This document shows positions 1 through 64,000 of a stretch of 64,000 nucleotides of DNA, piece after piece. Numbering within the stretch: position 1 is the stretch's first letter; the number at the start of each line of letters is the position of its first letter. Origin of the DNA: Streptomyces katrae (lineage in GTDB: Bacteria > Actinomycetota > Actinomycetes > Streptomycetales > Streptomycetaceae); contig NZ_CP020042.1 in the NCBI RefSeq assembly GCF_002028425.1, positions 1,488,001 to 1,552,000 on the forward strand, in the 5' to 3' direction. The position numbers and the translations under genes are program-made. The notes beneath the pieces are model-generated. The model did no database searches, was not told the origin of the DNA, and saw only the letters and a program-made list of their open reading frames with translations.

Positions 1-779
1 CCCGCGGTGGAGGCTGCGTCGAAGCCGATGTAGGAGAAGAAGAGCGTGGAGGCGCCGGCGGCGATGCCGCTCATGCCCAGGGGGGCGAGCGGGGTGTAGT
101 TGCCGGCCTTGATGCCCATGACGCCGATGCCGATGAAGAGCAGCAGGGTGACGATCTTCACCGCGACCATGATCGAGTTGACGGTGGCGCTCTCCTTGGC
201 GCCGCGCATCAGGAAGACCATGGAGAGCAGGACGACGACCAGGGCCGGCAGGTTGATGTACCCGCCGTCGCCCAGCGGCGCGGAGACCGACCCCGGGATG
301 GTGACGCCTATGGTCCCGTCGAGGAACTCGTTGAGGTACTGGCCCCAGCCGACGGCCACGGCCGCGACGGAGACGGCGTACTCCAGGACCAGGCACCAGC
401 CGCAGATCCAGGCGATGAGCTCGCCCATGGTGGCGTACGCGTAGGAGTACGAGGAGCCGGAGACCGGGACGGAGCCGGCCAGCTCGGCGTAGGAGAGGGC
501 CGAGAACAGGGCGGTCAGGCCCGCGAGGACGAAGGAGATCGTCACGGCGGGGCCGGCCTTGGGGGCGGCGGTGCCGAGGACGACGAAGATGCCGGTGCCC
601 AGGGTGGCGCCGATGCTGATCATGGTCAGCTGCCACATGGTGAGCGAGCGGCGCAGCGAGCCGCCCTCGCCCTGCCCGCCCTCGGAGACGAGCCGCTCGA
701 CCGGCTTGCGCCGCATGAGCGGGTTCACGGGCTTGCGCGTCTCCTGGGAGAGCGGGGGTGCCTGGCCCTGATCGAGCAC
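1..779 (-). CDS. APC-superfamily amino acid permease (partial, C-terminus beyond window)
   Basis: Integral membrane permease of the APC superfamily, predicted to import amino acids or related amines. About 259 residues are visible. A hydrophilic N-terminus of some 45 residues leads into a first helix carrying GATLGTGIFVVLG near residues 57-69, the typical APC substrate-binding glycine motif. Several further hydrophobic helices follow, including one with SYSYAYATMGE and one ending SYIGFDAAST. The gene runs off the left edge, so the last helices are missing. GTG at 779 is chosen because AAAGGAG lies about seven bases upstream. It is divergent from the SGNH hydrolase gene, with a palindrome-containing region between them. 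The substrate cannot be told from the sequence. Confidence 0.85.
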   Translation of the reverse strand, partial: MLDQGQAPPLSQETRKPVNPLMRRKPVERLVSEGGQGEGGSLRRSLTMWQLTMISIGATLGTGIFVVLGTAAPKAGPAVTISFVLAGLTALFSALSYAELAGSVPVSGSSYSYAYATMGELIAWICGWCLVLEYAVSVAAVAVGWGQYLNEFLDGTIGVTIPGSVSAPLGDGGYINLPALVVVLLSMVFLMRGAKESATVNSIMVAVKIVTLLLFIGIGVMGIKAGNYTPLAPLGMSGIAAGASTLFFSYIGFDAASTA

Positions 780-1099
780 GAGGGGACTCCTTTGACACTG
801 CGGGATGGGGACGGTTCGGGCGTCGACCGCAGCGGTCCGGAGCAGTTGACAGACGGATGGGAGCCCGTCTGGGCATGGGGGGACCGCCGAGCAGGCGGTC
901 CGCGCCACTCCACGTACAGGGGGTGAGCCTACGAGCTGAGTGATACCGCCCGTAATGCACCATCCTTGCACATTGGCGCACGATCGTTGCGCGGATCTGT
1001 CCTGGATGGTCCTTTGTTGCACGCGGATGTTCGATCAATGCGCGGACTCCCCTGATCGCCGTTCTTGACAGCCCGTCAGAATTGTCGCAGCGTGCCGCC
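780..1099. promoter_or_regulatory. Divergent intergenic region with nested inverted repeats
   Basis: This 320-base gap between two divergent genes must hold both promoters. Its clearest structure is a nested dyad centred near 984: ACCATCC at 959-965 mirrors GGATGGT at 1004-1010, and inside it GCGCA at 976-980 mirrors TGCGC at 988-992. A TTGACA at 1065-1070 is a possible -35 for the hydrolase gene, but I see no good -10 at normal spacing. No convincing small gene was found here. A regulator-binding role is inference. Confidence 0.4.
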
Positions 1100-2113
1100 A
1101 TGGACGCAGACGGCACGGCCACGGCCTGGCTCGATCCGGGCCCCTTCCTGCGCGGGATCGCCTGGCTGGACCGGGACCGGCCGGTCCGGGCCGACCCGGC
1201 CGACACCGAGCGGCTGCCCTGGGACACCGGCGAGCGGGCCACCCTGCCGATCGGGGTCCGGCTGGAGTTCACGGCCCACGGGGCGCGGGCGGTGGAGATC
1301 CACTACCGGGCCGCCGTCCCCGGCCCCACGGACGCCCTGCGCGACCTCGCCCACGGCTTCTGCCTGTGGGACCGCCACGGGCTGGTCCACGAGGTCTTCA
1401 CCGACCCCGCCGCAGAGGCCGTCGTACGCGTCCCCCTGCCCGGCGGGCCCGGGCCCTTCACCGTCCACCCGCCCGAGGCGCAGTCCCCGCGGGTCCTGGG
1501 GGTGCGCGGGGTCGGCGGGACCCTCGCCCCGGCCCCGCCCGCCCCGCGGTGGGTGGTGCACGGGGACTCGATCACCGAGGGCTGGTGGTCCACCCGCCCC
1601 GCCCACGGCTGGCCCGCCGTCGCCGGGCGGGCGCTCGGCTGGGACACCGTGAACCTCGGGTACGCGGGCGCCGCGCGCGGGGAGCTGGCCACCGCCGAGC
1701 AGCTGGCGGCCCTCCCCGCCGACGTCCTCACCCTCGCCTTCGGCACGAACTGCTGGACCCGCGTCCCCTACACGCCCGCCCTGCTGTACGAGACCACCCG
1801 CGTCTTCCTCGACCTGATCCGCCAGGGCCACCCCCGGACCCCGCTGCTGCTGCTCTCCCCCGTGCTGCGCCCGGACGCCGAACGCACCCCGAACCGGCTC
1901 GGCGCCACCCTGGGCGCCCTGCGCGACGCCATGGAACGGGCCGCCCGCGACCGGATCGCCGCCGGGGACGGACGCCTGGCCCTGCTGCCGGGCCGGGACC
2001 TGCTGGGGCCCGAACACCTCGCCGACGGGCTGCACCCCAACGACGCCGGACACCGGATCCTCGGCCTCGCTGTGGTCACGGCCCTGCGGCGGGCCGGGTT
2101 CGACGGCGGGTGA
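1100..2113 (+). CDS. SGNH/GDSL-type esterase or acyl hydrolase
   Basis: Predicted serine hydrolase of the SGNH fold, about 337 residues. The first 145 residues look like a beta-sandwich accessory domain of the kind found in carbohydrate-esterase-like members. The hydrolase domain starts with block I HGDSITEG (Ser near residue 157). Oxyanion-hole candidates are Gly in LGYAGA and Asn in FGTNCW, and it ends with DGLHPND, where Asp about 309 and His about 312 complete the triad. No signal peptide is seen, so a cytoplasmic enzyme is likely. ATG at 1100 was chosen; an in-frame TTG at 1082 is possible, and neither has a strong ribosome site. Natural substrate (acetylated sugar, lipid or other ester) is unknown. 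Confidence 0.8.
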   Translation: MDADGTATAWLDPGPFLRGIAWLDRDRPVRADPADTERLPWDTGERATLPIGVRLEFTAHGARAVEIHYRAAVPGPTDALRDLAHGFCLWDRHGLVHEVFTDPAAEAVVRVPLPGGPGPFTVHPPEAQSPRVLGVRGVGGTLAPAPPAPRWVVHGDSITEGWWSTRPAHGWPAVAGRALGWDTVNLGYAGAARGELATAEQLAALPADVLTLAFGTNCWTRVPYTPALLYETTRVFLDLIRQGHPRTPLLLLSPVLRPDAERTPNRLGATLGALRDAMERAARDRIAAGDGRLALLPGRDLLGPEHLADGLHPNDAGHRILGLAVVTALRRAGFDGG

Positions 2114-2239
2114 GTGAAACACGCCATACCGCCCCCGGTGAACGCCGCGCTCCCCCGGGGCCGTGTTCCGCACGAGTTGACGGGTCCGGCGGCGGACGAG
2201 CCCCCGGACCCGGCGGAAACACACACGGGAGAGATCACC

Positions 2240-3175
2240 ATGGGCATCAAGCGCGGAACCACCCTGGCCGCGGTCGCGGTCGTCGTCGCTCTGGCCGCGA
2301 CCGCCTGCAACGGGGACGCCAAGGCCGACAAGGCCGACGCGGCCAAGCCGGCCGGGGCCGCCGCCGCCGCTCCCGCCGCCGACCCCTACGCCGGCGACAA
2401 GCCCGCCGGGGACACCGGGGCCAAGCCCGCGGGCGCGCTCGCCGTCTCCACCACCGACAAGCTCGGGCCGGTGCTCACCGACAGCGCCGGGTTCACCCTG
2501 TACCGCTTCGACAAGGACACCGCGAAGCCCCCGGCCTCCCACTGCGACGGGGACTGCGCCAAGGCCTGGCCGGCAGTCCCGGCGGGCGACGCGACCGCCG
2601 CGGCGGGCATGGACCCCGCCGTGCTGGGCGAGGTGGTCCGGGGGGACGGCAGCAAGCAGCTGACCGTGGCCGGCTGGCCCGCGTACCGCTTCGCCAAGGA
2701 CACCAAGCCCGGCGACCTGAACGGGCAGGGCGTCGGCGGCACCTGGTTCGCCCTCGCGCCGGACGGCAAGAAGGCGGCCAAGGCGGCGGCCCCCGCTCCG
2801 GCCGGGGCACCGGGCCAGGCGGCCGGCGCGCTGACGGTGGCCAAGGACCCCCGGCTCGGCGAACACGTCGTCGACGGCAACGGCATGACCGTCTACCGCT
2901 TCAAGCCCGACACCGCCTGGCCGATGGTCTCCAAGTGCACCGGAGACTGCCTCGCCAAGTGGCCGGTCGTCGCCCCGGCGGCGCGGGGCGAGGGGATCGC
3001 CGAGAAGAACTACCTGGTCCTCGACCGCCCCGACGGCAAGAAGCAGCAGACCGTCAACTGCTGGCCCGTCTACACCTTCACCGGCGACAAGGCGCCCGGC
3101 GAGGCCAACGGCCAGGGCGTGGGCGGCACCTGGTACGCCGTCGCCCCCGACGGCAAGCTCATCGGCGCCCAGTAG
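2240..3175 (+). CDS. Secreted lipoprotein with two SCO0930-like repeats
   Basis: Predicted surface lipoprotein of about 311 residues. The N-terminus has a short basic region, a hydrophobic stretch and a lipobox-like ending ATAC followed by NGDAK, so Cys about 17-20 residues in would be lipidated. An Ala/Lys/Pro-rich linker follows. Two tandem copies of the secreted repeat of unknown function (Lipoprotein_15 type) are visible. Each has a D-x-x-G-x-T-x-Y-R-F motif, then a CxGDC cysteine pair with K-x-W-P, then W-P-x-Y and a G-x-G-G-T-W ending. The ribosome site GGGAGAG precedes ATG at 2240. A 15-bp hairpin follows the stop. The family occurs widely in streptomycetes; the biochemical role is unknown. 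Confidence 0.82.
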   Translation: MGIKRGTTLAAVAVVVALAATACNGDAKADKADAAKPAGAAAAAPAADPYAGDKPAGDTGAKPAGALAVSTTDKLGPVLTDSAGFTLYRFDKDTAKPPASHCDGDCAKAWPAVPAGDATAAAGMDPAVLGEVVRGDGSKQLTVAGWPAYRFAKDTKPGDLNGQGVGGTWFALAPDGKKAAKAAAPAPAGAPGQAAGALTVAKDPRLGEHVVDGNGMTVYRFKPDTAWPMVSKCTGDCLAKWPVVAPAARGEGIAEKNYLVLDRPDGKKQQTVNCWPVYTFTGDKAPGEANGQGVGGTWYAVAPDGKLIGAQ

Positions 3176-3218
3176 CCCCGGAGTTCCACCGGAGTCCCGG
3201 TCCCCCCGCACACCGGCC

Positions 3219-3259
3219 GCACGGCCCCCGCCCTCCTCCCCCCCGGGCGGGGGCCGTGC
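3219..3259 (+). terminator. Hairpin terminator after the lipoprotein gene
   Basis: Perfect 15-bp stem: arms 3219-3233 (GCACGGCCCCCGCCC) and 3245-3259, loop of 11 bases. It sits 43 bases after the lipoprotein stop and ends one base before the -10 hexamer of the next gene, so terminator and promoter overlap. There is no U tract, which is usual for Streptomyces. Confidence 0.7.
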
Positions 3260-3260
3260 C

Positions 3261-3266
3261 TAGACT
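3261..3266 (+). promoter_or_regulatory. -10 element TAGACT of the LytTR regulator gene (leaderless)
   Basis: TAGACT lies six bases before the ATG at 3273, so transcription should begin at or within a base or two of the start codon. No ribosome site exists between them. The same hexamer precedes the symporter gene (4664-4669) and fmt (47718-47723, minus strand). The -35 region falls inside the preceding terminator stem. Confidence 0.5.
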
Positions 3267-3272
3267 CGGCCC

Positions 3273-4079
3273 ATGCTGCGCGTACTGGCCGTCGACGACG
3301 AGAAGCCCCTGCTCGAGGAACTCCTCTACCTGCTGCGCTCCGACGACCGGGTGCTCAGTGCGGAGGGGGCCTCGGACGCCACCGAAGCGCTGCGCCGGAT
3401 CACCCGGGCGGTGGAGAGCGGGCCCGACGGGCCCGACGCCATCGACGTGGTGTTCCTGGACATCCAGATGGCCGGGCTGACCGGGCTGGACGTCGCCCGG
3501 CTGCTGGCCGGGTTCGCGCGGCCACCGCTGATCGTGTTCGTCACCGCGCACGAGGGCTTCGCCGTCCAGGCCTTCGACCTCAAGGCGGTGGACTACCTGC
3601 TCAAGCCCGTGCGTCCCGAGCGGCTGGCGGAGGCCGTCCGGCGGGCCCGTGCCCTGCTCGGCGGCCCCGAGGAGACGGCGCCGCCCGCTGCGGCCGTCCC
3701 GGAACAGCGCAGGCCCGCTCCCGAGGAAGGCGCCGCCGACCGGGCGCCCGAGCAGATCGCCGTCGAACTGGGCGGGGTCACCCGGTTCGTGGCCATCGCG
3801 GACATCGCGTACGTGGAGGCCCAGGGCGACTACGCGCGGCTGCACACCGACGGGGGCAGCCACCTGGTGCGCATCCCGCTGTCGACGCTGGAGGAACGCT
3901 GGGCGGCCCGGGGTTTCGTCCGCATCCACCGGCGGCATCTGGTGGCGCTGAGCCGGATAGACGAACTGCGCGTCGACGCGGGCACCACCAGCGTCCGCGT
4001 CGGCCCGGCCGAACTCCAGGTGAGCCGGCGCCACGCCCGCCAGCTCCGCGACCTCCTGATGCGCCAGGCGACGGGCTGA
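3273..4079 (+). CDS. LytTR-family response regulator
   Basis: Transcription factor of a LytS/LytR-type two-component system, 268 residues. The receiver domain (about 1-125) has the acidic pair DDE at 8-10, phospho-acceptor Asp63 in VVFLDIQMAG, the switch Thr in FVTAHEG and the conserved Lys in LLKPV. A proline/alanine-rich linker of about 40 residues follows. The LytTR DNA-binding domain (about 165-265) contains the diagnostic YVEAQGDYARLHT, FVRIHRRHLV and VSRRHARQLRDLL. It probably pairs with the sensor kinase at 6439-7710, because both flank the symporter gene in one rightward set. The transcript appears leaderless (TAGACT six bases upstream). Target genes may include the symporter. Confidence 0.9.
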   Translation: MLRVLAVDDEKPLLEELLYLLRSDDRVLSAEGASDATEALRRITRAVESGPDGPDAIDVVFLDIQMAGLTGLDVARLLAGFARPPLIVFVTAHEGFAVQAFDLKAVDYLLKPVRPERLAEAVRRARALLGGPEETAPPAAAVPEQRRPAPEEGAADRAPEQIAVELGGVTRFVAIADIAYVEAQGDYARLHTDGGSHLVRIPLSTLEERWAARGFVRIHRRHLVALSRIDELRVDAGTTSVRVGPAELQVSRRHARQLRDLLMRQATG

Positions 4080-4288
4080 CCCGTCCGCCCCGCCCCCGTG
4101 CGCCCTCCCGTGCCACCGGCTCACGCCTCCGTGCCCGGACGACCGTCCGGCGTACCAAGACGCCGTTCGTCGCTCGGGGAGGGGCGTACGGCGATCCACC
4201 GGGCCCGTCGGCCGCAGCGGCGGGGCGTTCGGGCCCGCCGCCCCCGGGGCCGCCGTATCGTGGATCTTCCGGCCCCGGGAGGAGCGAA

Positions 4289-4564
4289 ATGTCCGAGATC
4301 GAGGCGCTGCTTGACGCGCTGACCGGACTGCCCCGCACCCGGGCCGCCGGCCCCGCGGAGGCCGAGGCACTGCTGGCCCGCCTGCGCAGCGCCGCCGCCC
4401 GCTGGGCCGACGTGCTGTACGAGGCCCGGGAGGGCACCCGCGAGCAGCTGCCGGCGAGCGCGGAGGCGGCCCTGACGCTGGCCTTCCGCCGGGCCGAAGA
4501 GTCGTACGTGGAACTGGAGATCGCCCTCCGCGACTGCGCGGAACACCGCGACCCGGCCCTCTGA
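4289..4564 (+). CDS. Small conserved hypothetical protein
   Basis: A 91-residue, mostly helical acidic protein lying between the response regulator and the symporter. It is rich in Ala, Glu and Arg with heptad-like spacing (EALLARLRSAAARWADVLYE), suggesting a short coiled-coil or helical bundle. It has no membrane segment, signal peptide or cysteine cluster; the one Cys is near the C-terminus. A very strong ribosome site, GGAGGAG, precedes the ATG by five bases, and the codon use is typical, so the gene is real. A TATCGT at 4256-4261 could be its -10. I do not recognise the family. Its position suggests a role tied to the sensing/transport unit, which is inference only. Confidence 0.65.
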   Translation: MSEIEALLDALTGLPRTRAAGPAEAEALLARLRSAAARWADVLYEAREGTREQLPASAEAALTLAFRRAEESYVELEIALRDCAEHRDPAL

Positions 4565-4628
4565 CCCGCCCGCGCCACGGCGGCCGCAGCCCGGCGGGGG
4601 GCAGGGCGCACCCACCCCGGGTCAAGGG

Positions 4629-4669
4629 CCGGAACGCGCCTGTTCCGGGGCCCGGGGGCTGCGTAGACT
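4629..4669 (+). promoter_or_regulatory. Symporter promoter: TAGACT -10 with upstream dyad
   Basis: TAGACT at 4664-4669 is a good -10 element, placing the transcript start near 4675 and giving a leader of about 30 bases before the GTG at 4706. Just upstream, CCGGAAC (4629-4635) and GTTCCGG (4642-4648) form a 7-bp dyad overlapping the -35 area. This could be an operator. Whether the LytTR regulator binds here is untested inference. Confidence 0.45.
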
Positions 4670-4705
4670 CCCATGATCCCCTCCCCCGCCCGTCGAAGGA
4701 CCCCC

Positions 4706-6438
4706 GTGAACCAGACGTACGCGCTGACCGCGGTCACCGTCGTCGTGCTGGCCACGGTGCTCGTCGGCGCGCTCGGGCTGCGGATATCGCGGACCACCTC
4801 CGACTTCTACGTCGCCTCCCGCACCGTGGGCCCCCGGCTCAACGCGGCCGCCATCGGCGGGGAGTACCTGTCCGCCGCCTCCTTCCTCGGGGTCGCCGGG
4901 CTGGTGCTGCTCCAGGGCCCGGAGATGCTCTGGTACCCCGTCGGGTACACCGCCGGGTACCTCGTCCTGCTGGTGTTCGTCGCGGCCCCGCTGCGCCGCT
5001 CCGGGGCGTACACGCTGCCGGACTTCGCCGAGGACCGGCTCCAGTCCCAGGGGGTGCGGCGCATCGCGGTGCTGTTCGTGCTCGGCGTCGGCTGGCTGTA
5101 CCTGCTGCCGCAGCTCCAGGGGGCGGGGCTGACCCTGGAGGTGCTGACCGGGGCGCCGCCCTGGGCGGGCGGTCTGGTCGTCGCCTGCGTGGTCACGGCG
5201 GCGGTCGCGGCGGGCGGGATGCGCAGCATCACCTTCGTGCAGGCCTTCCAGTACTGGCTCAAGCTCACCGCCCTGCTGGTGCCCGCCTTCTTCCTGGTCG
5301 CCGCCTGGGCGGGCGACGGCGCGCCCCGCGCCTCCTTCGACGCCCCGGCCGTCTTCCGCGAGCACACCGCCGTCACCCTCGGGGAGGACGTCCGGCTGTC
5401 GGTGCGCGAGCCGCTGGCCCTGGAGGTGACGGGCCGGGTGGACGGGCGCGCCTACCGGGACGCCCCGCTGACGCTGGAGCCCGGCCGGCACTCCGTCCAG
5501 GCCCGCACCCGGCTGGAGTTCGCCGCCGGCTCGGCCGTCCCCGACTCCCCCGCCGGGGCCGTCCGGGACACCCCGGGCTGGTCGAAGCCGCTGTCCGGCG
5601 GGGAGCGGGAGCACCGGCTGTACGCCACCTACGGGCTGATCCTGGCCACCTTCCTCGGCACCATGGGCCTGCCGCACGTCGCCGTCCGCTTCTACACCAG
5701 CCCCGACGGGCGGGCCGCCCGCCGCACCACCCTGGTCGTGCTCGGCCTGCTCGGGGTGTTCTACCTGCTGCCGCAGGTGTACGGGGCCCTGGGCCGGATC
5801 TACGCGCCCGAGCTGGCGCTGACCGGGGACGCCGACGCGGTGGTGCTGGTGCTGCCGGAGCGGATGCTCGGCGGGCTGCTCGGCGACCTGCTGGGGGCGC
5901 TGCTGGCCGGGGGCGCCTTCGCGGCGTTCCTGTCGACGGCCTCGGGGCTGACCATGGCGGTGGCCGGGGTGCTGCACCAGGACGTGCTCCCCCGGCGGGG
6001 GGTGGGCAGTTTCCGGTTCGCGGTCGTGGTGGCGATGGCGGTGCCGCTGGCGGGCGGGTTCGTGACCACCCAGGTGCCGGTCGCGGACGCGGTCGGGCTG
6101 GCCTTCGCGGTGTCGGCGTCCTCCTTCTGTCCGTTGCTGGTGCTGGGCATCTGGTGGCGGGGGCTGACCCCGCCCGGCGCGGTGGCGGGCCTGCTCACCG
6201 GTGGCGGGGCGGCGCTGGGCGCGGTGGTGGCCACCCGCAGCGGGCTGGTCCCGCGGGGGTGGGCGCACGCGCTGCTGGCCTGGCCGGCGGTGTGGTCCGT
6301 GCCGCTGGGGTTCCTGACGATGGTGTCGGTGTCGCTGGCCACCCGGTCCCGGGTCCCGGCCGCGGTGGGGGCGGCACTGGCGCGGCTCCACCTCCCGGAG
6401 GACGTGGCCGGGGCCCGGCGGTCCGGCGGGGGTGCCTG

Positions 6439-6442
<4 letters not shown>
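4706..6442 (+). CDS. Sodium:solute symporter, acetate/monocarboxylate permease-like
   Basis: SSS-family membrane transporter of about 578 residues that would couple sodium (or proton) entry to uptake of acetate or a small carboxylate. An early motif, SDFYVASRTVGP, and the second-helix GGEYLSAASFLGVAGL match the ActP/MctC-like branch. About 13 hydrophobic helices are visible. A hydrophilic insert of about 90 residues, rich in Arg, Glu and Val, lies after the sixth or seventh helix. GTG at 4706 has the ribosome site GAAGGA at proper spacing; an upstream ATG at 4673 would fall on the transcript start, so it is rejected. The stop overlaps the sensor-kinase start (GTGA). In related bacteria such symporters are induced by LytS/LytR systems that sense the carbon source. 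Confidence 0.85.
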
Positions 6443-9287
<2,845 letters not shown>

Positions 9288-10430
9288 CTACGAGACGTTG
9301 GTCCCGAAAGGGCGGTGGAGGGGGTGCAGGCCCCCGGTGAGCGGGGCCGCCGTGGCCCCGTGGCGGACGGCGGTGAGCTCGGCGGCGATGGCGAGGGCCG
9401 TCTCCTCGGGGGTGCGCCCGCCCAGGTCGAGGCCGATGGGCGATCTGAGGCGGGCCAGCTCGGCCTCGGTCACCCCCTCGGCCCGCAGCCGTCCGGTGCG
9501 CTCGGCGTGGGTGCGGCGCGAGCCCATGGCCCCGACGTAGGCGAGCGGGAGCCGCAGGGCCAGGGCGAGGACGGGTACGTCGAACTTGGCGTCGTGGGTC
9601 AGGACGCACACGGCCGTACGGGTGTCCAGGCGCCCGGCGTCGCGTTCGGCGGCCAGGTGGCGGTGGGGCCAGTCCACGACCACCTCGTCGGCGCCGGGGA
9701 AGCGCTCGGGGGTGGCGAAGACGGGCCGGGCGTCGCAGACGGTGACCCGGTGGCCGAGGAAGGCCCCCATCCGGGCCAGGGCGGAGGCGTGGTCGACGGC
9801 CCCGTAGACGATCAGCCGGGGCGGTTCGGCGGCGGATTCCACCAGCAGGGTGAGGGGCTCGCCGCACAGCCCGCCGGCGGTGCCCAGCTCGGCGGTGCCG
9901 GTCCGGCCGGCGAGCAGCAGGGCCCGGACCCGTTCGGCGGCGGCCCGGTCCAGGGCGGCTCCGCCGTCGAGGCCGCCCTCCCAGGAGCCGTCGACGTGGA
10001 CGGCCAGGGCCCGGCCGAGCTGGCCCGGCGGTCCGCAGACCACCCGGGCCAGCGCGGCCCGGCCCCCGCCGGCGGCGGCGTCGAGCACCGAGCCGAGGAC
10101 GGGGCGGACGGGGTCCTGGCCGCGTACCGGGGTGACCAGCACGTCCAGGACCCCGCCGCAGGTCAGCCCCACCGCGAAGGCGTCGTCGTCGCTGTAGCCG
10201 AAGCGGTGGACGCCGCCGCGGCCCGAGGCGATGGCGTCCAGGCAGAGCTCGTGGGCGGCGGACTCCACGCAGCCCCCGGAGAGGGAGCCGAGCGCGGTGC
10301 CGTCGGCGTCCACGGCCAGGCTGGCGCCGGGGCCGCGGGGCGCGCTGCCGCTGACGGCGACCACGGTGGCCAGGGCGAACTCGCGGCGTTCGGCGCACCA
10401 GGTGCGCAGGGGTCCGGCGATGTCGAGCAT
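9288..10430 (-). CDS. XdhC/CoxI-family molybdenum cofactor maturation protein
   Basis: About 380 residues. XdhC proteins bind molybdenum cofactor, sulfurylate it and insert it into xanthine dehydrogenase-type enzymes. The N-terminal XdhC domain shows ATVVAVSGSAPRGPG and GSLSGGCVESAA, with the conserved Cys in GGCVE. The C-terminal Rossmann domain has LIVYGAVDHASALARM, VCDARPVFATPERF and YVGAMGSRRTHAER. The likely client is the CoxS/L/M-type hydroxylase encoded at 15696-19464, although the genes are about 5 kb apart. The ATG shares one base with the TGA of the transposase-like gene upstream (TGATG), an unusual translational coupling. Confidence 0.87.
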   Translation of the reverse strand: MLDIAGPLRTWCAERREFALATVVAVSGSAPRGPGASLAVDADGTALGSLSGGCVESAAHELCLDAIASGRGGVHRFGYSDDDAFAVGLTCGGVLDVLVTPVRGQDPVRPVLGSVLDAAAGGGRAALARVVCGPPGQLGRALAVHVDGSWEGGLDGGAALDRAAAERVRALLLAGRTGTAELGTAGGLCGEPLTLLVESAAEPPRLIVYGAVDHASALARMGAFLGHRVTVCDARPVFATPERFPGADEVVVDWPHRHLAAERDAGRLDTRTAVCVLTHDAKFDVPVLALALRLPLAYVGAMGSRRTHAERTGRLRAEGVTEAELARLRSPIGLDLGGRTPEETALAIAAELTAVRHGATAAPLTGGLHPLHRPFGTNVS

Positions 10431-11722
10431 CAGCGGATGTACGCGCGGCGCGCGGACTGGCCGGGGATCAGGGGCCGCGGCGGGAGGACGGCGGGGGGCC
10501 GGCCGGGAGGGCGTCCGCCCGGGTAGCGGGCGGGCGAGGCGAGGGACACCGGGTCGGGGTGCCGACCGCCGGTGCCCAGCAGGCGGGCCGCGTGGGCGAC
10601 GCTGGCGAGGGTGGCGTGGTGGTGCCAGCCGCGGAAGGAGCGGCCCTCGAAGTCGCGGATGCCTACGGGTTCGCAGGTCTCGGTGAAGTCCAGGGCGACC
10701 CGGTCGGTGAGTTTGGCGAGCAGGAAGAGCTGGGCGAGCGGCCGGTCCCCGATGTTGGTGATCCAGAACTCGGAGGGCAGCAGGGAGGCCTCGGTCCAGG
10801 CGCCGAGCAGGAGCAGCGGGGTGGGCGGGGCGGGCGCGGGCCGGTCCTCGGCGGGGGTGGCGAGGATGTGGGCCGAGGTGAGCAGGGTGACCGATCCCTC
10901 GGCCCGGCCGTGCCGGGTCCATTCGACGACGCGGCGCTGGGAGCGCAGCGAGTCGATCAGTTCGCGGGCGGGTGCGGTGTACGGGCCGGGCTTGTGGCGG
11001 CCCGCGCCGCCGAAGGAGACGGGCAGGGAGCCGTCGACCTTCAGGACGAAGGGGATGTCCTGGAGCGTGAAGGCGTCGAGGACGGGAGGGAGATCGGAGT
11101 TGGAGACCTCCATGACGACCGGGCGGCGCTGGAGCTGCCAGCCGGCGGCCATGCGCTGGACGGCGTGGACGGCGTCCAGCGCGGGTGTCTGGGAGCGTGC
11201 GGTGTCGGGGATGCCGGCCCGGCGGCGGCGCAGCAGTTCGCTGGTCCAGGGACCGGGCAGGGTGAGGGTCCATTCGACGGGGAAGCTGGCCTCGCTGGAG
11301 GCGAGCCAGATCCCGCCGGCCTGCTGGCAGTTGGCGGTGCGGCCGAGCTGGGGCACGAACTGCCTGCCGACTCCCACGGAGCGGTCGCCGGCCTTCTCGA
11401 TGACCATGGGCTGGACGACCCAGGCCAGCGGGCGCTGTGCGGTGCGTTCGAGGTGCTGGGCGAGGGACCGCCTCACCGGGGTCCAGTCCCACGGCGACTT
11501 GCTGATGAACTGCTGGAGGCTCTGTTCCACGGAACTGGCCCCCGTTCCGGCGATGTTGCGGATCGTTTTCTTCCCGCTGGTCCGGACCAGACCGTCGAGA
11601 TAAACGCGGGCCCAGTTTCGCTGGTCCCGCCGCGGTAATGACTCGAAGAATAGCGAGATCAATTCGTCGATCAATTCGGATATTTCCGTGGTGGAATCTT
11701 CCGGCACCACTGCGCGAACCAT
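10430..11722 (-). CDS. IS701-family transposase-like protein, probably catalytically inactive
   Basis: A 430-residue protein resembling IS701-type DDE transposases. The N-terminal part reads FESLPRRDQRNWARVYL, KKTIRNIAGT and FISKSPWDWTPVRRSL, all family hallmarks. Later SVGVGRQFVPQLGRTANCQQ corresponds to the transposase core. The place where active members carry the first catalytic Asp reads WVVQPMVIEK, and the second reads PVVMEVSNSD, so the usual acidic residues are not where expected. I see no flanking terminal inverted repeats. The ribosome site GGGGGAGG supports ATG at 11722. The first 150 bases are less GC-rich than the surroundings. The stop is fused to the xdhC start. Such proteins sit near accessory gene clusters in streptomycetes; a regulatory, domesticated role is possible but unproven. 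Confidence 0.7.
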   Translation of the reverse strand: MVRAVVPEDSTTEISELIDELISLFFESLPRRDQRNWARVYLDGLVRTSGKKTIRNIAGTGASSVEQSLQQFISKSPWDWTPVRRSLAQHLERTAQRPLAWVVQPMVIEKAGDRSVGVGRQFVPQLGRTANCQQAGGIWLASSEASFPVEWTLTLPGPWTSELLRRRRAGIPDTARSQTPALDAVHAVQRMAAGWQLQRRPVVMEVSNSDLPPVLDAFTLQDIPFVLKVDGSLPVSFGGAGRHKPGPYTAPARELIDSLRSQRRVVEWTRHGRAEGSVTLLTSAHILATPAEDRPAPAPPTPLLLLGAWTEASLLPSEFWITNIGDRPLAQLFLLAKLTDRVALDFTETCEPVGIRDFEGRSFRGWHHHATLASVAHAARLLGTGGRHPDPVSLASPARYPGGRPPGRPPAVLPPRPLIPGQSARRAYIR

Positions 11723-11795
11723 CTGGAGCCTCCCCCGCGACCAGATCAGACCTTGACCCTACTTGACGGCCGAGAACGGCCGTAGGGCCCTGCGG

Positions 11796-12440
11796 CTACT
11801 TCCTGAGGTCGCTGCCAGATTCGAGCCGCTCTTCCTCTACCACGAGCGGGATGGGGATCTGGTTCGCCGCGTAGTAGAGGGCGATCAGGAAGTGTGCGAC
11901 GAGAGTGAGAGGTGCGGAGAAGAAGGACAGAATCACAGTCAAGGGGTAGGCGACCGCACCCAGCCCGAATCGGACGCGGGTGGCCCGGGCCCCGTCCTTG
12001 TCCACCGCTTCGTGGAAGAGGTGGCCGACCTTGGTCACGTACCACCAGAAGCCCAGGAACGCGAGGGCGTACACGACGGTCCACGAACTGTAGAGGATCG
12101 CGGCGACGTTGGCCGAATCCCCGTCCATGAGGTGCTCGGCGAGGATGTTGGTGGTGTAGGGAATCACCGAAACCACCATCAGCACCAGCAGATTCAGGAA
12201 CAACAGGGGCCGGTCGACCCGCTTGAGGTGACTGAAGATCGTGTGGTGGTTCACCCACATCACGCCGATGATGAGGAAACTCACCAGATACGCGGCATAG
12301 TGCGGCCATTGCTCCCGGAGCCCATGCCACAGGGCGGACCCCCGCTCTTCCGGAACCTTTAACTCCAGCACCAGAATGGTGATCACGATGGCGAATACGC
12401 CGTCGCTGAACGCCTCCACCCGGTTGGTTTCCTGCTCCAT
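11796..12440 (-). CDS. TMEM175-family (DUF1211) potassium channel
   Basis: Small membrane protein of 214 residues with about six transmembrane helices. It carries the signature RxxxFSDGVFAI near the N-terminus (RVEAFSDGVFAIVIT), the pore-lining motif of bacterial TMEM175 channels, which conduct potassium with modest selectivity. MWVNHHTIF in the second helix region is also conserved in the family. The C-terminus is short and highly charged. The ribosome site AAGGGGAGG is close to the ATG. A terminator-like hairpin lies upstream (12470-12498), so it is probably transcribed separately from the NTF2/kinase genes. Physiological role here is unknown. Confidence 0.83.
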   Translation of the reverse strand: MEQETNRVEAFSDGVFAIVITILVLELKVPEERGSALWHGLREQWPHYAAYLVSFLIIGVMWVNHHTIFSHLKRVDRPLLFLNLLVLMVVSVIPYTTNILAEHLMDGDSANVAAILYSSWTVVYALAFLGFWWYVTKVGHLFHEAVDKDGARATRVRFGLGAVAYPLTVILSFFSAPLTLVAHFLIALYYAANQIPIPLVVEEERLESGSDLRK

Positions 12441-12469
12441 GACCTCCCCTTCACATTTCCCTCACGTGC

Positions 12470-12498
12470 GCGGGGAGGGCCGCCCGCGCCCTCCCCGC
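12470..12498 (-). terminator. Hairpin terminator downstream of the NTF2-like gene
   Basis: Perfect 11-bp arms GCGGGGAGGGC (12470-12480) and its complement (12488-12498) with a 7-base loop. It begins 24 bases after the stop of the 12522-12863 gene on the minus strand. It would end the long leftward transcript that includes the molybdenum hydroxylase and kinase genes. Confidence 0.6.
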
Positions 12499-12521
12499 CC
12501 ACGCTACCCACGAAAGGGCGG

Positions 12522-12863
12522 TCAGCTGCCGAAGCCGGCCGTCTGGCGCCAGATCCGGCCATCGCGGACGACGAGTGTCCCGAACGCCTGCTCCGGAGCG
12601 CCGTTCAGGTTCATGATCGCCCGGTAGAAGATGGTGTCGTCGGTCTCGATGTACTCCTGGAGTTCGACCAGCGTGGGCTTGAGGGTGAGATAGCCGGTGA
12701 ACGTCTCGCGAACGGCCTCGATGCCCACCGAGGCCCCCTCGAAGCGGACCAGGACGGCGTCCTCGGTGTAGTTCTTCATCACCGCCTCGATGTCCAGCGC
12801 GGCCAGGGCGTCCATCTGGCGGACGAAGACCGGGTGCAGCGCGGAGATGTCGTACTTGGCCAT
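12522..12863 (-). CDS. SnoaL/NTF2-like protein
   Basis: A 113-residue protein with the cone-shaped NTF2-like fold pattern: an N-terminal helix pair (QMDALAALDIEAVMKNYTEDAVLVRFEG), then IEAVRETFTGYL and four beta strands ending with TLVVRDGRIWRQTAGFG. The fold serves isomerases, cyclases and ligand-binding proteins, so no reaction can be assigned. It follows the histidine kinase by 79 bases. It is the fourth NTF2-like gene of the region, the other three being in tandem at 32.4-33.7 kb. The ribosome site GAAAGGAAG precedes the ATG. Confidence 0.75.
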   Translation of the reverse strand: MAKYDISALHPVFVRQMDALAALDIEAVMKNYTEDAVLVRFEGASVGIEAVRETFTGYLTLKPTLVELQEYIETDDTIFYRAIMNLNGAPEQAFGTLVVRDGRIWRQTAGFGS

Positions 12864-12942
12864 GTTCGACTTCCTTTCGGTGGGAGTGGGTGACGGCTTG
12901 CGGGGTGACGGTTCGCGGGGGCGGGCCGACCGGGGCGCCGGC

Positions 12943-14394
12943 TCAGCCCGCCAGGGGCAGGCGTACGAGCATCCGGGTCTCGCCCGGCCGGGAGCGGGCC
13001 GTGATCGACCCGTGGTGGCGCTGGGTCACGATCCGGTAGCTGAGGTGCAGCCCCAGACCGGTGCCCTTGCCCACGTCCTTGGTCGTGTAGAAGGGCTCGA
13101 AGATGCGCGGCAGGACGTCCTCGGGGATGCCCCGGCCGGTGTCGGTGATCTCCACGACCATGCAGACGCCCTCGGCGTGGCAGCGCAGGGTCAGCGTGCC
13201 CGCGCCCTCCATGGCCTCGGCCGCGTTGTCGACCAGGTTGGTCCACACCTGGTTGAGCTCCCCCGGGTACCCGGTCAGCTCCGGCAGGTCCGGTTCGTAG
13301 GCGCGGACGATGGTGATCCCGGCGAGCTTGGAGCGGAGCACGACCAGGGTGTTCTCCAGGCCGTCGGTCACCGCGAACCGCTGCTCGGGAGCCCGGTCGA
13401 GGTTGGCGTAGTCCCGGGTGGCCGCGACCAGCTGGGAGATGCGGGGCCCGGCCGCGCGCAGCTCGGCGGCCAGCGAACGGGCCTCCAGCAGCGCCGCCAG
13501 GTGGTCCAGGGCGGCGGCCAGGGAGGCCTCGCCGATCCCCTCCAGCCGCTCCAGCAGCCATTCGAGCTCCAGCCCGAGGTCGGAGGCCCCGGAGCCGAGC
13601 AGTCCCGGCCGGGCCGCTCCGGCCTCCTGCGCCCAGTCGGTGATCTCCTCCTCGGCGTCGGCCTGGGCCAGCGGGTCGGTGGTCTCGGGCGGCGGGAGCC
13701 GGTCCAGCTCCCCGGCCAGCCGCTCCAGCACGCCGCGCTCCGCGTCCGTGGCGGCCGCCCCCCACCCGTACGCGGTGGCGGTCAGCCGGTCCAGGGCGGG
13801 CACCAGCTCCTGCGCGGCGCGGGCCACGGCGGCGGCCGGGTTGTTGAGCTCGTGCGCCAGGCCGGCGGCCAGCGTGCCCAGCGCCTCGACGGTGGCCCGT
13901 TTGCGGGCCTGGACCTCGGAGGACTTGATCCGCCAGGCCAGCACGGGAATCAGTACGGCGGCCACCCCGTTGCAACGGGTCAGCATCTCGAAGAACACCG
14001 GCTTGGGATAGGCCACGACGGTGGTCGCCGGGCCGCTGGCGGAGGCGGTGGCCACGTAGGAGCCGTCCGTGAGCAGGGGCAGCTCCCCGGTGAACCGGTG
14101 GGCGGCGGTGGGCTTGCCGTCGTGCTCGTCCGCGGCGGCGCTCTCCTCCTCGGTGGAGTGCCGGGTCAGGACCTCCTCCCGGCCGTCGACGACCTTGGTG
14201 ACGACCAGCCCGCCGGAGACCAGCACGTGGAAGCAGGTGGCCTCGTCCCCGTCGCGGAAGAGGACCTCCCCGTCGGCCAGGACGCGCAGGTGGGAGACCG
14301 AGACGAGCCAGTCCAGCTGGTCCTCGGTGAGGGCGGCGAAGATCTCCAGCCCCTGCAGGGTGGTCCGCAGCTCCTTGGTGCTCACAGTGGTCAC
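12943..14394 (-). CDS. Histidine kinase with cyclic nucleotide-binding sensor domain
   Basis: Soluble kinase of about 483 residues. Residues 15-145 form a cyclic nucleotide-binding-type beta roll (VLADGEVLFRDGDEATCFHVLVSGGLVV) with an insert rich in Glu and His. The dimerisation/phosphorylation domain has His181 in LAAGLAHELNNP, a standard H-box. A helical region of about 150 residues follows. The ATPase domain is complete: NQVWTNLVDNAAEAM, DTGRGIPEDV, FEPFYTTKDVGKGTGLGL. GTG at 14394 overlaps the MFS stop (GTGA), with GGGGAG upstream. No response regulator is adjacent. The receiver/reductase fusion at 36784-38523 is a candidate partner, by inference. There is no membrane segment. Confidence 0.85.
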   Translation of the reverse strand: MTTVSTKELRTTLQGLEIFAALTEDQLDWLVSVSHLRVLADGEVLFRDGDEATCFHVLVSGGLVVTKVVDGREEVLTRHSTEEESAAADEHDGKPTAAHRFTGELPLLTDGSYVATASASGPATTVVAYPKPVFFEMLTRCNGVAAVLIPVLAWRIKSSEVQARKRATVEALGTLAAGLAHELNNPAAAVARAAQELVPALDRLTATAYGWGAAATDAERGVLERLAGELDRLPPPETTDPLAQADAEEEITDWAQEAGAARPGLLGSGASDLGLELEWLLERLEGIGEASLAAALDHLAALLEARSLAAELRAAGPRISQLVAATRDYANLDRAPEQRFAVTDGLENTLVVLRSKLAGITIVRAYEPDLPELTGYPGELNQVWTNLVDNAAEAMEGAGTLTLRCHAEGVCMVVEITDTGRGIPEDVLPRIFEPFYTTKDVGKGTGLGLHLSYRIVTQRHHGSITARSRPGETRMLVRLPLAG

Positions 14395-15668
14395 AGGGTG
14401 CTCCCCTCGGCCCTGGTGCGCGCCGCCAGCCGCAGGGTCGTGAACAGGGCCAGCGCGCACACCGCGGCGACGGCGGCCATGAAGCCGACGGAGGTGCGCT
14501 GCAGGCCGTGGATGTTGGTCAGGAGTCCGGCGAGGACCGCCGGGACGCTCATGGCGAGATAGGCGAAGACGTAGACGGCGGCGGTCAGTTCGCCGCGGTG
14601 TTCGGGTTCGGCGAGGGTGCTGATCGCGCGGAAGGAGCCGAGGAACGCCGCTCCCCAGCCGCTGCCGAGGACGGCGGTGGCGGCGAGGAACACGGGCGCC
14701 GAGCCGAGGCCGAGCGCCAGCAGCACCAGGGCGAGCCCGGCGATCAGCCCGAGCAGCCCGAGCACGGCGGTGCGCAGCGGTGCGGTGCGGCCCAGCAGCA
14801 GCTGGGCGGCGGTGGCGGAGCCGGCGAGCAGGGCCACCGTGGCCCCGCCGGCCAGGTAGTTGGTGGTGTGGAGCAGGGACAGGGCCAGGTGCGGCCCGAG
14901 CGAGAGGTAGAAGCCGCCGACGGTCCAGACGGCCACGATCGTCAGCACCAGCACGGCGAACCTGCGCCGTATGGCGGGCGGTACGCGGATCCGGCGCGGT
15001 GCCACCCGGAGCCGGCCCCCGGCGCCGGGCGCGCTCTCGCCCATCCGGACCACCCCGACCAGGGTGGCCGCGAAGGCGACGACCAGCAGCAGGTAGCTCA
15101 GCACGGTCGGGGCGGGCGCGTACTGGACGAGCAGTCCCGCCCCGAGCCCGCCGAGGCCGATGCCGACGGTCGGTCCCGCGCTGTTGACCTGCGCCCCGAG
15201 GGCGGGCCGCGAGCGCGGGCTGAGTTCCAGCAGGGCCGCCCCCATCGCCCCGGTGGCCAGGCCCACCGCCAGCCCCTGTACGGCGCGGGCGGCGAGCAGC
15301 AGGCCGAGTCCCCCGGCCCCGGCGAACAGTCCCATCGAGACGATCGCGAGGACCAGCCCCGCGGCGAGGACGGGCCGGCGCCCCAGGGTGTCGGAGAGCG
15401 AGCCGAACAGCAGCAGCCCGGCGAGGACGGTGACGGCGTACACGGCGAAGACCACCGTGACGACGCCGGAGGACAGTCCCCAACGCTGCTGGTAGAGCAC
15501 GTAGAGGGCGGAGGGCACGGAGGAGGAGAGCATCAGCAGGACGAGGACCGCGCCCACCACCCAGAAGCCGGACGGTCTCGGCCCGGCCGCCGCGCGGCCG
15601 CCGGCTGGGTGCAGGACGTCTCCCGTGGTCGTCGTCTCGGTCGGTTCGGGCACGCTCGTCAACTCCAC
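14391..15668 (-). CDS. MFS transporter
   Basis: Major facilitator superfamily permease of about 425 residues with twelve predicted helices. The loop after helix 2 reads GSLSDTLGRRPVLAAG, the standard MFS motif A. No Walker motif or soluble domain is present, so it is a proton-coupled exporter or importer. It sits 27 bases after the FAD-subunit gene and overlaps the kinase gene start. A role in moving a substrate or product of the molybdenum hydroxylase is plausible. Start at GTG 15668 is uncertain because the purine-rich stretch abuts it; a GTG five codons downstream is an alternative. Substrate unknown. Confidence 0.83.
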   Translation of the reverse strand: MELTSVPEPTETTTTGDVLHPAGGRAAAGPRPSGFWVVGAVLVLLMLSSSVPSALYVLYQQRWGLSSGVVTVVFAVYAVTVLAGLLLFGSLSDTLGRRPVLAAGLVLAIVSMGLFAGAGGLGLLLAARAVQGLAVGLATGAMGAALLELSPRSRPALGAQVNSAGPTVGIGLGGLGAGLLVQYAPAPTVLSYLLLVVAFAATLVGVVRMGESAPGAGGRLRVAPRRIRVPPAIRRRFAVLVLTIVAVWTVGGFYLSLGPHLALSLLHTTNYLAGGATVALLAGSATAAQLLLGRTAPLRTAVLGLLGLIAGLALVLLALGLGSAPVFLAATAVLGSGWGAAFLGSFRAISTLAEPEHRGELTAAVYVFAYLAMSVPAVLAGLLTNIHGLQRTSVGFMAAVAAVCALALFTTLRLAARTRAEGSTL

Positions 15669-15695
15669 TCCCCCGCCCTGCCCCGGCGGGCCGTC

Positions 15696-16523
15696 TCAGG
15701 CGCTGCTGTGGGCCGCCGCCCGGGCCAGCGCGCGGGCGGTGAGCACGCCCGCGAGATGGCCGAGGTACTCGGCCGAGGTACCGCGCCCGGGGACGAACAG
15801 CTCCCTGGGCTCGGCGCGGAACGCCGCGAGCACCGCCCCCGTCGTGTAGACGCCCCCGCGCAGCCGGTCCTCGACCCCGCGCAGGCGCAGGGCGCGGGGG
15901 GTGGCTCCGGTGACCGCGATCCGCGGCCCGTCGGGGGTGATCCGTACGGCGGCGGCGCACAGCGGGTAGCGGGTGGCCCGGTCGGCGGTCTTCTCGAAGG
16001 CGGCCGCCCCTCCGGCGGCGGGCACCAGCAGGGCGGTCAGCACCTCCCCGGCGGGCACCCCGGAGGCGGCCAGTTCCTCGGCCGGGACGGTTCGGGTCCC
16101 GCCGGGTCCGGCCAGTTCGGCCCGTGCGCCGGCGGCGATGGCGGCGACGGGCAGGTCGGTGGGGCGCTCGGCGGCGGCCAGGTTGCCGCCGACGGTGCCG
16201 AGGTTGCGGACCTGGGGGTCGCCGTTGGCGCGGGCCGCGGCGGCCAGCTCCGGGGCCCCGGCCCGCACCTGCGGGTGCGCGGCGAGCTCGGCGAGGGTGG
16301 TCAGCGCCCCGATCCGCAGCTCGCCGCCGGTCCGTGCGACCCCGTGCAGGGCCGCGAGGTGGCGCAGGTCGACCAGCAGGCGGGCCCGGTCGGCTCCGGT
16401 GCGCAGGGCGGGCAGCAGGCTCTGGCCGCCGGCGAGCACCCGGGCCCCGTCCGTGCCGGCGAGGAGGTCGAGGGCCTCTTCGAGGGAGGCGGGCCGGACG
16501 TAGTCGAAGTCGGCGAGGATCAC
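15696..16523 (-). CDS. Molybdenum hydroxylase FAD-binding subunit (CoxM/XdhB-like)
   Basis: FAD-carrying medium subunit of a xanthine dehydrogenase/CO dehydrogenase-family enzyme, about 275 residues. The two FAD pyrophosphate-binding motifs are visible: LAGGQSLLPAL near residue 31 and RNLGTVGGNLAAAE near residue 105. The C-terminal domain (EKTADRATRYPLCAAAVRI) is the usual CO_deh_flav_C. Its ATG overlaps the TGA of the large-subunit gene, so the three subunits are made from one transcript in the order small, large, medium. It passes electrons from the iron-sulfur subunit to NAD or another acceptor. Confidence 0.87.
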   Translation of the reverse strand: MILADFDYVRPASLEEALDLLAGTDGARVLAGGQSLLPALRTGADRARLLVDLRHLAALHGVARTGGELRIGALTTLAELAAHPQVRAGAPELAAAARANGDPQVRNLGTVGGNLAAAERPTDLPVAAIAAGARAELAGPGGTRTVPAEELAASGVPAGEVLTALLVPAAGGAAAFEKTADRATRYPLCAAAVRITPDGPRIAVTGATPRALRLRGVEDRLRGGVYTTGAVLAAFRAEPRELFVPGRGTSAEYLGHLAGVLTARALARAAAHSSA

Positions 16524-18922
16524 CGGGCCCCTCCTTCCAGTACGCGCCAGACCTTCTCGGGGGTCAGCGGCATGTCGATGTGCTGGACGCCCAGGTCGGC
16601 GAGGGCGTCGACCACCGCGTTGACGACGGCGGCGGCGGGCGGCACGGTGGCGATCTCGCCCGCGCCCTTGGCGCCGAGCGGGTTGTGCGGGGAGGGGGTG
16701 ACGGTCCGGTCGAGGGTGAAGAAGGGCACGTCGGCCGCCCGGGGCAGGGCGTAGTGGGTCAGGTCGGAGCTGAGCAGGATGCCGTTCTCGTCGTACTCGG
16801 CGGCCTCCATCAGGGCCTGGCCCAGGCCGTGCACGATGCTGCCCTCGATCTGGCCGTGGACGATCTTCGGGTTCCCGATGTTCCCGGCGTCGTCCACGGC
16901 GGTGTAGTCGACCACCTCGGTCTCACCGGTGAGTTCGTCGATCTCGACCACCGCGACGTGCGTGCCGAAGGGGTAGTTGAAGTCCGGCGGGTCGAAGTGG
17001 GTGGTCTCGTCCAGGGCCGGTTCGATCTCGGGGGGCAGGCCCCAGCCGTACCACATGGCCATGGCCAGTTCGGCGAAGGTCTTGGCGTTCTCCGGGTTTC
17101 CGGCCTCGTGGACGCCGCCGTGCTCGTAGACGACCTTGTCCTCGGGGACGTTCAGGAAGACGGCCCCGGCCTTGATCAGCTTGGCCTTGATCTTGCGGGC
17201 GGTGAGGGCGACGGCGGGGGCGGCCATGCTGTAGGAGCGGGAGCCGTAGGTGCCCTGCCCGTACGGGGCCTTGAGGGTGTCCCCCTCGTACACCTGGACC
17301 TGCGCCGGGTCGATGCCGAGTTCGTCGGCGGCGACCATCGCGAAGACGGTGCCGTGGCTCTGGCCGGTGGAGGCGGAGCCGACGGTGACGGTGACCTCGC
17401 CGGTGGGGTGGACGCGGATGTTGGCGCTCTCCCAGGTGCCGCCGAGCATGCCCTCCTTGGACATCCGGGTCGAGGGGCCGACCCCGCAGATGGCCACGTA
17501 GGTGGCGATGCCGACGCCCAGGCGCTTGCCGCGGGCGCGGGCCGCCGCCTTGCGGGCGGGCATGCCGGCGTACCCGGCCAGCTCCAGGGCCCGCTCGAAG
17601 TTGGGCGCGTAGTTCCCGGAGTCGTAGGTCCAGCCGAGGCCGTTGTCGTACGGGAACTTCTCCTTGGGCACCAGGTTCCTGCGGCGGACCTCCGCCGGGT
17701 CCATGCCGATCTCGGCGGCGTACCGGTCGACGAGGCGTTCCATCAGGAAGGCGGCCTCGGCGCGTCCGCTGCCGCGCTGGGCGCCGAGGGAGACCGTGTT
17801 GGTGAAGGCGGCGTACACCTCGCAGAAGGCGGCGGGGATCTCGTACATGCCGCTGATGGAGCGGCCCATCAGGGCGGTGGCGACGCCGGGGCCGATGGTG
17901 GAGGGGTAGGCGCCGAGGTTGGCGTAGCTGGTGCAGCGCACGGCGGTGATCCGGCCGTCGCGGGTGCCGGCGAGGGTGACGTGCTGGCGGTGGTCGCGGC
18001 CCTGGACGGTGGAGTTCATCAGCCCGGTGCGGGTGTCGACCCATTTGACGGGCCGGCCGAGCGCCTTGGAGAGCAGCAGGACCAGCGCCATGTCGGGGTA
18101 GAGGTAGCCCTTGGTGCCGAAGCTCCCGCCGACGGTCGGGGCGATCACGCGGAGCTTGTTGAACGGGATGCCGAGGACCAGCGCGGAGAGCAGGAACCGG
18201 TGGTTGTGCGGGCCCTGGGTGGAGGCGTAGAGGGTGTACTCGCCGGTGGCGGCGTTGTAGTCGCCGACGGCCCCGCGCGGTTCGATGGGGCTGTTGATGG
18301 TGCGCTGGTTGACGAGGTCCAGCTCGACGGTGACCTCGGCGCGGGCGATCGCCGCGTCGGTGCGGTCCTTGTCGCCGCAGGTCCAGTACGCGTTGAGGTT
18401 GCCGGGGACGGCCTCGTGCAGCTGGGGCGCCCCCTCGGCGAGGGCTTCGTCGGCCCGGGTGACCACGGGCAGCGGTTCGTAGGCCACGTCGATCGCGGCG
18501 AGGGCGGCGGCGGCCTGGCGCGGGGTCTCGGCGACGACGACGGCCACGGGATCGCCGACGTGCCGGACGGTGTCCCCGGTGAGGACCGGGCGGGCGCCGG
18601 GCAGTCCGTAGGGGTGGGGCGGGAAGTGGCTCTCCACCCCGCCGGGTATCCAGATGCAGGGCAGCGGCATGACGTCGGTGAAGTCGGCGGCGGTGGCCAC
18701 CTTCAGGACGCCCGGCAGCCGCTCGGCCGCCGCGGTGTCGATGGAGAGGATCCTCGCGTGGGCGACCGGGCTGCCGAGGATGGCCATGTGGGCGGTGCCG
18801 GGCAGGTCGATGTCCGCCACGTACACGGCTTCGCCGCGCAGCAGTTGCGGGTCCTCGCGGCTGTCGAGCGGCTGCCCGAGGACGGTGCCCGCGGTGGTGC
18901 TCTCCCCCGTCACGGTGGTCAT
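16520..18922 (-). CDS. Molybdenum hydroxylase molybdopterin-binding subunit (CoxL/XdhA-like, form II)
   Basis: Catalytic subunit of about 800 residues, binding the molybdenum-cytosine dinucleotide cofactor and hydroxylating an aldehyde or N-heterocycle. The N-terminal a/b-hammerhead domain ([19 protein letters not shown]) leads to cofactor-binding segments [10 protein letters not shown] and [11 protein letters not shown]. The latter corresponds to the active-site loop and resembles the form II AYRGAGR type, not the CO dehydrogenase AYRCSFR type, so true CO oxidation is unlikely. The catalytic Glu is about residue 756 in GAKGAGE. ATG at 18922 is taken; a GTG nine bases upstream overlaps the previous stop and is equally possible. 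Substrate is unknown; the neighbouring aldehyde dehydrogenase hints at aldehydes. Confidence 0.87.
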
Positions 18923-18927
18923 CCCCC

Positions 18928-19464
18928 TCACCGCCCCTCGGCCGCGGGCACGGCGGACCCGGCGGAAGGGGCCGGCGGCGGCGCGGCGCAGGCGCGCTGC
19001 ACGCCGCGGACCACGCTGTGGTAGCCGGTGCAGCGGCACAGGTTGCCGGTGAGCCACTCGCGGATCTCGGGCTCGGTGGGCGCCGTTCCGGGAGTGGTGT
19101 TCTCCACGAGCTCGCCGAGGGCCATCACCATCCCGGGGGTGCAGAACCCGCACTGGGTGCCGTGCTCCTGGCGCAGGGCCTCCTGGAGGCCGGTCAGTTC
19201 ACCGCCCCGCTCGGACACCCCCTCGATGGTGGTGACCTCGGAGCCGGCGGCGGAGGCGGTCAGGACCAGGCAGCTCTTGACGGACCGGCCGTCGAGGCGG
19301 ACCACGCAGGTGCCGCACTGGCCGGTGTCGCAGCCGACCTTGGTGCCGGTCAGCCCGAGTCCGTCGCGGAGCCGTTCCACGAGGAGTTCGCTCGGCCGGG
19401 CCGCGAACTCCTCGGGTCTCCCGTTCACGTGGAGGGTCAGGGTGGGGGCGGGTGTCAGATCCAT
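18928..19464 (-). CDS. Molybdenum hydroxylase [2Fe-2S] subunit (CoxS-like)
   Basis: Small iron-sulfur subunit of about 178 residues. The plant-ferredoxin-like N-terminal domain has the cluster ligands in GCDTGQCGTCVV followed by a fourth Cys in KSCLVL. The C-terminal helical domain has the second cluster pattern QCGFCTPGM with LCRCTGY. The usual length is about 155-165; here a proline/alanine-rich tail of about 20 residues is added. Its start lies inside the last ten bases of the reductase gene upstream and its stop overlaps the possible GTG start of the large subunit. It carries electrons from the molybdenum site to FAD. Confidence 0.9.
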   Translation of the reverse strand: MDLTPAPTLTLHVNGRPEEFAARPSELLVERLRDGLGLTGTKVGCDTGQCGTCVVRLDGRSVKSCLVLTASAAGSEVTTIEGVSERGGELTGLQEALRQEHGTQCGFCTPGMVMALGELVENTTPGTAPTEPEIREWLTGNLCRCTGYHSVVRGVQRACAAPPPAPSAGSAVPAAEGR

Positions 19465-20063
19465 GCGAGCGCCTGCGCTTCCGTGAGCGACCGGTTGAAG
19501 AGGGGGCCGCCGGGCTGCTGGAGAATTCCTCCGGAGTGCAGCGATCCGGTGTCGACGGCGGCGAATCCGAGATCGGCGATGATTCCCGCGACGATTTCCT
19601 TCGCTTTGGGGTCGTCGCCCGCCGTGTAATGCGCGAGGCGTTCCCCTGCGGATTTGCCGGCAGTGGCCAGGGTTTCGAAATGCATGGTGTTCAGGGATTT
19701 CACGACCCGGGCACCGGGGTACCACTCGGCGACCAGTTCGCTGGAGGTGCGCCCGCCCAGGTCGGCGGGGGTGCCGGGGCCGCTGAACGCGTTGGTGGCG
19801 TCCACCAGCACCTTGTCCTGCACGACGTGCGGGGGCAGCAGCCCGCGCACGCTCGCGTACGGCACCATCAGCACCAGGAGGTCGGCCCGTCCCGCGGCCG
19901 GGGCGGGGCGTGCCGCGGTGGCGGCAGGGCCCAGTTCGGCCAGCAGGGGGGCGAGTGATTCCGGCCCGGTGGCGTTGGCGAGGACCACCTCGTGGCCTGC
20001 CGCCACCAGGATCCTCGCGAGGGTCGAGCCGATCCGTCCGGTGCCGATGACGCCTGTCCGCAT
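19455..20063 (-). CDS. NAD(P)-binding oxidoreductase, F420-dependent NADP reductase-like
   Basis: A 202-residue Rossmann-fold protein. The N-terminus GVIGTGRIGSTLARIL carries the GxGxxG nucleotide motif, and LLVLMVPYASVRGLL, VLVDATNAFSGPGT and VVKSLNTMHFETLA match the family of NADPH:F420 reductases and related dinucleotide-binding proteins. Whether it uses F420 cannot be settled. It is the first gene of a tightly packed set with the three molybdenum hydroxylase subunits, overlapping the small-subunit start by ten bases. An electron-relay or side-product role is possible. The first 40 codons from the C-terminal end are slightly less GC-rich than neighbours. Confidence 0.75.
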   Translation of the reverse strand: MRTGVIGTGRIGSTLARILVAAGHEVVLANATGPESLAPLLAELGPAATAARPAPAAGRADLLVLMVPYASVRGLLPPHVVQDKVLVDATNAFSGPGTPADLGGRTSSELVAEWYPGARVVKSLNTMHFETLATAGKSAGERLAHYTAGDDPKAKEIVAGIIADLGFAAVDTGSLHSGGILQQPGGPLFNRSLTEAQALAWI

Positions 20064-20111
20064 CGATGCTCCTCGATCGCTCGGTCCGGCGGTGCCGGAC
20101 GTCGGGTCCGT

Positions 20112-21596
20112 TCAGTCCATGCCGATCCAGACCGACTTGGTCTGGGTGTAGCTCTCCAGGGACTCCGGGCCGCACTCGCGGCCGTAGCCGGAGGCCTTGT
20201 AGCCGCCGTAGGGGACGGAGGGGTCGTACTGGTTGTAGCAATTGACCCAGACGGTGCCGGCCTTGATCTGCGAGGCGACCCGGTGGGCCCGGCGCAGGTC
20301 CTTGGTGTGGACGCCGGCGGCGAGGCCGTACGCGCTGTCGTTGGCGATGCGCACGGCGTCCTCCTCGGTGTCGAAGGGGATGACCGACAGGACGGGGCCG
20401 AAGATCTCCTCCTGGGCGATCCGCATCCCGTTGTCGACGCCGGTGAAGACGGTAGGCAGGAAGTACAGGCCCTGGCTGGAGGCGCCCTCGGGGGTCCAGC
20501 CGGTGCCGCCGGTGCGCAGGAGGGCGCCTTCCTTCTCGCCCACCTCGATGTAGGAGCTGACCTTGTCGAACTGGGCGCGGTGGGCCAGCGGCCCGAAGAG
20601 GGTGTCCGGGTCGCGCGGGTCCCCGGGCTTGAGGGCGGCGGCCCGGCGGACCAGGCGTTCGACCAGTTCGTCGTGGATGGGGCGCTGGAGCAGCAGCCGG
20701 GAGCCGGCCGTGCAGATCTCGCCCTTGTTGTAGTAGATGCCGAAGAAGGCCAGTTCCTCGGCGGCGTCGAGGTCGGCGTCGGCGAAGACGATGTTGGCGG
20801 ACTTGCCGCCGAGTTCCATCGTGACCTTCTTCAGGGTGCCGGCCGACTTGCGGATGATCGACTGTCCGACGGCGGTGGAGCCGGTGAAGGCGATCTTGTC
20901 GATGCCGGGGTGGCCGGTGAGGGTTTCGCCGAGCTCCACGCCGGGCCCGGTGACCACGTTCAGCACCCCGTCGGGGATCTCCGCCTCCTGGAACAGCTCG
21001 GCGATCTTCAGGGCGGTGAGCGGGGTGGCCGGGGAGGGCTTGTGGACCACCGTGTTCCCGGCCGCGAGGGCCGGGGCGATCTTCGTCATCGACAGCAGCA
21101 GCGGGAAGTTGAACGGGGTGATGGCGCAGACCACGCCCAGCGGCTCGCGCAGGGTGTAGGCGAGCTGGCCGCCGGCGGGGGCCCTGGAGGAGCCGTCGAC
21201 CCTGGTGACCGCGCCCGCGTAGTAGTGCATCAGCTGGGCGGCCATGGGTGCGTCGACGGTGCTGGAGAAGGCGAACGGCTTGCCCATGTCCACCGTTTCC
21301 AGCAGGGCGATCTCCTCCAGGTCCCGTTCGATCAGCTCACCGACGCGGTTGAGCCGCAGCGCTCGCTCCTGGGCCGACAGCCGGCTCCACGGGCCCTCCT
21401 CGTACGCCGTGCGGGCGGCCGCGACGGCGGCGTCCGCGTCGGTCGCGGCGGCCTGGGCCACCGGTACGATCTCCTGTCCGTCGATCGGGCTGATGTCCGG
21501 TTCCGTGCGGCCGTCCCGGGCCGGGACCCACTGGCCGCCGATGAACAGCTTCCCGGGGTGGGCCAGCGGGTGGCCGCTGAGCTCGCGCTTGGTCAT
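20112..21596 (-). CDS. NAD(P)-dependent aldehyde dehydrogenase
   Basis: Full-length aldehyde dehydrogenase of 494 residues, oxidising an aldehyde to the acid with NAD(P). The general base Glu is about residue 261 in MELGGKSANIVF and the nucleophile Cys about residue 295 in GEICTAGSR. The nucleotide motif FTGSTAVGQ and the C-terminal NCYNQYDPSVPYGGYKASG are also present; the latter resembles the betaine/phenylacetaldehyde dehydrogenase branch. The ribosome site GGAAGG supports the ATG. The gene is 48 bases upstream of the reductase-molybdenum hydroxylase set and preceded by the MITE-like palindrome. Substrate unknown; it would suit aldehydes produced by the GMC or ThDP enzymes nearby. Confidence 0.9.
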   Translation of the reverse strand: MTKRELSGHPLAHPGKLFIGGQWVPARDGRTEPDISPIDGQEIVPVAQAAATDADAAVAAARTAYEEGPWSRLSAQERALRLNRVGELIERDLEEIALLETVDMGKPFAFSSTVDAPMAAQLMHYYAGAVTRVDGSSRAPAGGQLAYTLREPLGVVCAITPFNFPLLLSMTKIAPALAAGNTVVHKPSPATPLTALKIAELFQEAEIPDGVLNVVTGPGVELGETLTGHPGIDKIAFTGSTAVGQSIIRKSAGTLKKVTMELGGKSANIVFADADLDAAEELAFFGIYYNKGEICTAGSRLLLQRPIHDELVERLVRRAAALKPGDPRDPDTLFGPLAHRAQFDKVSSYIEVGEKEGALLRTGGTGWTPEGASSQGLYFLPTVFTGVDNGMRIAQEEIFGPVLSVIPFDTEEDAVRIANDSAYGLAAGVHTKDLRRAHRVASQIKAGTVWVNCYNQYDPSVPYGGYKASGYGRECGPESLESYTQTKSVWIGMD

Positions 21597-21623
21597 GGCT
21601 GCACCTTCCGGTGTCGCGGGGGC

Positions 21624-21790
21624 TAGGGCCTGACCGACCATTCGCGCCGGATCAGGCCGGGTCGTTCGGTGCGTGCGATCGGCGTGCGGCCGGGACGCCC
21701 TCGTAGCGGAGCTACTTGGGCGTTTCGGCCGTGCGGCGAGCGTGCGTGCCGGGCGGGCCGGCCCCGGTGGGAATGGTCGGACAGGCCCTA
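21624..21790. mobile_element. MITE-like palindromic element with terminal inverted repeats
   Basis: A 167-base segment whose ends are inverted copies. The left end TAGGGCCTGACCGACCATTC (21624-21643) matches the right end (complement of 21771-21790) with one mismatch, and similarity continues inward to give about 27 bases with four mismatches. The interior is also palindromic, closing on GTAGC-GGA-GCTAC at 703-715 of the 21-kb block. TA dinucleotides flank both ends, consistent with a TA target duplication. It has no coding capacity. The right end supplies the TAG stop of the DJ-1 gene at 21788. This looks like a non-autonomous insertion or the remnant of one. Confidence 0.6.
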
Positions 21791-22528
21791 CGCCTCTTCG
21801 AGCCGGCGCAGGAACGTCTCGGCGAGGGCCTTGGAGGAGTAGGGGTTCTGGCCGGTGGTGAGCTTGCGGTCGACGACGACGTGGGAGTCCCAGATGACGT
21901 CGGCCTTCTCGTAGCGGGCGCCGAGTCTGGTCAGCTCGGCCTCCAGGATCAGCGGGAGTCGGCCGGCCATGTTGGTGACCAGTTCCTCGTCATGGGAGAA
22001 CGCCGTCATCCGGTAGCCCTCGAAGGGCCAGCGGCCCTCCCCGTCGCGCAGGGCGAGCAGGGCGGTGTGGCCGTGGCAGACGGTGGCGAGGGGCTTGTCC
22101 TGGGCGATGGCCCAGCGCAGCACCTGCGCGAGCTCGTCGGACTTCGGCAGGTCCCCGATGGCCCCGTGGCCGCCGCTGATGTAGAGGGCGTCGTACCCGG
22201 CGACGTCCTTCTCGCCGAGGGACTCGATCGCGAGGGGGCTGCGCAGCTGGGGGGCCTGCTCGATGACGCGGACGTACTCGGCCGCGTTGGCGGCGTCCTC
22301 GTCGGGCGAGCCCTCCGGGCGGACGTACCGCAGGAAGCCGGGGTCGATGCTGGTCTGGTCGACCGTGGGGGTGGCGCCCCCGATCGTCGCCACGTCGACG
22401 GTGTGGCCGGCGGCCTGGAAGAGGGTGTAGGGGACCACGAATTCCTCGGCCCAGAAGCCCGAGGGGTGCTGCTCCCCGTCCAGGAGATGGAGGGTGGCCT
22501 TTGCCGTCAAGACGACGAGAATCCTCAT
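21788..22528 (-). CDS. DJ-1/PfpI-family protein (type 1 glutamine amidotransferase-like)
   Basis: A 246-residue DJ-1/PfpI-fold protein. The nucleophile elbow is LATVCHGHTALLAL with Cys at the sharp turn, preceded by YISGGHGAIGDL; an upstream acidic residue in FWAEEFVVPY fits the Hsp31/glyoxalase III-like subgroup. Such enzymes turn methylglyoxal or glyoxal into hydroxy acids or repair glycated products. The ribosome site AAGGAGAG precedes the ATG. A terminator-like hairpin lies just upstream (22566-22586), so it starts a separate transcript. Its stop codon lies in the terminal repeat of the MITE-like element, so the C-terminal codons may have been altered by that insertion. Exact activity is unknown. 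Confidence 0.82.
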   Translation of the reverse strand: MRILVVLTAKATLHLLDGEQHPSGFWAEEFVVPYTLFQAAGHTVDVATIGGATPTVDQTSIDPGFLRYVRPEGSPDEDAANAAEYVRVIEQAPQLRSPLAIESLGEKDVAGYDALYISGGHGAIGDLPKSDELAQVLRWAIAQDKPLATVCHGHTALLALRDGEGRWPFEGYRMTAFSHDEELVTNMAGRLPLILEAELTRLGARYEKADVIWDSHVVVDRKLTTGQNPYSSKALAETFLRRLEEA

Positions 22529-22565
22529 GATTCTCTCCTTGTTCTGGATTCGCTGCCGATTCAAC

Positions 22566-22586
22566 ACGCCCCTGGAGGAGGGGCGT
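22566..22586 (-). terminator. Short hairpin after the MinD-like ATPase gene
   Basis: Seven-bp arms ACGCCCC (22566-22572) and GGGGCGT (22580-22586), 7-base loop, starting 13 bases after the ATPase stop on the minus strand. It is the first terminator-like structure found downstream of the 15-gene run that begins at 36240. Confidence 0.45.
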
Positions 22587-22598
22587 AAGGGGGTGACG

Positions 22599-23345
22599 TC
22601 AGGCCCGCGATACTTCGTCACGTGCGTCCAACGCCGTGAGGATCGTGCGGAATTCGCCGACCAGGGGGTGGTCGGGGAACGCTTCGGCGAATATGCGCTC
22701 GCCGTAGAGGGCCGCCATTTCCGGTACGTACGGGAGGATTCCGGCCAGGGGGGTGCCGTATACCTCCTCGGCGCGCCGGCGGACGGCTTGGTGGTCGACG
22801 CCCTCGGGCGCCATGCTCAGGACGAGGGCGCGCCGGCAGGCCAGCCGCCCGGCGAGGGCGATGGTCTCCTCGACCCCGGAGAGGTCCACGCGGTCCGCCC
22901 TCGTCATGATCAGTACGACGTCGGCGCTGCCCATGGCGGTCACCGACTCGTTGTTGAGCCCTGCGTGCGTGTCGAGCAGCAGGACGTCCAGCGCGTGGCT
23001 GCGCGCCAGCCGCTCGAAGCCCTCCGGGAGCAGGCCGACGTCGTACCCGGTGGCCATCAGCTCCCGCAGGGCCGCCGTCCCGGTCCGGGCCGGTACGACG
23101 TACAGGCCGGCCACCGAGGTGCGCCGGGCGGCGGCCTCGATCTCGCAGCGGCCGAGCAGGTAGTCGGCCAGCGAGCCGGTGCCCGGCGCGACCCCGAACA
23201 GCAGGTCCAGGGTGGGCGACTGGAGGTCGGTGTCGACCACCCCGACCCGCTGTCCGGCCGCGGCCAGCAGCAGGGCGAGGTTGGCCAGCACCGAGGACTT
23301 CCCGGTGCCGCCGCGGTGCGAGTGCACCACGATGGTCCGGGTCAT
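22599..23345 (-). CDS. MinD/ParA-superfamily ATPase
   Basis: Deviant Walker-A ATPase of about 248 residues. The P-loop is HSHRGGTGKSSV at residues 8-19, with the signature first Lys of KGGxGKS replaced by His-Arg. This removes the usual intermolecular lysine of ParA/MinD dimers (Arg11 may stand in). VVDTDLQSPTLDLLFG is the A' motif and LLLDTHAGLNNESV the Walker B region. It is not next to a ParB gene. In gliding-like, flagellar or secretion systems, related ATPases position complexes; here it follows the SpoIIE-like phosphatase with overlapping start and stop (GTGATGA-type junction), so it probably belongs to the same signalling unit. Target is unknown. Confidence 0.8.
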   Translation of the reverse strand: MTRTIVVHSHRGGTGKSSVLANLALLLAAAGQRVGVVDTDLQSPTLDLLFGVAPGTGSLADYLLGRCEIEAAARRTSVAGLYVVPARTGTAALRELMATGYDVGLLPEGFERLARSHALDVLLLDTHAGLNNESVTAMGSADVVLIMTRADRVDLSGVEETIALAGRLACRRALVLSMAPEGVDHQAVRRRAEEVYGTPLAGILPYVPEMAALYGERIFAEAFPDHPLVGEFRTILTALDARDEVSRA

Positions 23346-24604
23346 CACGCCACCACCCGGTAGCCCGCGCCGTCCGCATGCGGCCCCCGCGCCGCACGTG
23401 GCCGGTGCAGGGCCAGCATGGTGACGTCGTCGTGCTGTTCGGCGGTGCCGGTGTGCTCGCGCACCGCCCGGTCCATCAGGTCGACCACGTCCCGGCCGCT
23501 CGCCGGGGGGCCGGCGAGCAGTTCGAGCATCCTGTCGTCACCGAGGAAGTAGCCTTCGGGGCAGCGTGCCTCGGGCACTCCGTCGGTGAACACGAAAAGG
23601 GTGTCGCCCGGGTCGAGCTGGGCGTAGCCGAGGGTGTAGACGCAGTCGGGGAGGACCCCGACCGCAGGTCCCGTGACCTCCAGGGCCCGGGTGCCGGAGC
23701 CGTCGCCGGAGAGCAGCAGCGGCGGGTTGTGACCGCCGTTGATGTAGACGAGGCTGCCGGTGCGGGGGTCCAGGACGCCGAAGAAGAGGGTGGCGAAGTA
23801 CCCCTGCCTGAGGTGGTTGCGGGTGAGGTAGCCGTTGGTGGCGGTGACCGCGTTGAGCAGCGGGGTGGCGCCGACCACCGGGGTGCGCCGGCTGCCGCCG
23901 CTGCGGCCGGCGGCCATCAGGTGCTGCAGGCCGCTGTTCTCGGCGGTGTGGCGCAGCAGGGAGCGGATGAGCGCCATGAAGAGGGCGGCGCCCACTCCCT
24001 TGTCGCAGACGTCGGCGACGACGAGGGCCAGTCTGCGGCCCCGGGAGATCTCGAAGACGTCGTAGAAGTCCCCGGCGACCTGGCGGGCCGGCCGGAAGCG
24101 GACGTCGATCTCCCAGCCTGCGGGGACGGGCAGCGATTCGGGCAGGAAGCCGGCCTGGATCTCCCGGCCGATCTCCAGTTCCTTCTCGTAGCCCATGAGT
24201 TCGGCGCGGGCGTCGGCCTCCTGCACGGTGCGGCCGAGTCCGGCGCGTTCGGTGCAGCTGCGCAGCCGGGCCGCGACCAGGGCGGGCAGGAAGGGCGGGA
24301 CGAGGTAGTCGTGGCCGAGGCGGACGTGCCGCTCCAGGGCGGCGAAGTCGGCGACGGTCCAGGCGACCACGATCGGGGCCCCGGCCCAGCGGCGCAGCCG
24401 GCGCACGACGGTGCGCACGGTGTCCCCGTCGGCTTCGGCGGGGACGAGCAGGACGTCCCCCGCGGGCAGCGCGTCCAGGCGGCCGCGCAGCAGGAGCGGG
24501 AGGGTGGGGGTGACGAGTTCGGCGTCCATCAGCCGGAGCGCTTCGAGCAGTCCGGCCGGGGGCAGCGGGTGCACGTCGAGGATGATCACGGTCGTGGAGG
24601 GCAT
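23345..24604 (-). CDS. SpoIIE/RsbU-type PP2C serine phosphatase with receiver-like N-terminus
   Basis: A 419-residue phosphatase expected to dephosphorylate STAS anti-anti-sigma proteins. Residues 1-125 resemble a degenerate receiver domain, with no clear acidic pocket or phospho-acceptor Asp. Residues 140-170 form a short helical linker (ELEIGREIQAGFLP). The PP2C domain (about 175-400) has the metal-binding residues in QVAGDFYDVF and VVADVCDKGVGAALF, then INGGHNPPLLL, FVFTDGVPEA and QHDDVTMLAL. It overlaps the RsbW-like gene by 19 bases and the ATPase by one to four, giving one co-regulated module with two STAS proteins and a kinase. The input signal is unknown. Confidence 0.88.
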   Translation of the reverse strand: MPSTTVIILDVHPLPPAGLLEALRLMDAELVTPTLPLLLRGRLDALPAGDVLLVPAEADGDTVRTVVRRLRRWAGAPIVVAWTVADFAALERHVRLGHDYLVPPFLPALVAARLRSCTERAGLGRTVQEADARAELMGYEKELEIGREIQAGFLPESLPVPAGWEIDVRFRPARQVAGDFYDVFEISRGRRLALVVADVCDKGVGAALFMALIRSLLRHTAENSGLQHLMAAGRSGGSRRTPVVGATPLLNAVTATNGYLTRNHLRQGYFATLFFGVLDPRTGSLVYINGGHNPPLLLSGDGSGTRALEVTGPAVGVLPDCVYTLGYAQLDPGDTLFVFTDGVPEARCPEGYFLGDDRMLELLAGPPASGRDVVDLMDRAVREHTGTAEQHDDVTMLALHRPRAARGPHADGAGYRVVA

Positions 24605-25050
24605 GCGTCCGTCCCCTCGGCCTTGACGGTCAGCGTGCTGATGTTGCGGCCGTCCCTGCGGGCATAGGTGTACGCATCCACGCTGGTCAGGGCCAGGTGG
24701 ATGCCGAGGCCGCCGACCCTGCGCCGTTCCGGGGGGACCCCGGGGGCGGGCGGCAGGCGGCCTGCGACGGGGTCGAACGCGGGGGCGGTGTCCTCGATGA
24801 CGATCCGCACCCCGTCGGGACCGGAGCGGCCCAGGACGGTGATCCGTCCCTCGCCGCCCCGGTACCCGTGCATCACGATGTTGGTGGCCAGTTCGTCCAC
24901 GGCCAGCCGGATCCGGTACGTCGCCCCGGTGCCGAGGCCGGCCCGGGCGGCGAGCCGCAGGACGAACGCGGCGATCTCGCCCAGTGCCCCCAGCGTCGCG
25001 GGCACCTCCAGCACGGCGGGCTTCCTCGCCAGTTCGACCACGTCACTCAC
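24586..25050 (-). CDS. RsbW/SpoIIAB-like anti-sigma factor or STAS kinase
   Basis: A 154-residue GHKL ATPase of the anti-sigma kinase type. The N-box is LAVDELATNIVMHGY, followed by IVIEDTAPAFDP and GGLGIHLALTSVD, which form the nucleotide lid region. It would phosphorylate one or both STAS proteins encoded next door and bind a sigma factor or another target. No sigma factor gene lies in this window, so the target is encoded elsewhere or is not a sigma factor. It starts with GTG, 17 bases after the STAS gene, and its end overlaps the phosphatase start by 19 bases. Confidence 0.85.
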   Translation of the reverse strand: MSDVVELARKPAVLEVPATLGALGEIAAFVLRLAARAGLGTGATYRIRLAVDELATNIVMHGYRGGEGRITVLGRSGPDGVRIVIEDTAPAFDPVAGRLPPAPGVPPERRRVGGLGIHLALTSVDAYTYARRDGRNISTLTVKAEGTDACPPRP

Positions 25051-25067
25051 CGGCCCGGGCCGTGTGC

Positions 25068-25379
25068 TCAGTCATCGGCCAGCAGGATGCTGCGGTCGAG
25101 TCCGGCCGTGCGGATGGTCCGCGAGACGGGCTCGATGGCGCCGACCACCTTGATGGTGACGTGGTCCGCCACCTTCTGCTGGGCGAAGACCAAGGAGCGC
25201 AGCCCGGCGCTGGCCATGTAGCCGACGCCCGCCATCCGGATCTCGACGGTGCTGGTGCCGTGGCCGGCGGCCTTCTCGATGGTCTGGTGGAAGTCCGGCG
25301 CGGTCTTGGCGTCCAGCTCGCCCGTCAGTTCGATCACGGTGGTGTCGCCCTCGATGCTCAGGGACACGGAAAGCGGCAT
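25068..25379 (-). CDS. STAS-domain anti-sigma factor antagonist (downstream copy)
   Basis: A 103-residue single STAS domain. The loop that carries the regulatory serine reads YMASAGLRSL, placing the probable phosphorylation site at Ser57. Residues ELTGELDAKTAPDF are the usual first strand and helix. It lies 16 bases after glgX and 17 before the RsbW-like gene, so it is the natural substrate of that kinase and of the SpoIIE-like phosphatase. It differs clearly from the second STAS protein at 27525-27869, so the two may respond to different partners. Confidence 0.85.
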   Translation of the reverse strand: MPLSVSLSIEGDTTVIELTGELDAKTAPDFHQTIEKAAGHGTSTVEIRMAGVGYMASAGLRSLVFAQQKVADHVTIKVVGAIEPVSRTIRTAGLDRSILLADD

Positions 25380-25395
25380 GTCAGGTCTCCTTCGG

Positions 25396-27528
25396 TCACT
25401 CGGGGTCGTTGGCGCGGCCGACCAGGATCACGACCGAGCGCGGGCCGATCAGGTACTTGCCGGCGTTGTCGAGCTCCTGCTCGGTCCCCGGGGTGCGGAT
25501 GTCGTGCGGGGCCTCGGCGCCGGTGTCGGCGAACAGGTGCCAGCTGCGGCCGTGGGGCAGGGCGGGCAGTTCCAGGTCGTGCGCCTCCCAGTGGGAGTTC
25601 ATGGCCACGTACACCACGTCCTCGTCGGAGGTGCCGCAGCGGGCCACCGCGATCAGGCGGCTCTCCGGCGACCAGTCGGGCTGCCAGGCCCGCTCCCCGT
25701 GCCAGCTGATGTCCGGCAGCCCGAGGCCGTCGCGGAGCCGGCCGGTGGGGTGGGTGGTGGAGCGCAGCTCGCGGTGGCGGCCCCTGAAGGCGATCAGCTC
25801 GCGGGTGAAGCGGAGCAGTTCGGCGTTCTCGTCGACCTGGTCCCAGTCGAACCAGGACAGTTCGTTGTCCTGGCAGTAGGTGTTGTTGTTGCCCTGCTGG
25901 GTGCGGGCGACCTCGTCCCCGGACAGCAGCATCGGGATGCCCTGGCTGGTGAGCAGGATGGCCAGGGCGTTCTTCATCTGGCGCAGCCGCAGGGCGTTGA
26001 CGGCGGGGTCGTCCGTGGGGCCCTCGGCCCCGCAGTTCCAGCTGTTGTTGTCGTTGGCCCCGTCGTTGTTGCCCTCGCCGTTGGCCTCGTTGTGCTTGTC
26101 GTTGTACGAGACGAGGTCGGCCAGGGTGAAACCGTCGTGGGCCGTCAGGAAGTTGACGGATGCGGTGGTCCCGCGGCTGGAGTAGAGGTCGGGCGAGCCG
26201 GCTATCCGGGTGGCCAGCTCCCCCGTGACCCCGGGGTCGCCCTTGAGGAAGCGGCGCACGGTGTCGCGGTACTTGCCGTTCCACTCGGCCCAGCGGCCGT
26301 AGGCCGGGAAGTTGCCGACCTCGTAGAGGCCGCCCGCGTCCCAGGCCTCGGCGATCAGCTTGGTGTGCCGCAGGACGGGGTCGAAGGCGAGCATCTCCAG
26401 CAGCGGCGGGTTGGGCAGCGGGGTGCCGTCCAGGTCCCGGCCGAGGATGGCCGCGAGGTCGAAGCGGAAGCCGTCGACGTGGTAGTCGGCGACCCAGTGG
26501 CGCAGGCAGTCGAGCACGTAGTTGCGCACGACGGGGTGGTTGCAGTTGACCGTGTTGCCGGTGCCGCTGAAGTTGAAGTAGTACCCCTCGGGCGTGAGCA
26601 TGTAGTACGTGGCGTTGTCGAGGCCCTTGAAGGAGATGGTGGGGCCCTGCTCGTTGCCCTCGGCGGTGTGGTTGAAGACGACGTCGAGGATGACCTCGAT
26701 GCCGGCCGCGTGCAGGTCCTTGATCAGGGTGCGGAACTCGTCGCCCTGCATCCCGTAGCGTCCGGTGGCCGCGTAGCCGGCCTTGGGCGCGAAGAAGGAG
26801 ACGGTGTTGTAGCCCCAGTAGTCGTAGAGCTTCTCGCCGGTCTCCGGGTTGCTGCGCGGGTTGTCGCTCTCGTCGAACTCGAAGACGGGAAGCAGCTCGA
26901 TGCAGTTGACCCCGAGCTCCTTGAGGTACGGGATCTTCTCCCGCAGCCCCGCGAAGGTGCCGGGGGCGGTGACCTGCGAGGAGGGGTGCCGGGTGAAGCC
27001 TCGGACGTGGGCCTCGTAGACGACGAGGTCCTCGGCGGGGATCCCCAGCGGGGTGTCGTCGCCCCAGTCGAAGTCCTGGAGGCAGACCCGCGAGCGGTAC
27101 TGGTAGCCGCGGCTGCGGTCCGGCTCCACGCCCCACACGTCGCGGCCGGCGATCAGCCGGGCGTAGGGGTCGGAGAGGACCTGGCGGGCGTCGAAGCGGT
27201 GGCCGGTGGCCGGGTCGAAGGGGCCGTCGGCCCGGTAGCCGTACTCGATGTTCTCGTGGTCGAGGCCGAAGACCGTCATGGAGAAGACGCTGCCGGTGCG
27301 GAACTCGTCGGGGAATTCCAGCTCGGCCATCGGCTCGGGCTCTCCGCGCTTGTAGATGACCAGGGTCATGGAGGTGGCCTGGTCGGAGAAGACGGAGAAG
27401 CTGACCCCGCCGGGGACCACGTTGGCCCCGAAGGGGAACGGCTTGCCCGCGCGGACGCGGTACCCGCCCACTTCGTGGGTCGGGTACGCGTCCACGCGCA
27501 GCACTCGTTCGGAGCGGGCCTCGCTCAT
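25396..27528 (-). CDS. glgX: Glycogen debranching enzyme, GlgX/TreX type (GH13)
   Basis: A 710-residue isoamylase-type debranching enzyme that hydrolyses alpha-1,6 branches of glycogen or limit dextrin. An N-terminal CBM48 domain (about 20-120) precedes the GH13 barrel. Catalytic residues are seen as Asp357 in GFRFDLAA, Glu394 in LIAEAWDAGG and Asp465 in TAHDGFTL; the barrel motif DVVFNHTAEG is also present. The gene start overlaps the upstream STAS gene stop (ATGA) and a second STAS gene follows 16 bases later. This placement inside a partner-switching module is very unusual for a metabolic enzyme. It may mobilise storage glycogen under the control of the same stress signal, which is inference. 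Confidence 0.92.
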   Translation of the reverse strand: MSEARSERVLRVDAYPTHEVGGYRVRAGKPFPFGANVVPGGVSFSVFSDQATSMTLVIYKRGEPEPMAELEFPDEFRTGSVFSMTVFGLDHENIEYGYRADGPFDPATGHRFDARQVLSDPYARLIAGRDVWGVEPDRSRGYQYRSRVCLQDFDWGDDTPLGIPAEDLVVYEAHVRGFTRHPSSQVTAPGTFAGLREKIPYLKELGVNCIELLPVFEFDESDNPRSNPETGEKLYDYWGYNTVSFFAPKAGYAATGRYGMQGDEFRTLIKDLHAAGIEVILDVVFNHTAEGNEQGPTISFKGLDNATYYMLTPEGYYFNFSGTGNTVNCNHPVVRNYVLDCLRHWVADYHVDGFRFDLAAILGRDLDGTPLPNPPLLEMLAFDPVLRHTKLIAEAWDAGGLYEVGNFPAYGRWAEWNGKYRDTVRRFLKGDPGVTGELATRIAGSPDLYSSRGTTASVNFLTAHDGFTLADLVSYNDKHNEANGEGNNDGANDNNSWNCGAEGPTDDPAVNALRLRQMKNALAILLTSQGIPMLLSGDEVARTQQGNNNTYCQDNELSWFDWDQVDENAELLRFTRELIAFRGRHRELRSTTHPTGRLRDGLGLPDISWHGERAWQPDWSPESRLIAVARCGTSDEDVVYVAMNSHWEAHDLELPALPHGRSWHLFADTGAEAPHDIRTPGTEQELDNAGKYLIGPRSVVILVGRANDPE

Positions 27529-27869
27529 CGCGCGGCCCTGGCCCGCCCGGCGGCGGCCGCGGCCTGGCCGGTCTCGAAGAAGTCGAGGAAGCCGGTGGCC
27601 GACATGACGAACCGGACTTCCTCGCTCACCCCGTACAGGGTGACGGCGACGCCGGCGTGCTGGGCCTCGCGGTAGACGACCAGCAGGGTGCGCAGGCCGG
27701 CGCTGGAGACGTAGGTGACGGCGGTCAGGTCGATGCGCAGCGCCCGGCCCTCGCGGACGAGCGGCAGCAGGGTCTCCAGCAGGGTGCCGGAGGTCTCGCT
27801 GTTGATCTCGCCGGTGGCGACGAGCACGGTGCCCGTCTTGTTCCGGCGTTCCTTCAGGTTCAGACTCAT
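27525..27869 (-). CDS. STAS-domain anti-sigma factor antagonist (upstream copy)
   Basis: A 114-residue STAS protein. The regulatory loop is TYVSSAGLRTL with candidate phospho-serine Ser56. The C-terminus carries an alanine/arginine-rich tail of about 15 residues. Its stop codon overlaps the glgX start, so synthesis of this regulator and the debranching enzyme is coupled. It follows the AGE-fold gene by 40 bases. It could compete with the second STAS protein for the RsbW-like kinase. Confidence 0.83.
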   Translation of the reverse strand: MSLNLKERRNKTGTVLVATGEINSETSGTLLETLLPLVREGRALRIDLTAVTYVSSAGLRTLLVVYREAQHAGVAVTLYGVSEEVRFVMSATGFLDFFETGQAAAAAGRARAAR

Positions 27870-27909
27870 GTCGTGCTTCCCCTCTGGTTGGGGCGCCCCC
27901 CGTTGGGCA

Positions 27910-29733
27910 TTACTTCTGGGCCACCGGCCGGAGCCGGACCTTGACCTTGACCCGCCCCTGGACGTCGGGGAGGTGGACGGTCAGCTCGTCCGCGTCGAAC
28001 TCCTCGTACGGCTTCTCGTCGATCTCCACCGACGCGATCCGCACCGAGCCCGCGGGCAGCAGGTCGGGCGAGACGCGCAGGGTCCGGCCGGGCAGGTCGG
28101 CCGGGTCGGGCTGGAAGTGGAAGTCCATCTCCCGGCCGTTGATGAGCAGGTTGTTGTAGACGGCGGCGAGGTAGCACAGCTCCGCCGAGTGGTACATGGA
28201 CATCGAGTGGCTGCCCTTGAGCCGCTCGGTGCCGAGCAGGTACGGCGTGCCGCTGGCGAGCACGTTGAAGTACACGGCTCCCTCGTCGTGGTCGAGGAAG
28301 AAGGTGTTGTAGAAGGCCTGCGCCTGGCGTGCCTCGCGCAGGTTCGCCTCGCCGCCGACGGTGCCGTTCAGGATGAGGTAGGCGAGGATCGCCTGCTCCT
28401 GCTGCCACCAGGCCTTGCGGTCGTGCCAGGCGAAACGGTACGCCTCCTGGTCCCCCTCCTTCACCCGTTCCACGACGTCGTACCAGCCGCCGCGCTGGCG
28501 GTCGCTGCCGACGGCGGGCATGATCTCGCCGATCTTGCGGGCGAGCTCCTGGTAGGCGGGCTTGGCCTTCAGCGAGTTCATCCGCATCAGGTTCCAGGCG
28601 ATCTTCAGGTTGTGCCCGACGACCGCGCGGTTCTGCTGCCAGCTGTGCGCGGTGTCGTGCGACCAGTCGCGGAAGAAGCGCTCCTGGACGAACGGGCTGT
28701 TCTTGTAGTCCGGGAACTTGTCCGCGATGGTGTCGAAGGTGTACTCGAGGAAATCGGCGTACTTCTGGTCGCCGGTCGCCAGGTACAGGTTGATCAGGTA
28801 GGCGGGCGCGTGGTCGCCGACGGAGTTCCAGTTCTTGCGTTCGGCGTTCTCGCCCAGGGACTCGTGGTCGGGGCTGAAGAGGATCGGGTCGATGTGCGAG
28901 AAGTACCCGCCCTGCTCCGGGTCGTGGAAGAACTTGTCGAACAGCCGGATGGTGGCGTCGGCGTCGTTCTTGATCCGGACGTCGCCGGTGACCCGGTAGG
29001 TCTGGATCGGGCCGGCCAGGGCGTAGATCTGCTCGTACATCGGGATCGCGTCGTAGTCGTCGGAGAACTCCGAGGTGAACAGCTTGCGCTCGCTGTCCCC
29101 GTCGACGCTGATGCCGTGGTACCAGTAGACGACGTCTTCCTCGCTGTCCACGACCCGCATGTGCTTGCGCAGGTACTCGGTGCCGCGTTCGGCGATCTCC
29201 AGGTACTCGTCCTTGCCGGTCAGCAGGTAGGCCGAGGCCATGCCGTAGACCAGGCGGGAGATGGTGTCGGTCTCCTGGACGTGGCTGGCGGTCTTGTCGC
29301 CGCCGAGCCGGATCTCGGTGCGGTACTGCGTGAAGTCCACCGGCCCGTCACCGAACTGCGCCCGCTTGTAGAAGTCGGCGAGGGACTCGATCTGCTTGAC
29401 CCACCAGCCGGCCTCCTCGAAGCGGTAGTCCTCGGCGCTGCGGCCCAGGAAAACCAGCCGCTTGGCGTCGAAGCGGCCGCCCTGCTCGGGGTAGTGGACC
29501 CCGTAGGCGAAGAGGAACCGGCCGGCCGAGAGCATCTCGTCGACGTGCCCGGAGGCGTCGACGTACGGCTCGTCCAGGTTGCGCACCAGCTCGGCGCTGG
29601 GACCCGAGGCGAGCGAGACGTCGAACTCCCGGTCGTCGGCGGTCCGCAGGCGCAGCAGCCGCGACGCGGAGTCGAAGCGGACGACGTAGCCCGCGATCGT
29701 GTCGGAGAAGGAGAAGCCGGGCGTGCCCGCCAT
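27910..29733 (-). CDS. AGE-family (N-acylglucosamine 2-epimerase-like) protein
   Basis: A protein of about 607 residues. The first 95 residues are beta-rich and of unknown type. The central part (about 100-500) has the repeated helical pairs of an (alpha/alpha)6 barrel, with aromatic and His residues of the AGE family, for example DTAHSWQQNRAVVGHNLKIA and WHDRKAWWQQEQAI. The C-terminal 90 residues are again beta-rich. AGE relatives epimerise or isomerise sugars such as N-acylglucosamine, mannose or cellobiose; the flanking domains make this much longer than the typical 390-420 residues. ATG at 29733 is one base after the VOC stop. Exact sugar is unknown; glgX nearby suggests glucan-derived sugars. 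Confidence 0.72.
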   Translation of the reverse strand: MAGTPGFSFSDTIAGYVVRFDSASRLLRLRTADDREFDVSLASGPSAELVRNLDEPYVDASGHVDEMLSAGRFLFAYGVHYPEQGGRFDAKRLVFLGRSAEDYRFEEAGWWVKQIESLADFYKRAQFGDGPVDFTQYRTEIRLGGDKTASHVQETDTISRLVYGMASAYLLTGKDEYLEIAERGTEYLRKHMRVVDSEEDVVYWYHGISVDGDSERKLFTSEFSDDYDAIPMYEQIYALAGPIQTYRVTGDVRIKNDADATIRLFDKFFHDPEQGGYFSHIDPILFSPDHESLGENAERKNWNSVGDHAPAYLINLYLATGDQKYADFLEYTFDTIADKFPDYKNSPFVQERFFRDWSHDTAHSWQQNRAVVGHNLKIAWNLMRMNSLKAKPAYQELARKIGEIMPAVGSDRQRGGWYDVVERVKEGDQEAYRFAWHDRKAWWQQEQAILAYLILNGTVGGEANLREARQAQAFYNTFFLDHDEGAVYFNVLASGTPYLLGTERLKGSHSMSMYHSAELCYLAAVYNNLLINGREMDFHFQPDPADLPGRTLRVSPDLLPAGSVRIASVEIDEKPYEEFDADELTVHLPDVQGRVKVKVRLRPVAQK

Positions 29734-29734
29734 G

Positions 29735-30181
29735 TCATGCACCGTCCTTGTCGTGTGAGCTGTCGTCCTCGAATCCCTGACTGACCTCGACGATCACCCC
29801 GTCGGGATCGCGGACCCACACGGTCCGCCAGCCGCAGATGAAGTCGTCGAAGTCCAGCGGCCCCAGGGTCACGTCGGCCGCCTCGCCCAGTTCGGCGAGG
29901 AAGGCGTCGACGTCGTCCGTCTGGAAGGCCAGGTGCCGGATCCGGCCGGGGGCCGGCGGCCCGTCGTCGTGTGCCGGGCGGGCCGGGCCCACCGGCGACT
30001 CGAAGAGCTCCAGGTACGCGTCCCCCTTGCGCAGGAACACGATCCGGGCCTCCCCGAGGTCGACCACCCGGGCCCGGGTGAAGCCGAAGTACCGGGTGTA
30101 GAACTCCTCGGTGCTCTTCTGGTCGGCGCAGTTGAGGCCCACGTGCGACCAGACCATCGCGCGCTGCCCGGTGCCGGCCAT
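29735..30181 (-). CDS. VOC-superfamily (glyoxalase/dioxygenase fold) protein
   Basis: A 148-residue protein with two beta-alpha-beta-beta-beta repeats of the VOC fold. The first begins SHVGLNCADQKSTEEFYTR and the second IRHLAFQTDDVDAFLAEL, with a final VRDPDGVIVEVSQGF. Candidate metal ligands are His in the first repeat, His in RHLAF and Glu in VIVEV, the positions used by glyoxalase I-like enzymes. The ATG shares one base with the TGA of the DJ-1 gene upstream, so the two are coupled. A role in handling methylglyoxal-like aldehydes or a small-molecule rearrangement is possible; the family is too broad to be definite. Confidence 0.8.
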   Translation of the reverse strand: MAGTGQRAMVWSHVGLNCADQKSTEEFYTRYFGFTRARVVDLGEARIVFLRKGDAYLELFESPVGPARPAHDDGPPAPGRIRHLAFQTDDVDAFLAELGEAADVTLGPLDFDDFICGWRTVWVRDPDGVIVEVSQGFEDDSSHDKDGA

Positions 30182-30792
30182 CAGGCGTTCCCCCGGCCCC
30201 GGCGCGCCGCGAGCAGTTCGATGATCCGGCGGGCGAAGAGGTGGTGGTGGCCGCCGGTGCGGCCGGTGACCAGGTCCCCGTCGACCACCACGTCCTCGTC
30301 GACGTACTCGGCACCCATGTTGCGGACGTCGCCGATGAGGTTGTTGTGGCAGACCACCTTGCGGCCGCGGACCTTGTCCGGGATGGACGAGGCCAGCCAC
30401 ATGCCGTGGCAGATGATCCCCTTGAGGACGGTCGGTTCCTCGAAGGCCCGGCGCAGGAACTCGGTCGCGGGCGCCAGCACGTCCACGTCCTCGGTGTAGC
30501 GCAGCCGGTCGGCCACCATGCCCGAGGGCACGATGACCGCGGCGTACCGGCGCAGTTCCTCGTCGTCCAGCCCCTCCAGGGACTTCTCGGCGGTGAACGG
30601 CGCCCGGTACTCGTGCCCGGAGAAGGTGATGGAGTCGTTGCCCCACAGCCGGGTCAGGAAGTCGACCTCGGCGCCCTCCTCGGCGAACCGGCGCTGGTAG
30701 TAGAAGATCTCCGGCTCGTAGAAGTCGCTCTCGACCAGGACCGCGATCCGCGTCCCGCTCAGCGCGCCCTCGCGCAGTACGACGTCAGGCAC
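30181..30792 (-). CDS. DJ-1/PfpI-family protein (short form)
   Basis: A 203-residue PfpI-type protein. The nucleophile elbow is LKGIICHGMWLASS with Cys in the turn, and the conserved acidic residue lies in ESDFYEPEIFYY. Protein length fits intracellular protease/deglycase PfpI. The start overlaps the GMC oxidoreductase stop by eight bases, and the stop is fused to the VOC gene start. It could detoxify reactive carbonyls formed by the oxidoreductases of the same operon. Confidence 0.85.
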   Translation of the reverse strand: MPDVVLREGALSGTRIAVLVESDFYEPEIFYYQRRFAEEGAEVDFLTRLWGNDSITFSGHEYRAPFTAEKSLEGLDDEELRRYAAVIVPSGMVADRLRYTEDVDVLAPATEFLRRAFEEPTVLKGIICHGMWLASSIPDKVRGRKVVCHNNLIGDVRNMGAEYVDEDVVVDGDLVTGRTGGHHHLFARRIIELLAARRGRGNA

Positions 30793-32401
30793 GTCGGGCC
30801 CCCCTGTTCCGGCCGGTGAGGAAGTCCGCCGCGCGTTCGGCGATCATCGCAATGGCGGTGTGGCAGTTGCCCGACGGGACCGCCGGCATCACGCTCGCGT
30901 CCACGACGCGCAGGTTCCGTACGCCGTGCACCCGCAGTTCGGGGTCGACCACGCAGAGGTCGTCGACGCCCATCCGGCAGGAGCCCGCCTGGTGGTGGTA
31001 GCTCTCGGCCTTCTGCCGTACGAAGGTCCGCAGGTCTTCGTCGGTGACGGCGCCGGGCCCCGGCTGGAGCTCCTGCTTGTACCAGGGCGAGAAGGCGGAG
31101 GTGGCGAAGATCTCCCGGGCGAGCTTGACGCCCTGCACCATCCGTTCGAGGTCCCAGCGGTCGCCCAGGTAGTTCGGGTTGATCAGCGGGTGGGCGAGCG
31201 GGTCGGCGCTCGCCAGCCGGACGGAGCCGCGCGAGACCGGGCGGACGACGCCGGGCAGGATGGACACCGTGTTCGGGTGGCTGCGGCCGACGATCACGTC
31301 GAAGGGGACGTGGACGAAGGCGATCTGGAGGTCCGGGGCGGGCAGTCCGGGCCGGGAGGACAGGAACAGCGCGCTCTCCGACAGGTTCTGCGCCGGCGCC
31401 GGGAGTTCCTGGGTGACCTCGGCCATCAGCCCGGTCAGGACGTGGTTGTGGAAGTTCTCGCCGACCCCGGGCAGGGCCGCGGTGACCTCGATGCCGTGCT
31501 CGCGCAGCTGCTCGGGGTGGCCGATGCCGGAGAGCAGCAGCAGCTTCGGGGACTCGATCGCCCCGGCGGCCACGATCACCTCCCGGCGGGCCCGCACGGT
31601 GTGCAGTCCGGGGGCCGCGGCGGTGCTGTGGCCGTCGCGTACCGTCCGGCCGGGGATCTCGGCCGGGGGCCGGAGCTGGACGTACTCGACGCCCGTGCAG
31701 GTGTCCCCGTCGAAGAGCAGCCGGGTGGTCTGCGCGCTGGTGCGCAGGGTCAGGTTGGGGCGGGCGAGGGCCGGCTCCAGGTAGGCGGCCAGGGTGCCCT
31801 GGCGGCGGCCGTCGGCCACGTCGATGTGGTGCCAGCCGGTGCCGAAGAGGCCGCGGCGGGGGCCGTCGGTGTTGAAGTCGGCGATCTCCTGGTGGCCGAG
31901 TTCGACGGCGGCCTCGATGAAGGCGCGGGAGACCGGGTTGGGGCCGTGCCGCCCGGCGTTGGTGACCCGCTGGGGGCCGCCGGTGCCGGTGGTGGGGGCG
32001 GTGGCGTCCTCCTGGTCCTCCAGCAGCGCGAAGTACGGCAGCACGTCCTCGTACGCCCAGCCGGCCGCGCCCTGGTAGGCCCAGTTGTCGAAGTCCGAGG
32101 CGTGGCCCCGGATGTGCATCATGATGTAGAGGTTGCTGCTGCCGCCGGGCGCCTTGCCGCGCGGCTCGTAGGTCCGCCGCCCGCCGAGGCCCGGCTGCGG
32201 GACGCTGGTGTAGCCCCAGTCGACGGGGCCGCCGAGCAGCTTGTACCAGGAGGACGGGTCGTCCACCTCGGGCGGGATGCGGTTCCCGCCGGCCTCCAGG
32301 ACCAGGACGGAGACGTCCGGGTCGGCGGAGAGGCGGTGGGCGAGGACGCTGCCGGCGGTGCCGGAGCCGACGATCACGTAGTCGTACTGGTCTGTGGCCA
32401 C
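30785..32401 (-). CDS. GMC-family FAD oxidoreductase (choline dehydrogenase/alcohol oxidase-like)
   Basis: A flavoenzyme of about 538 residues that oxidises an alcohol to an aldehyde or a sugar to a lactone. The N-terminal FAD motif is VIVGSGTAGSVLAHRL with the usual LEAGG about 25 residues later. Further signatures are GGSSNLYIMMHIRG and, near the C-terminus, HHQAGSCRMGVDD with VVDASVMPAVPSGNCH, in which the active-site His pair of the GMC family is present as His plus Asn/His. GTG at 32401 follows the NTF2-like gene stop by 14 bases and has GAGGGG upstream. Substrate is unknown; carbohydrate or choline-like alcohols are typical. Confidence 0.87.
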   Translation of the reverse strand: MATDQYDYVIVGSGTAGSVLAHRLSADPDVSVLVLEAGGNRIPPEVDDPSSWYKLLGGPVDWGYTSVPQPGLGGRRTYEPRGKAPGGSSNLYIMMHIRGHASDFDNWAYQGAAGWAYEDVLPYFALLEDQEDATAPTTGTGGPQRVTNAGRHGPNPVSRAFIEAAVELGHQEIADFNTDGPRRGLFGTGWHHIDVADGRRQGTLAAYLEPALARPNLTLRTSAQTTRLLFDGDTCTGVEYVQLRPPAEIPGRTVRDGHSTAAAPGLHTVRARREVIVAAGAIESPKLLLLSGIGHPEQLREHGIEVTAALPGVGENFHNHVLTGLMAEVTQELPAPAQNLSESALFLSSRPGLPAPDLQIAFVHVPFDVIVGRSHPNTVSILPGVVRPVSRGSVRLASADPLAHPLINPNYLGDRWDLERMVQGVKLAREIFATSAFSPWYKQELQPGPGAVTDEDLRTFVRQKAESYHHQAGSCRMGVDDLCVVDPELRVHGVRNLRVVDASVMPAVPSGNCHTAIAMIAERAADFLTGRNRGARRA

Positions 32402-32415
32402 GGGTCCGGTTCCCC

Positions 32416-32799
32416 TCAGTCCTGGCTCAGCACCTGGAAGGGAACGGTGTCGTGGAAGTTGGCCATGTAGGCGATCCGGCCGTCCACGATCCGGAAGAAG
32501 TTCATCACCTCGGCCTCGATGGCCTGCCCCGACGGGCTTTCGGCGGTGATGTGGGAGACGGCCGCGGCCTTCTCCCCGTCGACCAGGAAGTGCACGGGCT
32601 CGTTGCGGAAGACCCGGTACATGGCCCCCATGCCCTTCATCATCGACCGCAGGGTCTCCAGGCCCTCGATGTGTCCGGCGAGCTGCTCGTCCATGACCTG
32701 GTCCTCGGCGAACAGGTCGCACCAGCGGTCCCAGTCCCCGGCGTTGGCGTACTCGTAGTACTTTCGAAGGACTTCGGTCACGCTCTCTCGGGCGTCCAT
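32416..32799 (-). CDS. NTF2/SnoaL-like protein (third of three)
   Basis: A 127-residue NTF2-fold protein: helix-rich start VTEVLRKYYEYANAGDWDRWCDLFAEDQVM, then curved beta strands with VSHITAESPSGQAIEAEVMNFFRIVDGRIAYMANFHD. The WCDLFAEDQV and FRIVDGRIAYM motifs are typical of SnoaL-like proteins. It is separated by 14-15 bases from its neighbours. Function may be cyclisation, isomerisation or simple ligand binding. Confidence 0.8.
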   Translation of the reverse strand: MDARESVTEVLRKYYEYANAGDWDRWCDLFAEDQVMDEQLAGHIEGLETLRSMMKGMGAMYRVFRNEPVHFLVDGEKAAAVSHITAESPSGQAIEAEVMNFFRIVDGRIAYMANFHDTVPFQVLSQD

Positions 32800-32814
32800 C
32801 GGTCTCTCATCCCC

Positions 32815-33270
32815 CTATCGGTCCCTGCGGGTGCCGTCCGGCGCGAAGGGCGCCCAGAACTGGCTGAAGGCACTGGCCGTGTCGCCGAAGAGCCCGTCGC
32901 GGCCCTCGACGATCCGCCCGTCGCGCCACTTCATGAAGTGGAAGACCGGGTAGTCCATCCGCTCGTACGGGGAGCCGGCCGCCGGGTCCGCGCCGTCCCG
33001 CAGGGCGGTGTTGCGGCAGACGTCGGCGCTGCAGTCCGGCCCGGTCAGGACCGCTTCCAGCTCCATGCGGAAGGTGCCGCCGGTGAGCTTGTGGGTCTGG
33101 CCCATCAGCTCCAGGAAGGCGTCCAGGCTCTCGTACCAGCCGGCCAGCGGGTGGTTGCCGGGCACCAGCCAGCGCAGGTCCTCGGAGTAGTACTCCAGGA
33201 TGCGCGCGCGGTCTCCGGAGCCGAGGGCCCGGTAGGCGGCCTCGACCCGCTCGCGGGTCACTTCGGTCAT
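32815..33270 (-). CDS. NTF2/SnoaL-like protein (second of three)
   Basis: A 151-residue NTF2-fold protein. VEAAYRALGSGDRARILEYYSEDLRWLVPGNHPLAG is the usual helix pair and first strand; VFHFMKWRDGRIVEGRDGLFGDT is the final strand region. It contains a Cys pair in PDCSADVCRNT absent from the other copies. Sequence similarity to the flanking copies is low, so this is not a recent duplication. It is in the same closely spaced run, 13 bases after the 33284 gene. Confidence 0.8.
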   Translation of the reverse strand: MTEVTRERVEAAYRALGSGDRARILEYYSEDLRWLVPGNHPLAGWYESLDAFLELMGQTHKLTGGTFRMELEAVLTGPDCSADVCRNTALRDGADPAAGSPYERMDYPVFHFMKWRDGRIVEGRDGLFGDTASAFSQFWAPFAPDGTRRDR

Positions 33271-33283
33271 CGCCGCGGCCCTT

Positions 33284-33715
33284 TCAGAGCGAGCCCGAAC
33301 CGGGCATCGGCGCCAGTTCGTTGACGGTGTACTGCTTGATCAGCGGGCCGTCCGCGCCCGCCACCACGGTCCAGGTCTGGTCGGCGTCGAAGCCGAGCCA
33401 CTGGCTGCGGGCGGCCGGCGGGTCCCAGATCTTGGCCTGCCAGTTGACGAGGACGCGGACGATCGCCCGGTCGCCCTCGATGACCGGCTCCACCTTGGTG
33501 ACCGTGTGCACCTCGTCGAAGAAGCGGTGGGTGACGGCGTCGTACCAGCGGCCGAAGCCCTGGTGGCCGAGGAAGGTGTCCTCGGGGACCTTGAACTCCA
33601 GGTCCTCGGTGATGAGGGCGAGGACCTGCTCCAGCGGGAGGTGGCGGTCCAGGGCCACGTACCAGTTCTCGGCGAAGGTGCGGATCGCGTCCTCGGTCAG
33701 CCGCTCGGCGGGCAT
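33284..33715 (-). CDS. NTF2/SnoaL-like protein (first of three)
   Basis: A 143-residue NTF2-like protein: ENWYVALDRHLPLEQVLALITEDLEFKVPEDTFLGHQGFGRWYDAV is typical of the fold, followed by strands containing VIEGDRAIVRVLVNWQAKIWDP. It begins 34 bases after the ThDP-enzyme stop. The three tandem copies have different lengths (143, 151 and 127), and could form a hetero-oligomer or act on successive intermediates. Confidence 0.8.
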   Translation of the reverse strand: MPAERLTEDAIRTFAENWYVALDRHLPLEQVLALITEDLEFKVPEDTFLGHQGFGRWYDAVTHRFFDEVHTVTKVEPVIEGDRAIVRVLVNWQAKIWDPPAARSQWLGFDADQTWTVVAGADGPLIKQYTVNELAPMPGSGSL

Positions 33716-33749
33716 GCGGTCTCCTCCTGTTCGGTGTGGTCCGGTCGGT

Positions 33750-35396
33750 TCAGATCTGGACGTCGACGAGGTACGGGCCGGGGTGGGCCAGCATCCGGTC
33801 CACGGCGGCGGCCGCCTCGTCCGGCTTCTCCACCCGCGTCCCGTCGGCGCCCAGCGCCCGGGCGAGCCCCGCGAAGTCGATCTCGGGGCGGGAGAGGTCG
33901 AAGGAGCCCGGGAAGGGGTGTCCGGCGATGTCCCGTTCCCGCCAGTACTGGGCGATGTTGTCGTCGAGCAGCCGGTACTTGCGGTTGTTGCAGACCACGA
34001 ACTTGGCGTCGATACCGTGCCGGACCGCCGTCCACAGCGCCTGGTAGGTGTACATGGACCCGCCGTCGCCCGCGAAGCCGACGACGAGCCGGTCGGGGCG
34101 GGCCAGCTTGGCGCCGACCGCCCCCGGGAAGCCCACGCCCAGCGAACCGCCCCGGGTGAGGTGGTAGTCGCCCGGGCGCTCGGGCGGCAGGTACCGGGTG
34201 ACGAGCGGGGAGGTGGTCAGCGCCTCGTCGAAGACGATCAGGTCCCCGCCGGTGCGCTCGGCCAGCCTCCGCAGGAAGACGGCCATCGGCGTGTCCTCGT
34301 CCGGGGACGGCTGCCGGGCGGCGTCGGCCCGCTCCCCGGTCCTCGCCTGGAGCCGCGCGGCCGCCGCCGCGCGCCGCTGCGGGGTGAGCCGCTGTTCCAG
34401 CACGCCGGCCAGCGCGCGCAGCGCCTGGCGCGGGTCGGCGGCGAGCCCGAGGTCGACGGGGTGGTTCTTGGCGATCTCGTAGGCGTTCAGGTCGATGTGC
34501 ACGACCCTGGCGCCGGGCCGGAAGGGGTTCTCCAGTTCGGGGAACACCTCGGGGAAGACGTAGGTGCCGACGATCAGCACCCCGTCGGCCTCCCCGACCA
34601 GCTCCTTGCTGTGCGGGCCGAACATGTGGCCGGTCTGGCCGCGGCGCAGCGGGTGCGAGGCCGCGATGTTGACCTCGGAGGAGTCGACCTCGTACACGTC
34701 GGCGCCCAGCAGCTCGGCGACGGCGGCGAGTTCGGCCTGGGCCCCGGAGAGCGAGACCCCGTCCCCGACGAGGAGCACGGGGCGTTCGGCGGAGGCGAGC
34801 AGCTCCGCCGCCCGGCCCACCGAGGCCGGCGAGGGCGCCACGTCGGTCAGCGGCACGGTGGCGGGCAGGACGGGTTCGGAGTTGAGCTCGTCCAGCACGT
34901 CCATGGGCAGGGCCACGAACACCGGGCCGCGCGGCGGGGTGAGGGCGATCTTCACGGCCCGCCGGATCGTGCGCAGCACGGACCGGGGGTCGGTGACCCG
35001 GGTCGCGTACTTGGTCACGGGCCTGGCCATGGCCACCAGGTCACTGGCCATCTGGGCGTCCATGGCGTCGTAGCGCACCCCGGCGTCGCCGGCGACCACG
35101 ACCAGCGGGGTGTGGCCGCGCAGCGACTGGTAGAGCATGCCGATGCCGTTGCCCAGCCCCACGCCGGAGTGCAGCTGGAGCAGGGCCGCACCGCCGGTGG
35201 CCCGGGCGTAGCCGTCGGCGATGCCGGCGGCCACGGTCTCCTGGAGGGCCAGGACGTAGTGGAAGTCCGCCGCCGCGTCCGCCGCGTCGAGGAATCCCTG
35301 TTCCACCGTTCCCGGATTTCCGAACATCACCGTCAGGCCGTCGGCCTTGAACTGCTCGATCAGCCTTTCCCGTCCGGGAGTGGCTTCGGAATTCAT
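33750..35396 (-). CDS. Thiamine diphosphate-dependent enzyme (decarboxylase/acetolactate synthase-like)
   Basis: A 548-residue ThDP enzyme with the three-domain layout of the pyruvate oxidase family. The PYR domain carries the activating Glu in LALQETVAAGIADGYA. The central domain has AERPVLLVGDGVSLSGA. The PP domain has the cofactor motif GDGGSMYTYQALWTAV, ending in NNRKYRLLDDN. NPGTVEQGFLD near the start resembles benzoylformate decarboxylase and related 2-oxo acid decarboxylases. There is no small subunit gene, which argues against a biosynthetic acetolactate synthase. The ribosome site GGGGGAG precedes ATG at 35396. Likely reaction: decarboxylation of a 2-oxo acid to an aldehyde, or carboligation. 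It fits with the aldehyde-handling neighbours. Confidence 0.87.
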   Translation of the reverse strand: MNSEATPGRERLIEQFKADGLTVMFGNPGTVEQGFLDAADAAADFHYVLALQETVAAGIADGYARATGGAALLQLHSGVGLGNGIGMLYQSLRGHTPLVVVAGDAGVRYDAMDAQMASDLVAMARPVTKYATRVTDPRSVLRTIRRAVKIALTPPRGPVFVALPMDVLDELNSEPVLPATVPLTDVAPSPASVGRAAELLASAERPVLLVGDGVSLSGAQAELAAVAELLGADVYEVDSSEVNIAASHPLRRGQTGHMFGPHSKELVGEADGVLIVGTYVFPEVFPELENPFRPGARVVHIDLNAYEIAKNHPVDLGLAADPRQALRALAGVLEQRLTPQRRAAAAARLQARTGERADAARQPSPDEDTPMAVFLRRLAERTGGDLIVFDEALTTSPLVTRYLPPERPGDYHLTRGGSLGVGFPGAVGAKLARPDRLVVGFAGDGGSMYTYQALWTAVRHGIDAKFVVCNNRKYRLLDDNIAQYWRERDIAGHPFPGSFDLSRPEIDFAGLARALGADGTRVEKPDEAAAAVDRMLAHPGPYLVDVQI

Positions 35397-35415
35397 CGGA
35401 CTCCCCCTCATTCCC

Positions 35416-36240
35416 CTACCACCCGTAACGGGTGAGGCCGTTCTCCAGGACTTCCACGATCTTCTGCCCCGTGAGGTACGAGTCGGGGGTGGAGCGGCCG
35501 GTGACGAAGGGATAGTCGACTATCACGGACAGCGGGTGGCCGAAATTCCCGTGATAGGCGCCGCGCGGGCCGGTCGCGTCGCGCAGGATGTACTCCAGCG
35601 GGTACGGCGGCGGGCCCATGTTGAAGTCGGTGCCGAGAAATCCGGTGCCGTCCTTGTAGTCGTACTCCTTGCAGTGGCCCGTGACGTGCTTGCCCCAGAT
35701 GATGCTCTTGCGGTCGCCCCAGTCGCGGGCGAAGGCCAGGCAGGCGACGCCGTAGCACTCGGCGGCCACGACCTTGCCGGCGTTCTTGAAGGCGAGGATC
35801 AGGGCGTGGACCCGCTCGTTGTTGGCGAGGTCGACGATGGGACCGCTGCCGCCGACGATCAGGATCGCGTCGTAGCCGGCGATGTCGGCCTCGAGCTTCT
35901 CCAGGTCCCGGTGGTACTGCTCCAGCTTGCGCAGGTAGGCCTCGTCGCTCGTGTACGGGCGTTCCGGCACCCACGCCTCGATGTCGAGGGGCGAGTCGAG
36001 GCGGCTCGACTGCTCGAACTCCCGGCCCAGCCGGGCGTTCTCCTCCGAGGTGACCGAGCGGCCGAGCGGAGGGTCGACGAAGCTGGGGTCGAGGCTCGGC
36101 GGAAGCGCGTGGGCGCGCTTTCCGGTCGGCGTGGCGAATGTGATCTCGTAGCCCTGCTCGTCGAACTTCGAAACGGGACCGATCAGTTCCTCGGACCAGT
36201 AACCGTGTTCGGAGACAATGACCAGAATCTTTCTGCTCAC
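35416..36240 (-). CDS. DJ-1/PfpI-family protein, first gene of the 15-gene run
   Basis: A 274-residue DJ-1/PfpI-fold protein. The nucleophile elbow is VVAAECYGVACLAF, with Cys in ECYG, after ILIVGGSGPIVDLANN; the ESEELIGP-like acidic position is seen as WSEELIGPV. GTG at 36240 has an excellent ribosome site, GGAGG, five bases away. The gene faces a 274-base divergent region and is the first of at least 15 genes in a row. Enzyme class is likely hydratase/deglycase or amidase-like; substrate unknown. Its length and the VGGSGP loop place it in a different subgroup from the other two DJ-1 proteins. Confidence 0.83.
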   Translation of the reverse strand: MSRKILVIVSEHGYWSEELIGPVSKFDEQGYEITFATPTGKRAHALPPSLDPSFVDPPLGRSVTSEENARLGREFEQSSRLDSPLDIEAWVPERPYTSDEAYLRKLEQYHRDLEKLEADIAGYDAILIVGGSGPIVDLANNERVHALILAFKNAGKVVAAECYGVACLAFARDWGDRKSIIWGKHVTGHCKEYDYKDGTGFLGTDFNMGPPPYPLEYILRDATGPRGAYHGNFGHPLSVIVDYPFVTGRSTPDSYLTGQKIVEVLENGLTRYGW

Positions 36241-36514
36241 GGATTCCTCCAGGCGCGGCCTGTTGTGTTTGCGTCCACCACACTGCGTGCGGCCGGAGCC
36301 CGCGTCAAAGGGCGGGAATGCGACTTCGTGAGGTAGCGGGCAAGGTGGTGGCGGCACCTCACCTAGTAGTCCGGCGAGGTCAGGAAGTACGCGCCGGACT
36401 TCCTGACCTCGGCCGGATCGCTGAACCATTTCAAGATCCCCGTTTTATGGTCTGGACGCCCCGTGATGGGCGGGCGCGCCGGGTCAGGAGTGCGTGAGGA
36501 GAGGGACGGGGACG
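36241..36514. promoter_or_regulatory. Divergent promoter region between the PfpI operon and the UBP/reductase set
   Basis: This 274-base gap separates two divergent transcription units. It contains the strong inverted repeat at 36371-36416 and a smaller one, GTGAGGT at 36328-36334 against ACCTCAC at 36356-36362. A locally AT-richer stretch, CATTTCAAG to CGTTTTATGG (about 36427-36450), may hold a promoter. No clear gene is seen, although a minus-strand open frame at 36363-36434 could encode a 23-residue peptide. Confidence 0.5.
36371..36416. repeat. Near-perfect 18-bp inverted repeat
   Basis: Left arm 36371-36388 (CCGGCGAGGTCAGGAAGT) and right arm 36398-36416 are complementary with a single one-base bulge; loop ACGCGCCGG. 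The innermost 14 bp are perfect. Because both neighbouring genes read away from it, a terminator is not expected. A regulator binding site, or an RNA structure in a long leader of either gene, is more likely. Confidence 0.55.
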
Positions 36515-36787
36515 ATGACGAAGGACCTGTTGTGCACACACGTCGACCAGATACGTCCGGTGAAGCCATCCGCGGACGGCTGTGAGGAGTGCCTGCGCCT
36601 GGGGGACGTCTGGGTGCACCTGCGGATGTGCCTGAGCTGCGGGCACGTCGGATGCTGCGACTCCTCGAAGAACCGCCACGCCACCAGGCACTACAGGGCG
36701 ACGGCCCACCCGATCGCGGCCTCGCACGAGCCCGGTGAGGACTGGGCCTGGTGCTACGCCGACCAGCTGATGCTGGAGCCGGCGTGA
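36515..36787 (+). CDS. UBP-type zinc finger protein
   Basis: A 90-residue protein that is essentially one ZnF-UBP domain. Metal ligands are visible: Cys7/His9, Cys23 and Cys26, Cys39 and Cys42, Cys47/48, and His55, His59 and His65, in the order CTH, CEEC, CLSCGHVGCC, and HATRHYRATAH. In eukaryotes such domains bind the free C-terminus of ubiquitin; bacteria have no ubiquitin, so the ligand here is unknown. Its TGA overlaps the GTG of the receiver/reductase fusion (GTGA), so the two are coupled and probably act together. ATG at 36515 is chosen over upstream GTG codons because it best fits the domain start. Confidence 0.85.
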   Translation: MTKDLLCTHVDQIRPVKPSADGCEECLRLGDVWVHLRMCLSCGHVGCCDSSKNRHATRHYRATAHPIAASHEPGEDWAWCYADQLMLEPA

Positions 36788-38523
36788 ACGCCGCCCAGGG
36801 GAGCCCCGCCTCCCCCGCGACCCCGGCCGCGAGCACGGCCGCGTCCCCGGAGCGGGCCGAGAGCCGCAAGCCCGTGATCCTGGCGGTGGACGACGACCCG
36901 CAGGTGCTGAGGGCGGTCCGCCGCGACCTGCGCAGCGCCTACGGCGACCGCTACCGGGTGCTGGGCGCCTCCTCGGCTGCCGACGCCCTGAAGATCCTCG
37001 ACTCCCTCGACGAGCGTGGCCACGACCCCGCACTGTTCCTCGTCGACCAGCGGATGCCCGACGTCACCGGGGTGGAGTTCCTGCTGGAGGCGGTCAGCCG
37101 CTTCCCGGACGCGCGCCGGGTGCTGCTGACGGCGTACGCGGAGACGGACGCGGCCATCACCGCCATCAACCGGGTCCGGCTGGACTACTACCTGCTCAAG
37201 CCCTGGGACCCGCCGCACGAGCGGCTCTTCCCAGTCCTGGACGACCTGCTGTCGGACTGGCTGGCCACGTACCGGCCGGCCTACGACGGGATCATCGTCG
37301 CGGGCCACCTGGTCTCCCCCGGCACCCACGCCGTCCGGGACTTCTTCACCCGCAACGGGCAGCCGTTCCGCTTCCTGAACGTGGAGCGGGACCCCGAGGC
37401 GCTGACGGTGATCGCCGACGCCCAGGCGGGGGCGGCGCTGCCGCTGGTGCGCTTCCCGGACGGCTCGGTGCTCGCCGCGCCGACCGACGCCGAACTCGCC
37501 CGGCACCTGGGCCTGTCCACCACCGCCTCCCGCCCGCACTACGAGTGCGTGATCGTCGGCGCCGGCCCGGCGGGCCTGGCCGCCGGGGTGTACGCGGCGT
37601 CCGAGGGGCTGTCCACGCTGATGCTGGACTCCCGCGCCCCGGGCGGGCAGGCCGGCACCTCCAGCCTGATCGAGAACTACCTCGGCTTCCCCTCGGGCCT
37701 CTCCGGCGGGGACCTGACCCGCCGGGCCACCATCCAGGCCTCCCGCTTCGGCGCCGAGATCCTGCACCCGGTGGAGGTGGTCTCCCTCACCCGGGACGAC
37801 CCGGCGAAGATCCTGACCCTGGCGGACGGCACGGAGATCAGCGCGGAGACGGTGCTGCTGGCGACCGGGGTCTCCTACAACCGCCTGGAGGCCCCCGGCG
37901 CGGACCGCTTCGAGGGCGCGGGCCTGTACTACGGGGCGGCGACCACGGAGAGCTCGGCCTGCATCTCCCAGCACGTGTTCATCGTGGGCGGCGCCAACTC
38001 GGCCGGGCAGGCGGCGGTGCACTTCGCCAAGTACGCGGCCCGGGTGACCATCCTGGTCCGTGCGGCCTCCCTGGACGCGAGCATGTCCCGCTACTTGATC
38101 GACGAGATCGAGCGCACCCCGAACATCGAGGTGAAGGTCCGCACGACCGTCACCGCCCTGGACGGCGGGGAGCACCTGGAGCGGATCACCCTGCACGACG
38201 CGGACACCGGCGAGGACCGGGAGGTCCCGGCCCGGTTCATGTTCACGTTCATCGGCGCCCGCCCGCACACCGACTGGCTGTCCGGGGTGGTCGAACGCGA
38301 CGAGTACGGCTTCGTCCTCACCGGCTCCGACCTGATCGCCAACGGCGGGGAGCTGCCGGCGGAGTGGAGCCTGGAGCGCGCCCCCTACCCGCTGGAGACC
38401 AGCGTCCCCGGGGTCTTCGCGGCGGGCGACGTACGGGCCCACTCGGTCAAGCGGGTCGCCTCGGGCGTGGGCGAGGGGGCCATGGCCGTCTCGCTGATCC
38501 ACCGCTACCGCTCGATGGGCTGA
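36784..38523 (+). CDS. Receiver/glutaredoxin-like/thioredoxin reductase-like fusion without CXXC
   Basis: A 579-residue three-part protein. Residues 30-150 form a response-regulator receiver with acidic DDD at 36-38, phospho-acceptor Asp88 in FLVDQRMPD and Lys in LLKPW. Residues 165-245 look like a glutaredoxin-type fold but have VSPGTH where CXXC would be. Residues 254-579 are an FAD/NAD(P)H thioredoxin reductase-like module: VIVGAGPAGLAAG at 257-268, GGANSAGQ at 402-409 and FAAGDVRAHSVKR near the end. Where classical reductases carry the redox pair CATC there is only one Cys (about 393, SSACIS), so dithiol exchange is unlikely. It could be a phosphorylation-controlled flavin oxidoreductase. 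The unlinked kinase at 12943-14394 is a possible partner. Confidence 0.85.
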   Translation: MNAAQGSPASPATPAASTAASPERAESRKPVILAVDDDPQVLRAVRRDLRSAYGDRYRVLGASSAADALKILDSLDERGHDPALFLVDQRMPDVTGVEFLLEAVSRFPDARRVLLTAYAETDAAITAINRVRLDYYLLKPWDPPHERLFPVLDDLLSDWLATYRPAYDGIIVAGHLVSPGTHAVRDFFTRNGQPFRFLNVERDPEALTVIADAQAGAALPLVRFPDGSVLAAPTDAELARHLGLSTTASRPHYECVIVGAGPAGLAAGVYAASEGLSTLMLDSRAPGGQAGTSSLIENYLGFPSGLSGGDLTRRATIQASRFGAEILHPVEVVSLTRDDPAKILTLADGTEISAETVLLATGVSYNRLEAPGADRFEGAGLYYGAATTESSACISQHVFIVGGANSAGQAAVHFAKYAARVTILVRAASLDASMSRYLIDEIERTPNIEVKVRTTVTALDGGEHLERITLHDADTGEDREVPARFMFTFIGARPHTDWLSGVVERDEYGFVLTGSDLIANGGELPAEWSLERAPYPLETSVPGVFAAGDVRAHSVKRVASGVGEGAMAVSLIHRYRSMG

Positions 38524-38584
38524 AGCCGAGGGCGAACACCCGGACCCTTGCGATCACGAGGAGAGCGGATGCAACGTTGATTAC

Positions 38585-39076
38585 ATGATTACAGCCGAAC
38601 AGAGCGAGAAGCTCCGCGCGTGGTTCGCCGAGCGCCTGCCGGTGGACGTCTACGAGTCCCTCGTCTCGGTCACCGTCGACCGGGAGGAGATCACCGTCAT
38701 CGGCACCGTCCCGGCGTCCGAGTCGGTCAAGGAGTTCCGCGAGCGCACGCGCGAGCAGCGCATGGAGGTGGCCCGCGAGGCCGAGGAGCTCTACCGCCGC
38801 AAGGTCGCCTGGGGCGTGGAGGCGGGTGGGGAGACCGTCCTCTTCACCCACCTCGCGGTCCCCGTCATGACCCGGCTGCGCCAGTCCGAGCGCCAGGTGC
38901 TCGACACCCTGGTCGCCGCCGGGGTGGCGCGCAGCCGGGCGGACGCGCTGGCCTGGTGCGTCCGCCTCGTCGGGGAGAACACCGACGCATGGCTCCGGGA
39001 GCTGCGCGAGTCCCTGGACAAGGTCCGCCAGGTCCGCGCGCAGGGCCCCGACATCCAGAAGTCTCAGCCGGAGTGA
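38585..39076 (+). CDS. Hypothetical protein with helical C-terminal domain
   Basis: A 163-residue soluble protein I cannot assign. The first 50 residues make a small alpha/beta unit (LPVDVYESLVSVTVDREEITVIGTVP), followed by a long charged helix (ERTREQRMEVAREAEELYRR). The last 65 residues (ERQVLDTLVAAGVARSRADALAWCVRLVGENTDAWLRELRESL) resemble the helix pattern of ribbon-helix-helix-like or antitoxin-like proteins, but the match is weak. It has no membrane segment. No strong ribosome site precedes the ATG; GAGGAGAG lies about 25 bases upstream. It lies between the receiver/reductase fusion and the ABM-haemoglobin pair. Confidence 0.6.
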   Translation: MITAEQSEKLRAWFAERLPVDVYESLVSVTVDREEITVIGTVPASESVKEFRERTREQRMEVAREAEELYRRKVAWGVEAGGETVLFTHLAVPVMTRLRQSERQVLDTLVAAGVARSRADALAWCVRLVGENTDAWLRELRESLDKVRQVRAQGPDIQKSQPE

Positions 39077-39152
39077 CGGAAATCCCCACCGGGCACTGAT
39101 GATCCCGGAAAGTATCCGGGACGACCTGATCCCAGGGAGAGGCACGCACACC

Positions 39153-39482
39153 ATGACCACCACCGTCGAGTACATCCGCTACCGGATCGCCTCGCAGGAC
39201 CAGCAGGCGTTCGAGGAGGCGTACTCCCGCGCGGCCGAGGCCCTGGCGGCCTCGCCCGAGTGCATCGACTACGAGCTGGCGCACAACACCGAGGACACCG
39301 AGCGGTACATCCTGCGGATCCGCTGGACCTCGGTCGACGCCCACCTCAACGGCTTCCGCAAGGGCGAGCACTTCCCGGCGTTCTTCCAGGCGATCCGCCC
39401 GTACGTGACGAACATCGAGGAGATGCAGCACTACACCGTCACCGACGTGGCCGGCCCGGGGAAGGCCGCCGGTCAGTCATGA
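39153..39482 (+). CDS. Antibiotic biosynthesis monooxygenase (ABM)-fold protein
   Basis: A 109-residue protein with the dimeric ferredoxin-like ABM fold. The start EYIRYRIASQDQQAFEEAYSRAAEAL and CIDYELAHNTEDTERYILRIRWTSVDAHLNGFR are typical of the quinol/haem-associated monooxygenase family. The stop overlaps the start of the truncated haemoglobin gene (ATGA). This pairing occurs in many actinobacteria and suggests the ABM protein acts on or with the globin's haem or its ligand. The ribosome site AGGGAGAGG is about 11 bases upstream of ATG at 39153. Confidence 0.82.
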   Translation: MTTTVEYIRYRIASQDQQAFEEAYSRAAEALAASPECIDYELAHNTEDTERYILRIRWTSVDAHLNGFRKGEHFPAFFQAIRPYVTNIEEMQHYTVTDVAGPGKAAGQS

Positions 39483-39958
39483 GCACCACGCCCACGATCT
39501 ACGAGTGGATGGGCGGCGCGGAGGCCATGCGCCGCCTCACCGACGTCTTCTACGGTCATGCCCTGCAAGACGAGATCCTGGCCCCGGTCTTCGCGGGCAT
39601 GGACGCGGAGCACCCGCAACACGTCGCGGTCTGGCTGTCGGAGGTCTTCGGCGGCCCGGCCGACTACTCGGCACACCACGGCGGCCACATGCACATGGCC
39701 ACCAAGCACCTGGGGCGCGGCATCACGGAGCAGCAGCGCCGCCGCTGGGTGGACCTGCTGCTGGACACGGCCGACGAGGTCGGCCTCCCGACGGACCCCG
39801 AGTTCCGGGCGGTGTTCGTCTACTACATCGAGTGGGGCACCCGGATGGCCCTGATCTACTCCGGCCCCAACCCGCCGCCGGTGGACGCGGCCAAGGTCCC
39901 GGTCTGGTCCTGGGGCCAGACCCCGCCGTGGATCCCGAAGTCCGCACCGGCGGAGTGA
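39479..39958 (+). CDS. Truncated haemoglobin (group II/III-like globin)
   Basis: A 159-residue globin on the two-over-two fold. The N-terminal YEWMGGAEAMRRLTDVFY is the helix A-B region and LAPVFAGMDAEHPQHVAVWLSEVFGG precedes the proximal histidine helix. The proximal His is likely in SAHHGGHMHMATKHLG or HLGRGITEQQ. An extended C-terminus rich in Pro and Trp (VWSWGQTPPWIP) is present, as in several actinobacterial members. Truncated haemoglobins bind oxygen or nitric oxide and protect against nitrosative stress. It is coupled to the ABM protein gene; a hairpin terminator follows at 39963. Confidence 0.87.
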   Translation: MSTTPTIYEWMGGAEAMRRLTDVFYGHALQDEILAPVFAGMDAEHPQHVAVWLSEVFGGPADYSAHHGGHMHMATKHLGRGITEQQRRRWVDLLLDTADEVGLPTDPEFRAVFVYYIEWGTRMALIYSGPNPPPVDAAKVPVWSWGQTPPWIPKSAPAE

Positions 39959-39962
39959 CACC

Positions 39963-39998
39963 CCGGCCGGGGGCCGGCCCGCGCCGGCCCCCGACCGG
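39963..39998 (+). terminator. Hairpin terminator after the haemoglobin gene
   Basis: Arms 39963-39977 (CCGGCCGGGGGCCGG) and 39984-39998 pair over 15 bases with one mismatch; loop six bases. It starts four bases after the TGA of the globin gene. Confidence 0.65.
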
Positions 39999-40056
39999 AG
40001 GGTCCACGTCCATTTGGGCGTAACGGCAACGTCCCGCCCCGAATCGGCAACGGTCC

Positions 40057-40656
40057 GTGGAGCAGCCGTGCCCGCCGGGGTTCGCCAGCACCACCCCGGC
40101 CGCTTCCGCCGCCACGCCCGCCACGCCCGGCGCGTCCGGCGTCGCCGCGCCGTCGGCCGCCCCGGGGAGCGGGGGCACGGCCGCCCCGTCGAAGGGTTCT
40201 GACGGCGGCACCGCCTGCAACGACAACGACCTCTCGATCGGCCTCTCGCTCTGGCGCCAGGACTCCGGGCAGAACGTCCTCGTCACGGCCACCAACGTCA
40301 GCGGCAAGCCCTGCACCCTCTACCACTACCCGTACGTCGGGTTCGGGGCCACCATCAAGGGCCCGCTCGGCCCCTACGGCACGCCGCCGCGGGCGATCGC
40401 CACGATCGCACCCGGACAGGAGGCGTACGCGGGGGTCTACCTCTTCCGCGGGGGCGAGGCGACGACCGCCGTGGACTCGCTGTCCCTCGGCTACCAGGAC
40501 CGGGCCCCGGGCAGCAACAGGGACGTGGGCCGGCTCGACCTCTTGCTGGCGGCGCGGACCGGCACCCTCAACGCCGGGCACGCCGCCAAGGTCACCTACT
40601 GGAACCTCGACCTGCGCGCGGTGGAGGACCAGCTGTTCCGCCCGGGCACGAGCTGA
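40057..40656 (+). CDS. DUF4232-domain protein lacking a signal peptide
   Basis: About 199 residues. The C-terminal 150 residues form the DUF4232 domain (LSIGLSLWRQDSG, VTATNVSGKPCTLYHYPYVGF, LDLRAVEDQLF), a beta-rich module normally found on secreted or lipid-anchored proteins. The usual N-terminal hydrophobic leader is missing: the reading frame is closed by TAA at 40021 and the first 50 residues are Ala/Ser/Pro/Thr-rich with no membrane stretch. No frame upstream supplies one. The gene may therefore be truncated at its 5' end, or its start may lie in an altered sequence. GTG at 40057 is the only usable start. Function of the family is unknown. Confidence 0.6.
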   Translation: MEQPCPPGFASTTPAASAATPATPGASGVAAPSAAPGSGGTAAPSKGSDGGTACNDNDLSIGLSLWRQDSGQNVLVTATNVSGKPCTLYHYPYVGFGATIKGPLGPYGTPPRAIATIAPGQEAYAGVYLFRGGEATTAVDSLSLGYQDRAPGSNRDVGRLDLLLAARTGTLNAGHAAKVTYWNLDLRAVEDQLFRPGTS

Positions 40657-40677
40657 CCGGCGCCGGGCCGGCGCCCG

Positions 40678-41049
40678 TCAGGCCGCCGGCCCGGCCAGCA
40701 GCACCGTCAGCACGGGCGCCCCGTCCTGCTCCCGCCAGAAGTCGACGGCCTCCTCCAGGATCTCCCCCAGGGTGGCCCAGTCCTCGGCCCGCTCCGCGGC
40801 GTACCCGCGCCAGGAGGTCACCGCCAGCAGCCGGCCCGGCGCGTCCGGCAGCCAGGACAGGTCGATCAGCGCGTCGGCGAGGGCGTCCCAGTTGCCGCCG
40901 AACCACTGCGGCACCTCGAGCGCCGCCGCGCAGCGCCGCATCAGGGCGGCCTTGCTGCGCACGCCGTCCAGGTCCAGCCGTACGGTCGTCCAGCCGGCCG
41001 CCTCGGCGGCGGCCAGGGCGGGGGCGAGCGGCTGCGGGGCGAGGGTCAT
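40678..41049 (-). CDS. Barstar-family ribonuclease inhibitor
   Basis: A 123-residue protein with the barstar fold: VRLDLDGVRSKAALMRRCAAALEVPQWFGGNWDALADALIDLSWLP contains the signature PxWFGGNWDAL that binds the ribonuclease active site. The ATG overlaps the TGA of the upstream ribonuclease gene (ATGA), giving coupled, near equal synthesis. It stays in the cytoplasm (no signal) and would neutralise enzyme that fails to be exported. Confidence 0.88.
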   Translation of the reverse strand: MTLAPQPLAPALAAAEAAGWTTVRLDLDGVRSKAALMRRCAAALEVPQWFGGNWDALADALIDLSWLPDAPGRLLAVTSWRGYAAERAEDWATLGEILEEAVDFWREQDGAPVLTVLLAGPAA

Positions 41050-41480
41050 CGCAGAACCGCCTTGAAGGTCTCGTAGTGGTCGTCCGTGTAGTAGAACTCC
41101 CCGCCCTCGCCCGTGACGATCCGGCGGGCCCCCCGGTCGCGCTCCCCCGGGGTCTTGACCGTGTACTCGTGGTAGTAGCCGCGCTTCTGCTTCGGCAGGA
41201 CCTTCTCGAAGTTCCCGAAGACCGCGCCGTCCTGCCGGTAGGCGTACGGGCCGCCCTTGTCGATGAGCGCCAGCACCTCGCGCGCCTGCGGCGGCAGCGC
41301 GTCGGCCCGTACGGTGGCCATCCCCTTGGCCCACGCGGGCGCGGTGGCGCCGGTCCTGGGCGACGGCGGTGCGGCGGGGGCGGGCCCACCGCCGCAGCCC
41401 CCGGCGCCCACGAGCGCCACGCAGAGGAACAGGGCCCCCAGCGCGCGCGACAGCGACCGGGGCACGCTCCGAAAGATCAT
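41046..41480 (-). CDS. Secreted, probably lipid-anchored guanyl-specific ribonuclease (RNase Sa/barnase type)
   Basis: A 144-residue exported ribonuclease. The leader ends in VALVGAGGC, a plausible lipobox, followed by a Gly/Pro/Ala linker, so the mature enzyme would be tethered to the outer membrane face. The catalytic set of the microbial RNase N1/T1 family is seen: Glu in YYHEYTV, Arg in GARRIVTG and His in YTDDHYETF. Residues LIDKGGPYAYRQDGAVFGNFE are the substrate-binding loop. It is co-translated with barstar. Cell-surface RNA degradation or competition with neighbours are likely roles. Confidence 0.87.
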   Translation of the reverse strand: MIFRSVPRSLSRALGALFLCVALVGAGGCGGGPAPAAPPSPRTGATAPAWAKGMATVRADALPPQAREVLALIDKGGPYAYRQDGAVFGNFEKVLPKQKRGYYHEYTVKTPGERDRGARRIVTGEGGEFYYTDDHYETFKAVLR

Positions 41481-41530
41481 GCCTCGATCGTGCCAAATAT
41501 CCGATATTTACGCGAACGGCGATGCGTGGC

Positions 41531-41752
41531 TCACAGCACCACCATCCTGGAGTACGGGCTCAGGACACGTCTGCGGACCGAGCCGAAGTCGACGAGTACC
41601 GCTACACCCTCTTCGACTCCGACGACCCGGCCGAGGCCGTGCTCATCGTGGTTCACCCGGTCGCCCACGCCGAACTCCCTTACGGGCGGCTCCACGAGGG
41701 CTTTGAAGGGACTGGACGGCAAGTGGCGGCGGGACGCCGCGGGCCTGGTCAT
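41531..41752 (-). CDS. Small conserved beta-rich protein (CarD/KOW-like pattern)
   Basis: A 73-residue protein. Residues 27-70 read GVGDRVNHDEHGLGRVVGVEEG followed by VLVDFGSVRRRVLSPY, a pattern of compact beta strands with glycine turns seen in small actinobacterial proteins and reminiscent of CarD N-terminal or KOW-like modules. The first 25 residues are basic. Its reading frame is opposite to an apparent frame on the other strand, but the regular beta pattern supports this strand. No partner is evident. Function unknown. Confidence 0.6.
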   Translation of the reverse strand: MTRPAASRRHLPSSPFKALVEPPVREFGVGDRVNHDEHGLGRVVGVEEGVAVLVDFGSVRRRVLSPYSRMVVL

Positions 41753-41831
41753 TGAAGCCAGTATGCGTGCAGGAGCCGCATTCCGACCCCGGCTCCGGGT
41801 ATCGATTGCGACACCCTCCGCCCAACGCGGC

Positions 41832-42857
41832 CTACAGCTCGTCCGGATCGGCCCGCTCCAGCGCCGGCCGCAGCCCCGGGGCGGACTCGGTCAGCAGGTA
41901 GTCCGCCACCGCCGTGTCCGTCACCAGGCTGGTCACGAGGCCCGAGCGGAGCACCGCCCCGATCGCGGCGGCCTTGCGCAGCCCGCCCGCGATCGCCACG
42001 ACCTCCGGGATCCGGCGCAGCCGGTCGGCCTCGACCGTGATGCACCGCTCGCCGAGGTCGCGGCCGACCCTGCGGCCCTCCGCGTCGAACAGGTGGGCCG
42101 ACATCTCGGCCGCCACGCCCAGGGAGGCGTAGTGCGCCCGCTCCTCGTCCGTGAGCATGTCGTGCACGGTCGAGATCCCCGGCTCCCAGGAGCCGATGGA
42201 CACGGCCGCCACGGTGACCTTGTCGAAGTACTCGAAGGCCCGCGCGATGCCCGTCTGGTTGCGCAGCGCCGCCGCCGTCGCCGGGTCGGGCAGCAGCATC
42301 GGGGCGTAGATCGGGTGCGCGTCGCCGCCGGAGACCTGTGCGGCGCGCCGTACGGCCTCCACGGACCCGCGCTCGGCCGTCCCCGCGTCGTACACGCCGG
42401 TCAGCTGGACGACCGTGCACGGCGGCAGCCGGTGCAGGGAGGCGGCCATGTGGATGGTCGACCGCCCCCAGGCCAGCCCGAGGACGTCGCCCTCGTTGAC
42501 CAGCTCGCCCAGCAGGTCGGCCGCGACCGCCCCGAGGTTCTCCGGATCGGGCGCGTCCTCGCTCGCGTCGGCCGGGGACTCGACCACGACGGCGTGCCGC
42601 AGCCCGTACCGGGCGCGGAGCGCGTCGGAGCGCTCCGCGTCCAGTTCCGCCGGTACCCGGATCTCGATGCGCACGAGGTCGCGTTCGAGGGCGGTCTCCA
42701 GGACCCGGGCCACCTTGAAGCGGCTCACGCCGAACTCCTCGGCGATCTGGATCTTGGACTTGCCCTCCAGGTAGAAGCGGCGTGCCATGGCCGCCGCCTG
42801 CACCAGCTCCGCGGGTCCCATCCGCAGGGCTGACCGTCCCGCCGACATTGCAGACAC
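41832..42857 (-). CDS. SorC/DeoR-type sugar-binding transcriptional regulator
   Basis: About 341 residues. The N-terminal helix-turn-helix (MARRFYLEGKSKIQIAEEFGVSRFKVARVLETAL) is of the SorC type. The remainder is the sugar-isomerase-like effector domain, with GLAWGRSTIHMAASL and VAIAGGLRKAAAIGAVLRSG as phosphosugar-binding loops. GTG at 42857 has GAGGAG with a six-base spacer; a downstream ATG (42848) and an upstream GTG (42881) are alternatives. Ten-base direct repeats TGTTCACACT lie just upstream, and GTTCA recurs toward rpe, hinting at autoregulation and control of rpe. Effector is probably a phosphorylated sugar. Confidence 0.85.
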   Translation of the reverse strand: MSAMSAGRSALRMGPAELVQAAAMARRFYLEGKSKIQIAEEFGVSRFKVARVLETALERDLVRIEIRVPAELDAERSDALRARYGLRHAVVVESPADASEDAPDPENLGAVAADLLGELVNEGDVLGLAWGRSTIHMAASLHRLPPCTVVQLTGVYDAGTAERGSVEAVRRAAQVSGGDAHPIYAPMLLPDPATAAALRNQTGIARAFEYFDKVTVAAVSIGSWEPGISTVHDMLTDEERAHYASLGVAAEMSAHLFDAEGRRVGRDLGERCITVEADRLRRIPEVVAIAGGLRKAAAIGAVLRSGLVTSLVTDTAVADYLLTESAPGLRPALERADPDEL

Positions 42858-42874
42858 CGCGCTCTCCTCACTGC

Positions 42875-42989
42875 TGTTCACACTGTCGTGTTCACACTCT
42901 CGACTCGCCGTTCATCCTGTCAGATCCAACGGCCATTGATCAGCCTGGACGACATCCGTTCACCGAGCCGTTCACCAACGATCGGTTCA
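42875..42989. repeat. Iterated GTTCA motifs, candidate operators
   Basis: GTTCA occurs six times on the plus strand at 42876, 42890, 42910, 42958, 42970 and 42985. The first two lie in identical ten-base copies TGTTCACACT (42875-42884 and 42889-42898) 14 bases apart. They occupy the space between the SorC-type regulator start and the rpe stop. Repeated direct motifs at such spacing commonly bind a regulator that acts as an oligomer. Confidence 0.45.
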
Positions 42990-43673
42990 GTGGTCGCAGG
43001 CCCAGGGGGCGGCGGCGATCGCCGCACCCGCCTGGTCACGCAGAGTCCGCACCGCGGCGGCCGGATCGACCGCCCCGTAGACCGCGCTGCCCGCCACGAA
43101 CACGTCGGCGCCGGCCTCGGCGACCCGCTCGATGGTGGTGGCCGAGACCCCGCCGTCGACCTGGAGCCACAGGTCCAGTCCGTGCTTGGCGATGAGCTCC
43201 CGGGTCCGGCGGACCTTGGGCAGCATGATGTCGAGGAAGGACTGGCCGCCGAAGCCGGGCTCGACGGTCATGATCAGCACCATGTCGAGCTCGGGGAGGA
43301 TGTCCTCGTACTGCTCGATCGGGGTGCCGGGCTTGAGGGCCATCGCCGCCCGGGCGCCCTGGGCGCGGATCTCGCGCGCGAGGCGCACCGGGGCCGCGGC
43401 GGCCTCGGCGTGGAAGGTCACCGAGCCGGCGCCGGCCTCCACGTACTGCGGCGCCCAGCGGTCGGGGTCCTCGATCATCAGGTGCAGGTCGAGCGGGATG
43501 TCCGTGGCACGGCTCAGGGACTCCACGACCGGTACGCCGAGCGTGAGGTTCGGGACGAAGTGGTTGTCCATGACGTCGACGTGCAGCCAGTCGGCCCCCT
43601 CGACGGCCCTGGCCTCCTCGGCGAGGCGGGCGAAGTCGGCGGACAGGATGCTGGGATTGATCTGAACGGCCAT
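42987..43673 (-). CDS. rpe: Ribulose-phosphate 3-epimerase
   Basis: A 228-residue TIM-barrel epimerase that interconverts ribulose 5-phosphate and xylulose 5-phosphate in the pentose phosphate pathway. Motifs: [13 protein letters not shown] at the start, [13 protein letters not shown] (metal-binding His/Asp), [22 protein letters not shown] and VDGGVSATT with the second catalytic Asp. ATG at 43673 is chosen for fit to the family. It lies 130 bases from the SorC-type regulator on the same strand. Confidence 0.93.
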
Positions 43674-43874
43674 GCCCCAAGCCTGCCATGCCCCCGGCCA
43701 CTTCAGGCCACGGCCCCGGAACTCGCGGTTTCCGTAGCACCGCTTAAGTGATCCACTCGCCGGTTCCGCCTGACCCTTCAGTGTCGAGTGTGACCACGAC
43801 GACACGTCCCCGGGCCCTGATCCGGTCCCTCGTGTCCCCCGCCCACAGCCGGCGGTCCGCGGAAGAATGACCGC

Positions 43875-44981
43875 GTGAAGACGGCTCTGACGAACGCCCG
43901 GGTCTTCGACGGCCGACGGCTCCTCGGCCCCGCCACGGTCGTCATCGACGGCGGGGTGATCGCCGCCGGCCCCGACGGGGCACGGGAGGTCGACGCCGGG
44001 GGCGCCGTCCTCCTCCCCGGGCTGATCGACTCGCACGTGCACCTGCACGGCCCCGAGAACCTGCGGCAGCTGCGCGACCACGGCGTCACCACCGCCCTCG
44101 ACATGGCCACCTGGCCCCCGGCCCTGGTCGACTCCCTGCGCGCCGCACCGGGACTCACCGACATCCGCAGCCCCGGCACCCTCGCCATCGCGGCGGGCGG
44201 CCTGCACTCCCGGATGCCCGGGGTGCCGGCGGACAGCGTCGTCACCGGCCCCGCGGACGCGGAGCGCTTCGTGGCGGCCCGGGTGGCCGAGGGCGCGGAC
44301 TACATCAAGATCGTGGCGGAGCGGCCCGGCCCCGGGGCCCTGGACCAGGCCACCCTCGACGCCCTGGTCACCGCCGCGCACGCGCACGGCCGGCTCGTCG
44401 TCGCCCACACCGCCGCCTCCGAGGCCTACGCCATGGCGCAGCGGGCCGGCGCCGACGTGCTCACCCACGTCCCGGCGGACCGCCCCCTCGACGCGGCGGC
44501 GACGGCCCGGATGCACGCCGCCGGACGGGCCGCCGTACCGACCCTGACCATGATGGAGGGCCTCGCCGCGGCGGGACTGCCGGGCCTGGAGCACTACGAC
44601 CGGGCCCGCGCGAGCACGGCCGCCCTGCACCGGGCGGGCGTCCGCGTCCTCGCCGGCACCGACTCCAACGCCACCCCGGGCGTCCCCTTCACCCCGCCCC
44701 ACGGCAGCAGCCTCCACCACGAACTGGAACTCCTCGTGGACGCCGGCCTGTCCCCCCTGGACGCCCTGCGCGCCGCCACGGTCCTCCCGGCCCGCCACTT
44801 CGGCCTCACCGACCGCGGCACCATCCGCCCCGGCCACCGCGCCGACCTCCTCCTGATCGACGGCGACCCCCTCACCGACATCCGCGCCACCCGCCGCATC
44901 CTCCGCGTCTGGTGCGCGGGCGTCGAGCGGCCCGCCGACGACGACGGCCCACAGCCGGAGCGCCCCGCACCGTTCGGATGA
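43875..44981 (+). CDS. Amidohydrolase-family protein
   Basis: A 368-residue metal-dependent hydrolase of the imidazolonepropionase/prolidase-like branch. Metal ligands: HVH in DSHVHLHG near residues 54-56, Lys in YIKIVAE, His in VVAHT and in LTHVP, and Asp in LAGTDSN. The C-terminal strand is complete ([21 protein letters not shown]). GTG at 43875 is the start; AAGAAT six bases before it may be a -10 for a leaderless transcript, or GGAAG may be a weak ribosome site. It stands alone, convergent with rsmB. Substrate is unknown. Confidence 0.83.
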
Positions 44982-45156
44982 GGGGCAACGGCACGTCATC
45001 CGCCGACGGGCGCCCGCCCCTCGGAGGGGGTCGTCACCGCAACGCGCACCGCGCCGGTGGCAGAAGCCGCCACCTGTGCGACCGTGTGCTCTCCCGGGTA
45101 GCCGGCGACGACCGCCTCTCACCGCCGAGGCGGGAGGCCGGCGGCGGAAGGTGCCG

Positions 45157-46623
45157 CTACGCCGTGCGGCGGAGGAGGGCCAGGTACATGGCGTCCGTGC
45201 CGTGGAGGTGGGGCCACAGCTGGACGTCCGGGCCGTCGCCGAGGGCCGGGACGCCCTCCATGTACGGGCGGGCGTCGATCAGCTCGGCCGCCACCGGGAC
45301 GTTGCCCGCGCCGCGGCCCTTGAGGACGTCCTCCACCACGACCCGGGTCTCCGCCAGGTGCGGGGAGCAGGTGGCGTAGCCCACGACGCCGCCGACCCGC
45401 ACCGCGGACAGGGCCTCGCGCAGCAGGGCGCGCTGGAGCGGTGCGAAGCCCTCCAGGTCCTGCGGGCGGCGCCGCCAGCGGGCCTCCGGGCGGCGGCGCA
45501 GCGCGCCCAGGCCGGAGCAGGGCACGTCCATCAGCACCCGGTCGAAGGAGCCCGGGCGCCACGGCGGGCGGGTGCCGTCGGCGGCGATGACCTGGTACGG
45601 GCCCGGGTTGCCGGCCAGCGACCGCTCCACGAGGCGCGCCCGGTGCGGCTGCTTCTCGGAGGCCAGCAGGAACGCCCCCCGCTGCGCGGCCAGCGCGCCC
45701 AGCAGGGACGCCTTGCCGCCCGGGCCCGCGCAGCCGTCCAGCCAGCGCTCGTCGCGGCCCTCGACCGGAGCCGCCGCCAGGGCCATGGCCACCAGCTGGC
45801 TACCCTCGTCCTGCACGCCGGCGCGGCCCTCGCGGACCGCCTCCAGCGCGCCGGGCTCACCGCCCTCGGCCATCCGCACGGCGTACGGGGACCAGCGGCC
45901 CGGCAGCGCCGACTCCTCGCCGAGCGCCTCCACCAGCTCCTCGGGCGTGGACCGGCCCGGCCGGGCCACCAGGGTGACCTCGGGCCGCTCGTTGTCCGCC
46001 TCCAGGAGGTCCTCGATGCCTGCGCGGCCGCCGCCCAGGGCGTCCCACAGGGCGCTGACCACCCAGCGGGGGTGGGAGTGGTAGACCGCGAGGTGCTCCT
46101 CGGCGTCCTCCTCGTACGGCGGCGCGACCCGCTCCAGCCAGCCGTCGAGGTCGTGCGCGGCGATCTTGCGCAGGACGGCGTTGACGAACTTGGCCCGGCC
46201 GTCGCCGAGCACCACCCGGGCCAGCTCCACGCTCGCGGAGACGGCGGCGTGCGTGGGGATGCGGGTGCCCAGCAGCTGGTGGGCGCCGAGCGACAGCACG
46301 TCCAGCACCGGCGGGTCCACCTCGCGCAGCGGCCGGTCGACGCAGGCGGCGATGACCGCGTCGTAGGTGCCCTGGCGGCGCAGGGTCCCGTAGACCAGCT
46401 CCGTGGCCAGGGCGGCGTCGCGCGCCTGGAACTTCTCGTCCTGGCGGGCCTTCTTCAGCAGCGGGGGCAGGACGAGGTTGGCGTACGCGTCGCGCTCGTC
46501 CACCGCCCGCAGCGCCTCGAAGGCCAGCATCCGGACGGGGTCCTTCTGGGGCCGGCGGTAGGGCTTGGCCGGCCGGCCGCCCTGGCCGGGGCTGCGACGG
46601 GGCTGGGGGGACTTTTCGCTCAC
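45157..46623 (-). CDS. rsmB: 16S rRNA m5C methyltransferase, RsmB family
   Basis: A 488-residue SAM-dependent methyltransferase with an N-terminal NusB-like RNA-binding domain (about 25-170, [19 protein letters not shown]) and a C-terminal Rossmann domain. SAM-binding reads [17 protein letters not shown]. The catalytic Cys lies in YATCSPH and the second conserved Cys in [16 protein letters not shown]. It methylates a cytosine in 16S rRNA. It follows fmt on the same strand, the usual pair in actinobacteria, but a 13-bp hairpin and short repeats separate them here. Confidence 0.9.
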
Positions 46624-46663
46624 GTGGAAGGTGCTCCGGAGGTACGAGGTGCTTCGGGGTGCT

Positions 46664-46696
46664 GCGGTGTCGCGGGGTACCGCGGTGTCACGGGGT
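46664..46696 (+). repeat. Two imperfect 15-base direct repeats between fmt and rsmB
   Basis: GCGGTGTCGCGGGGT at 46664-46678 and GCGGTGTCACGGGGT at 46682-46696 differ at one base with an 18-base period. They lie immediately beside the 46699-46727 hairpin. Likely a short tandem duplication; no function visible. Confidence 0.5.
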
Positions 46697-46698
46697 GT

Positions 46699-46727
46699 CG
46701 CGCCCGCCCCCGCCGGGGGCGGGCGCG
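46699..46727 (-). terminator. Hairpin between fmt and rsmB
   Basis: Perfect 13-bp arms (CGCGCCCGCCCCC at 46699-46711 and its complement at 46715-46727), 3-base loop, eight bases downstream of the fmt stop on the minus strand. It could reduce read-through from fmt into rsmB. Confidence 0.5.
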
Positions 46728-46734
46728 GATGGAA

Positions 46735-47679
46735 TCAGCCTACGTCGGTCCCGCCCAGGCGCTCGCCGGGAGCGATGCGCACCCCGCGGGCCCAGTCGGC
46801 GCCCTTCATCGGCTTCTTGCCCTGCGGCTGCACCCAGAGCAGCTCGACGGCGTGCGAGCCGGTGCCGACGTACACGTTGTTCTTGGCGGGGGCCAGGACG
46901 CCGGGCGCCAGGTCCGTGCGGTCGGGGACCAGCCCGACGGAGACCAGCTTGAGGCGCTCGCCGCGGAAGACCGTCCAGGCGCCCGGCGCCGGGGTGCAGC
47001 CGCGCACGACCCGGTCGGCGCGCAGCGCGGGGGCGTTCCAGTCGACGCGGGCGTCCTCGACGGTGATCTTCGGCGCGAGGGAGACCCCCTCGGCGGGCTG
47101 CTCGACGGCGCGCAGGGAGCCGTCCTCGATGCCGTCCATGGTCGCGGTCAGCAGCCCGGCGCCGGCGAAGGCGAGGCGGGTCAGCAGGTCGCCGCTGGTG
47201 TCGGTCGGGCGGATGTCCTCGGTGAGAACCCCGAAGACCGGGCCGGTGTCGAGCCCCTCCTCGATCCGGAAGGTGGAGGCCCCGGTGACCTGGTCGCCGG
47301 CCATGATCGCCTGCTGGACGGGGGCGGCACCGCGCCAGGCGGGCAGCAGCGAGAAGTGCAGGTTGACCCAGCCGTGGACGGGGATGTCCAGGGCGCTCTT
47401 GGGGATCAGGGCGCCGTAGGCGACGACGGGGCAGCAGTCCGGGGCGATCTCGCGGAGCCGCTCCTGGAACTCCGGGTCGCGCGGGCGGACCGGCTTGAGG
47501 ACCTCGATGCCCGCCTCCTCGGCCCGCTCGGCCACCGGGCTGGCGACCAGCCGCCGGCCGCGGCCGGCCGGTGCGTCGGGCCGGGTGACGACGGCCGCGA
47601 CCTCGTGCCGCCCGGAGGCGATCAGGGCGTCCAGGGCGGGCACGGCGACCTCGGGGGTGCCTGCGAAGACGAGCTTCAC
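46735..47679 (-). CDS. fmt: Methionyl-tRNA formyltransferase
   Basis: A 314-residue enzyme that formylates initiator methionyl-tRNA using 10-formyl-tetrahydrofolate. The start [16 protein letters not shown] and the folate site [20 protein letters not shown] with catalytic Asn, His and later Asp ([10 protein letters not shown]) are diagnostic. The C-terminal OB-like domain is present. GTG start with ribosome site GAGGTAGGA. A TAGACT -10 on the minus strand at 47723-47718 lies 39 bases upstream. Confidence 0.93.
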
Positions 47680-47717
47680 TGGGTCCTACCTCGCTATCTC
47701 GGCGTCAGCAGCGGTCC

Positions 47718-47723
47718 AGTCTA
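47718..47723 (-). promoter_or_regulatory. -10 element TAGACT of fmt
   Basis: Minus-strand TAGACT placed about 39 bases upstream of the fmt GTG, leaving room for a leader with GAGGTAGGA. The -35 is not clear. The same hexamer serves the LytTR regulator and symporter genes. Confidence 0.4.
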
Positions 47724-47927
47724 GGGGGCGTGGTCCCCCGGGCCCACCTGCGGGATCGGGGGCGTACGCACACACACGCGCCTCTCGCATATGCCGACAC
47801 GCCCCCAAGGCGTGACCTGGGCGCACGTTGGCGCGTTGGTCAAGAGAGATTGACCGAAACGGGCCGCGATTCTGAACGGTGTCTGCGGCCCGATCCGCTC
47901 TTCAGCACCGGTTCGAGAGGCTTCTCC

Positions 47928-48452
47928 ATGGCCGACCACGCCACCCATGACGCCCAAGCGCGGGCCAGTCTGCACCTCCTGGTGCGGGACATCGAGCGGG
48001 TTCGCCGGCAGGTGGACGCACTGCGTACGCTCACCGCCCAGCTCGGCAACGTGTACCGCCCGCGCCGCTCCGGGCCCTCCACGGGCTTCGTCGTCTACGG
48101 CAGGGCGCCCGCACCCACCGTCCGCCTCGCACAGGAGCTGCGGGACAGCGTCGAGACGCTCGTCACCGCTGCGGTGGACTTCGACCGTTCCCTGGGCTTC
48201 TCCTGGGACGCGGTCGGGTCGGCGCTCGGCGTCACCAAGCAGGCCGTGCACCGCCGGTACGGGGCGCGGCGGGCGCAGGCCGCGGAGGCGGCGGAGCCGC
48301 CGGCCGAGGGCACCACGACGCGGACGCTGGGCCCGCTGCCGACCATTCCGGCGGCCCGCTCCGTGCCGCCGCAGCCGGTCCGCGAGGACAGCCAGGCCGC
48401 TGCGGCTCCGGCTCCCCGTCAGTCGGCCTTCCCCGGGCCCCGCAACGGCTGA
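47928..48452 (+). CDS. Helix-turn-helix protein, conserved in streptomycetes
   Basis: A 174-residue protein. Residues 1-60 form a helical segment ([25 protein letters not shown]). Residues 85-120 contain a probable helix-turn-helix, [22 protein letters not shown], as in small AsnC/HTH-type DNA-binding proteins. The last 50 residues are Ala/Pro-rich and disordered. GAGAGG lies seven bases before ATG at 47928. It is divergent from fmt and convergent with priA across a strong terminator. Regulatory role likely; target unknown. Confidence 0.72.
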
Positions 48453-48500
48453 CCCCGCCCCGCCGCCGGGACGCCGACCCCCGACGGCCCCCCGGCCCCG

Positions 48501-48530
48501 CAGAGGCCGCCCGCTCGTAAGGCGGCCCTG
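48501..48530. repeat. Small hairpin in the convergent gap
   Basis: GGCCGCC (48505-48511) pairs with GGCGGCC (48521-48527) over a 9-base loop; CAG and CTG extend it after a one-base bulge. It may aid termination of the plus-strand gene ending at 48452. Confidence 0.4.
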
Positions 48531-48545
48531 TGGGGCCGCCCCCTG

Positions 48546-48604
48546 CCCGCCCTTCGCCCGTTCCTCCCCGGCTACCGCTGAAGGAGGAACGGGGGAAGGG
48601 CGGG
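48546..48604. terminator. Bidirectional 22-bp hairpin between the HTH gene and priA
   Basis: Arms 48546-48567 and 48583-48604 pair over 22 bases with one mismatch; the core is CGTTCCTCC against GGAGGAACG, and the loop has 15 bases. It lies 93 bases after the plus-strand gene and 49 bases after the priA stop, so it can serve both convergent genes. Confidence 0.7.
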
Positions 48605-48653
48605 GCGGGAAGACGGCTCCTCGCAGCGGTACCACCCGCACCCGCGGGCGGCC

Positions 48654-50798
48654 TCAGCCGATGTCCGGCGGATCGATCCGCACCCGGACCGCGTCGGCGA
48701 CCGGCACCCCGCGCGCCATCCGCGCAGCCTGGGCCGACTTCAACGCCGCCGCCAACGCCGCCCCGCTCCCCGGCGGGACCCGCACCAGCGCCCGCTCCCC
48801 CGGCGAGGCCTCCCCCCGCCGCCCGGGCAGCGGTACCGGCCCCAGCACCTCCGCATCCGCCGGCAGGTCCGCGGCCGCGAGGAAGGCCTCCACCGCCTCC
48901 CCCCGCCCCGCCACCGCCGCCATCCGCGACACCGGCGGGAACCCCAGCTGCGCCCGCTCCGCGAGCTCCCGCACCGCATGCCCCACGGGATCCCACCGCA
49001 CCAGCGCCTGGACCGGCCGCAGCGTCGGCTCGGCGACGACCACGACCTGGCCGTCCGCCCGGACCAGCGAGGCGGCGGCGATCCAGCGCCGCAGCGCGTC
49101 CTCCCCGGCCCGCAGGTCGGGCCGGGTCAGCATCGCCCAGCCGTCCAGCAGCAGCGCCGCCGCGTAACCGGCGCCCGCCGCGACCGGCTCGGCGCCGGGG
49201 GTGGAGACCACCAGCGCCGGGCGGTCCGGCACCTCGTCCAGGACGTGGTCGCGCCCCGAGGTCCGTACCGGCACGGCCGGGAAGGCCCGGCCCAGCTCCT
49301 CCGCGGTCCGCCGCGCGCCCACCACCTGGGCCCGCAGCCGGAACGATCCGCACTCCTCGCAGTGCCAGGCCGGCTCGCCCCGCCCGCACCAGCCGCAGTG
49401 CAGGTCCCGCTCGTCGGGGGCCTCCAGCGGCCCGGCGCACACGGTGCAGCGGGCCGGGGTGCGGCAGCGCTCGCACGCCAGCCGGGGCACGTACCCGCGC
49501 CGGGGCACCTGGACCAGCACGGGCCCGCTCTTCAGGCCTTCCCGGACGGTCTCCCAGGCCAGGCTCGGCAACCGGGCCGCCCGGGCGGCCCCGTCGCGGG
49601 CCAGCAGTTCGTCGCCGACGGTACGGATGCGGGGGGCGGCGGCACGCACCGTCTCCCGGTCGGCGGTCAGCGGACGGGCCCAGCCGGACTCGACCAGCTG
49701 GGCGGCCTCGACGGTGCAGCTGGTGCTCCCGACGAGGAAGGCGCAGCCGTCGGTGACCGCGCGCAGCTCCAGGACCTCGCGGACGTGCGGGAAGGGGGCG
49801 TGGTCGTCGCCGTGGCTGGAGTCGCCGTCGTCCCAGACCGCGACCAGCCCGAGGTCCCGGACGGGCGCGAACATCGCCGCCCGGGTGCCGACCACGGCCC
49901 GGACCGAGCCCCGGTTGACCGCGAGCCACTCCCGGTAGCGCTTCTCCGGCCCGGAGTCGGCGGTCAGCAGCGCGTGCCGCCCCTGGCCCAGCAGGGCGGT
50001 CAGGGCGGCGTCGACCCGGGCGGCCGTCCGCCCGTCGGGGACCACGGCCAGGGCGCCGCGGCCGGAGGCGAGGGTGGCCGCCATGGCACGGGCCAGCTCG
50101 TCGGCCCAGCCGGGGCCGGGCAGGGCGGTCCACACCGCGCGGGGGGTACCGCCGCCGGCCAGGGCGCGCAGGAAGGCGGGCCCGGCGCCGTACCGGGTCC
50201 AGCCGCCGGGTTCGGGCGGGGCGGGCGGGGGCAGCGGGTCCGGGGAGGGCTTGGCCTCGGCGCGGGCGTTGCGCGGGGGCAGGGCCAGTTGGAGGACGTC
50301 GGCCAGGCTGCCCGCGTACCGGTCGGCGACGGCCCGGGCCAGGGCCAGCATGCGGGGGCCGAGGACCACCTCGGGCGAGACGACCTGGGCGAGGGCGGCC
50401 AGCGCCCCCTCGTAGTCCGACTCGGCGCGCCGCTCGACGATGAAGCCGTCGATGAGCCCGCCGCCCTCACGGCGGCCGCCGTGCACCCGGTGGGCGCCGG
50501 CGCCGAAGCGGACGCGGACGCGGACGCCGGGGCGGGCGGCCTCGGAGAGCTCGGCGGGGACGGCGTAGTCGAAGAGCCGGTCGAGGTGGAGGACGCCCTT
50601 GTTCACGAGGACGCGCGCCACCGGCAGCTCCTCGGCGAGCGCGGCCCCGCGCCAGGTGCGCGGCTTGGCCTTGGGCGCCTTGGCCTTCGCCTCGGCGACC
50701 ATCTCCCGGATGAGCGCGAGCTGCTGCGGCGGGCCGCCGGGGCCGTCTGCGTCGGGTGCGTTCTCGCTGCTCACAGCAGCATTCTTACCAAAGGGCAC
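48654..50798 (-). CDS. priA: Primosomal protein N' (PriA), helicase motifs degenerate
   Basis: A 714-residue replication-restart protein. The N-terminal DNA-binding domain (about 55-160) is followed by a helicase-like core. At the place where E. coli PriA has the Walker A GSGKT there is only ALPGPGWADEL, and motif II reads VWDDGDSSH, so ATP hydrolysis is not expected; this is the known actinobacterial form, thought to lack helicase activity. Eight cysteines bind two zinc ions: CERCRTPARCTVC, CGWCGRGEPAWHCEEC. ATG at 50798 is taken. It stands between the metK terminator and the convergent terminator at 48546. Confidence 0.87.
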   Translation of the reverse strand: MPFGKNAAVSSENAPDADGPGGPPQQLALIREMVAEAKAKAPKAKPRTWRGAALAEELPVARVLVNKGVLHLDRLFDYAVPAELSEAARPGVRVRVRFGAGAHRVHGGRREGGGLIDGFIVERRAESDYEGALAALAQVVSPEVVLGPRMLALARAVADRYAGSLADVLQLALPPRNARAEAKPSPDPLPPPAPPEPGGWTRYGAGPAFLRALAGGGTPRAVWTALPGPGWADELARAMAATLASGRGALAVVPDGRTAARVDAALTALLGQGRHALLTADSGPEKRYREWLAVNRGSVRAVVGTRAAMFAPVRDLGLVAVWDDGDSSHGDDHAPFPHVREVLELRAVTDGCAFLVGSTSCTVEAAQLVESGWARPLTADRETVRAAAPRIRTVGDELLARDGAARAARLPSLAWETVREGLKSGPVLVQVPRRGYVPRLACERCRTPARCTVCAGPLEAPDERDLHCGWCGRGEPAWHCEECGSFRLRAQVVGARRTAEELGRAFPAVPVRTSGRDHVLDEVPDRPALVVSTPGAEPVAAGAGYAAALLLDGWAMLTRPDLRAGEDALRRWIAAASLVRADGQVVVVAEPTLRPVQALVRWDPVGHAVRELAERAQLGFPPVSRMAAVAGRGEAVEAFLAAADLPADAEVLGPVPLPGRRGEASPGERALVRVPPGSGAALAAALKSAQAARMARGVPVADAVRVRIDPPDIG

Positions 50799-50948
50799 CG
50801 ACAGTCGGAGCCCTCCCGAGGTCTCGGCGGGCGGCGGCGGTACCGCGGTCCTTCAACACCGGGCTCGCGCCCGGCTCCAGATGAAGCCGTCACCCCTCGC
50901 ACCGGGAGGGCGCGTGCAGCCTACGCGGGGCGGGCCGGGGCCGCAACG

Positions 50949-50986
50949 CGATACCGCCCCGGACCTGCGGGTCCGGGGCGGTATCG
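50949..50986 (-). terminator. 17-bp hairpin terminator of metK
   Basis: Perfect arms CGATACCGCCCCGGACC (50949-50965) and complement (50970-50986) with TGCG loop, starting 19 bases after the metK stop on the minus strand. It separates metK from priA. Confidence 0.8.
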
Positions 50987-51004
50987 GGTGGAGCGGGGTG
51001 CCGC

Positions 51005-52213
51005 TTACAGACCGGCGGCGGCGCGCAGGGCGTCGACGCGGTCGGTGCGCTCCCAGGTGAAGTCGGGGAGCTCGCGGCCGAAGTGGCCGTAGGCGGCGGT
51101 CTGCGCGTAGATCGGGCGCAGCAGGTCGAGGTCGCGGATGATGGCGGCCGGGCGGAGGTCGAAGACCTCGCCGATCGCGTCCTCGATCTTCTGCACGTCG
51201 ACCTTGGCGGTGCCGAAGGTCTCGACGAACAGGCCGACGGGCTCGGCCTTGCCGATCGCGTACGCGACCTGGACCTCGCAGCGCGCCGCGAGGCCGGCGG
51301 CGACGACGTTCTTGGCGACCCAGCGCATGGCGTACGCGGCGGAGCGGTCGACCTTCGACGGGTCCTTGCCGGAGAAGGCGCCGCCGCCGTGGCGGGCCAT
51401 GCCGCCGTACGTGTCGATGATGATCTTGCGGCCGGTCAGGCCGGCGTCGCCCATCGGGCCGCCGATCTCGAAGCGGCCGGTCGGGTTCACCAGCAGCCGG
51501 TAGCCCTCGGTGTCCAGCTTGATGCCGTCCTCGACGAGCTGCGCGAGCACGTGCTCGACGACGAACTCGCGGATGTCGGGGGCGAGCAGCGAGTCCAGGT
51601 CGATGTCCGCCGCGTGCTGCGTGGACACGACGACCGTGTCCAGGCGCACGGCCTTGTCGCCGTCGTACTCGATGGTGACCTGGGTCTTGCCGTCGGGGCG
51701 CAGGTACGGGATGGTCCCGTTCTTGCGGACCTCGGACAGGCGCCGCGAGAGCCGGTGCGCGATGTGGATCGGCAGCGGCATCAGCTCGGGGGTCTCGTCG
51801 CAGGCGTAGCCGAACATCAGGCCCTGGTCGCCGGCGCCCTGCTTGTCGAGCTCGTCCTCGTCGCCCTCGACACGCGACTCGTAGGCCGTGTCGACGCCCT
51901 GGGCGATGTCCGGGGACTGCGCGCCGATGGACACCGAGACGCCGCAGGAGGCGCCGTCGAAGCCCTTCTTCGAGGAGTCGTAGCCGATCTCGAGGATCTT
52001 GTCGCGGACGAGCTGGGCGATCGGGGCGTACGCCTTCGTCGTCACCTCGCCCGCGATGTGCACCAGGCCGGTGGTGATGAGGGTCTCCACGGCCACGCGC
52101 GAGGTCGGGTCCTCGGTGAGGAGGGCGTCGAGGATCGTGTCGCTGATCTGGTCAGCGATCTTGTCGGGGTGACCCTCGGTCACGGACTCCGAGGTGAACA
52201 GACGACGGGACAC
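51005..52213 (-). CDS. metK: S-adenosylmethionine synthase
   Basis: A 402-residue enzyme making SAM from methionine and ATP. Signatures: [20 protein letters not shown] at the start, [15 protein letters not shown] and [19 protein letters not shown] with the P-loop-like [12 protein letters not shown] in streptomycetes feeds both methylation and morphological switching. ATG at 52213 is clear. A 35-base hairpin lies in the leader (52257-52291) and a 17-bp terminator follows the stop. Confidence 0.95.
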
Positions 52214-52256
52214 AATGCTCCCTGGGGTTGCAGCGGCTGCTGGCTGATCATTTGGC

Positions 52257-52291
52257 GGAACGATACCGGGGGCTGCGCCCGGTCACGTTCC
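52257..52291 (-). promoter_or_regulatory. Hairpin in the metK leader
   Basis: Two stacked 6-bp helices: GGAACG (52257-52262) with CGTTCC (52286-52291), and ACCGGG (52265-52270) with CCCGGT (52278-52283), separated by a 2x2 internal loop and closed by a 7-base loop. It ends 44 bases before the metK start codon on the minus strand. It could be part of a SAM-responsive or translation-control element, or the terminator of coaBC, whose stop lies 117 bases away. It does not fit the SAM-I/SAM-IV core that I know. Confidence 0.45.
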
Positions 52292-52407
52292 AGATGCAGT
52301 TTATCGGTCGCCACCGTTCGCCGGACCACCCGTCTCGCCTTATGGGAGCCGTGTGACCTGCGGCACTCCATTCTGACGTACGGATTTCCCGGCGAGAAGA
52401 GAAACGC

Positions 52408-53634
52408 TCAGGCGCGTCGGAGCTCGCTCGGGGGTGCGAGCCGCGGCGCGACCTGGTCCCAAATGACATCCGCCAGGGCTTCCTTCGGACCATGGGGAAC
52501 CTGCACCTCGCCACCATCGGAGGCCAGGATGACGGCTTCGTTCTCCTCAGATCCGAAGGTCTTGCTCGCGCCGACCTCGTTGACGACGAGGAGGTCGCAG
52601 CCCTTGCGGCGGAGCTTGGCCCGGCCGTTGTCGAGCACGTCGTCCGTCTCGGCGGCGAATCCGACCACGACCTGACCCTTCAGGGCCCGCTCGGCGGAGA
52701 TCTCGGCGAGCACGTCCGGGTTGCGCACGAGCGCCACCGGGTCGGGCTCCCGCCCCTCCTGCTTCTTGATCTTGCCGTCGGCGTACGCGGCGGGCCGGAA
52801 GTCGGCCACGGCGGCGGCCATCACCACGGCGTCGGCGTCGGCGGCCGCCGCCAGCACCGCCTCGCGCAGCTGGAGGGCCGTGCCCACGCGTACGACGTCC
52901 GCCCCGGCGGGGTCGGCCAGCGCGGTGTTGGCGGCCACCAGGGTGACCCGGGCCCCGCGCGCCACGGCGGTGCGGGCCAGCGCGTAGCCCTGCTTGCCGG
53001 AGGAGCGGTTGCCGAGGAAGCGGACCGGGTCCAGGGGCTCGCGGGTGCCGCCCGCGCTGATGACCACGTGCCGTCCGGCCAGGTCGGGGGCGGCGGCGCC
53101 GCGCGCGAGGACGGCCCGGCAGACCTCGAAGATCTCCTCGGGGTCGGGGAGCCGGCCCTTGCCGGTGTCCTTGCCGGTCAGGCGGCCGACGGCGGGCTCG
53201 ATGACCACCGCGCCGCGGCGGCGCAGGGTGGCGACGTTCTCCTGGGTGGCGGGGTGCTCCCACATCTCGGTGTGCATCGCGGGGGCGAAGACCACCGGGC
53301 AGCGGGCGGTGAGCAGGGTGTTGGTGAGGAGGTCGTCGGCCAGGCCGTGGGCGGCCTTGGCCAGCATGTCGGCGGTGGCCGGGGCGACGACCACGAGGTC
53401 GGCGCCCTGGCCGATCCGCACGTGGGGCACCTCGTTCACGCTCTCCCAGACCTCGGTGGAGGCCGGGTTGCCGGAGAGCGCCGCCCAGGTGGCCTCGCCG
53501 ACGAAGTTCAGGGAGGCGGCCGTGGGCACCACCCGCACCTCGTGCCCGGACTCGGTCAGCCGGCGCAGCAGCTCGCACGCCTTGTAGGCGGCGATGCCGC
53601 CGCTGACTCCCAGCACGACCTTCGGCTTGTCCAC
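52408..53634 (-). CDS. coaBC: Bifunctional phosphopantothenoylcysteine decarboxylase/synthetase
   Basis: A 408-residue enzyme for two steps of coenzyme A synthesis. The N-terminal CoaC flavoprotein domain has GVSGGIAAYKACELLRRL, VAPATADMLAKAAHG and APAMHTEMWEHPAT; the catalytic His lies in VPHVRIGQ. The C-terminal CoaB domain has ISAGGTREPLDPVRFLGNRSSGKQG, MAAAVADFRP and KIKKQEG. GTG at 53634 has no strong ribosome site nearby. A strong terminator separates it from rpoZ upstream. Confidence 0.93.
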   Translation of the reverse strand: MDKPKVVLGVSGGIAAYKACELLRRLTESGHEVRVVPTAASLNFVGEATWAALSGNPASTEVWESVNEVPHVRIGQGADLVVVAPATADMLAKAAHGLADDLLTNTLLTARCPVVFAPAMHTEMWEHPATQENVATLRRRGAVVIEPAVGRLTGKDTGKGRLPDPEEIFEVCRAVLARGAAAPDLAGRHVVISAGGTREPLDPVRFLGNRSSGKQGYALARTAVARGARVTLVAANTALADPAGADVVRVGTALQLREAVLAAAADADAVVMAAAVADFRPAAYADGKIKKQEGREPDPVALVRNPDVLAEISAERALKGQVVVGFAAETDDVLDNGRAKLRRKGCDLLVVNEVGASKTFGSEENEAVILASDGGEVQVPHGPKEALADVIWDQVAPRLAPPSELRRA

Positions 53635-53670
53635 TGCTTCTCCCGTGATCGGTTGCGTCCGTACCTATGA

Positions 53671-53713
53671 CACACCACAGGCCCGGCAGCCGTGCTGCCG
53701 GGCCTGTGGTGTG
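53671..53713 (-). terminator. 19-bp hairpin terminator of rpoZ
   Basis: Perfect 19-bp arms, CACACCACAGGCCCGGCAG at 53671-53689 and complement at 53695-53713, with a 5-base loop, 13 bases after the rpoZ stop. It makes coaBC depend on its own promoter between 53634 and 53671 or on read-through. Confidence 0.85.
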
Positions 53714-53726
53714 CGATGTGCGTGCC

Positions 53727-53999
53727 TTACTGGGCCGGGGCCTCGATGGCCTCGGAGGTCAGCAGACCCGCGTTGATCTCGCGCAGGGCGATCGAGAGCG
53801 GCTTCTCGTGGACGTGGGTGTCCACCAGCGGGCCGACGTACTCCAGCAGGCCCTCACCGAGCTGCGAGTAGTACGCGTTGATCTGACGCGCACGCTTGGC
53901 CGCGTAGATCACGAGGCTGTACTTCGAGTCAGTGGCCTCGAGCAGCTCGTCGATCGGCGGGTTGATGATGCCCTCGGGCGCGGTGATGGAAGAGGACAC
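53727..53999 (-). CDS. rpoZ: DNA-directed RNA polymerase omega subunit
   Basis: A 90-residue omega subunit that aids RNA polymerase assembly. The core [26 protein letters not shown] and [16 protein letters not shown] are diagnostic of the actinobacterial form. GTG start, 28 bases after the gmk stop, so gmk and rpoZ are in one transcript. Confidence 0.95.
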
Positions 54000-54027
54000 G
54001 CTCTACCTTCCGAAGATGGATAAAAGA

Positions 54028-54591
54028 TCAGACAACTTCCATCAAGGCTAGCAGCTCACGTGCTACGTCCTCGACGGAGGTGTTGACCAGGGTGGTGTCG
54101 AACTCGGACTCGGCAGCGAGTTCGACCTTGGCGGTGTCGAGCCGGCGCTCGATGACCTCCGCGGTCTCGGTGCCCCGGCCGGTGAGCCGGCGGACCAGCT
54201 CGTCCCAGCTCGGCGGGGCGAGGAAGACCAGCTGTGCCTCCGGCATCGACTCGCGGACGAGCCGGGCGCCCTGGAGGTCGATCTCCAGGAGGACCGGTTC
54301 GCCGTTGTCGAGGCGTTCCAGGACCGCGCCGCGCGGTGTGCCGTAGCGGTTGCCCGCGAACTCGGCCCACTCCAGCAGCTCGCCGTTGGCGATCAGCTTG
54401 TCGAACTCGTCGTCGTTGACGAAGAAGTACTGGACTCCGTGTCGCTCACCGGGCCGCGGCTTGCGGGTGGTGGCCGACACCGAGAGCCAGACCTCGGGGT
54501 GGACCTTGCGCATATGCGCGACGACCGTGCTCTTGCCGACCCCCGAGGGGCCGGAGAGCACGGTCAGCCGCGGACGAACCTCTGCTGCCAT
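54028..54591 (-). CDS. gmk: Guanylate kinase
   Basis: A 187-residue kinase converting GMP to GDP. P-loop GPSGVGKS at residues 14-21, [21 protein letters not shown] for GMP binding and [13 protein letters not shown] follow. ATG at 54591 gives the standard length. An AT-rich hexamer GATAAT on the minus strand lies exactly six bases before the ATG, so the transcript is probably leaderless; longer in-frame starts reach into the mIHF gene and are rejected. Confidence 0.92.
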
Positions 54592-54597
54592 AGAGCG

Positions 54598-54603
54598 ATT
54601 ATC
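54598..54603 (-). promoter_or_regulatory. -10 element GATAAT of gmk (leaderless)
   Basis: Minus-strand GATAAT ends seven bases from the gmk ATG, with TTCTCA about 18 bases upstream as a weak -35. It places the transcript start on or next to the start codon. Confidence 0.5.
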
Positions 54604-54652
54604 CAGGTTCTCGGGACTGCCTGAGAACGCCGGGAGAACTTCGGGCGACGCC

Positions 54653-54976
54653 TCAGGCGCCGCTACCGCCGAACTCACGCTCCAGAGAGGCGATCTGGTT
54701 GGAGCCGAGACCTCGGACACGCCGGGACTCGGAGATGCCGAGGCGCTCCATGATCTGCTTGGCGCGGACCTTGCCGACGCCGGGCAGCGACTCGAGAAGG
54801 GCGGAGACCTTCATCTTGCCGATGACGTCGTTCTCCTGGCCCGTCTTGATGACGTCGTGGAGAGAGGCGCCGGAGTGCTTGAGTCGATTCTTCACCTCGG
54901 CCCGCTCCCGGCGAGCCGCGGCGGCCTTTTCGAGCGCTGCTGCGCGCTGTTCAGGGGTAAGGGGCGGAAGAGCCAC
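54653..54976 (-). CDS. Actinobacterial integration host factor (mIHF/sIHF)
   Basis: A 107-residue nucleoid-associated protein that bends and condenses DNA and influences sporulation and antibiotic production in streptomycetes. [32 protein letters not shown] is the helical N-terminus; [23 protein letters not shown] is the helix-hairpin-helix/lid region that contacts DNA. GTG at 54976 with GAGGTG eight bases upstream gives the known start; the open frame continues upstream to 55039 but is not needed. Confidence 0.93.
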
Positions 54977-55269
54977 GCCTACGTCACCTCGGATGTCGAA
55001 CTGTCGGATACGGACCGGCGGGGAGCCCTCGGGCACCACGCCGGGCGAGCTCCCGAACAGCGATGGAACTCGTTCGCTGCGCGTTCACTCTGGTCGGAGA
55101 CTAGCGGCCAAGGCCGCTCCAGTCAGCGAGAACGGACGAAAAGTCCTGGTCAGCCTCCACTGAACCGTACATCACGGACATACCACCCCGGTTTTGTCCG
55201 GGGAAAGACGTTCGATTTTCGTCAGCCCGTGCCCGGTGGGTGCTCCGCGCCGGTCCGCGACCCGTCCGC

Positions 55270-56117
55270 TCAGACCGCCACGGCCTCGCGGATCTCGTCC
55301 GCGAACCGCTTCGCGGAGGCCCGCAGGGCGGCGGTGTCCGGCCCGTGCTTGAGGACGCCTCGAGAGACGTTCGGGACGACGTTGCCCACGGCCGCGCCGA
55401 AGACCGCCGGGAGGTCCGCCGCGGTCGCGCCCTGGGCGCCGATGCCGGGGGCCAGCAGGGGGCCGTTGATGTCCAGGTCGAAGGAGGACAGGTCGCCCAG
55501 GGTGGCGCCGACCACCGCGCCGAAGGAGCCCATCGGCTCCGCCCCGGCGTTCTCCGCCGCCAGGTGCGCCAGCATGGTCGCCCCGATGGAGCGGCCGTCC
55601 TCGCGCACGGCCCGCTGGACCTCGGCGCCCTCCGGGTTGGAGGTGAGGGCCAGCACGAAGAGCCCGGCGCCGGACTCGCGGGCCAGGTCCACGGCCGGCT
55701 TCAGCGAGCCGTAGCCCAGGTACGGGGAGACCGTCAGCGCGTCCGAGAACAGCGGGGAGGACGGGTCCAGGAAGGCGGAGGCGTACGCGGCCATCGTGGA
55801 GCCGATGTCCCCGCGCTTGGCGTCCATCACCACCAGGGTCCCGGCCGCCCGGGCGTCCGCCACGGTCCGCTCCAGCACCGCCACGCCGCGCGAGCCGAAC
55901 CGCTCGAAGAAGGCGGCCTGCGGCTTGAAGACCGCCACCGAATCGGCGAGCGCCTCCACCACCGTGCGGGAGAACCGCTCCAGGCCCGCGATGTCGTCCG
56001 CCAGGCCCCAGGAGTCCAGCAGGGCGGCGTGCGGGTCGATGCCGACGCACAGGGGGCCGCGCGCGTCCATCGCGGCCCGCAGACGGGCTCCGAAGGGGGT
56101 CAGAGGGGTCTGGGAGG

Positions 56118-56121
<4 letters not shown>
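55270..56121 (-). CDS. pyrF: Orotidine 5'-phosphate decarboxylase (type 2)
   Basis: A 283-residue enzyme that makes UMP. The long actinobacterial form is recognised by CVGIDPHAALLDSWGL and the catalytic Lys at about 102 in VVMDAKRGDIGST. GTG start overlapping pyrD stop (GTGA). About 290 bases without a gene follow, up to the mIHF start; that gap should contain the mIHF promoter but nothing else I could identify. Confidence 0.93.
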
Positions 56122-57227
<1,106 letters not shown>

Positions 57228-57274
57228 CGTCCGGTTTATCCCTTGCGTCCCTTGTGTGCTCGGAAGGACCTCGT

Positions 57275-57318
57275 GAAAGGGGGGGACACCGGTCGCTCTG
57301 GCCGGTGTCCCCCCTTTC
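57275..57318 (-). terminator. Hairpin terminator of carB
   Basis: Arms GAAAGGGGGGGACACCGG (57275-57292) and CCGGTGTCCCCCCTTTC (57302-57318), 17 bp with a one-base bulge, 9-base loop. It starts 10 bases after the carB stop on the minus strand and ends the pyrB-carB transcript. Confidence 0.8.
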
Positions 57319-57328
57319 GTACGGGCTG

Positions 57329-60629
<3,301 letters not shown>

Positions 60630-60637
<8 letters not shown>

Positions 60638-61781
60638 GCTCGGCCTCCATAAGGCTGACGAAGCGGTCGAAGAGGTAGGCGGCGTCGTGCGGGCCGGCTG
60701 CCGCTTCGGGGTGGTACTGGACGCTGAAGGCCGGCTGGTCGAGCAGCTGGAGGCCTTCGACGACGTTGTCGTTCAGGCAGACGTGGGAGACCTCGGCGCG
60801 GCCGAAGGGGGTCTCGGACACCTTGTCGAGGGGCGCGTCGACGGCGAAGCCGTGGTTGTGCGCGGTGACCTCGACCTTGCCGGTGGTGCGGTCCTGGACC
60901 GGCTGGTTGATGCCGCGGTGGCCGTACTTCAGCTTGTAGGTGCCGAAGCCGAGCGCGCGGCCCAGGATCTGGTTGCCGAAGCAGATGCCGAAGAGCGGGG
61001 TCTTGCGCTCCAGGACGCCCTGCATGACGGCGACGGGGCCGTCGGCGGTGGCCGGGTCGCCCGGGCCGTTGGAGAAGAACACACCGTCCGGGTTGACCGC
61101 GTACACGTCCTCGACGGTGGCGGTGGCGGGCAGCACGTGGACCTCGATGCCGCGCTCGGCCATCCGGTGCGGGGTCATGCCCTTGATGCCGAGGTCGACG
61201 GCGGCGACGGTGAAGCGCTTCTCGCCGATCGCGGGGACGACGTACGCCTCCTTGGTGGCGACCTCGGCGGAGAGGTTCGCGCCCTTCATCTGCGGCTGTG
61301 CCTGGACCTTCGCCAGCAGGGCGGCGTCGGTCGTGCCGCTGACGAGCTCCTCGCCCGAGAAGATGCCGACGCGCATGGCGCCGCGCTCGCGCAGGTGCCG
61401 GGTCAGGGCGCGGGTGTCGATGCCGCTGATGCCGACGACGCCCTGCTTGACGAGCTCCTCGTCCAGCGAGCGCTGCGAGCGCCAGTTGGACGGGATGCGT
61501 GCGGGGTCGCGCACGACGTAGCCGGAGACCCAGATGCGGGAGGACTCGGGGTCCTCGTCGTTGACGCCGGTGTTGCCCACGTGGGGGGCGGTCATCACGA
61601 CGACCTGCCGGTGGTACGACGGGTCGGTGAGGGTCTCCTGGTAGCCGGTCATGCCGGTGGAGAACACGGCCTCGCCGAAGGTCTCCCCCACTGCGCCGTA
61701 GGCGCGGCCGCGGAAGATCCGGCCGTCCTCCAGGACGAGTACGGCGGGAGCTTTGGCTGCTCCCCTGGTGGAGGTCGTCAT
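60630..61781 (-). CDS. carA: Carbamoyl-phosphate synthase small subunit
   Basis: A 383-residue glutaminase subunit supplying ammonia to CarB. The class I glutamine amidotransferase domain has [12 protein letters not shown] with nucleophile Cys at about 267, and the His-Glu partners in VQYHPEAA. The N-terminal domain starts [20 protein letters not shown] at 61781 overlaps the stop of the membrane-protein gene (ATGA). Confidence 0.95.
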
Positions 61782-62359
61782 CGTTCGGCGCCTTCCGTCG
61801 TGATGGATGTGTTCATGGAGTTGATCGCCTCGACCCAGGCGGCGTGCTCGGCCGCCCGGTCGGAGCGGAATCCGGAGTCGATCAGCTTGTCGCCGTGCGC
61901 CCAGGTGACGACGAGCAGACCGCCCTCGGTGAGTACCTTGCCCGCGATTCCCTTGTCGAGGCGGGCGCCGCGCAGCTGCGGGGCCGGTACGAAGAAGTCG
62001 GTGGCACCCGGACGGACCACGTCGAGCCCCACGTCGGTGAGGGTGAGCTCCACGCGGCTGCGCACTCCCAGACCGTGGGCGACGATCCGGTCGAGCCACT
62101 GCCCGGCGGTGGTGGACCCGTGGTACCGGCCGGTCAGGGCCAGCCGGTGCTCGGGGAGGCCGCCGGGGGCGGCGGGCAGTTCCGGCAGGTCGTTCTGCAG
62201 GGCACCGCGCCATTTCCAGCCCTGCCGCATCAGCCAGTAGACGAAGGCGATGAAGACGAGCAGACCGATCACCCACGCGATGCGCGCGCCCCAGTCCGTC
62301 ACCTCCGCCGACTGTCGTTCGGCGGCCTCGGCGGCCAGTTGGATCACTGCAGGTGTCAC
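61778..62359 (-). CDS. PH-like domain membrane protein of the pyr operon
   Basis: A 193-residue protein with one transmembrane helix near residues 26-44 ([18 protein letters not shown]) and a cytoplasmic or external beta-rich domain (about 75-180) of the PH-like type. It is a conserved actinobacterial gene between pyrC and carA; its overlaps with both neighbours (GTGA with pyrC, ATGA with carA) mean it is co-translated with pyrimidine genes. No enzyme motif is seen. A role in anchoring or regulating the pathway is inference. Confidence 0.75.
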
Positions 62360-63648
62360 GCGAGCTTCCCGTCCACGACCGTTGCGCGGCCCCGCAGGAA
62401 GGTGTGGGTGACGCGCCCCGGCAGCTCGCGGCCCTCGTAGGGCGTGTTGCGGCTGCGGGAGGCGAAGTGTGCGGGGTCCACGAGACCACGGTACGAGGTA
62501 TCGACCAAGGTCAGGTTCGCGGGTTCACCTGCCGAGACGGGCCGGCCGTGCTGGTGGGACAGGCCGCCGATGCGGGCGGGGGCGAAGGACATGCGCTCGG
62601 CGACGCCGGCCCAGTCCAGCATCCCGGTCTCCACCATCGTCTGCTGGACGACGGAGAGCGCGGTCTCCAGGCCCACCATGCCCATGGCGGCGGCGGCCCA
62701 CTCGCAGTCCTTGTCCTCGTGCGGGTGCGGGGCGTGGTCGGTGGCGACGATGTCGATCGTGCCGTCGGCGAGCGCCTCGCGCAGGGCCATCACGTCGCGC
62801 TCGGTGCGCAGCGGCGGGTTGACCTTGTAGACCGGGTTGTACGAGCGCACCAGCTCGTCGGTGAGGAGCAGGTGGTGCGGGGTGACCTCGGCGGTGACGT
62901 CGATGCCGCGGGACTTGGCCCAGCGGACGATCTCGACGGAGCCGGCGGTGGAGAGGTGGCAGATGTGCACGCGGGAGCCGACGTGCTCGGCGAGGAGGAC
63001 GTCGCGGGCGATGATCGACTCCTCGGCGACGGCCGGCCAGCCACCGAGGCCGAGCTCCGCGGAGACGGTGCCCTCGTTCATCTGGGCGCCCTCGGTGAGG
63101 CGGGGCTCCTGGGCGTGCTGGGCGACGACGCCGCCGAAGGCCTTCACGTACTCCAGGGCGCGGCGCATGATCACGGCGTCGTCCACGCACTTGCCGTCGT
63201 CGGAGAAGACGGTGACGCGGGCGGCGGACTCGTGCATGGCGCCCAGCTCGGAGAGCTGCTTGCCCTCCAGGCCGACGGTGACGGCGCCGATGGGCTGCAC
63301 GTCGCAGTAGCCGGACTCCTTGCCCAGGCGCCACACCTGCTCGACGACACCGGCGGTGTCGGCGACGGGGAAGGTGTTGGCCATCGCGAAGACGGCGGTG
63401 TAGCCGCCGGAGGCGGCGGCGCGGGTGCCGGTCAGGACGGTCTCGGAGTCCTCGCGGCCGGGCTCGCGCAGGTGGGTGTGCAGGTCGACGAGGCCCGGGA
63501 GGAGGACCTGGCCGGCGGCCTCGATGACGGTGTCGACGCCCTCGGCGGAGAGCCCGGCTCCGACCTCGGCGATGGTCTCGCCGTCGATCAGGACGTCCTG
63601 CGCCTCGCCGCCGAGGACCTGCGCACCGCGGATAAGGATCTTGCTCAT
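62356..63648 (-). CDS. pyrC: Dihydroorotase
   Basis: A 430-residue zinc amidohydrolase that closes carbamoyl aspartate to dihydroorotate. Metal ligands: His57 and His59 in DLHTHLRE, His in VVAQHAQEP and VHICHLST, and Asp in [15 protein letters not shown]-like substrate loop appears as [10 protein letters not shown] near the C-terminus. ATG at 63648 is two bases after the pyrB stop. Confidence 0.95.
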
Positions 63649-63650
63649 GG

Positions 63651-64000
63651 TTACTTGTTCTCCTCGGTGCGGGCGGCGGTGCTGGTGGTGACGGCGGGCT
63701 CGGAGCCTCCGAGCAGCAGGTACAGGACGGCCATGCGGATGGAGACGCCGTTGGCGACCTGCTCGACGACCGTGCAGCGGTCGGAGTCGGCGACCTCGGC
63801 GGTGATCTCCATGCCGCGGACCATGGGGCCGGGGTGCATCACGATGGCGTGCTCGGGCATCCGGGCCATGCGGGCGCCGTCCAGGCCGTAGCGGCGGGAG
63901 TACTCGCGCTCGGTCGGGAAGAAGGCGGCGTTCATCCGCTCGCGCTGGACGCGCAGCATCATGACCGCGTCGGACTTCGGCAGCACCTCGTCCAGGCTGT
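63651..64000 (-). CDS. pyrB: Aspartate carbamoyltransferase catalytic subunit (partial)
   Basis: The last 116 or so residues of PyrB, including [19 protein letters not shown], the [12 protein letters not shown] phosphate/carbamoyl aspartate loop and the C-terminal helix with [13 protein letters not shown]. The 5' part lies outside the window. PyrB transfers a carbamoyl group from carbamoyl phosphate to aspartate, the committed step of pyrimidine synthesis. A short disordered tail ([14 protein letters not shown]) ends the protein. Confidence 0.93.

Follow-up and report, generated by a model that had tools for sequence, protein, structure and literature searches.

A probable actinobacterial form of the cyanobacterial icfG carbon-control operon in Streptomyces katrae

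We analyzed a 64,000-nucleotide stretch of Streptomyces katrae DNA (contig NZ_CP020042.1, positions 1,488,001 to 1,552,000; hereafter the window) and found a gene cluster that is probably the actinobacterial counterpart of the icfG carbon-control operon of cyanobacteria, a reading that includes the whole explanation of why a switch and enzymes stand together. The core of the cluster is already known from icfG; what is new is a Streptomyces version with another sensor and added enzymes. A sequence-only reading of the window had known of no described system with this composition, but the core corresponds to the icfG operon (slr1852-slr1862) of Synechocystis sp. PCC 6803, which the literature describes as AGE-STAS-GlgX-STAS-phosphatase/kinase (PMC12329169, PMC8670252). 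This operon is a partner switch with a link to central carbon metabolism. Published work on slr1856/1859/1860/1861 reports both biochemistry and phenotypes: the Slr1861 kinase phosphorylates both STAS proteins, the IcfG phosphatase acts on one of them, and icfG-operon mutants show carbon/glucose-control phenotypes (PMC12329169, PMC11619594). The literature searched yielded no description of the operon outside Synechocystis and no experiment on a Streptomyces member of such a cluster. The operon was reportedly studied by Beuf 1994, Shi 1999, and Gonzalez 2001. Our reading is based on gene content, gene order, cross-phylum relatedness, and catalytic and acceptor residues.

Table 1. Features of the cluster and its surroundings (positions within the window).
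Feature	Position	Strand	Basis
Receiver-thioredoxin-reductase-like fusion, divergent conserved neighbor	36751..38523	+	PF00072 + PF07992
Possible promoter TTGACG-N17-CAGTGT	36280..36308	-	read by eye, ~40 nt upstream of DJ1a
DJ1a, ThiJ/PfpI-like, first gene of run	35416..36240	-	Pfam PF17124, PF01965
ThDP-dependent enzyme, nearest benzoylformate decarboxylase	33750..35396	-	Pfam TPP_enzyme N/M/C
SnoaL-like protein 1	33284..33715	-	PF12680, PF13577
SnoaL-like protein 2	32815..33270	-	PF12680
SnoaL-like protein 3	32416..32799	-	PF12680, PF07366
GMC oxidoreductase, choline-dehydrogenase/oxidase-like	30785..32401	-	PF00732, PF05199
DJ1b, PfpI-like, Cys in IICHG	30181..30792	-	PF01965
VOC/glyoxalase-fold protein	29735..30181	-	PF00903
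AGE-fold protein, helical barrel, strand-rich N- and C-terminal parts	27910..29733	-	PF07221
STAS1, anti-anti-sigma type, V54-S-S56-A-G-L-R	27525..27869	-	PF01740, TIGR00377 over cut-off
GlgX/isoamylase-type debranching enzyme, icfG clade	25396..27528	-	TIGR02100 over cut-off, tree
STAS2, anti-anti-sigma type, M55-A-S57-A-G-L-R	25068..25379	-	TIGR00377 over cut-off
RsbW/SpoIIAB-like serine kinase	24586..25050	-	PF13581
PP2C/SpoIIE phosphatase, degenerate N-terminal receiver	23345..24604	-	PF07228
MinD/ParA-like ATPase, Walker A HSHRGGTGKS	22599..23348	-	PF13614
DJ1c, HchA-like DJ-1, probable 16th gene	21788..22528	-	PF01965; NF003168 under cut-off

Pfam backed every family that the sequence-only reading had named and added three SnoaL-like proteins absent from its text (Table 1). 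For the ThDP enzyme, the best NCBIfam match fell under the cut-off and the top PDB matches were benzoylformate decarboxylases; for the GMC oxidoreductase, NCBIfam matches were likewise under cut-offs and the PDB matches were choline dehydrogenase and alcohol/choline oxidases. The AlphaFold model of the AGE protein (mean pLDDT 78.8) is closest in fold to glucose/cellobiose 2-epimerases. The DJ1a cysteine lies within an AAECYG motif that starts at residue 159. By simple pattern matching, this motif occurs in 43/59 DJ1a rows, a CHG-type motif in 61/70 DJ1b rows and CHG in 27/27 DJ1c rows; GlgX carries AE(A/P)WD in 70/72 rows and the HDG pattern in 63/72.

The window has fifteen minus-strand genes between 36240 and 22599. 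The single-strand run with gaps of at most about 40 nt was borne out: from first to last gene, the gaps are 19, 34, 13, 15, 14, -8, -1, 1, 40, -4, 16, 17, -19, and -4 nt, values that depend on start codons picked by hand. Since DJ1c lies on the same strand after a 70-nt gap and keeps this position in 25/26 near copies, it probably extends the run to a 16-gene unit. The region 21500-36900 contains four terminator-like hairpins, where shuffled sequence gives 3.9 on average. Two of the four are on the operon strand, and they fall within the AGE and STAS2 genes, in agreement with the claim that no hairpin terminator separates the genes. Internal promoters or terminators that would split the run were looked for by consensus scans: none of the sequence in 21500-36900 matched a sigma-70-type promoter, and the stress-type promoter GxxT-N13-16-GGGTAY had no match in 26 aligned DJ1a upstream regions or inside the run. 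A weak candidate promoter of DJ1a, missed by the consensus scan (Table 1), lies within a stretch largely conserved across those 26 regions. A short upstream ORF, KWFSDPAEVRKSGAYFLTSPDY, at first seemed conserved; it was dropped because, of the upstream regions examined, just L020 and L089 have a similar peptide. Codirection of genes alone is little proof of an operon in Streptomyces; the main evidence for a unit is conserved order, from which we infer co-transcription.

All 15 genes occur in order in 25 of the 26 near copies, the contig of the 26th stopping early. Strains that carry the cluster include S. lavendulae CCM 3239 (L030) and S. virginiae NRRL ISP-5094 (L026). Among 48 more distant loci with sufficient flank, 38 have the core AGE-STAS1-GlgX-STAS2-kinase/phosphatase in order, across four phyla (best tblastn match per gene at 40% coverage, kinase and phosphatase allowed in either order). 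These include actinobacteria, a genome of the Trueperaceae, and one of the Chloroflexota. L075 was scored as a full core that is not in order; here, as in L086, the STAS1 and STAS2 matches coincide, so that two genes enter both STAS counts. Linkage is thus conserved in related genomes, contrary to what would have spoken against the sequence-only reading, and presence is patchy. The AGE gene was found in 12/61 genus genomes, 8/394 genomes of a class sample, and 2/198 of a phylum sample, one of the two being S. katrae itself; the other, a partial match of 26% with two stops, was not counted as an orthologue. DJ1a (E<=1e-40) occurs in exactly the same 12/61 genus genomes. Of 7996 candidates scored in the protein search, 4760 matched at E<=0.001, with the best 120 of the 4760 listed. 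Against the icfG reading, a complete same-strand core is absent in 8 of 12 cyanobacterial loci with enough flank. The receiver-thioredoxin-reductase-like fusion stands near the cluster in 26/26 near copies and 10/54 other loci and possibly belongs to the module. Also against the icfG reading, in five Streptomyces genomes the enzymes stand with a different GlgX, and neither a kinase nor a phosphatase match lies nearby; the pathway therefore does not require the switch.

For the comparison with the cyanobacterial operon, we used Synechocystis salina rather than PCC 6803 itself. One run in this genome encodes relatives of the window's DJ-1 (33% identity), AGE (63%), STAS (35%), GlgX (62-63%), second STAS (42%), PP2C (42%), and kinase (38%), with the DJ1b relative immediately upstream of AGE. 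Orthology to the slr1857/slr1855 types is assigned for GlgX by a tree (support 81) and for AGE by its 63% identity alone. In this quick tree, the 27 GlgX proteins of the icfG-type arrangement fall on one side of a branch (SH-aLRT only 81), apart from the other GlgX of the same genomes, with one label change versus 15.8 in shuffles. The 26 loci labeled as switch-bearing in the tree include L071, L086, and L097, whose flanks show neither a kinase nor a phosphatase match, and L070 and L096, with both genes on the opposite strand. The nearest sisters of the clade are the GlgX proteins of two of the five switchless Streptomyces genomes, G014 and G036. The window GlgX is closer to the S. salina icfG-type GlgX (~63%) than to its own-genome paralogues (46-47%).

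The partner-switching module described in the sequence-only reading is indeed complete, with kinase, phosphatase, and two STAS proteins bearing conserved phospho-acceptor serines. STAS1 has Ser at the S56 column in 73/73 rows; STAS2 has Ser at the S57 column in 71/77 and Thr in six, which are the AGE-adjacent STAS proteins of L090, L092-L094, L098, and L099. The window kinase, which NCBIfam RsbW models match under cut-off, carries the Bergerat N-box E..N, G1, and G2; among 68 kinase rows, the N-box E and N are present in 68, G1 in 65 (off pattern in L048, L070, and L096), and G2 in 66 (off pattern in L054 and L070). The phosphatase metal-site motifs GDFYD, DVCDKG, and DD(I/V)T are each found in 67/67 rows, and TDG in 66 with SDG in the remaining one. 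No membrane sensor (Cache, HAMP) was found in the window phosphatase, which has a receiver-like domain instead; the S. salina phosphatase has HAMP, plus a Cache match under cut-off. Because members differ in this region (GAF in L076 and L078, receiver plus GAF in L080, none recognized in L091), we take the sensor to be a lineage trait and not a defining one. The model of the window phosphatase (mean pLDDT 85.8) has Pseudomonas aeruginosa RssB as its best fold match. The neighboring MinD-like ATPase has an HSxRGG-type motif in 51/54 best matches within 80 loci, and its gene overlaps the phosphatase gene by 4 nt. CpaE/TadZ proteins consist of a receiver-like domain plus an ATPase; going by the domain types and the overlap, the MinD-like protein and the phosphatase may form a split pair of this kind.

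By analogy with the Synechocystis proteins, the kinase would phosphorylate both STAS proteins on Ser56/Ser57, and the phosphatase would dephosphorylate one or both of them in response to a carbon or energy state that its receiver-like sensor reports, perhaps with the MinD-like ATPase joining in the sensing. A dephosphorylated STAS would then capture the kinase and so release what the kinase had bound, most likely a sigma factor whose gene lies elsewhere, as with Slr1861 and SigC. On the metabolic side, GlgX would release sugar from alpha-glucan, AGE would isomerize or epimerize it, and the DJ-1, VOC, ThDP, and GMC proteins would handle reactive carbonyl products. The signal and sigma target named here are proposals, as are the reactions given for AGE, ThDP, and GMC. 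With switch and enzymes made together, storage-carbon use and its control would therefore be produced jointly. Of the earlier proposal that the switch controls, or is controlled by, the pathway, what stands is that it is physically and evolutionarily tied to the GlgX, AGE, and DJ-1 enzymes; the control itself stays conditional.

A tblastn search with queries from nine of the genome's own sigma-70 loci, ECF types lying outside the queries, found no sigma-70 relative either in the window or near the cluster in any of 80 loci. The suggestion that the kinase may act on something other than a sigma factor is weak: the lack of a linked sigma-70 relative is no evidence against such a target, because Slr1861 controls SigC in Synechocystis (PMC12329169, PMC11619594), where the operon gene lists in the sources consulted name no sigma factor (PMC12329169, PMC8670252). 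The genome encodes five sigma-B/F/G-type factors over the family cut-off, none inside the window. RsbW-type kinases usually act on this class. Both points favor an alternative in which the switch mainly governs growth or development through such a factor, the enzymes being one target set among many; it overlaps our main reading, differs in the primary output, and is possible though doubtful. Against it, and against the main reading as well, neither of two of the five factors, searched for by co-occurrence in 61 genus genomes (E<=1e-95), tracks the cluster: one occurs in three genomes and the other in seven, two of which lack AGE, and thus neither is a candidate.

It is unlikely that the output is the enzymes themselves, with unphosphorylated STAS1 or the kinase binding AGE or GlgX to set its activity, much as another streptomycete GlgX is governed by c-di-GMP. 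The missing sigma-70 relatives fit such an output, as does a clustered GlgX without the c-di-GMP motif. So do loci where a STAS adjoins AGE and the flank shows neither a kinase nor a phosphatase match (L086, L090, L092-L094, L098, L099), and L096, where it does so while a STAS2-kinase-phosphatase block lies on the opposite strand. However, the operon kinase of Synechocystis controls SigC, the AGE-adjacent STAS of six Nostoc-type loci matches STAS2 (~30%) and not STAS1 and has Thr at the acceptor, and in the switchless Streptomyces loci L179 and L181 GlgX closely follows AGE with no STAS1 match between them, which means that STAS1 is dispensable for the enzymes. That STAS1 directly gates both AGE and GlgX, with the phosphatase and MinD reporting carbon, redox, or position, is a speculation that we hold distinctly improbable; if true, glycogen debranching in Streptomyces would be under a second control that does not depend on c-di-GMP. 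Ordinary operon packing, in which a general Rsb-type module is co-transcribed with carbohydrate genes and has no functional link to them, is very unlikely: Rsb modules are abundant in Streptomyces, and enzymes and switch are separable (the five switchless genomes; L070), but order is kept across four phyla, the arrangement has a single GlgX clade, and icfG-operon mutants have carbon phenotypes.

If the cluster is the actinobacterial icfG form, the presence of the core in these phyla would mean that icfG is a carbon switch widespread among bacteria, in which the core stays constant and the sensor can be exchanged. Streptomyces would let the targets of both STAS proteins be studied outside photosynthesis, and its known c-di-GMP control of glycogen, together with a RETD-type GlgX paralogue, offers an internal contrast. 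The co-occurrence of DJ1a with AGE is a lead to the function of DJ1a.

Among known systems, the c-di-GMP-activated GlgX of Streptomyces venezuelae (PMC9530166) shares family and glycogen debranching with the window GlgX, from which the c-di-GMP site ExR(x)6R / RETD (ExRETDxxxR) is absent; the site is present in the own-genome paralogue L129. With P. aeruginosa RssB, the window phosphatase shares a receiver-linker-PP2C layout, but by hand reading neither the acceptor Asp nor the K of the KPF motif is present in its receiver. The RsbU/V/W and SpoIIAA/AB/E switches share with the window the families and motifs of kinase, STAS, and PP2C; in contrast to them, the window has two STAS proteins, linked metabolic enzymes, and no linked sigma gene found. 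The icfG operon shares codirectional AGE, STAS, GlgX, STAS, and PP2C plus kinase, a DJ-1 gene before AGE (in S. salina), and two STAS proteins with a phosphorylatable acceptor Ser. It differs in that its phosphatase sensor is Cache-HAMP, a domain unrelated to the window's degenerate receiver, in that the kinase precedes the phosphatase in the window and the order is swapped in S. salina, and in its CMD gene, absent from the window's 16 genes; to the icfG core, the window adds MinD, ThDP, three SnoaL, GMC, VOC, and two further DJ-1 genes.

Reading frames and gap lengths bear out the one-strand run of fifteen genes proposed from the sequence alone, with a maximum gap of 40 nt and five overlaps. 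By Pfam and NCBIfam, the order is DJ1a, a ThDP enzyme, three SnoaL-like proteins, a GMC oxidoreductase, DJ1b, VOC, AGE, STAS1, GlgX, STAS2, an RsbW-like kinase, a PP2C phosphatase, and a MinD-like ATPase, which has Arg at the position of the MinD/ParA signature Lys. A sixteenth gene, the HchA-like DJ1c, lies 70 nt past the fifteenth. The absence of hairpin terminators between genes also stood, terminator-like hairpins occurring at chance level (4 observed vs. 3.9 expected).

We fetched loci by AGE protein alignment and searched the best 80 of at least 572 confirmed relatives (at least 586 stretches matched) with the 16 window proteins; this sample therefore represents closer relatives rather than all. 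Linkage in related genomes, on which the cluster was to be judged, is conserved. All 15 genes plus the 16th are in order in 25 of the 26 near copies (AGE identity of at least 85%), and the remaining one, L020, lacks the PP2C and MinD genes because its contig ends. Among the 54 other loci, 48 have at least 6 kb downstream of AGE. The core (AGE, STAS1, GlgX, STAS2, kinase, and phosphatase) has same-strand matches in 39 of these 48 and is in order, with kinase and phosphatase interchangeable, in 38 (Actinomycetota 32/34, Deinococcota 1/1, Chloroflexota 1/1, and Cyanobacteriota 4/12); MinD is present in 28. Six of the eight cyanobacterial misses are Nostoc-type loci with AGE beside another GlgX (48–49%) and a STAS gene; L096 has the STAS2–kinase–phosphatase block on the opposite strand, and L086 has only STAS beside AGE and GlgX. 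Sphaerisporangium melleum (L069) carries all 16 genes together with the neighboring fusion gene, and its AGE is 87% identical, compared with 63–75% in four other Sphaerisporangium loci, which looks like horizontal transfer between genera.

Features of the window and of one comparison locus
Feature	Coordinates	Strand	Observation
Fifteen-gene run	36240 to 22599	−	DJ1a to MinD-like ATPase
Clustered GlgX	25396–27528	−	Top PDB matches plant isoamylase 1 chains (660 bits), above GlgX entry 7u39 (523 bits), which we take to be S. venezuelae GlgX
Fusion gene	36751–38523	+	Receiver fused to thioredoxin-reductase-like flavoprotein
AbmR-like gene	38585–39958	+	NF058631 over cut-off; followed by ABM-like and truncated-hemoglobin-like frames (named by eye); these frames stay next to the cluster in most near copies
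Downstream frame 1	20112–21641	−	GC by codon position favors coding here over long plus-strand frame opposite; same direction as run, downstream of DJ1c; relatives there in most near copies
Downstream frame 2	16520–19153	−	As frame 1, but relatives only partial, where loci end
711-aa gene, S. salina (L082)	17219–19354		Weak lactate-racemase-like domain; after kinase

The fusion gene is the divergent neighbor of the cluster in all 26 near copies and lies near it in 10 of the 54 other loci (L075, L085, L088, L090, L092–L095, L098, and L099), a count that leaves out partial or 27–28% matches in L050–L052 and L059. Identity is 61–62% in actinobacteria and 55–56% beside AGE in Nostoc-type loci. The usual CxxC is seemingly absent (YYGAATTESSAC, read by eye). 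The fusion may be part of the module.

Within the switch, the acceptor column is Ser in 73/73 STAS1 rows and in 71 of 77 STAS2 rows, the six Nostoc-type rows having Thr. The kinase keeps N-box E and N in 68/68 rows, the G1 pattern in 65, and G2 in 66; the phosphatase metal-site motifs are present in 67 rows, one of them with SDG instead of TDG. The predicted phosphatase model shows, over its first 100 residues, the strand and helix order of a receiver followed by a long helix to PP2C, with RssB as top fold match; in the alignment, as read by eye, the domain has neither the acceptor Asp nor the KPF-motif Lys (PPF instead). In contrast, the icfG-type phosphatase of Synechocystis salina has HAMP plus a Cache-like stretch (below cut-off) in this place; two cyanobacteria have GAF, a Chloroflexota member has receiver plus GAF, and Calothrix L091 has no Pfam-recognized domain there. 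The switch is constant among members and the sensor variable.

AGE was modeled at a mean pLDDT of 78.8; the nearest folds are 2-epimerases acting on glucose or cellobiose and a mannose isomerase. Its GHN and K..WQQ motifs align with Runella glucose-2-epimerase, but because Gln faces Runella D254 (mutated in 8h1m; alignment read by eye), its substrate may differ.

The FD, E, and HD sites are intact in the clustered GlgX, which is 63% identical to the S. salina icfG-type GlgX vs. 46–47% to its own genome's two paralogs. A quick tree of a chosen subset of 48 rows (26 loci labeled by gene content as this arrangement, three of them, L071, L086, and L097, without kinase or phosphatase in the flank; the window; and 21 others) placed all 27 arrangement GlgX on one side of one branch (SH-aLRT 81), with one label change vs. 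15.8 in shuffles (0/500 as low). This clade unites actinobacteria, one Trueperaceae genome, one Chloroflexota genome, and cyanobacteria; the same-genome paralogs sampled in the tree, two of them from the own genome, fall outside, and its nearest sisters come from two Streptomyces genomes with no switch nearby (G014 and G036). In S. venezuelae, c-di-GMP activates one GlgX via an ExR(x)6R/RETD site, and a second does not bind it (PMC9530166, to which PMC13232838 gave the lead). In sequence comparison, the own-genome paralog L129 carries ELRETDAFVR, whereas the clustered GlgX and the other paralog, L136, have no RETD-type site. This makes the clustered enzyme a third type, which the switch presumably controls in place of c-di-GMP. 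Synechocystis Slr1857 has itself been assayed, after expression, as a debranching enzyme of the isoamylase type (PMC4911114), and the protein becomes more abundant on nitrogen depletion (PMC3859321).

Of the 61 genus genomes, 12 contain AGE, and an independent DJ1a search (E ≤ 1e-40) returned exactly the same 12; these are not 12 independent events, since several are alike enough in AGE (92–93%) to be close kin. GMC at ≥90% occurs in six, own genome included. Neighborhoods were compared in eight of the 12 plus the own genome, with G039, G042, and G054 outside the comparison. The switch is present in the own genome, G012, G033, and G038. G003, G011, G014, G017, and G036 carry DJ1a, ThDP, DJ1b, AGE, and another GlgX, but neither a kinase nor a phosphatase match turned up in the stretches examined; these enzymes can therefore occur in a genome independently of the switch. 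G014 (with a 32% STAS2-like match after GlgX) and G036 have them in a single run; DJ1a–ThDP–DJ1b lies ∼10–20 kb from AGE on the opposite strand in G003 and G011, and the set is split across two contigs in G017. A further block comprises SnoaL, GMC, and VOC; in L070 and L075 it lies away from AGE.

The sequence-only reading found no sigma factor gene in the run and suggested that the target may not be a sigma factor. The first part stands: tblastn with nine own sigma-70 loci, a query set without ECF factors, gave no match in the 80 loci or the window, with a positive control run. The second is weak, since the Synechocystis kinase Slr1861 controls SigC, besides binding and phosphorylating Ssr1600; IcfG removes phosphate from Slr1856 but not from Slr1859, and mutants in icfG and slr1859 show low-carbon/glucose phenotypes (PMC12329169; PMC11619594). 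By this analogy, the target is most likely a sigma factor encoded elsewhere; direct enzyme control is the bold alternative. Five sigma-B/F/G-type factors score over cut-off in the own genome, all outside the window; two of them were tested for co-occurrence with the cluster, and neither tracked it.

Contrary to the earlier statement that no described system of this composition was known, the core matches a run in S. salina and, by published gene lists, the icfG operon (slr1852–1862) of Synechocystis sp. PCC 6803. In the titles, abstract openings, and passages of open-license literature covered, we found no description of an icfG-type operon outside cyanobacteria, which is not proof. The S. salina run (L082) encodes a 203-aa protein, a CMD protein, DJ-1, AGE, STAS, GlgX, STAS, a 634-aa phosphatase, and a 143-aa kinase. 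The match to PCC 6803 rests on the S. salina locus plus those lists, which include an epimerase, an anti-sigma factor antagonist, GlgX, and IcfG (PMC8670252) and name slr1856, slr1857, slr1859, slr1860, and slr1861 (PMC12329169), in agreement with the S. salina run.
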